Below, piece by piece: positions 1-64,000 of a stretch of 64,000 nucleotides of DNA. This DNA is from Rugalucina vietnamica (lineage: Eukaryota; Mollusca; Bivalvia; Lucinida; Lucinidae). The notes under the pieces were generated by a model. That model searched no databases. It was not told where the DNA came from and saw nothing but the letters and a program-made list of their open reading frames with translations. The stretch spans positions 24,871,456 through 24,935,455 of the forward strand of contig OZ024875.1 in NCBI GenBank assembly GCA_964017185.1, read 5' to 3'. Both the position numbers and the translations under genes were made by a program. The number at the start of each line of letters is the position of its first letter. Positions within the stretch are counted from its first letter, which is position 1.

Positions 1-296
1 CCTTTCCTAACAATGCTCCACTTAATGTTTGGCTTTGATTGGCCAAGCGGTTTCAGAGAAGAAAATGTTTGAATGTTATGGTCATATACATGTATATAGC
101 CCAGCGACAGGGGCAGACAACCCCCTGAGGACATTTTTTTTCATAACCATAAATCTTCTGTCCATTTGCATACTCCCAGCAAGTTTCCCCCATTTAATAA
201 CATTTAACTAAATTTCCCCATTCAAATGCATAGGCAACCTATGTTGACCTTGCCGTAAAATAGATCAAGGTCATCCCAAGGTCATGATTTATACAA
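1..296 (+). repeat. Family A repeat, left part (split by an inverted-repeat element)
   Basis: Begins inside a family A unit. It has the diagnostic blocks TGGCCAAGCGGTTTCAGAGA, TTGACCTTGCCGTAAAATAG and TCAAGGTCATC. It breaks at TTTATACAA, where a 5.4 kb element is inserted, and resumes at 5671 with AAACTTTGTATAG. The unbroken order can be read in the next unit at about 6060-6100. Confidence 0.85.
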
Positions 297-2500
297 TAGT
301 CCGGCACGAAATCAATTTGACCTGGAATTGTGGTATAAAGTTTTTTTCTTTAGAGATTCTTGTAGGTTAGACATTGCCATTAAAGATTCTGGATGATGAC
401 AGCCTGTCATCATTGAGCATTTTGAGAAATTCAAGATGGCGTCCAAGATGTCGGAAAATAATGAGAATACATGCACTATTATACAATGTGCCCCTTAAAA
501 TAAATAAAAATGCTATGTTTCCTCACAACTTTACCATGTATTATTATATCTGACATAAGTCATTATTTCTTGGTTTAAAGATCAAAAATGACATCCAAGA
601 TGGCCACCAAAATAAGATTTCTGGACGAATTTAAATGTCTATACAATATATACATATTTGAACTTCTTATGCATACACATTTTGATCAGTTAGGCCTTTA
701 AATGACCTATTAAGTTTTGTACTCAATATAAATTTGTATATGTAAGACCTTACCAATAGAGAATCCAACTTCTGACACCCTGTCAGCATTGGACAATTTA
801 ACCAAATCATATAGACATCTGAAAATAATTTTATGCATAGTTTTATAGTTTGTCCCTAACTGAATAAGAATGCTATTTTGTCCTACTATTTAGTACATAA
901 TGACATGTCTAACATCAGTTACCTTTTCCAGGTTTGAATACAGTATGGAATCCAAGATGGCTGTCAGAACATTTAAATATTACTTTTCCTAATACATACA
1001 CATTTGAACCTTTTGCATATTTCTGATTTTTATGCATCATTATAAATGTTTAACTCTTAGGAATTCTAATGAAAAAATGAACAAGAACTCAACTGTGTAG
1101 ATGCCGCTCACATAATATGTCTGGTCAAAAGTATCCTTGTGTACCAGCTAGACACTGATGTACGTTTTTGTTACTTTAAAGCTCAACACCTCACAATATC
1201 TGGTATCGTTTGAAAGCCATAGACATAAAGCCGACAGACTGTATGAAAAAATGCTGAACTAACACCTAATTTAAATAACGTTGATGCTCTATACGGCTGG
1301 GTCACTATTGCACAGTTCCATACTTTGAGCTCCTTAATAATTGAATTTGCCAGCATGTTTTAAAATCAGATCTGCCAATTGTGTTGCCAGTGTTATTTTG
1401 GTGGCTGACAAATGAGACCAAACTTTACCCTACACCTTTAATTATACCTCTTGATGACCACCAGACCGCCTTCTTAAATCAACTAAATTGCATTTTCGAA
1501 GTGAAAGTGAGAGTCATATCACCACAGAGCGCTGTGGTTACAACAAAGCAAGATTAGGCTTGTAGGACATAATTCACACAAAACTGTGAGAGCAATGGTT
1601 TTTAGAATGTGTCCTGCATAAGTATGTTCTTTTGCACATGCTTAAGGCACAGGTTGATATAGGGGTTTAATTTTTCAGACACAACAATTTTCATATGCTA
1701 GATTTACTGCTTGTGGTATGCATATTGACCAGATCTGCTTTGTAGGTTTCATTTACTTTGACAGTGTTTTGCCAAACTATGTTTAGTCTAGCAATAAAGT
1801 GTGTCTATGGGTAACTTAGATATAATTTTTGAAACCTTGCTCATTTTCATCAGTACCTGGCCTTCATGTATTTTTCAAGCACACACGTTCAGCTGGTGCC
1901 CTTGACATATATTTCATGCTCATCTCACTCTGACCACATTAATGTCAAATTACTTAGCCAACTGAAACTGTCTTTGAAATAGCACAGACTTGAAACCCTT
2001 GATGTATCATTTCATGCCAAACTCTTGGCTTTGAAATCATAAATGTCGAGGGTAACACTTGGATTGCGTAACCATGCATGTTAATTGCCATTGATATACG
2101 TTTGAAGCATGTGCCTTGACCTGGTATCCTTTGTTTGTTTGTTTGAATTGATGCTTTACGTCCCAGTCAACAGCAAAGGTCATGTCGTGACGTTGCCTAT
2201 ACTTTATGGGATTTTTACCCAAAGTGAGGATGTCATGACATCCAACAATAGCTTAATATATAACCATCCAACAAGGCCACAAAGGCTTATATATGTGGAT
2301 GGTTTGACTTGAAACCACTTTTCCTGGGCAGGCTCAAGCCTGAGCGGTTAACCAGTAATAAGATAGTCAGTCAGTAGCGTATTAGCTTTGCCTGGAGGCA
2401 CAAGCAGCCCATCTATTTCTCCTAGGCCCCAATGGCCTTGATCTGATTTTCACGCTCTGTTGACTTTGACAATATTTATGTCACGACTTGCACTAAGGTA

Positions 2501-4092
2501 CAGGTGCGTTCACTTATTAATATACCCCTGCGATATTCACAAATAAATTGACAACTTTTCTTGTTTTTGAACAATCGTCACTGGCAAGAAATAGACAACT
2601 GGATAAATTTGTTCATATAATATGTTAAGTATGTCTATAAACATTTACTCTGTATATAAAACTTTCAGATCGTGTGATGTTGTATGCCTAAATTGATTAC
2701 ATAACATATGGAGCCAATTTTTTAACAAAAAATTCGCTGATATTCGAGTTTCAAAGATTCCACAAGGAACCATGGTTAATGGTTTGTAATTGTGTTTATA
2801 AATTATGAAAGTATAGCCATTTTTGTACAAAGGCTGAAAATTTGGTGTCTTTATGAGCACTTTTTACAGAGTTACACCCTGATTTCCATTCATTGTACAT
2901 TTTAGAATTTCATGATAAAGCGGTTGTTACAATATAAAACTAAGCATGTCGGTGTTATTTTGCAAGAAAACAAATATTCTACCAGGGCGGTTATGCGACA
3001 AAAGCTTTCTAGTGGGGGTCCTTCATAAGGTAAGCATGTTTTAAAAAATACTATGGAGTCACCCATGACCTTTTATTCTGACAAATCGTGGGTTGGCATT
3101 TTATCATACAGTTTCATTATTTTTTTCCTACGCACCGAGGGGCTGAGTGGGCTAAATTTATTTTTGGACAATGATTCACATCTCGTCTTCATGATATTCC
3201 AAACCTCTTCTATGGCGATTAAGTCACGGAAATTAACATGCCAATAAAGGATGTCAAAATGGTATTTGTGCAAAGCAAATGTTCTTTGTATTCATCCCTA
3301 TTATTGATATTAGAGGAATGTCTGTCTTTGAATGCCCTGTTGATTTTCTTGATTTTATGCCTAAACAAGAGGATTTTTTAAAAATATCATGAATATAAGC
3401 AGTGAGAGATAGCCTAAGTATAAAAGTTTCTCTGTGAAAATCCTAGTTCCGTATGGTATTCTGTGCTGAGAAGCAAATCATGAATTGTATGATGAAATGT
3501 CAACCCACGTTTTGGCAGAATACAAAGCCATATTTGACTCCATTGTGCCTTAATGCATGCTTACCTCATAAAGGGACCCACTAGCAAGTTTTGTTTGTAA
3601 AACCCTCCTGGTAGAATATTAGTTTTCTTGCAAAATAATACTGACATGCTTAGTTTTATATTGTAAGAACCGTTTTACTACGAAATTCTACAATGCACAA
3701 TAAATGAAAATTAGGGTGTAACTCTGTAAATAGTACTCACGAAGACACCAAATTTTTAGCCTTAGTACAAAAATGGCTATACTTTCATAATTTATAAACA
3801 AAATCACAAACCATTAACCATGGTTCCTTGTGGAATCTTTGAAGCTTGAATATCAGGGAATTATTTGTTAAAAAATCGGCTCAGTGTGTTATGTAATCAA
3901 TTAAGGCATACAACATCACAAGATCTAGAAGTTTTGTATACAGAGTAAATGTTTAAAGACATACTTAACATATTATATAAACAGATTAATCCAGTTGTCT
4001 ATTTCTTGCCAGTAACGATTATTCAAAAACAAGAAAAGTTGTCAATTTATTTGTGAATATCGCAGGGGTATATTAATAAGTGAACGCACCTG
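2501..4092. mobile_element. 1.6 kb foldback element, TA target duplication
   Basis: The ends read CAGGTGCGTTCACTTATTAA inward on both strands and are flanked by TA (2499-2500, 4093-4094). Each arm is about 600 nt, roughly 2501-3130 and 3470-4092, so most of the element is one large hairpin with a ~340 nt loop. TA duplication and a CAG start suit a non-autonomous Tc1/mariner-type element. A single-arm relative lies at 8983-9960. Confidence 0.75.
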
Positions 4093-4530
4093 TATTTCTG
4101 CACCTTTATTAGATAGCTTGGTGTGGGTCCGTGAATAGTAATTTCCCCCGGGCATTGATCTACATTGTATGCTCCCTAGAGTTTGACACAATTTACATAG
4201 ATTTTCGCATTTAAGTGTGCAGCGCCAATATCTGCAGATGTAGATCCTTAGATAAGAATGATCCTTTGCACATCCTTCAGATGAAGCACCATTGCCCATG
4301 GTATGCATGCCTTCACTATGTGTTGTAATTATTTCATCAATTGCAGTTGCAAAATTGACAGTGATGTTCTTGTCATCAATGCTGTTGATTTTTGACAGGT
4401 TACATCTTCAAGATCTGAACCCTGTCCATTTGTTCTGAAGCTATATATAGATCAATATTCTTTCAGTAAAAGTAGCTTAGCTGGAGTATAGAACAAGTCA
4501 GGACAGGACTTATAAATAAGATTTTTCTTT

Positions 4531-4532
<2 letters not shown>

Positions 4533-4567
<35 letters not shown>
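4533..4567. repeat. Poly-T tract
   Basis: An almost pure run of about 35 T inside the 5.4 kb inverted-repeat element. Confidence 0.95.
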
Positions 4568-4569
<2 letters not shown>

Positions 4570-5670
4570 TACAAAAGTCTCCACTGTGTCCTGAATACGT
4601 AAACTAGTTTCTAGGCTTTATTTGTGTATTGGTATTCAATTCAAGCGAAAATATCTTCATTTATATTTATCTTATCAATGCCAATTAAATGATTTTATCA
4701 TGCTGATGATAATTCTATGAATGATAATGCTATTTTTATCAACATTTTCACACTGTGGCCATTTATTATGGATCCTATTCATAATGTGTGTAAAAATAAA
4801 ATTGAATAACAGTATTGCATTGTGTTATATCTGTGTTACATCTATTCTTTTTATAGCTTCAAAGATAATTCAGAGCCTGAAATCCTTAACATATCTACAA
4901 AAGGTTTTTTAAGATGAACCGTATGGTAATATTTAGACTATTTTACACCAATCATATACAAAAAGAGTAGAAATTTTGTTTTGTTCTGGTGGCCATTTTG
5001 GATGCCATCTTCAATGTGTTCTTTTAACAGCTTGCAAAAATATAAAAGCATCACCAGTCCTTGAAGTTACAGTACGTTTCAGAATTGATCAAAATGCAAA
5101 CAAACATTCGAACAAACATTCACTGTCATATCAGTGTCATTAACTGTATACATGTAGTTGGAAATCTGTAACTGACAGACATTTTGGATGCCATCTTGAA
5201 TAACTGACAAAGCTAAATGAAATCACTGGTTAATTATTTTGATTCTATAATGTCAGTGTCTTATCCAGAAGAAGCTCAATTGTGTATACAAATGTGTAAA
5301 TAAATATATGGTAAAACTTGTGAAATCTTTAAAAAATCTTATTTTGGCAGCCATCTTGGATGTCATCCTTGGTTTTTAAACCAGAAATCATTAACTGAAG
5401 ACAGTTGAGTTAATACCTAATAAAGTTGTGAGGCAACAAAGCGTTTTTATTCATTTTGAGGGCAAACTGTATAGTAGACCATATGTATTTTCATCGTTTT
5501 AGACATCTTGGACGCCATCTTGAATTTCTCGAAATGCTCAATGATGACAGGCTGTCATCATCCAGAATCTTAAATGGCAATGTCTTACCTACAAGAATCC
5601 ATCAAGAAAAAAACTTTATACCCGACTTCCAGGTCCATCGAAAATATGCCATATTCGTGCCGGACTACAA

Positions 5671-6857
5671 ACTTTGTATAGCTTCTCCCCCTGATGCTTC
5701 ATGCCAAGTTTCAAAATCATAGGCCTTCTGGTTCTGGAGAAGAAGATTTTTAAAGGTTTTTGCTATTTATAGCCATGGCGGCCATCTTGGTCATGTGACC
5801 TTGATCATTTATAAAAACTTTCATTCTTCCTTCCTAAAAATGCTCCACATGAAGTTTGGCTTTGATTGGCCAAGCGGTTTCAGAGAAAAAGATCTTATAT
5901 AGTATAGTATAGACCTGCACCTGGGGTCCAATGTTTTTTCAGAATCATAAATCTTCAGTCCATTTGCCCATTTCCATAAAGTTTTTCCCTTCAAATGACA
6001 TTTTGACAATTTTCCTCATTCAAATGCATACACCTTAAAATAGGTCAAGGTCATCCCAGGGTCATGATTTATATAAACTTTGTATAGCTTCTCCCCCTGA
6101 TGCTTCATGCCAAGTTTCAAAATCATAGGCCTTCTGGTTCTGGAGAAGAAGATTTTTAAAGGTTTATGCTATTTATAGCCATGGTAGCCATCTTGGTCAT
6201 GTGACCTTGACCATTTATATAAATTTTTGTTCCTCCACCTCAAGGATACTACATATAAAATTTGGTCAAGTGGTTACTGAGAAAATTAAGTTTTACATTT
6301 AATTTGTAAATGACCTTTGGCCAAGGTCAAGAAATGACCTTGACCTTTTATACTCATAACACTTCATTAGCTCAACATGTTGTCTGTATCTACCAACTTT
6401 CAGGTCACAGGCTACAAAACTTCCTGAAAATTTCAATGTTTTCACTTTTTTCCATTGAAAAGCCAATGTAACCAAAATTGAGCTTGCCGTAAAATAGGTC
6501 AAGGTCAACCAAAGGTCATGATTTATATAAACTATGATAGGCCAGAGTCCCCAATGCTACATACCAAGTTTCGTTGAAATCGGTCCAGCGGTTCCAGACA
6601 AGAAGATTTTTTTATGTTTTTTACCATATATGGCCATGGCGGCCATCTTGGTCATGTGACCTGGACCATTTATATAAACTTTCTTTCCCCCTTCCTAAGA
6701 ATGCTCCATATGAAGTTTGGCTTTGATTGGCCTTGCGGTTTTAGAGGAGAAGATCTTTGAAATTGTGGACGGACGACGGACGACAGACGACGGACGGACG
6801 CCGGAGCATGGCCATCCTATAAGCTCACCTTGTGAGCCTTCGGCTCAGGTGAGCTAA
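5671..6857 (+). repeat. Family A repeat, right part and 3' end
   Basis: Resumes family A after the insertion. Units contain GGCGGCCATCTTGGTCATGT, TTGACCTTG and TCAAGGTCA motifs. The 3' end has a GACGGACG tract, then AAGCTCACCTTGTGAGCC with a short hairpin (TGAGCC-TTC-GGCTCA) and terminal GGTGAGCTAA, as in the copies ending at 25528, 29180 and 62703. Confidence 0.85.
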
Positions 6858-7600
6858 AAATCAACGATACATGAAATATTTGGATTCCAAATGCCATAAA
6901 AGTTTAGGCTTACTTCCACTAAAATATTGAAAATTATAAATAAAAATTGTTTTGTCAAACCTCGAGGGGGGGGGAGGTATACATGTACTGTCCTTTGATT
7001 TTTTATACCCATTTATATACTGTCCTTTGATTTTTTTTTATACCCATTTATATCGTATCATCTGCGCAGAGATTTGTAGCTCAATTCTGAGGGCATGCTC
7101 GACTCTGAGGGCATGTACTGAGGGCGTATATCTCGTGACTGAGTCTCGTGACAGGAAATCTTTGCAAACACCATATACAGGGATGCCAGAAAAGATGGGC
7201 CATTGATATACCACACAGGAAATCTAGAGCTATTCATATACTGTTGTGTGAAGAAATGGGGCCATTTGTATACTTTTACTTGAAAATTGAAGCCTATTCA
7301 TAACTAATCTTTTTCAGAGACATTTACAACATTTTATTTTAGTAATTATATGTGTAGTTTGTCCTGTACGTTAATTATTAATTGTTATACGTCTTATATG
7401 TCTTTGAAGTGTCTTTTATGTTTTTCGGTCATGATTCTCTGTTAAGGATCAATACTGAATAAATTTTGACGTGACTTGACTTGACTTATACTGGCGAGGC
7501 TGAAAAGGGGGGCTATTCAGGCGGAACCCTACTATGTCATATATAGGTAGTCCCCCCCCCCCCTCAGTGACAAACTGTATATTTTCAATCAATATTTAGT
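6858..7600. other. Unannotated AT-rich intronic sequence
   Basis: No exon recognised. There is one short tandem duplication (TACTGTCCTTTGATTTTTT... at about 6989-7056) and a C-run at 7551-7562. Confidence 0.5.
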
Positions 7601-7727
7601 TACATTTGGTTCTTTAGTTTATCAATTTACATAGATTCCAATGTGCACTGTTCACAGAGATGTGTCCATAATATGAAGAAATATAAATGCATACAGTTAT
7701 AAAGTTGTTTGTACTGATTTCACTTAC

Positions 7728-7882
7728 AGCCTGATTAGCAATGACCGCCATGTGGAGACAGGTGTTCCCGAATGAGTCCTGCATGTTGGGATCTGCACCA
7801 TTATCAACAAGGTAGTCATAAATATCCATCCAACCAAAACATGTAGCAAATGCTAGTGGGTACTCTCCATAGTAGGCAAACC
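7728..7882 (-). CDS. TRPV-type channel, exon 4 (ankyrin repeats); gene continues off the left edge
   Basis: A 155-nt exon bounded by ATACATTTCAG|GG and GCT|GTAAGT. Joined to exon 3 it reads TYEGFAYYGEYPLAFATC, then YDYLVDNGADPNMQDSFGN and LHMAVIANQA. The (Y/W)(W/L/Y)GEYPL..A..C block and the QDSFGN loop are conserved in TRPV ankyrin repeats; QDSFGN recalls Inactive/OSM-9 more than Nanchung. The exon ends in phase 0. The next exon (last ankyrin repeat, linker, six membrane segments) was not found in the remaining 7.7 kb and must lie outside the window. The visible protein is therefore about 305 residues of a family usually 800-1000 long. Confidence 0.9.
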
Positions 7883-8682
7883 CTGAAATGTATTCTGACT
7901 TGAATACCATTTCAAGGGACTAACCATTTTCTGGCCAGATTTTAGTTTTATTTACACAATCTTTCACTTAAACTTATATAAAAGCCCATTTTGCATGCAC
8001 AAAATTTACTTTTCCATTGAAATATTATTACATGTATTTTTGGATTAAGAATCATGTTGGGCTGTATGTATAAATGATTTTGTATTTTCAAAACAAGGAG
8101 AGGCTACATCATGGGCTTCTTGTAGAACTCAAGTCAACATTGCTAGCAGGGGAGAATTACATACATTTGCTTCTGTATTAATGCCTTGTTCTTTTGTCTA
8201 CATTGATTAAATTTGTACATATGCAAGAAATATGTCTGCAAATTATGGTGCATACAAATTGGACTTGGAAAGAAAGAACTGTGCAGTTGACTTTTCAATG
8301 TTTTCAAAATAAAAAAGATTAGATGAATTCAATGATCGAATCACCCAAACAAATCTTATGTTTCTGCCTGTTTTACCATTGTAAAAATAATGCCTCAACA
8401 CAACAATTTATCTGTATGTGAATTGTTTTCATAATCCATGTCTCTCATTTTTATGCAGCTACATTGCACACAAATTTTGATTTTAAAATTGTCACATTTA
8501 TGACCAACTCATTTATGACAGGCTCAGCGTAGCTATGCTGCTTGACAATACAATATTTGAATAGTAGCTGTCCGGTAGAGCCAGTCTGAGTGTTTGCTAT
8601 TTGGAGGCATTGATGTGCCCCCATAACAGAATTATAGAATTTCTTTTTAGGTTAAGTCAGCAATGTTTGGAGTGTACTGTAC

Positions 8683-8838
8683 CTTCATAGGTGGTTTCTT
8701 TTTTCCGCCCATTTTTTTGATCCTCTGGAAGGAAGAAGCGACCAGAGGCCCTCTGGTTCACATTAGCACCATTTGAAACCAATAGTTTCACAGATTCAAA
8801 ATCTCCATAGACTACAGCTAAATGTAATGAACTTTCAC
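8683..8838 (-). CDS. TRPV-type channel, exon 3 (ankyrin repeat)
   Basis: A 156-nt exon with a strong acceptor (CTTTTCTACAG|GTGAAAG) and donor (GAAG|GTACAG). It completes the glycine codon split from exon 2 to give YYGESSLHLAVVYGDFESV, a textbook ankyrin repeat helix pair, followed by LLVSNGANVNQRASGRFF. The GRFF.P.DQ segment after the NGA.V..R loop is a TRPV hallmark in the finger region of this repeat. The exon ends in phase 1. On the transcribed strand it is preceded, within 30-80 nt, by a duplicated palindromic ACATGTACATGT tract. Confidence is high because phase, splice sites and protein pattern agree. Confidence 0.9.
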
Positions 8839-8869
8839 CTGTAGAAAAGGAAGAGTAAAAATATTTAAG

Positions 8870-8921
8870 CAATTACATGTACATGTAATGAGACCAATTA
8901 CATGTACATGTAATGAGACCA
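8870..8921. repeat. Tandem palindromic ACATGTACATGT repeat
   Basis: Two copies of a 25-bp unit containing the palindrome ATTACATGTACATGTAAT followed by GAGACC. It lies in the intron just upstream of TRPV exon 3 on the transcribed strand. Confidence 0.85.
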
Positions 8922-8982
8922 CAGTCTACAAGGTTGTCTCATAATTTATATCATACACAAAATACACATCTGCAGAAGAATA

Positions 8983-9960
8983 CAGCTGCATTCAGTTATT
9001 AATATACCCCTGCAATATTTAGAAATAATTTGACAACTCTTCTTGTTTTTGAACAATTGTTACTGGCAAGAAATGGACATCTGGATGAATTTGTTTACAC
9101 AATGTATATATTGAGTTAAGTATGAGTATAAATGTTTACTCTGTATATTTATAAAAGAATAACCAGATGTGTACTAAGGCTGAAAATTTGGCATCTTTAT
9201 GAGCGCTATTTACAAAGTTAAACCCTGATTTTCATTCATCATATGAACCTCAACGCGACAAAATGTACCTTCGGACATTCTGACATAACCAGTAGAAAGC
9301 GGCAAAAAGTGGAAAAAATATGCAATCTATGTTTTACAAATAACACTGTATTTGTAATCTTTGAACACAGGGCTACCAAATGAATGAGTTTGAAAACATA
9401 TTTATGTTCAATATTTTGAGTTATCTGCCCTTGTTTTAGCCCATAATATACTTCATTTCCCTATAAATATAGTAAAATGGTAACCATAGCAACCGCAACG
9501 TCATGAAAATAGACCAAATAATTTCGTCAAATTGCCTCTAAGGATGATATGTTTCTATTTTAACAATAGGTTCTGACCACTGCTTAAACATTTTTAAGCA
9601 AATGCATCGGGTTTTGTAGGGCTCTACCAACATGCAGAGATGCATTACGCAACTTTGACGTCATTTTTCAAGACAATGACGTCTGTAGGGTTCATATAGT
9701 AAATTGGTCATAACTTACAAAATAACTTGAATAATCTGGTCAAATAAAGACTAACAGACTCTAGAAACATAATACATTCAAACTAACATTGTTTTTCTAA
9801 TGCTCAAAAAATTGTCCGAAGGTACATTATCTCACGTTGTGGCCCATATTCATTGTACATTTTAGAATTTCATGGTAAAGCTGTTGTTACAATGTAAGAC
9901 TAAGCATGTCAGTCTTATTTTGCAAGACAACTACATGTAATATTCTACCAGAACGGTTTT
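8983..9960. mobile_element. Single arm of the 2501-4092 foldback family, with nested insertion
   Basis: Starts TA|CAGCTGCATTCAGTTATTAA and follows the left arm of the 2501-4092 element (ATACCCCTGC..., TTGACAACT, CTGGCAAGAAAT). It is interrupted at TTTTCATTCAT by a 608-bp MITE and resumes at ATTCATTGTACATTT. The other arm is missing. Confidence 0.75.
9240..9847. mobile_element. 608-bp MITE with GTACCTTCGGACA terminal repeats
   Basis: Imperfect terminal inverted repeats of about 35 bp share AATGTACCTTCGGACA, preceded by CAACG. A 6-bp duplication ATTCAT (9234-9239, 9848-9853) flanks it. The empty site is visible in the related foldback at 2501-4092 (TTCATTCATTGTACA). A second, 5'-truncated copy is at 41721-42301. 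Confidence 0.75.
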
Positions 9961-10697
9961 TACTTCTTAAGCACTGCCACTGTGGCAGAAAACAGCTAAG
10001 GAGGTGGTGAACCTACATACTGCTTTCCAAAGCTCATTCAGCCATTCTATGGGGATAACCAGTATACAAGTGCTAAAGAAACACCCACAAATAATTGTTG
10101 CTATATTAAAACTCTTGGTATGAAGCCCAATATATCAGTTTGTACTAAAATGCCACACTTGTCAATAAAATATCATTGATAAAACCATGGCAGACATTAA
10201 TAAACAAATCAGTACTTGCCAAGTGTTTACCAGCAATATTATACACAAAGCCCTCGACACCCACACTTTATAGTAGCTTAAGTGCTAGAGACCAACATTG
10301 GCTACTCTGACACAGTTGAAAATGTAAGCTCTTCTAAACTTCACAATATCTGTTAGCTCTCAAGATATGAATTATTAGATTTTTATAGGCGTAAAGTAAT
10401 TTTCAACATAATCGTAGACAATCACATTGCCCACATAATACACAGCTGCATGAAACCCCATAGCAGCTACAATGATTCCACTGTGATCAATTGATTACCT
10501 TGAGCATACTAGCTTCACCATGAGCACACAACTCTGGTGTCACAGGGTTTTAGATGATTTAGACAACAATGCAGTTCTATGTGAGTACAGTTCAACCTCA
10601 TTATAACTGACCTAACTTTACTGCAGTTTTCATCACACATAACATAGTCATGTCATGGCTCCTAAAACAATTGTTTTCTACATGTATATCTCTATTG
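9961..10697. other. Intronic sequence without recognisable feature
   Basis: AT-rich single-copy-looking sequence; no exon or repeat seen. Confidence 0.4.
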
Positions 10698-10703
10698 TAA
10701 TAT

Positions 10704-12336
10704 CAGGCTGTCAACCAAGTCTTCTAAAAAATATAGGAGTTATTATAGGATTTTTTTTCTGAGAAATATAGGAGGTTTTAGCTCATTTTGAGGAAAAATA
10801 TAGGAGTTTTCTCATGAAAATCACTTCATTCTATTAATTGCTCTTATACTCACAATCCTTACCTTCAGTCACTTTTTCCACATTAATGTCTAAAATATCT
10901 AGATAAAGTAACCATTCAGTTCCACAGCATCACAATCCAGACAGGAATTCATTTGATGGTGAAGTGTGCTGAAGCATTATGCATTATACACAGGCCCATT
11001 AGCTGACGCTCACATACATGTGATATCTCCCTATTTTGGAGGGATCTCCTTATTTTTGAGCAAATCTCCCTAATTTCAGAATTTCCTTATATATCTTATA
11101 CATCTCCCTATTTGGAATGTCAGATCTCCCTATTTAAAATCAAGAAATTCCATTCTCTCTATTTTGAAAAGCAAATCTCCCTATTTGGCTTTGGATCACA
11201 TGTATGGACTCTCACAGAATTAAAGGGTTTTATATAAAGGCATTCGTTTGGCAAAATAAAGGCTTTTTCATTGAAAAAATATATATACAGAGAATAAAGA
11301 GAAAATTAAGGTCAACTTTTTATCTACTTCTAAACTTAGACCTACTTTTATTTTTTTCTAAAAGTAGGAAATATAAAAATTTCCATTACGAAAACACGCC
11401 CATGTAATATATAGATTTTTCCTAACTTGTAAAAATTGAAAATTTTCAACAGAAAATTTTTGATGTTTTTCTTATTTTTGCTTAAAACATAGATTGTGGG
11501 TACATGTTAGAACCGCCTCGCCGAGGCGGTTCTAACGAGTACCCACAATCTATGTTTTGGAGCAAAAATAAGAAAAATAGGTATACCCCTGCATACCCCA
11601 GTTTTACTATATAAAAGTGGGGTTTAAGGGGGTATTCATTGCACGGACATGTTTTCCTGATGCATAGTGAAAGAGTAAAATATCATATTCTTTCTCAAAG
11701 GTAAAATAAATCTACAACGGGAAATTCGAAAGTCCATTATATAGAAAAGAATATTTATTAATACATGCACTGTATGTAATAGTCCCATGAAATTAGGCAG
11801 GGGTCTGGGGGCCGCCTAGGCCCCCAGAAGCTCTAGGGTACATACCTTTGTCTCCTGTGATCTCAGCCTTTCCTGGGATCAATTGTGCACTGTACAGTTG
11901 CATCAATTTACAACAAAATTAAGGCATAGGAAGATAGAAAATAGATAAAAAAGACACAATATAAAAATATGAGAAATTTGATGGAAACTAGATGATATAA
12001 TTTATTAATTGTTATGAAAATTGTACATGCTTTGGACTTAAAAGTAACCCTGACTTAGGAGTAAGGGGTAACATAATGACCATTTATGCACTTTATAACA
12101 TACAATTTGAATATGATTTTATTTAAAAAATAAACAATGAAGAATAAAGAGACAGTTTCAGAGCACTACTATTTGCTATATATGATCATTCATCGGCAGC
12201 AAATTTTCCTAAAAATATAGGAAATATTTTAAAAATATAGGAGATATTATAGGAATATAGGAGGTGCTTAAAAATATAGGATTTGGACCCAAAATATAGG
12301 AGTTTAATAGGAATATAGGAATTGGTTGACAGCCTG
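10704..12336. mobile_element. 1.6 kb TIR element with subterminal ATATAGGA arrays
   Basis: The termini are CAGGCTGTCAACCAA and its exact complement, flanked by a 6-bp duplication TAATAT (10698-10703, 12337-12342). Near both ends the motif AAATATAGGA(G) is repeated (about 4 times left, 6-7 times right) in the same strand orientation. The interior has at least six TCTCCCTATTT motifs (11026-11190) and a 90-bp palindrome. No transposase frame is seen. Confidence 0.8.
11482..11578. repeat. Near-perfect ~90-bp palindrome (cruciform-capable)
   Basis: The left arm, ACATAGATTGTGGGTAC then GTTAGAACCGCCTC, faces its complement across a 3-nt centre, with only about two internal mismatches. The same module, reversed, with its flanks (TATACCCCTGCATACCCCAG) occurs inside the 4.6 kb transposon at about 20420-20650 and 50320-50550. 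Confidence 0.85.
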
Positions 12337-12450
12337 TAATATGTGTCAAACTTAATTATAACACACTTTCATCTATTACAGGTCCATTTCTATGGACTAC
12401 AAAGATAGGGTTATAATGAGCTTGACCTGTACATTTACATAGGGTAAGGC

Positions 12451-13488
12451 GACCAGTGATTGATCAGGGACCAGTGTTAGATCAACTACTGTCTGCACAC
12501 CATCTTTCAGAAACTGCATTTTTCAAAATCTCACTTTTCTGAAACACCACAAGAAAAATATGGCCATGTCATTGTTTTGCAACCCAAAAGTCCTAAAAAG
12601 TGCTGCAAAAATTTTGAAAATTGGTTCACAAATGAAATAATTATGCACAAAAATTATTTTGAATAGGCCTTTTGCATGTGCAAGGGAGGTAATCCAAACA
12701 CCTTAAAAATGAAAATCAAGCAAATGTGTGGAATAATTTTAAGAGTTTGGCACTCAGCTATCCATACAATAGAATTTTGTATTGGTTTGGTGCATTTTTA
12801 ATGAAAAATAACCAATTTAGATTTTTTCCGGGAAAATAGTTACTTCCCTTGCTGACATTTTTACAATGGAAATAGCCCTATTCAAAAATATTTTCCGGCA
12901 TAGAATTTTTATTTATTAACCGATTTTCAAAATTTTTGTGGCACTTTTTAAGACTTTTGGAATGCAAAATGGTGATGTGGTAATATTTTTCTTGAGGTCT
13001 TTCAGAAAAGTGAGATTTTGAAAAATGCAGTTTCTGGAAGATGCTGTGAAGACAGTAGTGGTTATCGGCTATTAATTCTCAAAGGATACCTGAAGTAAAT
13101 CTTATGCTAGTCTCAACTTAAAGCGCATTATATTACCATACAAACATTAATTTAAATTTATTTGGAAAGCCTTTCTATCTTGCATTTTCTGGCACTTTAC
13201 GAAGAGGAGGTCTTAGTTGCACTGCTTAAAAGTGGTGATTGTTCAATAAATTCTTCAAGATGAAACGATCTGCATTTGTTCAGACTGGCTAAAAATGAGC
13301 TATTTTTTCAACAGTTTTCCATTGTTTCTATGTGTTTTTTACCTCCTCAATTCGCTGCTTTATTTCTTTAAGCTCTCTGAAAATTTCCAAATTGTGTTTC
13401 GTGGCTATTATTCTTTCTAAAAAAATGTACGTAATTTCAATTTAGCCACAGTTCTGGGAGAGAAAAAGATGGTGATCGATCACTGGTC
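12451..13488. mobile_element. ~1.0 kb inverted-repeat element with GACCAGTGAT ends
   Basis: Outer ends GACCAGTGATTGATCA and TGATCGATCACTGGTC are inverted. Inner arms (about 12487-12690 and 12850-13065) also match in inverse: CTACTGTCT, CATCTTTCAGAAACTGCATT and CCAAAAGTC.TAAAAAGTG. No clear target duplication was found. A diverged single copy of the inner arm lies at about 56450-56600 inside E2. Confidence 0.6.
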
Positions 13489-13582
13489 CATCTGACCCTG
13501 ATTCACGAAGTATGATGGTGGGTGTTTTAAAATGACGTCACTAAGAACGAGATGTGACGATGTCATAAACTGACACAACAAA

Positions 13583-16500
13583 CAAGAGGACCAGTGGTCC
13601 TGTAAACGCTCACCTGAGATCTGCTGTATATACGAATGATATAGAAAATAGTCCCAGTATAGGGGCAGATGAAGTCCTTGGGCCATTTTTTTTTTTCAGA
13701 ATAATCAATATACTGTCCATACAAGTTTTTCCCTTCAAACAACATTTTAACAGTTTACCCATTCAAATACATAGGCAACCCATGTTGACCTTGCCTTAAA
13801 ATAGGTCAAGGTCATCACAGGGTCATGATTTATACATACTTTGTAGTACTTGAGTCATCGATGCTTCATGCCAAGTTTCTTCGAAATCGGTCCACCAGTT
13901 CCGGAGAAGAAGATTTTTGAAGGGTTTATACCATATATGGGCATAGCGGCCATCTTGGTCATGTGACCTGGATTATTTATATACACATTGATTCCCCCAT
14001 TCTATAGATGCTTCAAATGAAATTTGGCTTTGATTGGCCAAGCAATTTCAGAGGAAAGGATGTTTGAATATTATGGTAATATACATGTACCAGAGGACCA
14101 ATGGTCCTGTAAACGCTCACCTGAGATCTGCTGCATATACCAATAAACATGTTTGAATATTATGGTATTTAACTCCAGTGCAGGGGCAGATGAAGCCCTT
14201 GGGCCATTTTCTTTTTTCAGAATCTTCAATATTCTGTCCATTTGCCAATTTCCTGCTGGCTTTTCCCTTCAAATGACATTTTAACAGTTTTCCCAATTCA
14301 AATGCATAGGCAACCCATGTTGACCTTGCCATAAACTTGGTCAAGGTCATCACAGGGTCATGATTTATATATACATTCGAGTACTTTAGCCATCGATGCT
14401 TCACGCCAAGTTTCCTTGAAATCAGTCTATTGGTTTCAGAGAAGAAGATTTTTGATGGGTTTTTACCATATATGGGCATGGCGGCCATCTTTGTCATGTG
14501 ACCTTGATTATTTATATACACATTGATTCCTCAATTCTATAGATGCTTCACATAAAATTTGGCTTTGATTGGCCAAGCGATTTCAGAGGAGAAGAGGTTT
14601 GAATATATATTATGGAAATATACATGTATATTGCCCCGGGGTGGGGGCACATGAGCCCCTGGGGTCCAATTTTTTTCAGAATCATTAATTTTCAGTCCTA
14701 CTTCCCATTTCCTGCAAGACTTTCACTTTAAATTACATTCTAAAAGTTTTCCCCATTCAAATGCATTGGCGACCTATGTTGACCTTGCCGTAAAATAGGT
14801 CAAGGTCATGAAAAGGTCATGAATTATATACACATTGTAGTGCTTGAGCCATCAATGCTTCATGCCAAGTTTTGTTGAAATCGGTCCACCGGTTCTGGAG
14901 AAGAAGATTTTTGAAGGGTTTTTACCATATATGGGCATGGCGGCCATCTTGGTCATGTGACCTGGATTATATATATACACATTGGTTCCCCCTTCCCATA
15001 GATGCTTCATGTAAAATTTGGCTTTGATTGTCCAAGCGGTTTCAGAGAAGAAGATGTTTGAATATTATGATAATATACATGTATATTGCCCCGGGGTGGG
15101 GGCGGATGAGCCCCTGGTGCCCAATTTTTTTCAGAATCATTAATATTCAGTCCTACTGCTCATTTTCTGCAAGATTTTTCCTTTAAATGACAATTTAACA
15201 ATTTTTCCCATTCAAATGCAAAGGCGACCTATGTTGACCTTGCCGTAAAGTAGGTCAAGGTCACCGCAAGGTCATGATTTATATACACATTGTAGTACTT
15301 GAGTCATCGATGCTTCATGCCAAGTTTGGTTGAAATCGGTCCAGTGGTTCCGGAGAAGATTTTTGAAGGGTTTTTACCATATATGGGCATGGCGGCCATC
15401 TTGGTCATGTGACCTGGATTATTTATATACACATTGGTTCCCCCTTCCCATAGATGCTTCATGTAAAATTTGGCTTTGATTGGCCAAACGGTTTCAGAGA
15501 AGAAGATCTTTGAAAATGATGGACGACGGACGACGGACGACGGACGGACGGAAGCCGGATCATGGCCATCCTATAAGCTCACCTTGTGAGCCTGACGGCT
15601 CAGGTGAGCTAATAATGCCCCGGGGCTGGGGCAAATGAGTCCCTGGGGTCCAATTTTTTTCAGAATCATTAATATTCAGTCCTCCTGCCCATTTCCTGCA
15701 AGACTTTCACTTAAAATGACATTTTAAAAGTTTTCCCCATTCAAATGCATTGGCGACCTATGTTGACCTTGCCGTAAAATATGTCAAGGTCATCCAAAGG
15801 TCATAATTTATAAACACATTGTAGTACTCTAGTCCCCGATGCTTCATGCCAAGTTTCGTTGAAATCGGTCCAGTGGTTCCAAAGAAGAATTTTGAAGGGT
15901 TTTTACCATATAAGGGCATGGTGGCCATCTTGGTCATGTGACCTGGATTATTAAGAAACAAACTGGTTCCCCCTTCCTATAGATGCTTTATATAAAATTT
16001 GGCTTTGATTGGCCAAGTGGTTTCAGAGAAGAAGATCTTTGAATATTTTTGTAATATACATGTATATTGCCCCAGGGTGGAGGCAGACTAACCCCTAGGG
16101 TCCAATTTTTTTCAAAATTACCTACCTTCAGTCCATTTGCCCTTTTCCTGCAAGATTTGCCTTTCAAATGACATTTTAACAATTTTTCCCATTCAAATGC
16201 ATGGGCGACCAATGTTGACCTTGCCGTAAAATAGGTCAAGGTCATCCAAAGGTCATAATTTATAAACACATTGTAGTACTCTAGTCCCTGATGCTTCATG
16301 CCAAGTTTCGTTGAAATCGGTCCAGTGGTTCCTGAGAAGAAGAATTTTGAAGGGTTTTTACCATATAAGGGCATGGTGGCCATCTTGGTCATGTGACCTG
16401 GATTATTAAGAAACAAATTGGTTCCCCCTTCCTATAGATGCTTCATATAAAATTTGGCTTTGATTGGCCAAGTGGTTTCAGAGAAGAAGATCTTTGAATA

Positions 16501-17008
16501 TTTTTGTAATATACATGTATATTGCCCCGGGGTGGGGGCAGACCAACCCAGGGGTCCAAATGTTTTTCAGAATTACCTACCTTCAGTCCATTTGCCCATT
16601 TCCTGCAAGACTTGCCTTTCAAATGACATTTTAACAATTTTCCCCATTCAAATGCATGGGCCACCTATGTTGACCTTGCTGTAAAATAGGTCAAGGTCAT
16701 CCAAAGGTCATAATTTATAAACACATTGTAGTACTCTAGTCCCCGATGCTTCATGCCAAGTTTCATTGAAATCGGTGCACCGGTTCTAGAGGAGGAGATT
16801 TTTGAAGGGTATTTACCATATATGGGCATGGCGGCCATCTTGGTCATGTGACCTGGATTATTTATAAACACATTGGTTCCCCCTTCCCATAGATGCTTCA
16901 TATAAAATTTGGCTTTAATTGGCCAAGTCGTTTCAGAGAAGAAGATCTTTGAAAATGGTGGACGATGACGATGGACGCCGGATCATGGCCATCCTATAAG
17001 CTCACCTT
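13583..17008 (+). repeat. Family A array (several ~450-500 bp units)
   Basis: Starts at GAGGACCAGTGGTCCTGTAA, has a second 5' start at 14091, a complete 3' end at 15612 and further units to 17008. Each unit repeats TTGACCTTGCCGTAAAATAG, TCAAGGTCATC, GGCATGGCGGCCATCTTGG, GTCATGTGACC and TTTGGCTTTGATTGGCCAAG. The block is flanked by an 11-bp direct repeat GACACAACAAA (13572-13582, 17009-17019). The final hairpin of the last unit is missing. Antisense open frames here are by-products of unit conservation. Confidence 0.85.
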
Positions 17009-17225
17009 GACACAACAAAAAACAGGGCGAAGGTTCAAGCATGTACACATGCATTCTCCAATGCATGTTTGATCCGAAAATTTATCAAACATGGCTATTT
17101 TTTATTGATCACTGGCCTCTTACGCCATTCCGTATCTACTGTCACAAATTATAATTTCAAATTATTAATTTATCTAATTTATTTGACCTGTATTAAATAA
17201 TAGGTTAAAGGAAACATAAACTTAC

Positions 17226-17481
17226 CATAATACTCATCTGCCTCATAATAATCACAAGCCAGCTTTGGAAACATATTGAGTAAGATTTTGGCAACTTCTG
17301 AGTGCTCTGCACTGTCCATGAGGTACAGTAGATGTGTTGGGGTCTCTCCAACTCCGCCACGTTTCTCCAGATCCCAGCAGCCATCATGTTTAGGAGGAAC
17401 TTTGTTAAAACTGTTGGATTCTTCAAGTTCAAACTCTGCCAAAAGTTCTTCATCTGTTTTAGTCTCCCAAATGGTGGAGCC
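17226..17481 (-). CDS. TRPV-type channel, exon 2 (first ankyrin repeats)
   Basis: Internal exon of about 85 codons. The acceptor (TTCACTGGTTTCAG|GGC) and donor (TATG|GTAAGT) are both good. The frame reads STIWETKTDEELL, then CWDLEKRGGVGETPTHLLY and ILLNMFPKLACDYY, ending in DEYYG. The pattern RG.VGET.hHL with a following FPKL.....DEYYGE is characteristic of ankyrin repeats 1-2 in invertebrate TRPV proteins. The exon ends in phase 1, which exactly fits the start of the exon at 8683-8838. It lies between a family A array on the left and the long-TIR element E1 on the right, both intronic. ATP and calmodulin binding by TRPV ankyrin domains is family knowledge, not visible here. Confidence 0.85.
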
Positions 17482-20429
17482 CTGAAACCAGTGAAGGGGC
17501 AAATCAGTGCATATGTTATGATAATTATGAATATAACACATATATCCAAAGAAAAACCAAGAATTGATAAAAGGCCTCATATAAATTTAAGGGTTGTTGA
17601 ATGGGAATACTGTCCCTGTCCATTTGGGCTGTAAGAAATGGGCTACTTGTGCCTTCATGAAAAGCTTATAAACTACTGACTGAGCCTGCCCAGCAAAAGT
17701 GGTTCAAGTCCAACCATCCATAAATACAAGCCTTTTTAGTTAACTTGGGTGGTTATATTTTCAAGCACATTTTTGGTGTCATGACATCTTTCACCTATTC
17801 CCACAACCAATTATATCACGGCCACCAATCCAGCTCTTTCATAGCAAAATGCAATGCTAATAAATTCATTTGTGGTACATCACACTATGCAGCTGCGGAG
17901 TTCGAAACATGTAAGCGACTTCATGTTCTCTTGTTTTATTATCATTCACTCCTGTTTTAAGACATCTTTCAAAAATCGGAGAATGACATGATGTGGGTAA
18001 TTTATCTAGCTTTTTTCACCTCCAGCCGATCTCTTGAAAACATAGCACATGGTTTGGAATCACTTTTGAAGTGAGTTTTTAGGTCGTATGCTAGATTTTC
18101 AACACAAGCACACTGCATAACTTTGTTTTCCAATTTATTTTGAAGATTTTATTTTGACTAATGATGAAGATTTGTGACCATAAACATTATTTGTATGCCT
18201 GTGATTGGAAAATAATCGATAATTGAAGCGGCGTGATAAGCGATGAAGAAAGAATACTAACTATGAAGAAAACTTGTAATACTGTGAGCAAGAGCAGTCC
18301 AGTTGATTGTAGTGTAATGAAATGCATTGGTCAGCCTTGTATTGTTAAGAGGCGTATTTAATAGCCTCCTCAGCTTATTCGGCAACTAAGCAAAGCTGGT
18401 AAATGTCTTTCTTGCTTTGAAAAAGTATGGAAATAGTTTAAGTATTCACTGCACATAATTAGACCACTTCACTTTCTCTAGCTCATTATCAATCACTCTT
18501 GCGCTTACATCAGGTCATTCAATCAGTTGTTGGATTTTAAATCTGACAACAGCACACTCTTTTTTTTTAACTTTTTATAATGTAGCAATGCTGGTTAATG
18601 TATGATAGTTCCATGTACAAGAAGAAATAAAATGATCATTTTCTGCCATGCATATAGCTCTTTTTTTCTTCCTCTAATAAGAAGCGAAGTACATATATAC
18701 AGTACATAAATATAAGTAAGCATACATATAAAAAAAATGCATGTAATACATAAATACATACTGTAAGACAAAATATGTTCTTGTAAAGGAAGAATCATGC
18801 TTTTTCAAAACAAGAAAGACATTTACCAGATTTGCTTAGTTGCTGTCGAAGCTGAGGAAGCTATTAAATACGCCTCTTGACGATACAGTGCTGATCAGCG
18901 TATTTTTTTTTTTATTTAGAATAAACATTAATTACATCATATACACTCCCGGTAAAAAAATAACAACATATTCCGCGTTTCTCCGCAACCATGGCAAACG
19001 CGAAATTTTTATTTCTCGGAGAAACACCGCGAAATAAGCCAGGTAGACGAAATCGTCTGCGCGAAATTTCGCGGTGTTTCTCGGTGAAATTTCTCGGTGT
19101 TTCTCCGAGAAAGGTAATTACCTGGATTTATCGATAAAACTCTTTTTCTCGGAGTTTCTCGGAGGAATTTAAAAGACAAATGCATGTTTATAATTTTTGA
19201 ATAAATATAAAACAATAAATTAAAAAAATAATATTTTAAGTATTTGCAAGTATGAAACTTGCAGATGTTACGTATTTGTTTAGATGGCTTATAATCCACA
19301 TAAATATATTCTTGATTACATTAAAATTTATGATGACCTTTGTCACTTGTGTTGCTTTTCACATCATCCATGGTTATTCGATCTTTGAACAGAAGAATGG
19401 AAGGGAAAAAATCATTTAAAAATCAAGGGCGTCATTAAAAATTCGCGCCTTGAGAATTGTCCTTTCCAACAAAGAATAAAATTACCACACTTCTAGTGAC
19501 TATGTGGATAATCAGAATTTCATTGAATGAATAAATAAGTTTAATGACATTTGATCAAAGGTATTTAATTATGTACAATAGCAATGATTTAACAGGCGGT
19601 TTACTTTAATTACTTTAATAAACACAAGTCATCAAAATAACATGAATATACCGGCTGGAGATCGAAATCGCAACTTTTTTTTTTCGAAGCGAACGCACTA
19701 TCTATACATGTAAAACCATCGCGGCCTGTCTTATTAAATGTTCGGACCTTACTTGTCCGCCAGCATTTCTTGGTAAGCTGTTAACGTAACCGTTATCAAA
19801 TATTCAGATTATGGTTCCATATAAATCGCAAATAATTTGAGCATTCGTACATGTACATGTACATGTATATATACTTGTATGTTTTAGATCGAGACTACAT
19901 GTATTAGAAAAGAATTTGCATCAAAAGTTATTCTCCATGAACAACCACAAAGCCGTTTAAATCATGAACTTATGGGATCGCCTAAATTGATGCCCTTTCA
20001 CCCGTAATGTTGCATGGTATTAACATACATAAATGGTCAACAAAATTTACAGAAATCACTGTTGACTGATTTGGCCAATTGGCAGAATTTGCAGCATTAC
20101 CAGGAAGTGTGTTTCGGCATACACAGTCATGTTCTTGTGTCACATTCTCTAATGAACACGAAGCTGACACTGCTCCTTCACCTGATAAGGAAGCTGTCTG
20201 TCGTAAAGTGAAATAAAAAGTCAAGCAAATAAAAATGCCGACCGTGCAGCCAACACTGTCATATGACTTACTCTCAATTGACGGCTAAATACATCACGTA
20301 GATATGAATGTACATGTCCATACATTGCTATTCACGCACATGCATTTGCATCATTAAAATCATTCTTGTTCAAACATTTTACATCAGGAAAACATTTCAT
20401 GTAAAATGTGTATCCCATCAAAAGCAAAA

Positions 20430-20575
20430 CTGGGGTATGCAGGGGTATATCTATTTTTTTTTTTTATCTTTTGCTCCAAAACATAAGATTGTGGGTACTA
20501 GTTTGAACCGCCTCGGTGAGGCGGTTATAACGTGTACCCACAATCTATGATTTGAGCATGAATAAGAAAAAGCAA
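20430..20575. repeat. Palindromic module inside transposon copy 1 (tip GGT)
   Basis: The palindrome centre is AACCGCCTC-GGT-GAGGCGGTT (20506-20526), within longer arms (GATTGTGGGTAC / GTACCCACAATC). In copy 2 the three-base tip is ACC. The module is the reverse complement of the one at 11.4-11.6 kb. Confidence 0.9.
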
Positions 20576-21651
20576 ACATTTTCTACTGACAATTTTCTTT
20601 TTTTTTTTTCATCTTTAAACAACTCGGTATATTGCATGGGCATGTTTTCGTAATTTTAAAGTTACGGTATATGAAATTGTTTCTTTAAAACATCATCGAC
20701 ACAAAAGGCAGCAACGCTTTTGGAAGGAGAGATCGGAAAACCTCATAAATACATTTACATGTTTGTTATACCTTGTGCAGAATTGCGGTTTGTATGGAAC
20801 ATTGTAAATGTACATGTATATACAGTCGAGAAATTTTAATGGTCTTAAATTTTTTATTTCGCTCCCTCTTTAAATCTGATTGATATTATTAGATGAAAAA
20901 TGCATTATGTGCAACAAATACTTTTGTATAGGATATGCCACACAGTGCATCAAAGTAAGTGGCTGAAATATACAAACTTTTCTTTACATGTACATGAATT
21001 TGGGACAATGTCGGTTATGATAGTATTTTTCTTTTATTTTTCTTTTACGTATGCACCATTATTTTGTCGTCATTTGTGTTACGACATCGAGATATAAATG
21101 TGGATGCATCAAACATACAAAACATACATACTCAAGTATCTGCAGTTCATAGCGTGTCGGATGCTGTTTCGGTAGTTTTTGTAAGTGAAGGGTTTACAAA
21201 TACGAATGTTGTGTAGCCCATTTCGAACGTCAGGACATCCCAAACTTGTACAGTACCATAAAGCGACGAAAACGTACCGACATAACCGTGGCTGAGGACA
21301 AGGACGTTAGTAACAGCAGTGATTTTTCTATTCATGCACATGCATATTAAAGTTTGTATACTTAGACGGTCCCGGTAATTTTTAAAACTGACACCAAAAT
21401 ATAAGGTCGTGTATTTGTTTTCGTGTAAAATGAGTGTATCCGTTCCTGCCTTCTACGGAAACATTAATAAAGGTTAAGTTTTAATGCGATTTAACGTGTA
21501 AATTTGATGTAAGATATCCATACGCCAGTTGAGCTGTGTGCTAGTCGAGCTGCACATGTTTTTCGGAAACGATCAGGATGTGCGATTTTTGGAACAAGTG
21601 CACTTATTAGATCGAATACGGTGAAAAATTCATATCTATACATCTTGATCA

Positions 21652-22076
21652 TGTAACGGGATAACTTTCCTTGGAAATATGCAAATTTCAAACTCGAGAC
21701 TTTGTGAATCGAGTAAGTGTTAGGTATATAGCGCAGTAAACCACCCTTGGTGGATGAGCATGCTTTTCCATCGACGGGGTTTGCTGTGGCTCGGCTCGGC
21801 CGCTCGTTACATTTGGTGGCAGCGGTGGGATGATGACAACCGCCAGACCGGGGTTGCCTTACCCATGTAGTCCCCAGGCCAAGACTCGGGGCGAGTCTTC
21901 TCGGAGGGGGAAGTAATGTAACGGGATAGCTTCCCTTGGAAATATGCAAATTTCAAACTCGAGACTTTGTGAATCGAGTAAGTGTTAGGTATATAGCGCA
22001 GTAAACCACCCTTGGTGGATGAGCATGCTTTTCCATCGACGGGGTTTGCTGTGGCTTGGCTCGGCTGTACGTTACA
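21652..22076 (+). mobile_element. TRIM retrotransposon (160-bp LTRs), in transposon copy 1
   Basis: Two direct 160-bp repeats, 21652-21811 and 21917-22076, begin TGTAACGGGAT and end GTTACA, with about six differences between them. Two bases after the first lies TGGTGGCAGCGGTGGGAT (21814-21831), which is complementary to the 3' end of an animal tRNA-Leu plus CCA, a primer binding site. A purine tract GGAGGGGGAAG (21903-21913) precedes the second LTR. The interior is 105 bp and non-coding. This is the complete plan of a terminal-repeat retrotransposon in miniature. After the 3' LTR comes an inverted 29-bp copy of the LTR end (22099-22127) instead of a clear target duplication. Confidence 0.85.
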
Positions 22077-22184
22077 TGTAACGTACAGCCACGTTACATG
22101 TAACGTACAGCCGAGCCAAGCCACAGCGTACAGAAATATCAGATTAAAGAAGTAGGGGGATTGTACTAGCCGAGTATTGAAAAC

Positions 22185-22240
22185 AAAGGCGCTGATCAGC
22201 TGTGCAGATACTGCACAGTTGATCTGCGCCTTTATTATCG
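22185..22240. repeat. Hairpin in transposon copy 1
   Basis: AAGGCGCTGATCAGCTGTGCAG faces CTGCACAGTTGATCTGCGCCTT with a few mismatches around a short loop; the same hairpin is in copy 2 at about 52086-52141. Confidence 0.8.
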
Positions 22241-23866
22241 CATGAGTATAAGTCCAGCGTTCTCATGACGCGGCTCATATAAAAGTGAGGTATACATTAC
22301 ATGGACATGTTATCATGATGTGTGTAAATATGTTGAGGAATACCCCATACAATGTATATGAGTTTAAAGCACATGAACATGTAAATGCGTTTGTTAATTT
22401 ACTCGATTAATTATCAATTAATTTATCAGTTATCAGTAATTGATAAATTCTCTTTACTTGTCATTTTCACCATGTATCATGCACTTTCCTATGCACTTGA
22501 CATTTCGGGCCGCACCTTGTAAAAACAACATGCCGCCAACACAAATTGTTCATGGCGGAGTTGTCGTTATGCATGGCAATAGGTTTTGCGTTTATGCATT
22601 TAGCAAGAAAAACAGATGCTTAAAAAAGAAAAGTGTATAAATTGTTTTCTCGTTATCCGCCTTATTCTTATGTGAAGATTTGGTCATAAATTTGGTATGA
22701 AAAAAGTGTTTATGCGAACAGTGCCCCTGATAAACGAGTGATTTAGAGGTATTGACAAAACTTTGTGCTAGTTAAATACTGTGTATCCTTATCATCGAGA
22801 ATGTTGTAATGCATATTCATATAGGAGTTAGGAGATCGCTGCAGGGTAATCGGGTCAATAAAATTTTACAAAAATAGCTTGCTCCATAAGCTGAAAATGT
22901 GATGAAATTATGCCATTTCATTCTACATGCACGTTTCCATAGCTTGACATACAACCAGAACCAGAAAACATTTATTTCATTACTATATGAATTCAAGAAT
23001 GCGAAAAATGGTTACCTAATTATACTCGTACATGTTTATGGACTATTGCTTTTATGTTTCCTAGCTCAAACAAATGAAACTACTTGGATAAAGACATAAT
23101 TGAGATGAAACAAAGTACTTTTTAATTTGTATGTCAAATGCGAGTCGAGTGCAAGACCGTAACGGAAACCAGTGAAGAAGGTTGTGGAATGTTTGCTCAG
23201 TAATTAATGTGCCTTATTAAAACGTGTCAAACTGTTAGAGGTGCCATATACAAAAACACTTATAAATACTGATCAGTTAAAGGTCTAAAACTTCTTTAAT
23301 TATTAAAAATTTGGTAAAATCGATTTTCACAATCGTGCACAATATTTCTCCGAGAAACACCGCGAACAGGTAAATCTGGACTTACCTGTTTTCACCGGTT
23401 AATACCTGCGGTCGCGGTGAAATTTCTCGGTGTTTCTCCGAGAAATCGAACTGAACGAAACGCGAAATATCTTAATGAAAAGAGAAATTTAGCGTTCTTT
23501 CTCCGAGAAAAATAGCTTAGGGTCCTCCGAGAAAAGAGGAATATGTTGTTGATTTTTTACCGGGACTGTACAAACATTGTTATGTGAGCAACATTAATAC
23601 ATTCTATTATATACAGTCTTATTCTATCTATGCATAGTGTCACTTATGAATTCTAAATTTTCTAAAAGAGAAAGAGTGAAGAAGACAGAGTGTAAGGCAA
23701 AGGGCCTTTATTAATTTAAAAAGTGTTGCAGGTTGTCATTCTATCGTGCGCTTCTAGTAGATAAAATAACGACTTATTTCTATTGTATTTGATACAACAT
23801 GTTTCAGTATTCATTTGATTATTACTCATTAACATATGAGAAAACACCTCGTATATCAGAATTAAT

Positions 23867-25528
23867 ACCAGAGGACCATTGGTCCTGAGAACGCTCACCT
23901 GAAGCCTGATCTTGGAGTATTAAGTCATTATGAAATGACCTTGACCTTGAATACTCACACACCTTTATTGACTTCACAAGTTGTCAGCATCTGCAAAGTT
24001 TCAGGTCTCAGGCTGCAATAGTTTCCAAACCCAGTGATTTCTGAGAAAACCATAATTTCAATTTTGATATTTAAATGACCTTGGGTCAAGGTCAACAAAT
24101 GACCTTGGCCTTCATTAATTACTTACCTTCATTGACTCCATTACTTGTCTGCATCTAGCAACTTTCAGGTCTCAGGCTGCAACAGTTTCCAAAATATCCA
24201 TTGTTTTCGCCTTTTCCCATGTAAAAGCCTATGTTTGACCTTGCCTTAAAATAGGTCAAGGTCATCCTAGGGTATCATTTCAACAAACTATGATGGGCTG
24301 GAGTCCCAAATGCTACATACCAAGTTTCACGTAAATCGGTTCTGGAGAAGAAGATTTTTGAGTGGTTTTTACCATAGTTGGGCATGGCGGCCATCTTCGT
24401 CATGTGACCCGAATTTCGCGATCACACTTTCGTTCCCCCTACCCATGGAGGCTCCACATATAATTTCACTTTGATTGGCCAAGCAGTTTCAGAGAAGAAG
24501 ATTTTTGAAAAGTGTGTATGGACGACAGACTGGCCAAGGTCAAGAGATGACCTTGACCTAAATTAATCACATACCTTCATCTACTCCATTGGTTGTTTGC
24601 ATCTACCACTTTTCAGGCCTCAGGCTGCAATAGTTTTCAAAAAATCCATAGTTTTCACTTTTTCCCATGTAAAAGCCTATGTTCCCAAAATTGACATTGC
24701 CATAAAATAGGTCAAGGTCATCCTATGGTCATCATTTGATCAAATTATGATGGGCTGGAGTCCCAAATGCTACATACCAAGTTTCATGAAAATCGGCCAG
24801 CCGGTTCTGGAGAAGGAGATTTTTGAGTGGTTTTTAACATATATGGGCGTGGCGGCCATCTTGGTCATGTGACCTGGATTTCGCAATCAAACTTTCGTCT
24901 CCCCTACCCATGGATGCTCCACATAAAATTTCACTTTGATTGGCCACGCAGTTTCAGAGAAGAAGATCTTTGAAAAGTGTGTATGGATGACAGACTGGCC
25001 AAGGTCAAGAGATGACCTTGACCTAAATTAATCATATACCTTCATCTACTCCATTAGTTGTTTGCATCTACCACTTTTCAGGCCTCAGGCTGCAATAGTT
25101 TTCAAAAAATCCATAGTTTTCACTTTTTCCCATGTAAAAGCCTATGTTTCCAAAATTGAAATTGCCGTAAAATAGGTCAAGGTCATCCAAAGGTCATCAT
25201 TTTATCAAACTATGATGGGCTGAAGTCCCCAATGCTACATACCAAGTTTCGTGGAAATCGGCCCACCGGTTCTGGAGAAGAAGATTTTTGAGCGGTTTTT
25301 ACCATATATGGGTGTGGCAGCCATCTTGGTCATGTGACCTGGATTTCGCGATCAAACTTGAAATGCCACTACCCAAGGAGGCTCCACATAAAATTTCAAC
25401 TAGATCGGCCAAGCGGTTTCAGAGAAGAAGATCTTTGAAATTGTGGACGACGGACGGACGACGGACGGACACCTGATCATGGCCATCCTATAAGCTAACC
25501 TTGTGAGCCTTCGGCTCAGGTGAGCTAA
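23867..25528 (+). repeat. Family A repeat, complete copy inside E1
   Basis: Starts ACCAGAGGACCATTGGTCCT, a 5' palindrome, and ends in the hairpin plus GGTGAGCTAA. It holds about three internal units, separated by GGCCAAGGTCAAGAGATGAC and a GACGGACG tract near the 3' end. No target duplication is evident. Confidence 0.9.
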
Positions 25529-26084
25529 AAATTCCAAACTGAACTTCCTGATCAGCGTATTTCGTTATATAGTACAATCAACTGGTCTGCTCTTCCTCAA
25601 AGCATAACAAGTTTTCTTCAAAGCTAGACCCCCTTCTTCATCGCTTATCACGCCACTTCATAGCATATCCATTATTTTCCAATTACAGATATATTAATAA
25701 TTTATGGTCACAAATTATTAGTCATAACAAAATGTTTGGAAGAAAATGGACGCATTGCATAAGTTGGAAAACAAAGTTATGCGGTGTGTTTGTGTTGAAA
25801 ATCTAGCACACAACCTAAAAACGCATGTGTTGCACTCACCTCAAAACATGCTATGTTTTTAGCAGATCGGCTGGAGATGAAAGAAGCTAGATAAATTATC
25901 CACATCATGTTATTCTCCAATTTTTGAAAGATGTCTTAAAATAGGAGTAATTTATAATAAAACAAGAGAACACGATGTCACTTACACGTTTTGAACCCCG
26001 CAGCTGCATAGTGTGAGGTACCGAAAATGAATTTATTATCATTGCATTTTGCTATGAAAGAGCTGGATTGGTGGCCGTGTATAT

Positions 26085-26650
26085 GAAGTACCCTTTTTAA
26101 TATGTGAAATTTATGAATGCAATGTGAACTTGAAGGAAGCCAGAACAATTTCACCTCCTTTCTGTTTCACTGCCAGTTGTCAAAAGGGACAATCTTTGAG
26201 AAAAGAAATAATTTTGAGCTGTTTTATGGTTTCCCATACTGAGCCACAACATTAAAACATTCATCACCATTGCCTCTCTTAACATTTGTATGGGTGCATA
26301 TTCTTGTTACATTATTTTGAATCAATCCAACCTTTGGCTAATATTAATGTTGTGGGGGTGGCATTAAACGGATTTAATAGGATTTTTTAAAAACATAATG
26401 GACAATTAATCTTGCAACCCACAAATCTATGAACAGATCGATTGGTAAACAGTTCAATATAAGCCTTGTCACAGGAAAATTTTGTACATGTCATTCAGGT
26501 TTCCATCCAATCAATCTGCTTATCCAGGTATACTTTCAACCTGAGGTTTCAAACAAACTGTGTGCTGAGTATGGTATTGAAGAGTGCTGATGGTATACTG
26601 ATGTGGCCTATATAAAGAAGACATAATGTATCTGAAAGCTCTAGTATAAT
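26085..26650. other. Intronic sequence without recognisable feature
   Basis: Lies between E1 and the 26.66 kb foldback; no repeat partner or exon seen. Confidence 0.4.
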
Positions 26651-26654
26651 ATTA

Positions 26655-27430
26655 TAGGGTTACTGCACTGATATGGGTGAATATTGTCCCGAGTTGGGAT
26701 ATCTAAGGACGCGAGCTTGCGAGTGGTCATAGATATCCCAACGAGGGACAATATTCAATGATATCAGTGCAATAACCCTTTTATTATATAGCTATAAAAT
26801 ATTTACTTCTCATTTTTATATTTTTGTTGATTGTTAATATTAAAAAAATGCTGTCATCCTGTAATATTATCTCTTTCGCAGCTTTGAATTACTTCAAGGA
26901 AATGAACTTTATAAGCCATAGGCTTTCATTCTGATCCTAATTTATACTGTATGTATTTATATGTGTTGCTTATTTGCTTGAGTTCAAAGTAGACTAGTTT
27001 AAACCAAAAAAAATGAAAATTTAATGGGAAGGCAGCCACAATATCCATGAGTGATATCATTTTTGCACAAGTGCAATATCAAATGATATCATTTTTGCAC
27101 TGTTACTATTCTGAAGCATATTTTGCAATAAAATCATTTATATATCCGACATTTAATTTCTTCTTTTGACTTTAATTACTTAAATCTGCAAGTGTCACAC
27201 TTCAGTTGACATTTCATTCCGCTATGATGTCATTTTACGCGTGACGTCAGATAAAGATGACGTCATCAGAGTTGATGTCCCAAATTTACAACTTTCAACA
27301 ATGGCTGCATAATGTCAAGTAAAAAAATTGTCAATTCTTTACAGAAAGATTTTTTCACTTTTAACAAAGTGTGCAATATCATGAAAGTGTGCCGATATTG
27401 TCTGATATCTGCACACTTGTTACTCGGCTT
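26655..27430. mobile_element. Candidate foldback element with TGCACTGATATC motifs
   Basis: A strong hairpin at 26660-26780 pairs GAATATTGTCCCGAGTTGGG and GATATCTA with their complements. Diverged ends GGTTACTGCACTGATAT (left) and, inverted, GAGTAACAAGTGTGCAGATA (right) suggest terminal repeats. Variants of GCACTGATATC recur at 26664, 26758, 27070, 27090 and 27395. No target duplication was established. Confidence 0.5.
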
Positions 27431-27604
27431 TTATCACTATGTTTTAATCATTTGATATTTATAGCTACATGTATATAATAAATATATTTATCATATGTTT
27501 ACTATAAAATATGTTCTTTTTGCATATGCGATACAGACAAGAGTTACATTCACGTATCGCGGCACAGTATCTCGAAAGCCGTATCCGTTCAAAAATTGAT
27601 AAAA

Positions 27605-27690
27605 CCCATATCACTCCCTTGGGAGAAAAAGCCATATCACCAAATGATTGGCTCACATACCCATGTGACCCATATCATCCCTAGGGAGAA
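27605..27690. repeat. Local tandem duplication that reveals an empty site
   Basis: A unit (CCCATATCA.TCCCT.GGGAGA, AAAGCC.TATCACCAAATG, ATTGGCT) occurs intact at about 27606-27654. It occurs again split by a family A copy: its left half at 27669-27689 and its right half at 29181-29208. Confidence 0.75.
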
Positions 27691-29180
27691 CCAGAGGACC
27701 AATGGTCCTGTAAACGCTCACCTGAGATCTGCTACATATGCCAATAAACATGTTTGAATATTATGGTATTTAGCCCCAGTGCAGGGGCAGATGAAGCCCT
27801 TGGTCCATTTTTTTTTCAGAATAATCAATATTCTGTCCAACTGCCAATTTCTATTTTATATATTCCCTTCAAATGACATGTTAACAGTTTTCCCCATTCA
27901 AATGCATTGGCAACCTATGTTGACCTTGTCGTCAAATAGGTCAAGGTCACCACAGGGTCATGATTTATATACACATTGTAGTACTTTAACCATCAATGCT
28001 TCATGCCAAGTTTCTTTGAAATCAGTCCACTGGTTTCTCCGAAGAAGATTTTTGAAGGGTTTTTACCATATATGGGCATGGCGGCCATCTTGGTCATATG
28101 ACCTAGATTATTTATATACACATTGGTTACCCCATCCTATAGATGCTTCACATAAAATTTGGCTTTGATTGGCCAAGTGGTTTCAGAGGAGAAGATGTTT
28201 GAATATTATGGAAATAAACATGTATACTGCCACAGGGTGGGGGCACATGAGCTCCTGGGGACCAATCTTTTTCAGAATCATTAATATTCAGTCCTACTGT
28301 GCATTTCCTGCAAGATTTTCACTTTAAATGACATTTCAAAAGTTTTCCCCATTCAAATGCATTGGCGACCTATGTTGACCTTGCCGTAAAATAGGTCAAG
28401 GTCATCACAGGGTCATGATTTATATATACATTGTAGTACTTGAGTCATTTATACTTCATGCCAAGTTTCGGTCGACCGGTTCCTGAGAAGAAGATTTTTG
28501 AAGGGTTTTTACCATATATGGGCATGGCGGCCATCTTGGTCATGTGACCTGGATTATTTATATACACATTGATTACCCCATCCTATAGATGCTTCATATA
28601 AAATTTGGCTTTGATTGGCCAAGCGGTTTCAGAGAAGAAGATGTTTGAATATTATGGAGATATATTGCCCCGGGGTGGGGGCATATGAGCCCCTGGGGTC
28701 CATTTTTTTCAGAATCATATATATTCAGTCCTACTGCCCATTTCCTGCAAGACTTTCACTTTAAATGACATTTTAAAAATTTTCCCCATTCAAATGCATT
28801 GGCAACCTATGTTGACCTTGCCATAAAATAGGTCAAGGTCATCACAGGGTCATGATTTATATATACATTGTGGACCTTGAGTCCCTTATGCTACATGCCA
28901 AATTTCAAGATCCTAGGCCTTTGGGTTCTGGAGAAGAAGATTTTTAAAGGTTTTTACCATATATGGGCATGGCAGCCATCTTGGTCATGTGACCTGGATT
29001 ATTTATATACACATTAGTTCCCCATTCTTATAGATGCTTCATACAAAATTTGGCTTTGATTGGCCAAGTGGTTTCAGAGGAAAAGATCTTTGAAATTGGT
29101 GGACGACGATGACGGACGGACGCCAGATCATGGCCATCCTATAAGCTCACCTTGTGAGCCTTACGGCTCAGGTGAGCTAA
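27690..29180 (+). repeat. Family A repeat, complete copy with visible empty site
   Basis: Runs from ACCAGAGGACCAATGG to CAGGTGAGCTAA. Because the target is a tandem duplication, the uninterrupted site (GGGAGAAAAAGCC) can be read beside it. It indicates insertion into an A-run with no obvious target duplication. Confidence 0.9.
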
Positions 29181-29404
29181 AAAGCCGTATCACCAAATGA
29201 TTGGCTAATAAAATTATATTCGGAGCACTCGGCTCCTATTGTATTGAGTTCAGTAGGTAGTGTACCGCAGGCATGTTAGATTTGTTTGGATTTTGGTTTT
29301 ATGTCACAGGCAACAGTATTTTGTCATGTCGAGACGAATTTTCGATTTGTGCTAATGCGTAAATAATATGCCCTCTACTGCAGGATTTGGCGGTATGTCA
29401 AAAT

Positions 29405-29425
29405 GAATAAATAAAATAAAACAAA

Positions 29426-29494
<69 letters not shown>

Positions 29495-29496
29495 GG
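29405..29496. repeat. Microsatellites (AAAT)n and (GAAA)n
   Basis: About twelve AAAT units followed directly by eight GAAA units. Confidence 0.95.
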
Positions 29497-29779
29497 AAAA
29501 AATGGTCATGAATTAAAATATATGATAAAAAGATTACGATATGACAATTTTTATATCGTACCCACGTATCAACCCTCGAATCCCGTATCAGGATATTCAG
29601 AAGTTCAAAGGGATATGCATTCTGCTGGTGGTGGTTGTGAACTGCTGGTAGTCACATGTTGCAAATCAACTTGGGGCAGTTCCACCAACTGCTCCCCCTT
29701 CTCACCAGCCGCAATGTGCCACATCTGACAATACTTCATGTATATTCAACTTGTGTATGTGTACATGCTGCAGAAACAT

Positions 29780-30475
29780 GGACCGTGACAATGGCTCCAC
29801 TAGTGGCTCAATGCACAGCTGGACTGTGACTGTGGCTCTACTAGGGGCTCAATGCACAGCTGGACCTAGACTGTGGCTCTACTAGTGGCTCAATGCACAG
29901 CTGGACCGTGACTGTGGCTCTACTAGTGGCTCAATGCACAGCTGGACCGTGACTGTGGCTCCACTAGTGGCTCAATGCACAGCTGGACTGTGACTGTGGC
30001 TCTACTAGTGGCTCAATGCACAGCTGGACCGTGACTGTGGCTCCACTAGTGGCTCAATGCACAGCTGGACTGTGACTGTGGCTCCACTAGTTGCTAAAGG
30101 CACAGCTGGACCGTGACTGTGGCTCCACTAGTGGCTCAATGCACAACTGGACCATGACTGTGGCTCCTCTAGTGGCGCAATGCACAGCTGGACTGTGACT
30201 GTGGCTCTACTAGTGGCTCAATGGACAGCTGGACCGTGACTGTGGCTCCACTAGTGGCTCAATGCACAGCTGGACTGTGACTGTGGCTCCACTAGTGGCT
30301 AAAGGCACAGCTGGACTGTGACTGTGGCTCCACTAGTGGCTCAATGCACAGCTGGACTGTGACTGTGGCTCCACTAGTGGCTAAAGGCACAGCTGGACTG
30401 TGACTGTGGCTCTACTAGTGGCTCATGTACAGCTGGACCATGACTGTGGCGCCAACAGTGGCTCAATGCACTGTT
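29780..30475. repeat. 41-bp minisatellite, ~17 copies
   Basis: Head-to-tail units of 41 bp reading GGACYGTGACTGTGGCTC, YACTAGTGGCTCAATGCA, CAGCT. Two sub-variants alternate (CTCAATG and CTAAAGG) with sporadic substitutions. 41 is not a multiple of three and all frames are interrupted, so it is not coding. Confidence 0.95.
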
Positions 30476-30479
30476 GGGT

Positions 30480-31440
30480 GTACTTCAAGATTTTAATGTG
30501 GTATTTCACTCCAGCATGATGGGATGGTTTGGGGCTTATGTAATGCCCAGCAAAGGCTGGGCAGCTAAAGTATGTAATCTAATTAACATAAGTTGCACAG
30601 CAGAGATCCAGGAAATCAAGGCAAACATGGGATAACAGTGTTGTTGAATGACATAGCTTGCACAGTGTGGAGAAGAAAACTTGTCAGACATGTCTAACCC
30701 TCAGGGAAGAGCAATGAACAGATAATGACATCTCATGCAATGACTTCTTATACATGACCATTTAAGAGGTACAAAGCTTGAAGCACTATACAACTTTAAA
30801 CTGTGTTGATGTTAAGTTGTTTTTAAAATTATGAATTTTTCATGAATACATATGTTGAAGATATTATATTCACAAGAATTGTGACGCTCAGGGGGACCCT
30901 TTAATGGAGAACTAACATTGAAGAATCAGTCTTCCTTATTTCCTAACACATTTTGTTTTTAGCTGTGAATGCTTGTTTCATAGAATTTACACTGGCATTA
31001 ACCATGTTAAACAGTGACCCTTGTATTACAATACCTAGAGGTTAACCACTCCTGCCATATCAGAATTCTACTGACATGCCATGGTGCATTTTATTATCAT
31101 CTCCTAGTTCAGAGTTTATTATCAGACTTTAATTAAACCCTCATATATTCGTTCAGATCCAATGTACATTAAAGAGAATAAGATCAATAGTTTAATGATT
31201 CCTACAATCTGAATCAATTTTGTCACTCAACAAACATTGGATATTGATGCAGCTTTAATTTATCTGTTGGAGAGACTGAACCAGTTTCTCAACTTCAGTC
31301 ATGGGAACATGACACATGGACAAGGAAGAACATGACTTTCCATATTTAAACATGCTTATCACCGGGGCTTATCAGTCCATCCCATTCATAATACAAGAAA
31401 ACCATGGAGGTCAATGTCACACCTGCATTGCGAAAAACAA
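30480..31440. other. Intronic sequence without recognisable feature
   Basis: AT-rich; no exon or repeat partner found within the window. Confidence 0.4.
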
Positions 31441-31449
31441 CTAAGTGAG

Positions 31450-32380
31450 AATATATGTAAGATCAAGGGCATAGGGTCAAGGTGCATGCATGAATGTCAA
31501 TGAAAATACTAAGCCAGGTTTTAGGCTGTTGTAGAGAAATACATGGCATAAAATGACAGACCATGAAATATAGGTCAAGGGCACCCGGTCAAGGTGCCCG
31601 CTTGAAAGGTATGTCATACAGTCAAGGACAATTACTATGAAGATTAAGTCACTTTCCTACTTACAGATACAATTCCTACAAAAACAACAACAAAAAAAAC
31701 AAACAAAAAAAACAGGTCAATGTGCTTAGTTGAAGAGTATGTCAAGGACTATTACAATGTAGGGGTTTCATGCTTACAGCTTACACTTAAGTTCTAGACT
31801 CAATGCATGTGTAAATTTTTACTTACGGTGCAGTCCGGTAACATTGCACACCTAAGGTATTTCATGCCATGTCTGACATCAAATATAAACACTGACTAAC
31901 ATCACTTACCACGAGACATTTTAGCGATTCAATGATAAAAATATCATAATGTAAAATGCTAGCAATTTTTGTCAGCTTTAGAAATATTGATGGGTTAAAC
32001 ATATGCACCCTCTTAAAAAAATTGGAGGCAATTTGTCCCCTAACAGTGCGCACTGCTAAATCAAATGTATATGTTATTGCAACCTGTAATCCATCCGAAG
32101 CAGTTGTATTTCTGACAATACATATGACACCCATGTGACAAATTGCAAACATAAAAGTTAAAAGAAAATCATGCTGTGTATGATGGCACAAAAATGTCAC
32201 CACACATAATTACTATGGGTTCATTTTTACAAAGTTGATGAACCTTGAAATATAGGCCAAAGGCACTGGGTCAAGGTGCGTGATTGAACAGTATGACATG
32301 AAAAATGACTGCAGGGTTTCATGCTGACGGATGGATGGATGAACAGGTGGACAGAGAGCTGAACTCTACATCACAACCTG
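31450..32380 (+). repeat. Degenerate tandem repeat with GGTCAAGGTGC motifs
   Basis: Three to four diverged units share AGGTCAAGGGCAC.GGTCAA, GGTGC.TG.TTGAA and TATGTCA, and the region ends in a GGATGGATGG tract. The plan recalls family A (GGTCA motifs, terminal short tandem tract), but sequence similarity is weak. Confidence 0.5.
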
Positions 32381-32604
32381 CTATAAGCATATGCGATAGT
32401 AAATCAATACCGTTTGATGTAGAAGCTGGACCTGTTAAATTTCTGCAAATGTATATGATAAACCATTAATTCAATTCAAGTGCTTTCAGTCTGTGTCTGG
32501 CTGTCAGCTTTCACACTGCAGCATAGTTCTGACTGCATTGGACTTGTCAAATACCGGGGCAAGCTCTGAAATGTGTAAACTAGTGCATTCATACAAGCCT
32601 AATC

Positions 32605-32750
32605 AGGGCTGGGGTAATCGTAATTTATAATCGTAATCAGCTGTAATCGATTACAGATTTTGAAGTAATCAGTTGTTATCAGTAATTGGTCATTTTTCTG
32701 ATTACAAGTAATTTAATTTAATCCCCCCCCCGCCACCCCCCCCCCCCCCA
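32605..32750. repeat. TAATC-rich segment and C/A homopolymers
   Basis: CAGGGCTGGGGTAATCGTAA followed by many GTAATC motifs resembles one terminus of an hAT-type repeat; no second end was found. C-runs and an A-run follow at about 32723-32759. Confidence 0.3.
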
Positions 32751-33228
32751 AAAAAAAAAGGATATAATTCACGAAACTTGTCTTTCTCATCTGCAATGGC
32801 ACAGGCAAAGGATGTTTTGTAAATTACAGTTATAAAATGAAATGAACATCACAAACTTATTTGATATACATTTTGATGCCATTTGCAGTCAGATATGGAG
32901 ACTGCATATTCACTGAACATTTACATTATCCCCCTAAGCTACAAATCATTTTTAATACAGCAATCACAGGCAGCTATATTCAAGCATTTCAACAGCCTGC
33001 AACTTAATGATTCTTCTAAAGCTCAGTCTAATCCACGAATTAAGATTATATAGTGGCTGTGTCACTTAAATTGGCTTGTTGGTCTATTGAAAAGAAAGGT
33101 TGCTCAGGGTGTGAACAATTTCTTTTGTTATATGCTGATGAATTAATTTGATTATGCATTTGAGTCAAACAAATGAGAGATTTACCTGTGACCACCCTGT
33201 ACAAACTGTTAACAATCAAGATATGCAT

Positions 33229-33415
33229 TAAAAGGTACAAGTAGGCAAAGATCAGGAAAATGCGCAATCAGAAAAAGATTCCCACTCCAAAAACTGAGGT
33301 GGGAAAAAACAAAACTAACAATCAGGTACTTATACCATGAAACATATCGTAAGCCGAATTAGCAGCTATTTTCCCAATAGGTGGCCACTCAGTTACCTTA
33401 ACTTAACTAAAATTA
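33229..33415. repeat. Dispersed repeat shared with 60868-61042
   Basis: About 180 bp beginning AAAGGTACAAGTAGGCAAAG and including CCCAATAGGTGGCCACTCAG is repeated with small changes at 60868-61042. Here it runs on toward the mobile-element-like frame at 33.8-34.2 kb and may be part of the same element. Confidence 0.8.
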
Positions 33416-33854
33416 TGAAAACATACATAAGGCGCCAACAGCACAAAAAATTTTTAAACACCAAGACATAAAACAAAAAGAACCACCACAGAAGTATCGA
33501 CTTGGAACGATCAGTAACACAAAGTTACTGGCGGGCTTAAACCGGTTTTACAGGTACCTAACCTCACCCTCAGCTTCTGCAGTGGTTCATAACATTTAGT
33601 TAGTTCTTCGGTCCTCGTGGTGAATCTCTAACTAGTCAATGAATAATCAAGAACAAACAAACAAATCATGATAAACATCCTGATGAATCAAAAACCAGGA
33701 CTCACAGATTGAGTAAGCTGCCCGACGATGGAGATCCCTGGGCGCCGAATAACCTACTAACTCCGGAGCAAAAGAAAAACACCAGTTAGACCCCGGTGGG
33801 CCAAGCAACAGACAAGAAGCTCCAGTCCCAACCAACTAAAACGAAAATCGGGGC

Positions 33855-34172
33855 CATCATAGAGTCTGACGCCCGACCCACCGGCGTGCAATTAAAGAAG
33901 GCAGTGTAGTCATCAACCATGATTGGGTTAAAAACTAAGCATGCAGACTGTCGCATCACATTCAAGTTATAACCTATACGTCTGTAACGTGTTATGATTT
34001 TTCTGAACTGAAAAGAAAAATCATTTATTCCTTTAAGTTTCTTAAATTTGTAAACCAAGTCACCATAAAATTCAGGTTCCGAAAGGCCCTCACTTAAAAG
34101 CATCTTTAACCCAACATTATATTTGGAAATCAATTCATAGTGTCTACAAATGGGACATGTTAAGTTAACCAA
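33855..34172 (-). pseudogene. Mobile-element-derived reading frame (unclassified)
   Basis: An open minus-strand frame encodes MVNLTCPICRHYELISKYN, then LLSEGLSEPEFYGDLVYKF, IITRYRRIGYNLNVMRQSA and NPIMVDDYTAFFNCTPVG. The C..C..H start and the GLSEPEFYGDLVYK block look like conserved protein. I associate this pattern with retroelement-linked hypothetical proteins of invertebrates, possibly DIRS-like. No reverse transcriptase or recombinase motif is present in the fragment. The sense beyond NCTPVGRASDSM is doubtful. It lies in TRPV intron 1, next to a repeat shared with 60.9 kb, which supports mobile origin. Confidence 0.4.
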
Positions 34173-34243
34173 AGATCATTAAGTTAGTGAAGTAAACCAA
34201 AGTTTTAGCTTCTTACAATTTGGTTTTAAAGGCTAAGGGCTTG

Positions 34244-35945
34244 TTAGCTCACCTGAGCTGAAGGCTCATAGGTGAGCTTATAGTATACCCATGCTCCTGC
34301 GTCTGTCCGTCGTCCATCATCCGTCCGTCGTCCGTCCGTCGTCCGTCCGTCGTCCACAATTTCAAAGATCTTCTTCTCTGAAACCGCTGGGCCGATTGTT
34401 CTCATATTACACATACACCATCTACAGGTAGGGGGAAAGAATAATTGTGTGTTTTGTTTTGATCGGATAAGGACTCTGGTTGCTATTGGCAACTTATGCT
34501 TCCCATAGACTTATAATGGAAAAAAGTGAAAATTGCTAGTTTTTGCTGTCTTGTTGGTGATATTTGAATTTTGTTTTTGCAGAAATGTTTATTGAGTAGT
34601 CCTCTATGTTTCATATGACTTTTGTCCTAATCCTTCATTTTGATTGGTTGCAGGGGCCCCATATAGGGCAAAATTTCGAAAAACATTCAAAAATCTTCTT
34701 CTCAGAAACTGTCAAAGGGATGAAGCCTATACTTTGTATACATGTTCCTGACAGTGGCCTCTACATAATTTTGTTTTTTATTCCAGGTGGATAAGAACTC
34801 TGGTTGCTATGGCAACTTAAAGTTTCCATAGACTTATAATGTGAAAAGTGGAAATCAGCTATTTTTCTGCTAAAATTGCAGACATTTGAATTTTGTTTTT
34901 GCAGAAATGTTTATTGAGTAGTGTTTGACGTTTCTTGCGAGTTTTGTCCTAATCCTTTATTTTGATTGGTTGCTGGGGCCCCATAAAGGGCAAAATTTTG
35001 AAGAAAAAAAAATATTCAAAAATCTTCTCCTCAGAAACTGTCAAGTGGATGAATCCTGCACTTTGTATACATGTTCCTGACAAAAGCCTCTACATAATTT
35101 GTGTTTTTTATTCCAGTCGGATAAGAACTCTGGTTGCTATGGTAACTTTAATTTTCCACAGACTTATAATGGGAAAAGTGGAAATTAGCTATTTTTTGAA
35201 AACTATTGCAGCCTGGGATCTGAAAAGTGGTAGATGCAAACAACTAATGGATTAAATGAAGGTATATGATTAATTTAGGTCAAGGTCATCTCTTGACCTT
35301 GGCTGGTCTGTCGTCCATACACACTTTTCAAAGATTTTTTTCTCTGAAACCACAAGGTTGGCCAATCAAAGCCAAATTTTACATGAAGCATCTATAGGAA
35401 GTGAGAACTAATGTGTATATTAATAATCCAGGTCACATGACCAAGATGGCCGCCATGCCCATATATGGTAAAAACCCTTAAAATATCTTCTTCTCCAGAA
35501 CCGGTGAACCGTTTTTCAACGAAACTTTGCATGAAGTATGGATGACTCGAGTACAACAATGTAAATAAAACATGACCCTGTGGTGACCTTGACCTATCTT
35601 ATGGCAAGGTCAACATAGGTCATCAATGCATTTGAATGGGGAAAACTTTTAAAATGTCATTTTAAGTGTAAGTCTTGCAGGAAATGGGCAGTAGGACTGA
35701 AATTTAATGATTCTGAAAAAAAAAATGGACCCCAGGGGCTCATCTGCTTTTAAAATGTTATTTGAAGGGGAAAATCAGCAGGAAATTGGCAAATGGACAG
35801 AATATTGATTATTCTGAAAAAAGAAAATGGCCCAAGGGCTTCATCTGCTCCTGCACTGGGGTTAAATACCATAATATTCAAATATGTTTATTGGTATATG
35901 AAGCAGATCTCAGGTGAGCGTTTACAGGACCATTGGTCCTCTGGT
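34244..35945 (-). repeat. Family A repeat, complete inverted copy
   Basis: The reverse complement runs from ACCAGAGGACCAATGG (right end) to GGTGAGCTAA (left end, TTAGCTCACCTGAG at 34244). The 3' portion (34470-35160) holds a private tandem pair of about 326 bp containing TGAATTTTGTTTTTGCAGAA. CGTCCGTC repeats are at 34300-34355. Confidence 0.85.
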
Positions 35946-37669
35946 ATATAATTGTTTCCATTCCTGGTCACTGCTTATTGTTTTACTCATGAAAGGCCTT
36001 CTTTATGACTGTTTTAGAAAAAAATATGCATAAAATACAGGTTTATATTTTGCAGGATTTTAATGAATATGCAATTTATCATCCTTCAGCAAAATAACCA
36101 GAGGACCATTGGTCCTGTGAACGCTCACCTGAAGCCTGATCTTGGAGTATTAGGTCATCATGAAATGACCTTGACCTTGAATACTCACACACCTTTATTG
36201 AGTTGTCTGCATCCGCAAAGTTTCAGGTCTCAGGCTGCAATAGTTTCCAAACCCAGTGATTTCTGAGAAAACCATAATTTTAATTTTGATATTTAAATGA
36301 CCTTGGGTCAAGGTCAAGAAATGACCTTGGTCTTCATTAATTACTTACCTTCATTGACTCCATTACTTGTTGCCGTAAAATAAGTCAAGGTCATCCTAAG
36401 GTCATCATTTCAACAAACTATGATGGGCTGGAGTCCCAAATGCTACATACCAAGTTTCGCGTAAATCGGCCAGCCAGGTTCTGGAGAAGAAGATTTTTGA
36501 GTGGTTTTTACCATAGTTGGGCATGGCGGCCATCTTGGTCATGTGACCTGAATTTTGCGATCAAACTTTCGTTCCCCCTACCCATGGATGCTCCACATAA
36601 AATTTCACTTTGACTGGCCAAGCAGTTTCAGAGAAGAAGATCTTTGAAAAGTGTGTATGGACGACAGACTGGCCAAGGTCAAAAGATGACCTTGACCTAA
36701 ATTAATTACATACCTTCATCTACTCCATTAGTTGTTTGCATCTACCACTTTTCAAGTCTCAGGCTGCAACAGTTTTCAAAAAAATCCATAGTTTTCACTT
36801 TTCCCATGTAAAAGCCTATGTTTCCAAAATTGAAATTGCCGTAAAATAGGTCAAGGTCATCTTAGGGTCATCATTTGATCAAACTATGATGGGCTGGAGT
36901 CCCAAATGCTCCATGCCAAGTTTCATGAAAATCGGCCTGCCGGTTCTGGAGAAGAAGATTTTTGAGTGGTTTTTACCATATATGGGCGTGGTGGCCATCT
37001 TTGTCATGTGACCTGGATTTCGCTGTCAAACTTTCGTCTCCCCTACCCATGGATGCTCCACATAAAATTTCACTTTGATTGGCCAAGCAGTTTCAGAGAA
37101 GAAGATCTTTTAAAAGTGTGTATGGACAACAGACTGGCCAAGGTCAAGAGATGACCTTGACCTATATTAATCACATACCTTCATCTACTCCATTAGTTGT
37201 TTGCATCTACTACTTTTAAGGACTGATAGTTGGCCTCCCAAGCCCCTCAAATATTTTTCTGTTGGCATTTTTGAGTACATTTTGGCACCCATGCCCAATG
37301 TGTGCCTTAATGTGTTACAATACACGCTAGGGTGGATGCCAAGTCTGAAAATGCCCCAGAGTCCCAAAAATAGGTCAAAGGTCAACTAAGTGCAAAATTT
37401 CAGATATTTCAACATTATAGCAGTATCTTATGAAATGTTTTCTTTTTTTTTTTTTGTAAAAAAAATCCTAAATTACATCTAATACATTTGTATGGTGTAA
37501 TCAGTTACAATTGTTAAAGACTTAGGTCAAAGGTCACTTTAGTGCAAAAAATGCTTATCTTCATGCCCTTTTACAATTGTCTGTATAAACATCAGTGTCA
37601 GTGGTATTCTGATGGTAATAAAGTTCTTTTAGGTACTTTTTGTATCAATTGTGTATGGAATATGATTGT

Positions 37670-39550
37670 AGCAATCATTTGAGCTCATTTCAGCTCTCTA
37701 CAGCTTTTGGTTGCTGAGATATTGCCAATTATATTGGTATACTCCCCATGCATTTGTCTGTGTTTTCTCTATTATATCTTGTGTTCTTAAATTTGTGCAA
37801 CAGGATAGTCAGCTTGGTCATATATATTATTACATGGTTATACATTATTGTCATAACAATCATTTGATACCGATTTCAGATCTCTAGGATTTATGGTTGC
37901 TGAGATATTGTTTCAATTGGTATACCCCCTCTATTTTTCTGTGATTTTTATCACATATTGTAAGTTTTCATCACTGTTCGAACAATAAGAAAGTAAAACT
38001 ATTCATTTATCTTATCTCATATGTATAGAACATTATCATAACAATCATTTGATATCAATTTCAGCTCTCTAGGACGTTTGGTTGCTAAGTTATAAAACAT
38101 TTTGTTGGTATTCCCCATCCACTTTTCTTTGGTTTTTCACTAATATTTAAAGTTTTTATCAATATTCGAAAAAACAAGAAAGTCATATTGTTTGTGTGCT
38201 TTGCAACATAATTATAGAATATTATCATAGCAATCATTTGATACCAATTTCAGTTCTCTAGAGCTTTTGGTCACTGAGATATTAGCATTTTTTTTGTATA
38301 CCCCCTTCGTTTGCCAAGGATTTTTCTCCTATATCTTAAGTTTCCTTAAATATTTGAGAAACAATAAAGTAAGCTTGTTTATATATCTTATCACAAGGTT
38401 ATAGAATATTGTCATAGCAATCTTTTGATGCCAATTTCAGCTCTCTCTGACTTTTGGTTGCTGAGATATATATGTTTCCATTGGTATACCCCTCTATTTT
38501 TCTGAGATTGTATCATTTAATATTTAAAGTTCTCATCACTATTCCAACAACAAGAAAGTCAGATTAGTTGTGCTTCTTAATTATCACAGTATTATAGAAC
38601 ATTATTATAGCAATCATTTGATACCTATTTCAGCTCTGGATCTGGTCACTGAGATATTAACAATTTCATTGGTATACCCCATGCGTTTGCCAGTGATTTT
38701 TCTCCTATATCTTAAGTTTTCTTAAATATTTGAGAAACAAGAAAATCAGCTTGTTTGTAAACCTTATCACATGGTTGTAGAATATTGTCATAGCACTCAT
38801 TTGATACAAATTTCTGCTCTCTATGGCTTTTGGTTGCTGAGATATAGCTCCATTAGCTGTGATTTTTCTCTAATATTATAAGATTTCATCAATATTCGAA
38901 CAACACGAGAGTCTGATTATTTATATATTTTATTTCATGGTTTTAGAATATTGTCATAGCAATTATTTGATACCAATTTCTGCTCTCTATGGCTTTTGGT
39001 TGCTGAGCTATAAACATTTCTGTAGGTATACCCCCTCCATTGTTCTGTGATTTTTCTCTAATATTGAAAGTTCTCATCAAGATTTGAACCCCAGGAAAGT
39101 CGAATTCTTTCTGTATCTTACCACATTATTATAAACCATTATCGTTTCAGCTCTCTAGAGTTTTTGGTTGCTGAGATATAAGCAATTTTGTTGGTAGACC
39201 CCCTTCATTTATCTGTTATTTTTCTATAATATCTGAAGTTCTCTTTAATATTGAGCATTAAGATAGCCAGTTTGTTTATATATCTTATTACATGGTTATA
39301 GAACATTGTCATACCGATCATTTGATACCAATTTAAGCTCTTTAGGGCATTTGGTTGACGAGATATAAGCAATTATGCTGGCATGCTCCATTTTTCCGTG
39401 ATTTTTTTTTTCTAATATATAAAATTCTCATTAATATTCGAACACCAAGAAGTCAGTTTGTTATTTATGTCTTATTACATGGTTATCAAGCATTGTCAAG
39501 GCAATCATTTGATACCTATTTCTGCTCTCTAGGTCTATCAGTACCCAAGA
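37670..39550. repeat. ~185-bp tandem array, ~11 degenerate units
   Basis: Units recur at about 37672, 37857, 38042, 38231, 38417, 38612, 38794, 38960, 39140, 39315 and 39502. Consensus blocks are GTCATAGCAATCATTTGATA, TTTCAGCTCTCTAG, TTTTGGTTGCTGAGATAT and GGTATACCCC. Confidence 0.9.
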
Positions 39551-40304
39551 AACATGTGGTAATATAGTTGTACCACACTACTTCCTCTGCTTATTAGGGG
39601 TGGGGGTGAACATTCTATGATTTTACATGACACAAATGTGTAATAAAGTGATCCTCTGACCAAACTGGCACCCATGGGCATTTGTTCTAAGGGTGCGAGG
39701 TACATCCTATAGATATCCCACCCTAAACCCTTCAAATGGCAATAGATTTTCCCTTTAAAAATATTGATTTTCGTCATTTTCATTAATATTCATGGAAATG
39801 CAAATGAGATAATTTTTATTTAGGCCCATGACATCAACAGATTTGTCAAATAGTATTATTGGTACAATTACAATGAGCCACAATGATAGTTTATGCATGG
39901 AATTAGTTTTTGATGGGATACTTGATTTTTAATTGTTTCTTTTCATTCATTTTAAAAGTTTTAATGAAAATTTGTGAATATGCAAATTAGATATTTTCCA
40001 TTACTTATCATTAAAAGAAAGGGCTATGTCTAAGCTTTAAAATGAGACCAAGTTCAATGGTCTAAGATTACAAATAATTGAGATATCTTCAATTTTCTTT
40101 GTGTATCCCCATTATAAAAACACAAAAAAATGAATATTTAGGGTACTTTAATAGAACATAGCGTAAAACGCAGTTCCACTTCCAGATGGCAGAAAACAGG
40201 GTTTGATAGCTTTTTTAATGTACTAATCATAGTGTAGAAAATTCCCCCAGGGGGGAGGTGTATGGATAGCTAGAAGACTATTAGTTATCACTATTAACAG
40301 GTTT

Positions 40305-40790
40305 TGATATTTTTGCACTCATATGACATTTGACCTAATTATGTGACCCAGAGGCAGTTACAGACTTGGAATATACCCGTATGAGTTTAAACACTTGTCA
40401 ATGAATAAAATAAGCACATGTTGCCTTTAGTCAGTTCATGTTTGATTTAAGAAATACTTGATTATTGTAACGGGTGTTTGTAATTTTGCACTCATTTGAC
40501 TTTTGACCTAATTCTGTCACCCAGGAGCATTTACAGTCTTGGTTTCCACCTCTATGTCTTTGTACACATGTCAAGGAATGACATGAGTACAAGTTATCTA
40601 TAATTAGTCCATTATTTTCCAAAACAATAATGTTTATTTTCATTTGTATGTAGATATTTGCTATTTTGCACTCGTTTGTCATTTAACCTTGTTCTGTGGC
40701 CCAGGGTCATTTACAGACTTGGCATCCACCCGTACGAGTTTGGGCACATGTCAAGGAATATTATGAGCATAGGTAGAATAATGTACTCAA
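40305..40790. repeat. ~180-bp tandem repeat, three units
   Basis: Three copies of TTTTGCACTCATTTGAC, TTTACAGACTTGG and GGGCACATGTCAAGGAAT at about 40310, 40487 and 40665, unlike the 185-bp family beside it. Confidence 0.85.
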
Positions 40791-41720
40791 AAATGCCAAC
40801 AAAACCAAAACTAAGCCACTTTTTTTTGGATTTGGACTGCCAAGTATGAGGCTGCAATAGTTTTCAAAAAATCCATAGTTTTCACTTTTTCCCATGTAAA
40901 AGCCTATTTTTCCAAATTTGACCTTGCCGTAAAATAGGTCAAGGTCATCCAAGGGTCATCATTTTATCAAACTATGATGGGCTGAGGTCCTCAATGCTAC
41001 ATACCAAGTTTCATGGAAATCGGCTCACCGGTTCTGGAGAAGAAGATTTTTGAGTGGTTTTTACCATATATGGGCGTGGCGGCCATCTTGGTCATGTGAC
41101 CAACATGTCGCGAACAAAATTACAATGCCACTACCCAAGGACGCACCACATAAAATTTCAACTAGATCGGCCAAGCGGTTTCAGAGAGGGAGGCTTAAAG
41201 AAGTCTGACAACTGAACATCACAACATTATCAGTAAAATCCAGGTAGTGTTAATTGGTTCTAATTGGTTTATAGCAGCTCACAGCATGAAGAGACTAATG
41301 ACTAAAGACATTTTTTGGACCTAAGAGATGTACAACTAATGGAGCCGTTTCAGAGAAGAAGATCTTTGAATATTTTAAGTAATTTACATGTATATTGTCC
41401 CGGGATGGGGGCTGACTGACCCCTGGGGTCCAAAATTTGTCAGAATCATAAATCTTCAGTCCATTTGCCCATTTCCTGCAAGTTATTCCCTTAAAATGAC
41501 ATTTAAACAGTTTTTCCCATTCTAATGCATGGGGGGCCTATGTTGACCTTGCCGTAAAATAGGTCAAGGTCATCACAGGGTCATGATCTATAAACACATT
41601 GTAGTACTTAATTAGTCCCAGATGCTCCATGTTAATACTTAATTAGTCCCAGATGCTCCATGTTAAGTTTCGTTGAAATTGGTCAAGTGGTTCTGGAGAA
41701 GAAGATTTTTGAAGGGTTTT

Positions 41721-42301
41721 TGTACCTTCGGACATTCTTACATTACTAGTAGAAAGCAGCAAAAAGCGGAAAAATGATGTAATCTGCATTTTAGAAATAA
41801 CACTGTATTCATAATCTTTGAACACTGGGCTACCAAATGAATGAGTTTTAAAACATATTTATTTTCAATATTTGGAGTTATCTGCCCTTGTTTTAGCCCA
41901 TAATACACATAATTTTCCTATATCTATCATTAAACAGTAACCATAGCAACTGCATCATCATAAAAATAGACAAAATGATTAGACAGATTGCCTGTAAGGA
42001 TGGTATGCTTCTATCTTAACAATCGGTTCTGTCCAGTGCTTAAATAGCTTTATGCAAATGCGTCAGTTTTTGTAAGCTCTACTAACATGCAGAAATGCAT
42101 TACGCAACTTTGACGTCATTTTTCAGGACAATGGCGTCTGTAGGGTTCATATAGTAAGTTGGTCATAACTCAAATAATAACTGAAATAATCTGGCTAAAT
42201 AAAGACTTACAGACTCTATAAACACCATGCATTCAAAGTAACTTTGTTTTTCCTAATAATAAAAAAATTGTCCGAAGGTACATTTTCTCACGTTGTGGCC
42301 C
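41721..42301. mobile_element. MITE, second copy (5' end truncated)
   Basis: Matches 9240-9847 from TGTACCTTCGGACATTCT to CACGTTGTGGCCC but lacks the outer left terminus. The host family A unit lacks the segment between GGGTTTTT and ATTTATAAACAC, so insertion or later loss deleted about 55 bp of host. Confidence 0.8.
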
Positions 42302-42470
42302 ATTTATAAACACATTAGTTCCCCCTTCCCATAGATGCTTCATATAAAATTTGGCTTTGATTGGCCAAGTGGTTTCAGAGAAGAACATCTTTGAAAATGG
42401 TGGATGAGGGACGACGGACGGACGGACGGACACCAGATCATGGCCATCCTATAAGCTCACCTTGTGAGCC

Positions 42471-43136
42471 TAACATTCACTGGATCACTCGGAAGAGATT
42501 TGAACTTGTGTTCAAACACCTTCCTCATGATCCACCGCATGTTTGAACACTGAAAACCATGGTTGATAGTAAGTAAGTAAGTAAATTCTTTATGTTTGAT
42601 CCCTATAACATGATATTTAGCAAGGTTTGATCAGAAAAGGAAACTCTCAGACATTCTGAATTTGAGAAATTAATCAAGCACCTAATCTAATCACTGTGTT
42701 TCTTATTTTGTCAGGTATATATATCAAATCAGTGGAACCTAAAATCATCTTGTTTATTTAAACAGCTTTAGTCTTAAATATACTGAGGTCTCTGAGTGAC
42801 CTTTACGAAATGTAGACTTCTTGAAACTATACTGCAGTGTGAAGCGAACACGAACACTGACGGCCAAGGTGACTACAATGGCTGATTGCACTTCCTGTAG
42901 TCCTGCTAAAAATTGATAAAAGGTTTAATTTTAATTATTTTATAACACAACTACAGCATTTATGCATATTTGTACTTGTAGGTATCTCACGCAGCTATTT
43001 GGTATTTGTTTTCTGTCATTACCATGTGGGACATTTCACTAACAGGACAACTGATCTATCAAAATATTTGTATCACCACAGTTAAATCAATACCATAAGT
43101 TGAGATAAATTTTGATTTATTTAACAACAGTAAACA
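42471..43136. other. Intronic sequence; degenerate family B-like end at ~42836-42910
   Basis: Mostly featureless. GACGGCCAAGGTGACTACAA followed by GCTGATTGCACTTCCTG and GCTAAAAATTG resembles the 3' end of family B (60100-60171). Confidence 0.4.
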
Positions 43137-43245
43137 TACCAAAGGAGCCGTCTCCAAGTACAAATGGCAAAGTGGAAAGTGCAGAGACCCATCAGCTTTA
43201 TACCAGCTGTTAATGTATTGTCCTCTCACTCCTCTGGTTTCTGAA
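43137..43245 (-). other. Weak candidate cryptic exon between TRPV exons 1 and 2
   Basis: On the minus strand a CAG acceptor (GAAACCAG|AGGAGTG) and a consensus-like donor (CTTTG|GTATGT) bracket an open segment that would convert the phase-2 end of exon 1 into the phase-0 start of exon 2. The encoded peptide (GVRGQYINSWYKADGS, then LETAPL) has no motif I recognise. The only support is splice sites and phase, so this may be chance. Confidence 0.2.
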
Positions 43246-43792
43246 GCTAAGCTGATCAAGGTCTGAGAAGTCACTGCTGGTTTGTTGGTTTTGTCACAAA
43301 ATGCTAGTTCAATCATTCACTTTGGCCAGTTCTGCTATCATACTGAGCAAAAGATCTTATATCCTGACATTTCAAAATTTGGTCCATTGAAGGCAATACA
43401 TTGATCAGAGTGGAAAGTCTGTAGTACACTAATTCTCAGCAATAAACATCTATTTGGTAAGAATTAGCACTAAGTGCTGCACTTCAACATTGAATGCCTC
43501 TATCAACAATAACCTTCAGCTTTACCTAAACTGAACCAAAGAAAATCTCTAGAGTCTGGGCCCAAACTGAACCAAAGAAAATCTCTAGAGTCTGGGATAA
43601 GCTAATATCTGTAATATCAAAGAGCTTAATGTGAATGCAAATGATTGTACATGTAATTTTCTTTCATTCTTTGTTCTGTGCCCAAGGCAATAATTTTCCA
43701 TTGAAATCAGTCATGACAGGATGAAGCCAGGGCACCTCTTCCTGAGTATTAGCCAGTACTATGGGAGAGCCCTTTCTTTCTAAGTACAAAAT

Positions 43793-45020
43793 TTAAAGAG
43801 TCTATAAATTTATAGATCAAACATGTAATGTCTGCAAAACTTCACTGAATGAAAACTGCATCCAGAATCCATGTTCACATTTGTGTCTAGGGTCTATGCC
43901 ATGGAATTTCACTTTTATTTTTGGAGCGGCCCCCACTCGGTCAATAATAGCTATACATAGCTAATGTTTATTTGTTTAAATGTCCGACTATAAATAAAAT
44001 TTGTATTCTGTATTCTGGTGAGCGGTTAAGAGCGCTGTTTCTTAATCACTCGATCATCTCACTGCTGTGTCTGTTGTGGGTTCAAGCCCCGCTCTGGCAA
44101 CATGTCAGACAAGCCAAGTTCTGCTTGTGGGTGTGCCACATGTTTTTTCTCAGGGTTCTTCCGTTTTTGCCCACCTACTGATTGGCCCGTCTCATATGAG
44201 CTGAAATAATCTTGAAAGGGACGTAAAACTGAATAAAAAAAAAAAATATATATATTTTTGCATTAATTTTTATTTTTGCATGGGAAGAGTAGTTTGCTAC
44301 AGACGCTGCATTGAAAAAAGCACATCATGTATTTCACCACAGGCGCTTGAAGTCCTATATATAATTATAATCATAGTGTAAGTCAATATAGAATATATAT
44401 ATATTGACCTTAGACACTACCGTAAATCTGATGCTTTTTGGGTCACTAATGTAACTTCAAGCGCCTGTGATTTCACCATGTATGCTTCTTTAGTGGTTAC
44501 CAGGGCTAAATTTATCGTCATAGTTGTTCCAGCTATTGTTTTGGATGCCATCCTGAATACTTTTTCTTTATTTTTGCCGCAGATGTTGCATCAAGGCTGT
44601 GTCTAAATGAAATATGCTAGCTTTTACATGAAGCCAATTCTGCTGGTTTGGAACTTGTATTTTTATGATTTCATTTTATAATATGTTTTACACATTATTA
44701 TTATTTTTTTTTTTCATTCTAGTTATAAATTCTTATGTACATTTCCTTCAAAAACAGGAGTTTTTTTATCAATAATATGCACAGTTGAGGGTAAACTAGA
44801 TTACAAATGATATGCTGTTTTCTATGCAAGTACATAAGCAAAACATATATAAACATCCCATGCAAAAACGAAGTGACATTCCATGGTATAGACCCTAGAC
44901 TCAAATGTGGATGCATATTCTGTATGCCGTTTTCATTCAGTCAAAATTCGTAGACAGATTATCTGCTGGATCTTTAACTTTATAGAACATTTTTTTCTAT
45001 AAATTAATAGACACTCTCAA
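43793..45020. mobile_element. ~1.2 kb inverted-repeat element next to the exon 1 donor
   Basis: The left arm (about 43793-43930: TGAATGAAAACTGCAT, GTCTAGGGTCTATGCC) matches in inverse the right arm (about 44865-45020). An inner hairpin AGGCGCTTGAAGT / ACTTCAAGCGCCT lies at 44341-44468. The right end stops about 40 bp from the TRPV exon 1 donor. A SINE is inserted inside. Confidence 0.6.
44012..44246 (+). mobile_element. tRNA-derived SINE
   Basis: The tRNA-related head has an A-box-like TGGTGAGCGGTTAAGAG and a B box GGTTCAAGCCC. The body has GGGTGTGCCACATG, TCTCAGGGTTCTTCCG and CATATGAGCTGAAATAATCT, and the end is CGTAAAACTGAATAAAAAAA. The body is of the type seen in many marine invertebrate SINEs. 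A relative of the body is at 57604-57745. Confidence 0.7.
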
Positions 45021-45058
45021 ATTTATATAAACTCTATAAATCAAAATATTTCCCCTAC

Positions 45059-45411
45059 CTGATCACCACTGTCTGTGCAGTCTGATTTGTGCCAAATCTG
45101 GTCAGAAATAAGGGTAGGGAATTTTCATCATACAGTACCGTTTTTTGTGCCTCTTTTCTTCTTTTCCACTTGATGTAATCTAATTTGGTAATAACATCCC
45201 CTTTGCCACCATTGTAGAGGAAGGGCTGTATTTCTTTCCTGGCAATCTCCTGTACGGCTGTCACGCCCCGTGTCCTGTAGGCCTCTATGAGTTTACCACC
45301 ACGATTCAAGTCGGCAAACTTGTAGGCAGGATTGCGTTCCATCTCCTTGTTTTGTTCCTGCCATGCTGAATCAGGATCATCATCTTTTCCACGTTTTATT
45401 ATATTACCCAT
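45059..45411 (-). CDS. TRPV-type channel, exon 1 (N-terminus)
   Basis: First coding exon of a TRPV-like cation channel. It opens with an ATG at the right-hand end (MGNIIKRGKDDD...) and encodes about 117 residues, then meets a plausible splice donor (AG|GTAGGG). The stretch KFADLNRGGKLIEAYRTRG followed by FLYNGGKG and a charged segment resembles the cytosolic N-terminus of the invertebrate Nanchung/Inactive/OSM-9 branch, upstream of the ankyrin repeats. These channels act in the ciliary membrane of mechanosensory and chemosensory neurons. The donor leaves phase 2, whereas exon 2 is read in phase 0, so a direct join would shift frame; a small exon or another donor is needed. The start was chosen because it is the only ATG heading the conserved reading frame. 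Family assignment is from recalled motifs. Confidence 0.7.
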
Positions 45412-45925
45412 GATTAACCAGTAATAAACCTTATGTAAAATTGTGAATCTATATACATATAAGTTTGTTCTACATCCTTATTAGGTCCACAGTCAAAGAA
45501 AATCTCTACACGAAAATAGTCTCATGGTTTATATTTTTGCTGTCAGCTCTCAAGAACTGTAATATACATGTCATCAACAGAAGTTTGCTTTTCATAGAAC
45601 AGTATATAGCATTTATAAGCATTAAACCACTTTATATTCTTTAAAATGCTTACAAATCGCTCATGGACATTCCAGTACTTCTAGCATAGAAGTACATGAC
45701 AGAGTTTTAACGTTATCTGTAGCAACCAATCAAAGTATTTTAATAATTTTCCTACACTGTTTATTGTCTGAGGTTAGTTGTAACAGATCTTCACTCTCCC
45801 CAGACATTATATCCACTGACTTGGTTTCACTTAATATTAAAGCCAACTCGTCTGTAGTTTAATGGCAGAGATTTCCAATACACACTCAGGTCCTGTAATG
45901 ATAAGTAAAAAAACAACAGTTTTAA
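45412..45925. other. Upstream flank of TRPV exon 1, no clear promoter element
   Basis: About 500 bases lie between the start codon (minus strand) and the TTAA-flanked MITE. They presumably hold the 5' untranslated region and part of the proximal promoter or another intron. No convincing TATA box, CpG island or upstream exon is seen. Confidence 0.3.
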
Positions 45926-46639
45926 AGCCAGATGTACGTAATTGACCTCATGGTAGAATTTTTTTATTTTTTGCATGTGAGTGTATTTTGATGTCCTACA
46001 TACGAAAATGAAAAGAAATCGATACCGTTCCGAGCTTGTTTTCGAGATATCTGCCTTCAAAGTCGCCAAATTTGAGAGCGAAAATACATTGACGTCAACG
46101 TAAAATGCGATTTTCAGACCCCTTTTTTGTTGATTTTCTCGATATATTTAAAAAAATCCACGGTAGGATTTTTTAAAAAACTGATATGTTATAGAGAAAT
46201 TTCTGACCGACAGGTAGGTAACGCGAAAGTCCATAGTTATCGGATTCGTTTTCCTGCTATAAGCGTGAGAAGGTAGGTAGTCGTTGCTAAATTCAGTTTG
46301 TTTTACGCGCGACGTCAGTTTTGCGCCAAAATCTCCGATGCTATATAGCATTAAATATTGCTAACGGTCGCGCAAATGATGTTTTCCCGAGGAAAACATG
46401 TCCATGATCTATAATATTTTGAGCAGAAATTAAATATAATATCATTTTGTTTACATTAGTTTACATTTCTGAAGTCCTCTGCATAATTGTATGAACATAG
46501 TTTCGTATTCTGAACGTAAACTGACGTTAGAAATGACGTTTCGAGCGAAAACTGACGTTACGAATGCGGAGTAAAAATGACGTTTCGACCCTTAGATATG
46601 CACGTTCCTTTGAGCGCCTTCAATTACGTACATCTGGCT
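45926..46639. mobile_element. 714-bp MITE flanked by TTAA, upstream of TRPV exon 1
   Basis: The ends AGCCAGATGTACGTAATTGA are inverted and each abuts TTAA (45922-45925, 46640-46643). TTAA targets suggest piggyBac- or Kolobok-type mobilisation. The interior is AT-rich, with GACGTCA-like motifs near 46090, 46311 and 46520. Confidence 0.75.
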
Positions 46640-46649
46640 TTAAACATTA

Positions 46650-48078
46650 TTTATTTTACTTCAATCATACAGAAAGCACATGGAACTTATATATGTTCTT
46701 GAAGGTTCAGATGTTAGCGTTATATGGTCAAACATGGCGCAGAAAATGGAAGAACACGGGGAAAACCACCAACCTTGAAGGGCGACCACTACCCTGTCAC
46801 ATGCGTTGACCCGGGTTTGAGCCCAGACTGCAGAGTATTACAACACTATCCAGGCTCCCCCACCCCCCCCCCCCCCCCCAAAAAAAAAAAAATACAGTAA
46901 TCAGTGTTTTCCCTGGTGCACAAAAAAGTGCATTTTCATGCCTTTTGGCCTCCAATGACCCCTAAACTGTCCAGAGAGAGGACAATGATTTCCCCCAAAA
47001 TCACAAATATTTCTAGTTCCTGAAATAAATGTCCCCTAACTTCTCAACTGTTTTGTCAGAATGTTCCTCATTAGCTGTCAGTAGTGTGACACTGGTCCCC
47101 TAAGGAAAACCCAGAGTAATTTTCTATCTCATGTCTTGAGAGGTATTGTCATTTTGGCAGCTGATTCTTCTAAGGCTGAAAATAAAAAAATTGTTTGTTT
47201 GTCCATAACCTACCTACCCACAATTTAGCCCCCTACCCAAAAAATTATAATGCAGTTTCCTGAAAAAAAAAAATTTCTATGGCTGAAATGTACTATATAG
47301 TTTGCTATTATTCTTAATTGTTCAAATGCTAGTAGATCTATACAAAATTGTTAAATTTTCCTTTCCTGAAAATCTTTGCACTTTCTGTGAAATAACTATT
47401 CATTTTATTCATACTTGCCCATTTCAATCAACATAAAATGTGATTCAGTCTTACTTTACTAAAATGTTGAAAAGTATTTTTTTTTCTTTTTTTCTACAGA
47501 AAGCAAAATATAATAATTTCCCTACCTATCTACCCACAACTAAAATGCTGGGTAGGTAAAAGACAAACGAACAATTTTTTGATTCAGGCCTAATTCAGAT
47601 AGTGATTTCATTCAATTGTGACATCTATCATAATATCGGATCCATACAAATCAGATACATGTACATGTAGCTACATACATCTAGAGAAGAGTTAATATGT
47701 AGAACTGTTACCAATGTAACAGCCAATCCTTTTATGGATAACTCCAAACAGTTTTGAAATTTCAGCTTTGTCCCTTTCTTCAGGTAGTTTGTTAATATAT
47801 TGAGATTTAATATCCCAGACAACAATTCTTTCAGTAATGTCTGCCATGTATGCTTTCGTAGAGGATGTGTTTTAATACATGTGTTATTATACTGCAAAAA
47901 CAACTACACAAACTATGCATATGATTTTGATTAAATTACACCAACATTTTGGTGGTGTTATTTGCGAAAAAGGTGTTTTTCGCAGCAACTCAATAGCGTG
48001 ATGATTACTTATATTTTATTTACTAATGTTATAGTTAAATGGTGACAATCTAGAAAGCTATTTTAACTACCCGTATTC
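46650..48078. other. Upstream sequence without gene; homopolymers
   Basis: No gene seen. A C-run then A-run at 46860-46893 and a possible degenerate SINE head (CGGGTTTGAGCCCAG at 46812) are present. Confidence 0.4.
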
Positions 48079-48777
48079 ATTATCACGGGTGGTAAAGTTT
48101 GGAACGACCTCCAAAAAGAGGTAGTGAATTTCTGTTCCAATCACACATCCGAGAACTCGCAAGGTTGGTCCTAAGGCTAGAAACGGATAAACAAAGGTAG
48201 GTGTCGCTGTTTCTTTTGATTGTTTCTAAGTTTCTAGCGAAAAATGGATAATTATGGCAATGCTATGTCGTGTAAAGATGACTTCTCGATGCATAGGGCC
48301 CAAAGCTGCGGTTGAAACCGAAATAATTTCCGCTGGGTCGTTTTTAAAAGTCGAACACGATGTTGCTTTTTCACAACAGTTTGTCGACAACTGACACCTT
48401 TTTGCAAAATTTGTGGTTTTCCACGAAGAATACAGCCCTGGTACGCTCGCCCTGGGGAAACGAGCACTCTGCATTACATATCCTGTTAAAAATGGCAACG
48501 GGGCGCATTATTTAAACAAATGATTGAGAAAATTCCAGTAGAGGTCGTTCCAATAAGTTGGAGCTTGTTCCAATTTGAATGAGATCATTCCCAGTGCTCT
48601 CCTGTTTTATACAATGAAATTAATATCTGTGATATCAGACCAGCCAAACTCAGACAAAAATGGGCGGTTGACATTTATTGAATCCGGATAAACATTGTGT
48701 CACCAACATGGCAGGCATATCCCCGGATCGGGTAAAGCTGGCAAGCCGCATAGGCTTAAATTGACGATCCAGAATTT

Positions 48778-48791
48778 TATAATTCTATTGT
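48778..48791. repeat. Target-site duplication of the Penelope remnant, left
   Basis: TATAATTCTATTGT, identical to 54354-54367; it fixes both ends of the truncated element. Confidence 0.8.
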
Positions 48792-48845
48792 CATAAATAA
48801 ATATTGGGATTTGTTGCAACTTTCACAGAAAGGTAGCGTTAAGTA

Positions 48846-51800
48846 CACTCCCGGTAAAAAAATAACAACATATTCCGCGTTTCTCCGCAACCATGGCAAA
48901 CGCGAAATTTTTATTTCTCGGAGAAACACCGCGAAATAAGCCAGGTAGACGAAATCGTCTGCGCGAAATTTCGCGGTGTTTCTCGGTGAAATTTCTTGGT
49001 GTTTCTCCGAGAAAGGTAATTACCTGGATTTATCGATAAAACTCTTTTTCTCGGAGTTTCTCGGAGGAATTTAAAAGACAAATGCATGTTTATAATTTTT
49101 GAATAAATATAAAACAATAAATTAAAAAAATAATATTTTAAGTATTTGCAAGTATGAAACTTGCAGATGTTACGTATTTGTTTAGATGGCTTATAATCCA
49201 CATAAATATATTCTTGATTACATTAAAATTTATGATGACCTTTGTCACTTGTGTTGCTTTTCACATCATCCATGGTTATTCGATCTTTGAACAGAAGAAT
49301 GGAAGGGAAAAAATCATTTAAAAATCAAGGGCGTCATTAAAAATTCGCGCCTTGAGAATTGTCCTTTCCAACAAAGAATAAAATTACCACACTTCTAGTG
49401 ACTATGTGGATAATCAGAATTTCATTGAATGAATAAATAAGTTTAATGACATTTGATCAAAGGTATTTTATTATGTACAATAGCAATGATTTAACAGGCG
49501 GTTTACTTTAATTACTTTAATAAACACAAGTCATCAAAATAACATGAATATACCGGCTGGAGATCGAAATCGCAACTTTTTTTTTTCGAAGCGAACGCAC
49601 TATCTATACATGTAAAACCATCGCGGCCTGTCTTATTAAATGTTCGGACCTTACTTGTCCGCCAGCATTTCTTGGTAAGCTGTTAACGTAACCGTTATCA
49701 AATATTCAGATTATGGTTCCATATAAATCGCAAATAATTTGAGCATTCGTACATGTACATGTACATGTATATATACTTGTATGTTTTAGATCGAGACTAC
49801 ATGTATTAGAAAAGAATTTGCATCAAAAGTTATTCTCCATGAACAACCACAAAGCCGTTTAAATCATGAACTTATGGGATCGCCTAAATTGATGCCCTTT
49901 CACCCGTAATGTTGCATGGTATTAACATACATAAATGGTCAACAAAATTTACAGAAATCACTGTTGACTGATTTGGCCAATTGGCAGAATTTGCAGCATT
50001 ACCAGGAAGTGTGTTTCGGCATACACAGTCATGTTCTTGTGTCACATTCTCTAATGAACACGAAGCTGACACTGCTCCTTCACCTGATAAGGAAGCTGTC
50101 TGTCGTAAAGTGAAATAAAAAGTCAAGCAAATAAAAATGCCGACCGTGCAGCCAACACTGTCATATGACTTACTCTCAATTGACGGCTAAATACATCACG
50201 TAGATATGAATGTACATGTCCATACATTGCTATTCACGCACATGCATTTGCATCATTAAAATCATTCTTGTTCAAACATTTTACATCAGGAAAACATTTC
50301 ATGTAAAATGTGTATCCCATCAAAAGCAAAACTGGGGTATGCAGGGGTATATCTATTTTTTTTTTTATCTTTTGCTCCAAAACATAAGATTGTGGGTACT
50401 AGTTTGAACCGCCTCACCGAGGCGGTTATAACGTGTACCCACAATCTATGATTTGAGCATGAATAAGAAAAAGCAAACATTTTCTACTGACAATTTTCTT
50501 TTTTTTTTTTCATCTTTAAACAACTCGGTATATTGCATGGGCATGTTTTCGTAATTTTAAAGTTACGGTATATGAAATTGTTTCTTTAAAACATCATCGA
50601 CACAAAAGGCAGCAACGCTTTTGGAAGGAGAGATCGGAAAACCTCATAAATACATTTACATGTTTGTTATACCTTGTGCAGAATTGCGGTTTGTATGGAA
50701 CATTGTAAATGTACATGTATATACAGTCGAGAAATTTTAATGGTCTTAAATTTTTTATTTCGCTCCCTCTTTAAATCTGATTGATATTATTAGATGAAAA
50801 ATGCATTATGTGCAACAAATACTTTTGTATAGGATATGCCACACAGTGCATCAAAGTAAGTGGCTGAAATATACAAACTTTTCTTTACATGTACATGAAT
50901 TTGGGACAATGTCGGTTATGATAGTATTTTTCTTTTATTTTTCTTTTACGTATGCACCATTATTTTGTCGTCATTTGTGTTACGACATCGAGATATAAAT
51001 GTGGATGCATCAAACATACAAAACATACATACTCAAGTATCTGCAGTTCATAGCGTGTCGGATGCTGTTTCGGTAGTTTTTGTAAGTGAAGGGTTTACAA
51101 ATACGAATGTTGTGTAGCCCATTTCGAACGTCAGGACATCCCAAACTTGTACAGTACCATAAAGCGACGAAAACGTACCGACATAACCGTGGCTGAGGAC
51201 AAGGACGTTAGTAACAGCAGTGATTTTTCTATTCATGCACATGCATATTAAAGTTTGTATACTTAGACGGTCCCGGTAATTTTTAAAACTGACACCAAAA
51301 TATAAGGTCGTGTATTTGTTTTCGTGTAAAATGAGTGTATCCGTTCCTGCCTTCTACGGAAACATTAATAAAGGTTAAGTTTTAATGCGATTTAACGTGT
51401 AAATTTGATGTAAGATATCCATACGCCAGTTGAGCTGTGTGCTAGTCGAGCTGCACATGTTTTTCGGAAACGATCAGGATGTGCGATTTTTGGAACAAGT
51501 GCACTTATTAGATCGAATACGGTGAAAAATTCATATCTATACATCTTGATCATGTAACGGGATAACTTTCCTTGGAAATATGCAAATTTCAAACTCGAGA
51601 CTTTGTGAATCGAGTAAGTGTTAGGTATATAGCGCAGTAAACCACCCTTGGTGGATGAGCATGCTTTTCCATCGACGGGGTTTGCTGTGGCTCGGCTCGG
51701 CCGCTCGTTACATTTGGTGGCAGCGGTGGGATGATGACAACCGCCAGACCGGGGTTGCCTTACCCATGTAGTCCCCAGGCCAAGACTCGGGGCGAGTCTT

Positions 51801-53469
51801 CTCGGAGGGGGAAGTAATGTAACGGGATAGCTTCCCTTGGAAATATGCAAATTTCAAACTCGAGACTTTGTGAATCGAGTAAGTGTTAGGTATATAGCGC
51901 AGTAAACCACCCTTGGTGGATGAGCATGCTTTTCCATCGACGGGGTTTGCTGTGGCTTGGCTCGGCTGTACGTTACATGTAACGTACAGCCACGTTACAT
52001 GTAACGTACAGCCGAGCCAAGCCACAGCGTACAGAAATATCAGATTAAAGAAGTAGGGGGATTGTACTAGCCGAGTATTGAAAACAAAGGCGCTGATCAG
52101 CTGTGCAGATACTGCACAGTTGATCTGCGCCTTTATTATCGCATGAGTATAAGTCCAGCGTTCTCATGACGCGGCTCATATAAAAGTGAGGTATACATTA
52201 CATGGACATGTTATCATGATGTGTGTAAATATGTTGAGGAATACCCCATACAATGTATATGAGTTTAAAGCACATGAACATGTAAATGCGTTTGTTAATT
52301 TACTCGATTAATTATCAATTAATTTATCAGTTATCAGTAATTGATAAATTCTCTTTACTTGTCATTTTCACCATGTATCATGCACTTTCCTATGCACTTG
52401 ACATTTCGGGCCGCACCTTGTAAAAACAACATGCCGCCAACACAAATTGTTCATGGCGGAGTTGTCGTTATGCATGGCAATAGGTTTTGCGTTTATGCAT
52501 TTAGCAAGAAAAACAGATGCTTAAAAAAGAAAAGTGTATAAATTGTTTTCTCGTTATCCGCCTTATTCTTATGTGAAGATTTGGTCATAAATTTGGTATG
52601 AAAAAAGTGTTTATGCGAACAGTGCCCCTGATAAACGAGTGATTTAGAGGTATTGACAAAACTTTGTGCTAGTTAAATACTGTGTATCCTTATCATCGAG
52701 AATGTTGTAATGCATATTCATATAGGAGTTAGGAGATCGCTGCAGGGTAATCGGGTCAATAAAATTTTACAAAAATAGCTTGCTCCATAAGCTGAAAATG
52801 TGATGAAATTATGCCATTTCATTCTACATGCACGTTTCCATAGCTTGACATACAACCAGAACCAGAAAACATTTATTTCATTACTATATGAATTCAAGAA
52901 TGCGAAAAATGGTTACCTAATTATACTCGTACATGTTTATGGACTATTGCTTTTATGTTTCCTAGCTCAAACAAATGAAACTACTTGGATAAAGACATAA
53001 TTGAGATGAAACAAAGTACTTTTTAATTTGTATGTCAAATGCGAGTCGAGTGCAAGACCGTAACGGAAACCAGTGAAGAAGGTTGTGGAATGTTTGCTCA
53101 GTAATTAATGTGCCTTATTAAAACGTGTCAAACTGTTAGAGGTGCCATATACAAAAACACTTATAAATACTGATCAGTTAAAGGTCTAAAACTTCTTTAA
53201 TTATTAAAAATTTGGTAAAATCGATTTTCACAATCGTGCACAATATTTCTCCGAGAAACACCGCGAACAGGTAAATCTGGACTTACCTGTTTTCACCGGT
53301 TAATACCTGCGGTCGCGGTGAAATTTCTCGGTGTTTCTCCGAGAAATCGAACTGAACGAAACGCGAAATATCTTAATGAAAAGAGAAATTTAGCGTTCTT
53401 TCTCCGAGAAAAATAGCTTAGGGTCCTCCGAGAAAAGAGGAATATGTTGTTGATTTTTTACCGGGACTG
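48846..53469. mobile_element. 4624-bp Tc1-like non-autonomous transposon, copy 2
   Basis: Same termini as copy 1 and TA duplications (48844-48845, 53470-53471). It is inserted in the Penelope reading frame, which reads through when the element and one TA are removed. Differences from copy 1 noticed: one T fewer in a T-run near 50360, C to T near 48996, A to T near 49469, and the three central bases of the palindrome at 50416-50418. The nested TRIM and hairpins are shared, so they predate the spread. Confidence 0.9.
51553..51977 (+). mobile_element. TRIM retrotransposon in transposon copy 2
   Basis: Same structure as 21652-22076: LTRs 51553-51712 and 51818-51977, primer site 51715-51732. It was carried along inside the transposon rather than inserted independently. 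Confidence 0.85.
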
Positions 53470-54260
53470 TATGTGCACGAGTATAAGCCTATTTTGGCTT
53501 TTAAAAGACCAAAAAATTTGTGTGATTTTCTAGTACATTCTTCTTTTAAGGATAAAGAAAGTCATTTTTCTCAGTCATGCGACAGACGTAGATGCTCCCA
53601 TTGTAAGAATATAATCCACATGGATGTTTTTACTAGCAATTGTACTCAGAACACGTTCAACTTACGATTTTCAACTGACTGTACGTCTCAGAATGTTATT
53701 TATCTGATTGAATGTAAACGTTGTAACATGCAATATGTTGGTCAAACTAACCAAAAAGTTTCCAAACGCATGAATAGTCATAGATTTGACATAAATAATT
53801 ATGATTGTGAAAGCTATGCATCAAACGTTGCTTTACATTTCAATTCAGATTCACATTCTATCGCAGATTTCAGTTTCCTTCCAATTGATGTTGTTAACGA
53901 TGAAATCTGACTCGCCTGTGTAAATAAACTTATTGGATACATAAGCTTGATACACTGTACCCAAAAGGCATGAATTCCAAATCGTTGTACAATGTTGAGT
54001 AGCAGTTAGGCAGCTATTGTTTGTTCCTATTATTACTTTTTTGTGTAAAGACTTTATAGGAACATTTGTATCAAACGATCCAATAGTTTTGTCTCTATAA
54101 GATTTTTAATTTTTGCTTAACTGCTGCGTTCACAATTATGGGGCTGTTTTTGTCACATTGTATATTTTTTTCACTAGTTTCTCACAACGTATCTGACGTG
54201 GCGCGCTGTCACACATTGCGTTTTACGGTGCGCGACGTCATATACTTGTTTACTATATCC

Positions 54261-54290
54261 CTGAAGAAGCCAAGATGGCGAAACGTTGGA
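54261..54290 (+). ncRNA. Hammerhead-like motif near the Penelope 3' end
   Basis: CTGAAGA, a short stem GCC-AAGAT-GGC and GAAAC match the hammerhead core order, and Penelope-like elements are known to carry hammerhead ribozymes. An extra A before the stem and no clear stem III / cleavage site argue that it is a decayed or only similar motif. Confidence 0.35.
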
Positions 54291-54353
54291 TAAAGTGATA
54301 AATGTAATTAAAACTGGACTTAAGTTCGTGTTGGTGTTGTTTCATTTATTAAC

Positions 54354-54367
54354 TATAATTCTATTGT
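54354..54367. repeat. Target-site duplication of the Penelope remnant, right
   Basis: TATAATTCTATTGT, identical to 48778-48791. Confidence 0.8.
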
Positions 54368-54654
54368 ATAATTTGCCAATGATGATTGATAAGTAGCAAA
54401 TGTTACATAGAAAAGTATTTGTATGAAACAAGATTTATCAAATTTTGCTTATAGTGACTTTTTTCTGTGTTTTAATTGTCCATTTTTGCCTTTTTTTTAC
54501 ATTCGTGTTGTGAAAAAAAAAACAGCAAAATAGTCAATAAAAGCAAATTTTTGATAATTTTGTTTAATGCAAATACTTTTCTGTGTTACAATTGCTCCTT
54601 CTCTGAGTCCTCATTGACAAAGTACATAATAGAATAAAAAAAATCATCTGGCCT

Positions 54655-54755
54655 GGGTCCTCAATTTCAGCTAATTTCAGCTCGCTGGCTTGCCAGCTGT
54701 GCCAGTCATACCCGACCATATCCCAGCCGGGGATCGAACTCGTAGCCTCTCATAG
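54655..54755 (-). repeat. Possible tRNA-derived SINE fragment
   Basis: On the minus strand GAGTTCGATCCCCGGC fits a Pol III B box. Adjacent sequence (CTGGCACAGCTGGC) is compatible with a SINE body. No A box or tail is clear. Confidence 0.35.
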
Positions 54756-55087
54756 TCCACTTGGACTGATTGAATATTTGATGCAATATCGTTCCAAATA
54801 TGACATTGTGTGCAGTGTTTTCTTATATAGAAATGAAATTGTAGACTACACTCCTGTTTGGTACTTCTTATTTTTATTTGTTTTATTTTATTTTACTAGA
54901 CATCTCACATTGAGATGATGCGTTATGAAAATGATTCATTCATGTTTCTTAAACTCTACGCTTGGGTCCCTTGAATTGAATTTTTGTATATTTCAGATGG
55001 GTTTTTGTTGGAGTGTATGTGTAGCTATTTCACTTTTGTTTAGTATACGAAACAGTAAGAGCGAAACAATTTACGACACGAAAACCC

Positions 55088-56413
55088 CACGGGGACCCAA
55101 CTGTTAATCGTGATTATTGATGCGACGTGGAATGTTAATGCATGCTAATATGAAGTTTCGTATGCGTCGGCGATATTGTTACGAATGCGACGTTCCACAT
55201 CCTCTGCCCTTGAACGGTAAGTAGCACATGTTTTGTTCTTGCGAAAATAAACGAAACCGAGTTTACAAAATCGGCGTCCACTTTGATCTGCAAAATTCTT
55301 CTATGTTCCCACTTGAGTATTATTACTTGCAGAGGCTGGAGAAAGTTGTTTGAGCCCGAGGCAGAGGGTTCAAAGTGCCCCCGAAGACTCTTCTAATGTT
55401 AATGTAATGAAATAACCATTGTTGATCGCTGTTTTTGTATAACACACCATTCCAATAGAAAACTGCCTCACAACCGCACCTAAAAACCGCATAAATCCCT
55501 TTAATTCTGTTGTTTTTCTCCCTGCTTATCAGAAATGCAGGGAGCCACCCATATTCAATGATAAAAAATTATTTGATTTCGCCTTAGAATAATTCATTTA
55601 ATGTAGGAAACATATAAGCTCTGTCACTGATATGTCCGAAAATGATTTGCTGTTTCGAGGCAAGAATAAATCAGATGTGTCACTCGAACGTTGACAAAGC
55701 TGAATCAGAAACCCCACTCTGTGACCTCATTCAAAATAAAAGCGGTATATGCTTTGAAGCTTGCTCAACAAAGTGCATGTAGTCCCAGGAAAAAACGCCA
55801 TGCAATATTTCGCTTGATAAAGGCACTCGTAATGCTTCTGCATGTACATAAATAACTTCTGAAAGAGCACAACAAAAATGCTAATTCTTCCATGACTCAT
55901 TCTAGTAGTGCGTACCTTCGTCTTCGATGCATACAAAAGGTGCTTATCTTACTGTTTTTCAAGCTCAGTAAATAAATGTGCATTTACAAAGCCGTTTGGA
56001 TACAAATTTCAATAAAGACACCCACAGGACTGTGTTACACGTCTTAGTTTACGACCAAGACAAAGAAAAACAAAAGGACTTTAAGAAAGTAATTAGTTTC
56101 CGTGGCAAAATTGTATCTACATGTCAACTTTATAAACCATTAGCTGAAAAACACAAGTGCCGTAAATATTGCAATTGACTTCAAGTGGGAACATAGAAAA
56201 ATTTTGCAGATCATAGTGGACGCCGATTTTGCAAACTCGGCTTTGCTTATTTTCACGAGAGCAAAGCATGTGCTACTTACGGTCCAAGGGCAGAGGATGT
56301 GGAACGTCGCATTCGTCACACGATCTCGCCGACGCATACGAAACTTCATAATAGCATGCATTAACATTCCACGTCAATAATCAATAATCACGATTAACAG
56401 TTGGGTCCCTGTG
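55088..56413. mobile_element. Long-TIR element E3 (1326 bp), 5-bp TSD AACCC
   Basis: Arms of about 235 bp (55088-55320, about 56175-56413) start CACGGGGACCCAACTGTTAA and CACAGGGACCCAACTGTTAA. Duplications AACCC lie at 55083-55087 and 56414-56418. The ~850 bp centre has no recognisable protein. It is inserted in E2. Confidence 0.85.
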
Positions 56414-57484
56414 AACCCGACAAAGCAAGAATCGCATGTACTGTCTTTGCAATAGTTTTCTGACGCTTCTTTTTTTTTCAAAATCACCATTTCCTGAAAT
56501 ACATCAAGAAAAATATGATCGTGTCACAATCCTTTTGCATTCCAAAAGTCTTAAAAAGAGCAACAAGACATGAAAATCGGTTTACACATGAAAGTAGGAA
56601 TAAGAAACTATCTGAAGATCTGCAAAGAACAATTCAAGTTTAAATCACAAGCCCGAAACCGCTTACAAACGGTCATTAGCAAGCTATCAGTCGTAGGAGA
56701 ATCGCTTTCAAACCCCAAAATATTACAATATTTCAAACGCCATCATTTTTGTCTGAGTTTGGCTCAGATCGATAACACAGATATTAATTTCATTGTATAA
56801 AACAGGAGAGCACTAAGAACGATCTCATTCAAATTGGAACAATCTCCAACTTATTGGAACGACCTCTACTGGAATTTTCTCAATCATTTGTTTAAATAAT
56901 GCGCCGGGTGGCCATTTTTAACAGGATATGTAATACAGAGTACTCGTTTTCCCAGGGCGAGCGTACCGGGGCTGTATTCTTCGTGGAAAACCACAAATTT
57001 TGCAAAAAGATGTCAGTTGTTGACAAACTGCTGTGAAATGCAACATCGTGTTCGACCTTTTAAAAACGACCCAGCGGAAATTATTTCGGTTTCAATCGCA
57101 GTTTTGGGCCCTATGCAGCGAGAAGTCATCTTTACACAACATAGCATTGCCATAATTATCCATTTTTCACTAAAAACTTAGAAACAATTCAAAAGAACCA
57201 CCGACACCTACCTTTGTTTATCCGTTGCTAACCTTTGGACCAACCTCGCAAGTTCCCGGATGTGCGATTGGAACAGAAATTCACTACCGCTTTTTGGAGG
57301 TCGTTCCAAACTTTACCACCCGTGATTATACATGTGTTAACCTTTCGCCAGAAAAAAGCTTCAGCACTGCATTTTTATGGACTTCACAAATACCACACAC
57401 TAGACATTTTATTAAACACATGCACTTTTTCCTGCACACACCGCAAAATGTGATATTTTTTAAGACATATAAACAAAACATAAG

Positions 57485-57515
57485 AAGTGACATGAAAAAA
57501 AAAAAAAAAAAAAAT
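57485..57515. repeat. Poly-A tract
   Basis: About 20 consecutive A just outside the right end of E2. Confidence 0.9.
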
Positions 57516-57603
57516 ATTTGAAGAAAACAAACAAAAAAGCGCAGTTAATCAGCCTTGGTATTTCACTTCTCTTAGGTAATGATGGGCATTGAAAAATTTA
57601 ACC

Positions 57604-57745
57604 TTTGGTGACTAGTGTGTGTGTTCTTGTCCCGTATGGAGCGCACGTGAGACGAGCCAAGTTCAGCTTGCTGGTGTGCCAGATGGCTATTCTCTCCCCA
57701 CCTGTTGGTCTGTCTCACTTGCACTTGAAGGTGGTGACAATTTAA
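57604..57745 (+). repeat. Diverged SINE-like segment
   Basis: GAGCCAAGTTCAGCTTGCTG and GTGTGCCAGATGG follow the body of the SINE at 44012-44246. Confidence 0.4.
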
Positions 57746-58119
57746 AAATAGAATTATCAGAGAATCTGACTATAGCAACGCTTCTGAGCTTTTTTCCAGG
57801 GTGAGAAAAACAATGACGGGTAAAACACTGGGTGCTTCCTTCGTCCCGATATAAAAAGGTTTTGTTTGACTTTTACTATAGGTCCCGATAGGATTTGGTT
57901 TTGTTTGAATCTGGTATCAGATTTTTTTCTACAATAATTCCTAGAATTTGGTCAATGATTTGATTTGATTCTCATTTATGACGTCATTGAAAGAATTTCA
58001 AGTCATATAAGAGCTGTCGCAGGACAGCGTGCTCGACTGCTTTTGACCTTTGTCAAACATAAGGCCAAACTCGACCAGTAACCCAAAGCATTATGCTCAT
58101 ACATCTTTTTGCCTTGATG

Positions 58120-59300
58120 CAATAAGGCAAAATCACTGAACCATGAAAGTTAACTATAACTACCTAAGATTTAAAGGTCTCACTTTTATTGTGAAAGAAG
58201 TGTGTTCATATACCAACTGAGTGCCAAGAAACAAGGCAAAATCACTGAACCGTGAAAAAAGGTCACACTGACCTATAAGTATTGCAGGGTCAAAGGTCTA
58301 GTGATACTTACTCATAATGTGAAAGAAAAATGATCATATACCCATTCAGTGTTGAGATATAAAGCAAAATCACTGAACCATGAAATTAGGTCATAGTGAC
58401 CTATAAGTATGTTTGGGTTAAAGGTGTGGTCATACTCATTCATAATCAGAAAGAAGTATGAAAAAATACCAACTGAGTGTCAAGATATAAGGCAAAATCA
58501 CTGAACCATGAAATTAGGTCTCAGTGACCCAGGAATACTTTACGGTCAAAGGTCTTGTCATACTCATACATATCATGAAAGAAGTATGTTCATATACCAA
58601 TTGAGTGCCAAGATATAAAGAAAAATCACTGAACCGTGAAATTAGGTCATATTGACCTAGGACTACCTTAGGGTCAAAGGTCTTGTCATATGCAAACATA
58701 GCGTGAAAGAAGTTTGTTCATAAACCACTTGAGTGCTGAGATATAAGGCAAAGTCACTGAACCGTGAAATTAGGTCACAGTGACCTATAAGTATATTGGG
58801 GTCAAAGGTCTGGTCAACTCACTCATAATCTGAAAAAAGTATGAAAATATACTAAGCGAGTGTCAAGATATAAGGCAAAAATCACTGAACCGTGAAATTA
58901 GGTCACAGTGACCTACGACTACTTCAGGGTCAAAGGTCTTGTCATACGCAAACATACTTTGAAAGAAGTTTGTTCATAAACCATTTGAGTACCGAGATAT
59001 AAGGCAAAATCACTAAACCATGAAATTAGGTCACAGTGACCTATAAGTATACTGCGGTCAAAGTTCTAGTCATACTGACTCATAATCTGAAAAAAGTATG
59101 AAAATATACTAATTGGGTGTCAAGATATAATTCAAAATCACTGAACCGTGAAATTAGGTCACAGTGACCTATAAGTATATTGGGGTCAAAGGCCTGGTGG
59201 TACTAACTCATAATCTGAAAGAAGTAAGAAAATATACTAATTGAGTGTCAAGATATAAGGCAAAATCACTGAACCATGGAAAGTAGGTCAACTGACCCTT
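58120..59300 (+). repeat. ~128-bp tandem array, ~10 units
   Basis: Units with GGCAAAATCACTGAACC, GAAATTAGGTCACAGTGACC and GGGTCAAAGGTCT recur at about 58127, 58235, 58361, 58491, 58620, 58747, 58874, 59002, 59132 and 59261. The palindrome GGTCACAGTGACC recurs through the array. Confidence 0.9.
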
Positions 59301-59403
59301 ACCGTCATGACACACAAGTCAGTGTCACAAAGTCAAAAGATGAATGACCAACCATCCTCCTAAGTTGTTTCTATTAAGAAATAAAAAGAAAAAAAAATTC
59401 GGG

Positions 59404-60075
59404 GAGTTCTAGATTTTGACCTCTAGCCCCGCCCCCCTGACTCCGACCCAGAGGTCCGATGTCATGGAACCTAAAGTGTATGAAGTATGAATGCTTTATG
59501 ATAAGTTGTTGTCAAGATATGCCTCCTTGTAAAAGTTACACAGCAGTACATCTATTTTTTAGTGTTCTAGTTTTTAACCTCCAGCTCCACCCCCCAGGCA
59601 TGGACCCAGGGGCCCGATGCCATGGAATGAAACTCAACCCTACAGGGTACCTATGGTCCGAGTATGAAAGCCCTCTGATAAAAAGTTTTCAAGAAATAGA
59701 CTTCTAGAATACTATATCACAGAAAAGCCATTGTTATTAATGGTGTTCTAGATTTTAACCTCTAGCCCCACCCCCTGGCATGGACCCAGGGATCTGATGC
59801 CATGGAATGAAAGCCGACCCTACAGGGTGTCAATGGCCCAAGTATCAATGCTTTCTGATGAGTGGTTGTCAAGATATGGACTTCTAGAAAACTTTAACAC
59901 AAGAATTGCCATTTTTGAAGGTGTTCTAGATTTTAACCTCCAGCCCCACCCCCTGGCCTGGACCCAGGGACCCGATGCCATGGAATGAAAGCTAACCATA
60001 CAGGGTATCTATGGTCCAAGTATGAATGCTTTCTGATATGTGGTTGTCAAGATATGGACTTCTAGAAAACTTTAA
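59404..60075 (+). repeat. ~175-bp tandem array, four units
   Basis: Units begin TTCTAGATTTTAACCTCYAG and include CCCACCCCCTGGC, GATGCCATGGAATGAAA and TTGTCAAGATATGGACTTCT. Confidence 0.9.
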
Positions 60076-60544
60076 CGCAAGTGTGACGAGCACGCGCACA
60101 CGCACGGGAACGGGAACGTGGACAACCGGGGTGACTGCAATAGCTCTATGCACTTCATGCAGTTGAGCTAAAAATAGAGCTTTGAATGCAATTTTATAAT
60201 AAGTTTTAATTTGATTCGTTAAGAAGTGATATAAATTGTGAAATTAATGTTATTGTCGACTCTGTTTTGTGGAGATTCTCTCTGTTAACGTAGTAGAAAA
60301 AACCCGGTACCAAAATGTCAAACAAAACCTTTTTATATCGGGACCAAGGAAGCACCCAATGTAAAAATCCCAAGCTAGATCTTTTCAATGTTGATGTGGC
60401 CTCCCCGACATTTCATCGAAAATTACATTTGTCGAAAATGTCCCCATGCCCAGACCTTTACCCTAACCCTAGTGGTTGGTGGCTCAAAATGTGCACCTAT
60501 AGGCTAGTCTTCTACAGAATAAATCTCAAAATTTTGCGGTGAAT

Positions 60545-60866
60545 ATCTTTGAAGAGTTTCCTGGTTGGGACATTAATGTACTGTTTTATCCTGTTTAAGA
60601 GATAAAGTAATGAGTTACATTTTTTCAAGGTTGCCTCAATGTAGACAGACCAGGTTAGGGTGTTGTTAACATGAACACCTAGCAGTTTTTCAGTTTCAGA
60701 AATTTGAATTTGCTCTCCTCTAATGGTCAGAATTGGTGGTGCTTCCATTATCTTGTTGGCTGTATTTTTGGATGCTAAGAATAAAGCTTTGGATTTTGAA
60801 GTATTCTTTTTCATATCATTATCATCACACCAATCTGAGAAGTTTTCTAGATCTGCATTTATTAAA
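60545..60866 (-). pseudogene. LINE reverse transcriptase fragment
   Basis: The minus-strand frame reads ADLENFSDWCDDNDMKKNTS, SKALFLASKN, then LLGVHVNNTLTW and KKCNSLLYLLNRIKQYINVP. The order (D...L..WC..N.M..N..K, then K.LGV.....L.W, then K....L..L.R) is the region just after the YxDD box in non-LTR reverse transcriptases of the Jockey/CR1/RTE kind. Catalytic motifs upstream are missing, cut off by the dispersed repeat at 60868. The frame decays after about 60550. It is a dead fragment. Confidence 0.7.
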
Positions 60867-60867
60867 A

Positions 60868-61042
60868 AGGTACAAGTAGGCAAAGATCAGGAAAAGGCAC
60901 AATCAGAAAAAGATTCCCACTCCAAAAACCGAGGCGGGAAAAAACCAAACCAACAATCAGGCACTCATACCATGAAAACATTTCGTAAGCCGAATGAGCA
61001 GCTATTTTCCCAATAGGTGGCCACTCAGCTACTTTAACTTAA
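60868..61042. repeat. Dispersed repeat shared with 33229-33415
   Basis: Begins AAAGGTACAAGTAGGCAAAG and ends in AACTTAACTAA, directly against a family A copy; it truncates the LINE fragment. Confidence 0.8.
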
Positions 61043-61045
61043 CTA

Positions 61046-62703
61046 ACCAGAGGACCATTGGTCCTGAGAACGCTCACCTGAAGCCTGATCTTGGAGTATT
61101 AAGTCATAATGAAATGACCTTGACCTTGAATACTCACGCACCTTTATTGACTTCATAAGTTGTCTGCATCTGCAAAGTTTCAGGTCTCAGGCTGCAATAG
61201 TTTCCAAACCCAGTGATTTCTGAGAAAACCATAATTTTAATTTTGATATTTAAATGACCTTGGGCCAAGGTCAAGACATGACCTTGGCCTTCAGTAATTA
61301 CTTACCTTCAATTACTCCATTAGTTGTCTGCATCTAGCAACTTTCAGGTCTCAGGCTGCAACAGTTTGTTTTTGCCTTTTCCCATTTAAAAGCCTATGTT
61401 TCCAAAATTGACCTTGCCGTAAAATAGGTCAAGGTCATTATAGGGTCTTCATTTCAACAAACTATGATGGGCTGGAGTCCCAAATGCTACATACCAAGTT
61501 TCATGAAAATTGGCCTGTCGGTTCTGGAGAAGATTTTTGAGTGTTTTTTACCATATATGTGCGTGGCGGCCATCTTGGTCATGTGACCTGGATTTCACTA
61601 ATAAACTTTCGTCTCCTCTACCCATGGATGCTCCACATAAAATTTCGCTTTGATTGGCCAAGTGGTTTCAGAGAAGAAGACCTTTGAAAAGTGTGTATGG
61701 ACAGCAGACTGGCCAAGGTCAAGAGATGACCTTGACCTATATTAATCACATACCTTCATCCACTCCATTAGTTGTTTGCATCTACCACTTTTCAGGCCTC
61801 GGGCTGCAATAGTTTTAAAAAAATCCATAGTTTTCACTTCTTCTTATGTAAAAGCCTATGTTTCCAATTTGACCTTGCCGTAAAATAGGTCAAGGTCATC
61901 ATAGGGTCATCATTTTATCAAACTATGATGGGCTGAGGTCCTCGATGCTACATACCAAGTTTCGTGGAAATCGACCCACCGGTTCTGAAGAAGAAGATTT
62001 TTGAGTGGTTTTTACCATATATGGGTGTGGCGGCCATCTTGGTCATGTGACCTGGATTTCGCGATCAAACTTTCGTCTCCCCTACCCATGGATGCTCCAC
62101 ATAAAATTTCATTTTGATTGGCCAAGCAGTTTCAGAGAAGAAGATCTTTGAAAAGTGTGTATGGACAACAGACTGGCCAAGGTCAAGAGATGACCTTGAC
62201 CTATATTAATCACATACCTTCATCTACTCAATTAGTTGTTTGCATCTACCACTTTTCAGGCCTCAGGCTGCAATAGTTTTCAAAAAATCCATAGTTTTCA
62301 CTTTTTCCTATGTAAAAGCCTATGTTTCCAAATTTGACCTTGCCGTAAAATAGGTCAAGGTCATCCAAGGGTCATCATTTTATCAAACTATGATGGGCTG
62401 AAGTCCCCGATGCTACATGCCAAGTTTCGTGGAAATCAGCCCACCGGTTCTGGAGAAGAAGATTTTTGAAGATGGGCGTGGCGGCCATCTTGGTCATGTG
62501 ACCTGGATTTCGCAATCAAACTTGAAATGCCACTACCCAAGGAGGCTCCACATAAAATTTCAACTAGATCGGCCAAGCGGTTTCAGAGAAGAAGATCTTT
62601 GAAATTGTGGACGACGGACGACGGACGGACGACGGACGGACGGACGCCGGATCATGGCCATCCTATAAGCTCATCTTGTGAGCCTTCGGCTCAGGTGAGC
62701 TAA
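61046..62703 (+). repeat. Family A repeat, complete copy
   Basis: Runs from ACCAGAGGACCATTGGTCCT to GGTGAGCTAA with about three internal units and a GACGGACG tract. It is close in arrangement to the copy at 23867-25528. Confidence 0.9.
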
Positions 62704-63200
62704 AAATATTAAGGTTGTTATGGTTGGAAGATGGACACTAGAAGTGTGCAGTGTGTCATCATCTGCAAACAAGTCCAAAAGACAGTATTTAATATATACT
62801 TAAGGAATTAAAATACGCAACACACTAAATTTCAACTTTTACGTATGTATTTGACGTTTTGATAAAATCCTTTTATGAAATGACCTACTGACTGCTTTTT
62901 GCACGTGATGCAATGAGAAAACGTCATTTTATTAACAAAAATAACGACAAAACGTCAAAAACTATGAAAAACGCATATTGTGATGTAAACGTCGAGGCGA
63001 AGGGGAAGATGACAAATTCTTTGCATGTGGGTTACGTGACAAAGACTTGATAATGTGCAATGAAGACTAGGATCATAGTATACTAATGTTGCGTTAAGTC
63101 TTTCGTGTACTCTCAAACGTGAACACCCTCACAGTGCATCATGGCTCCCCCAAAAGGAAAAGGCAAGCAGACCATATTCCATCAAAAATGCACAACAATC
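62704..63200. other. Sequence without recognisable gene
   Basis: AT-rich; AAAACGTCA-like motifs recur around 62860-62960. Confidence 0.4.
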
Positions 63201-63204
63201 ACAT

Positions 63205-63233
63205 GGCGGGCGCACGATAAATGTGCGCACGCC
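63205..63233. repeat. GC-rich hairpin
   Basis: GGCGGGCGCAC and GTGCGCACGCC pair with one to two mismatches around GATAAAT. Confidence 0.7.
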
Positions 63234-63258
63234 GTGGTATGTCCGTATAATGGCCGAA

Positions 63259-63590
63259 CGATATCCTAAGGTTTACGATTATATTACGATTTTAGTCCCA
63301 AAATTATCATAAAAACTGTGCGGTGACCGTACGATCAGCACAGGGGTTCCGTACGGCACCCGTACGATGCTACCTACAATAAGTCTACGGGCTACGGTCT
63401 TGCGATTTTTAGAAACCTGTAAAAGTGCAGACTACTACAAAATCGTAGAGTCTATGGAGATCGTAGTAAGCCGTAGGAAGCCGTAAAATCGTAGGGGTAT
63501 CGTAGGGTCACCCTGCAGAGATCACGCGAAATGCAAAAATTGGTATCGTACGATCATCGCTAATCGTAGGAAAAATGTAACCTAGGCTTT
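63259..63590. repeat. CGTA-rich repeat, possible MITE
   Basis: Unusually dense in CGTA(C/G) and AATCGTAG motifs compared with the AT-rich surroundings. Diverged inverted ends CCTAAGGTTTAC and CCTAGGTTACA are possible. No target duplication was found. Confidence 0.4.
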
Positions 63591-64000
63591 AGAACTAAGA
63601 TTTGTTTTCTGGAAATATCATTGTCATTGTTATTTGCAAAGAAGGCCTACAGTGTCGGTGGAGGGGGTAGGGGTACCGTGCCCCATCTCAGGCCACTCTT
63701 ACACTTTCGAAATCGTTTCACCCTCTCCATGGCGTAAAATCAATAGAAATGAAATCATTATTACGTGGTTTGATAGCAGGAAAGCAACCACAAACTGAAA
63801 AAAATAATAGATATTTATATATAAACGAGGATATGCGTATGCATTTAGTAGTGGTATGAAACCAAATTTGAAAAATCAATGAAAATCGATCCTAGTAGTC
63901 ACATGACGCATGATGTCACAATGTTATGACGACATCATTATCAAGCAAGAAAGAAGAAGGCATGACAGTTTTATGTGCTTGTATTTTCAAGCTTTTTTCT
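63591..64000. other. Window end, no recognisable feature
   Basis: No exon or repeat partner seen. Confidence 0.4.

Follow-up and report, generated by a model that had tools for sequence, protein, structure and literature searches.

Four insertions with CAC ends in the window

The window (the whole 64,000-nucleotide stretch of DNA that was analysed) contains four insertions, E1 to E4, whose inverted ends begin with CAC (CAT at one end of the E4 copy) and which are flanked by exact 5-bp target site duplications (TSDs), both of which are seen at base level, as the first-pass annotation had described. The insertions and their terminal inverted repeats (TIRs), to which no strand is assigned, are located as follows:

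17817-26079, E1 insertion, with TSDs TATAT at 17812-17816 and 26080-26084
about 17817-18334 and 25548-26079, E1 TIRs, from base-level reading and BLAST
48084-57324 (48079..57329 with TSDs ATTAT), E2 insertion
48084-48674 and 56730-57324, E2 TIRs, about 93% identical
55088-56413 (55083..56418 with TSDs AACCC), E3 insertion, nested in E2
57826-60361 (57821..60366 with TSDs TAAAA), E4 insertion

The ends of E2, E3 and E4 are CACGGGTGGT, CACGGGGACC and CACTGGGTGC, respectively. By BLAST, the arms measure about 520-540 bp in E1, 600 bp in E2, 230 bp in E3 and 50 bp in E4, and a fuller form of E3 in the genome is 1713 bp long with TIRs of 489 bp. All 100 genomic E4 ends among the matches listed begin with CAC, with a pattern that permitted CAT; thus, CAT is not borne out as a genuine terminus, and where it occurs in the window, at a single E4 end, it seems to be a point change. 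The window copies of E1 to E4 contain no recognisable transposase, in line with the earlier reading, and Rfam gave no match.

Among 41 inverted-end rows tabulated for the window, four correspond to E1-E4, and the rest, mostly pairs between satellite-type arrays, were dismissed by eye. In a scan of TIR-like 16-mers confined to the window, 5-bp duplications occurred in 7 of 2066 pairs versus 12 in the shifted control. Since this is no excess, the case rests on the copies in the genome.

Nested insertions inside the window copies

The bodies of the four insertions had been described as unrelated, but they consist mostly of nested insertions, and E1 and E2 hold the same 4.6-kb TA-flanked element. 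The window E1 and the canonical 1693-bp genomic copy have only 17817-18905 and 25553-26079 in common. The inserted features are listed below, with no strand assigned except where one is given:

18906..25552, inserted material in E1, about 6.6 kb, located where canonical E1 is uninterrupted
18942..23570, 4.6-kb element in E1 with ends CACTCCCGG/CAGTCCCGG and TA duplications, in which no long open frame is present
23867..25532, tandem-repeat (satellite-bearing) element in E1, with further copies in the window
48778..54367, plus strand, 5'-truncated retroelement with a GIY-YIG domain in E2, interrupted by the 4.6-kb element
48844..53471, the 4.6-kb element again, in E2, likewise flanked by TA and 99.87% identical to 18942-23570

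The insert at 18906..25552 is flanked by the direct repeat TGATCAGCGTATTT and carries a T-run at its left end, for which reason it was probably retroposed and itself later invaded. The retroelement in E2, which we take to be Penelope-like, is flanked by TATAATTCTATTGT at 48778-48791 and 54354-54367, and its frame, followed by eye, runs on across the TA target of the 4.6-kb element. Because the genomic form of E4 is only about 381 bp long, the window E4 appears to be mostly a tandem-repeat insert with approximate boundaries at about 58015-60175. Nested insertions account for the 8-9 kb sizes of E1 and E2; after their own insertion, the window copies would have been invaded by a DNA element with a TA target, by a Penelope-like element and by satellite-bearing elements.

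The positions of the four insertions are not independent, as E3 lies inside E2. An identical 8-base left flank of E3 occurs at five loci, the window copy included, and three more E3 loci (L013, L018 and L026) agree with it from the first flank base.

A palindromic repeat in the window (20458-20571) resembles, by eye, the 70-bp inverted repeats that flank a RAG1-like/RAG2-like gene pair in the genome and whose start is not CAC.

Genome copies, target site duplications and target preference

By searching the 1.09-Gb genome with exact 20- and 25-mer ends, 209 E1 ends and 834 E3 ends were found, versus none with the reversed control patterns; similarly, the exact E4 end occurs 669 times (control, 0). 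The boundaries of E1, E3 and E4 are therefore real. The expectation of exact 5-bp duplications holds for 53 of 72 distinct two-ended copies (E1, 17/25; E2, 4/4; E3, 16/19; E4, 16/24), but not throughout: the duplication is 6 bp in 10 of the 72 and 4 bp in two, and seven have no exact duplication. The 6-bp class comprises 4 of the 25 E1 copies, is also present in E3 and E4, and is found in none of the four E2 copies. For E4, the table covers 91 of 100 listed rows, the omitted ones being four rows (two repeats of a counted site), one abutting an E1 copy and four without a partner; for E1, the pair L098/L099, whose end is not placeable, and the one-ended loci L043, L044 and L048 stand outside the count. 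Outside the 72 copies, duplications of 5 bp were seen in L111, L113, L114 and L117, and one of 4 bp in L115, whose sequence stops four bases past the element. No description of a 5/6-bp mixture within one family was found in the portions of the literature available to us.

Another finding is a palindromic target preference, C-NNNNN-G, common to all four families. The base just outside the duplication is C at 16 of 37 E1 ends, 6 of 9 E2 ends, 18 of 39 E3 ends and 38 of 91 E4 ends, compared to a background of 18.6%; E3 contributes 11 of its 16 5-bp sites to the target profile. According to the part of PMC3276498 that was available, related elements tend toward a common duplication length and target preference.

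A full-length E1 copy encodes a hAT transposase

A match to the hAT dimerisation domain, within a 711-aa frame at C4:20544735, was found at a distance of 3.8 kb from the E1 end at C4:20548689-20548708. In the extracted locus (L117), a complete E1-family element occupies 380-6509, corresponding to C4:20542579-20548708 (6,130 bp), with TIRs of ~600 bp that are 88.6% identical and the duplication TTAAG on both sides. Its coding feature is:

2416-4548 of L117, minus strand, transposase ORF of 711 aa, PF05699 Dimer_Tnp_hAT 2e-07

In Pfam, this frame matches Dimer_Tnp_hAT above the cut-off (2e-07) and DUF4371 below it (1.8e-04), and the upstream frame has no match. Positions 1-702 and 747-1693 of canonical E1 align to the flanks of the element, with the transposase frame between them. 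As a full-length copy encloses a hAT transposase frame between its own ends, E1 is a hAT family with 5-bp duplications. The coding and non-coding forms have the same ends and duplication length (TTAAG in L117; 5 bp in 17 of 25 E1 copies), and the 1.69-kb E1 usually found appears to be an internal deletion derivative of the 6.13-kb element. That the hAT gene belongs to E1, and did not fall into it, is indicated in this single copy by the aligned flanks and by the fact that no second long TIR pair was seen around the gene. The ends of hAT elements are usually CAG, whereas those of the four families are CAC, and TIRs of 500-600 bp are unusual for hAT.

The other long E1 copies (L062, L063, C9 3252-9697 and, partly read, a C1 copy in L044) contain, by eye, other repeats or a LINE-like element; the one L062 ORF scanned has no Pfam match, and a single E1 end in L043 adjoins a LINE-like element. 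The exclusion pattern revealed no E1 end in the genome with a different subterminal sequence.

Assignment of E2, E3 and E4 and the source of the four families

Based on their duplication length, CAC ends and C-5 bp-G target preference, E2-E4 are probably of the same hAT kind as E1. Our main reading, to which we give a probability of about 0.75, is that E1-E4 are four non-autonomous cut-and-paste hAT families (E1-E3 with long TIRs) that make 5-bp, sometimes 6-bp, duplications. In the case of E1, the transposase would act in trans, cutting at the CAC ends, which would then be joined to the target with a stagger of 5-6 bp, preferably at C-AWWWT-G; E2-E4 would each be mobilised by a related hAT transposase of their own.

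No coding partner of E2, E3 or E4 was found among the copies read. E3 ends with a different subterminal sequence exist at 12 places by the exclusion pattern, six of which were read as L111-L116. In these and in the long copies L066-L069 no transposase was recognised, seven ORFs having been scanned with Pfam and the rest judged by eye: in L066 a Penelope-like element was identified by eye, L067 and L069 lack ORFs of 110 aa, and three scanned ORFs of L068 (7.66 kb, 5-bp TSD) have no Pfam match. The missing partners, together with arms lacking clear common sequence and TIR lengths that span 50 to about 600 bp, would fit an origin of each family from a different superfamily (hAT for E1), with the short duplications at CAC ends coincidental. 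On the other hand, the main duplication is 5 bp in all four families, 6 bp recurs in E1, E3 and E4, and the target preference is common to all, and we regard such a mixed origin as unlikely.

The opposite proposal, a single source enzyme, is supported as far as a transposase cutting at CAC ends with a stagger of mostly 5 bp is concerned; one enzyme is not shown, and the arms do not clearly resemble each other across families (best cross-family BLAST E about 0.004). In its hAT form, one lineage, its stagger flexible between 5 and 6 bp and its target C-AWWWT-G, would move at least four families that are alike only in the CAC(G/T)GG tip, which seems to us quite improbable. If true, it would mean that end recognition is very relaxed and that the long family-specific arms are not transposase-binding sequence. 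Outside the genome, the E1 end has three 18-base matches in viral contigs, none extending, the E2, E3 and E4 ends have none there, and neither the E1 arm against plasmids nor E3 against phages gave a match.

A Transib or RAG-like (RAGL) transposase as the common source, which had been put forward tentatively, is very doubtful. CAC ends, mostly 5-bp duplications and a C...G target flank are indeed alike in the two groups (the Drosophila Transib motif is the 7-bp CCANTGG in the available part of PMC3276498), and the genome contains a RAG1-like/RAG2-like gene pair. However, the full-length E1 copy codes for hAT, so the link is unneeded and indeed refuted for E1. For E2-E4 it is unsupported: the tips of E1-E4 score 9, 6, 9 and 9 of 17 against the protostome RAGL consensus CACTWMCAAACKTYKBB (from the part of PMC7204232 seen), no better than random (mean 8.9 for 780 window CAC 17-mers). 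The target core is CANTG in Transib/RAGL but AT-rich here, and the near-invariant 5 bp of Transib hopper in Drosophila (532 of 533 sites, in the available text of PMC3276498) differs from our 6 bp in 10 of 72 copies. Furthermore, a mollusc survey, as far as seen, lists one Transib among 14,275 DDE/D elements (PMC10294476). A genome search with PF12940, a vertebrate-like RAG1 model that may miss divergent Transib, matched just three places, versus 116 places with hAT-domain matches. One of the three is the RAG1-like/RAG2-like pair, and the other two are on C11; in 9.4 kb around the pair, neither tips of E1-E4 nor recognisable RAGL TIRs were found.

A P-element transposase makes a 17-nt internal stagger, and the arms of variant E3 copies (L111-L115) break near that place, 17-21 bp from the end, which raised the idea of a P-like enzyme. 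It is hardly credible, as solo footprints of paired E3 tips number 0 (13+13 bases exact, up to 9 between), the breaks in L111, L112, L114 and L115 read as insertions of differing inserts at one TAA site (with CAA at its inner side in L114), L113 is an internal deletion, and P-superfamily duplications in Drosophila are 7-8 bp in the part of PMC3276498 consulted.

Relation to known elements and implications

Returning to the hAT reading, E1 resembles a MITE or internal-deletion derivative in that its many 1.69-kb copies correspond to the flanks of the 6.13-kb element minus the coding part. In contrast, E1-E3 exceed typical MITE length, and their arms form a large share of the element. Among described hAT groups, hAT5 has 5-bp duplications (Kapitonov & Jurka 2007, cited in PMC12730594, available in part), and E1, with a hAT transposase and 5-bp duplications, agrees with that definition; the long TIRs, and the 6-bp duplications seen in 10 of the 72 copies, could be either typical or atypical of the group.

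These results imply that a signature of CAC ends and 5-bp duplications can point wrongly to RAG/Transib as long as the copies in view are all non-autonomous, and that a coding copy decides. With E1, an animal genome is shown to hold an abundant hAT family with long arms and duplications of mostly 5 bp, of a kind already known, and C4:20542579-20548708 provides a concrete coding element for tests of its stagger and target preference.

Ends, arms and genomic copies of the four insertions

The four terminal-inverted-repeat (TIR) insertions that the first-pass annotation placed in the window, with their ends and exact 5-bp duplications, are all borne out at the base level. The following features are considered here, with arm similarities from BLAST:

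17817-26079: E1, duplication TATAT, arms ~520-540 bp, 80% alike
48084-57324: E2, duplication ATTAT, arms ~600 bp, 93% alike
55088-56413: E3, positioned inside E2, duplication AACCC, arms ~230 bp, 91% alike
57826-60361: E4, duplication TAAAA, arms ~50 bp, 94% alike
18942-23570: 4.6-kb element, copy in E1
48844-53471: 4.6-kb element, copy in E2

Between families, BLAST of the E1-E4 arms gives no clear similarity (best cross-family E ~0.004).

In the species' own genome (1.09 Gb, 47 contigs), the exact 20-mer end of E1 has 209 matches and the exact 25-mer end of E3 has 834, with 0 for the reversed pattern in both cases; the exact E4 end has 669 (control 0), and the E2 end gives 392 first-look candidates, 40 of them scored. 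The usual length is 1,630-1,702 bp for E1, 1,713-1,735 or 780-783 bp for E3 and ~381 bp for E4, while the end positions of four pairs place E2 at 2.3-2.8 kb. The first three bases are CAC in 34/37 E1, 9/9 E2 and 46/46 E3 ends and, among the matches listed, in 100/100 E4 ends, though the E4 pattern also allowed CAT.

The copies read are the best-scoring or first-listed ones, a non-random sample; the duplication counts include the E1, E2 and E3 copies of the window. Among them, the duplication is 5 bp in 17 of 25 distinct E1 copies (6 bp in four, none in four), in all four E2 copies, in 16 of 19 E3 copies (6 bp, 4 bp and none in one each) and in 16 of 24 E4 copies (6 bp in five, 4 bp in one, none in two). 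Directly outside the 5-bp duplication, C occurs at 16/37 E1, 6/9 E2, 18/39 E3 and 38/91 E4 ends, against a background of 18.6%; the one-sided p values (5e-4, 2e-3, 8e-5 and 3e-7, respectively) treat ends as independent, and the two ends of a copy, as well as nested copies, are non-independent. At 48 5-bp sites, the left flanking base is C in 23 and G in six, and the right flanking base is G in 27 and C in six; the target is therefore a weak palindrome, C|AWWWT|G. The pooled-side C share is 0.62 for E1, 0.50 for E2, 0.36 for E3, the weakest, and 0.53 for E4.

Nested and variant elements

The bodies of the four insertions had been described as unrelated, which does not hold: the same 4.6-kb element sits in E1 and E2, and the bodies are mostly later insertions. 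Its two window copies lack a long open frame and share 99.87% identity, a near identity that evidently reflects recent transposition. This element ends in inverted repeats of its own (CACTCCCGG/CAGTCCCGG) and is flanked by TA duplications; a CAC end thus occurs here in the window together with a duplication of 2 bp, and CAC by itself cannot serve as diagnostic. The match between E1 and the canonical genomic copy stops at 18905 and restarts at 25553, and therefore ~6.6 kb of the window E1 is insert. In E2, the 4.6-kb element interrupts a Penelope-like element that has a GIY-YIG domain (PF01541) and a 14-bp repeat on its flanks, and whose frame, read by eye, is continuous over the TA target.

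The 8-base left flank of E3 is identical at L012 and L014-L017, five loci that count the window copy among them, and three further loci (L013, L018, L026) match this flank from its first base. At five places in the genome (on contigs C2, C7, C9, C13 and C15), E2 and E3 ends are ~1-1.5 kb apart. Based on these common flanks and neighboring ends, E2 carrying E3 was very probably copied as one unit. At L014, the right flank of E3 is different and the duplication is not seen.

Four E3 variants (L111, L112, L114, L115) have inserts at one site ~20 bp from one end and retain the outermost 18-21 bp of E3; since the L111 and L114 elements also have 5-bp duplications, the E3 tip by itself may be enough for mobilization. 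Another E3 copy (L068, C1:93008270-93015945) is 7.66 kb long with a 5-bp duplication, and ~6 kb of its interior, missing from the usual 1.7-kb E3, is possibly captured or nested DNA. At C9:37043000-37053000 (L065, L047), the two ends of an E1 copy enclose a LINE-like element, judged as such by eye, that has long open frames; no exact duplication is found at these E1 ends. The window also holds another long-arm inverted-repeat element (2499-4094; arms 518 nt, 91%), whose tip is CAGGTGCGTTCA if the duplication is TA. It is enclosed by an inverted-repeat element at 297-5667 with tips TAGTCCGGCACGAA, within satellite-type repeat, whose duplication is apparently CAA.

A hAT transposase in an E1-family element

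A search of the genome with PF05699 (hAT) gives at least 116 places (150 of 199 candidates scored), and one match, within a 711-aa frame, is 3.8 kb away from a listed E1 end. The stretch L117 holds a complete E1-family element of 6,130 bp (C4:20542579-20548708), with arms of ~600 bp at 88.6% and the duplication TTAAG at both sides. Its transposase frame, on the minus strand, contains the hAT dimerisation region above the Pfam cut-off and, judged by eye, shows hAT-like blocks; a second frame directly upstream has no Pfam match. Positions 1-702 of canonical E1 match L117 left of the coding part, and positions 747-1693 match right of it. On this alignment, E1 evidently stands to L117 as a non-autonomous derivative to its coding element.

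RAG1-like genes

The hAT-coding L117 rules out the RAG/Transib source proposed earlier for E1. For E2-E4 the proposal is unsupported, as the E tips, scored against the protostome RAGL consensus, do not outperform random CAC 17-mers. A genome search with the PF12940 (RAG1) profile gives three places, one of which holds a RAG-like pair:

C9:34093000-34102400: L110, RAG-like pair, 9.4 kb read

In L110, RING and RAG1 domains (1.6e-81) are found in a frame of 782 aa, and another frame, upstream of it, bears the RAG1 importin-binding domain. A convergent, RAG2-like frame of 501 aa has kelch repeats and a PHD match below the threshold. Pairs of this kind are reported in bivalves (PMC7204232); together with the look of the satellite elements, this one suggests that the host is a bivalve mollusc. 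L110 lacks all four 10-base E tips, and CAC-ended TIRs with 5-bp duplications were not found in its 9.4 kb. Two further RAG1-family pieces are on C11.

Classification of the families

The mostly 5-bp duplications and common CAC tips support a transposase with a mostly 5-bp staggered cut; a single source enzyme for all four families stays hypothetical, their arms having no clear similarity to one another. E1 belongs to the hAT superfamily, as a family that makes 5-bp duplications, and a hAT group with duplications of this length, hAT5, has been described (PMC12730594). E2-E4 have in common with E1 the main length of the duplication, the CAC tips and the preferred target, which makes them likely members of the same hAT kind.
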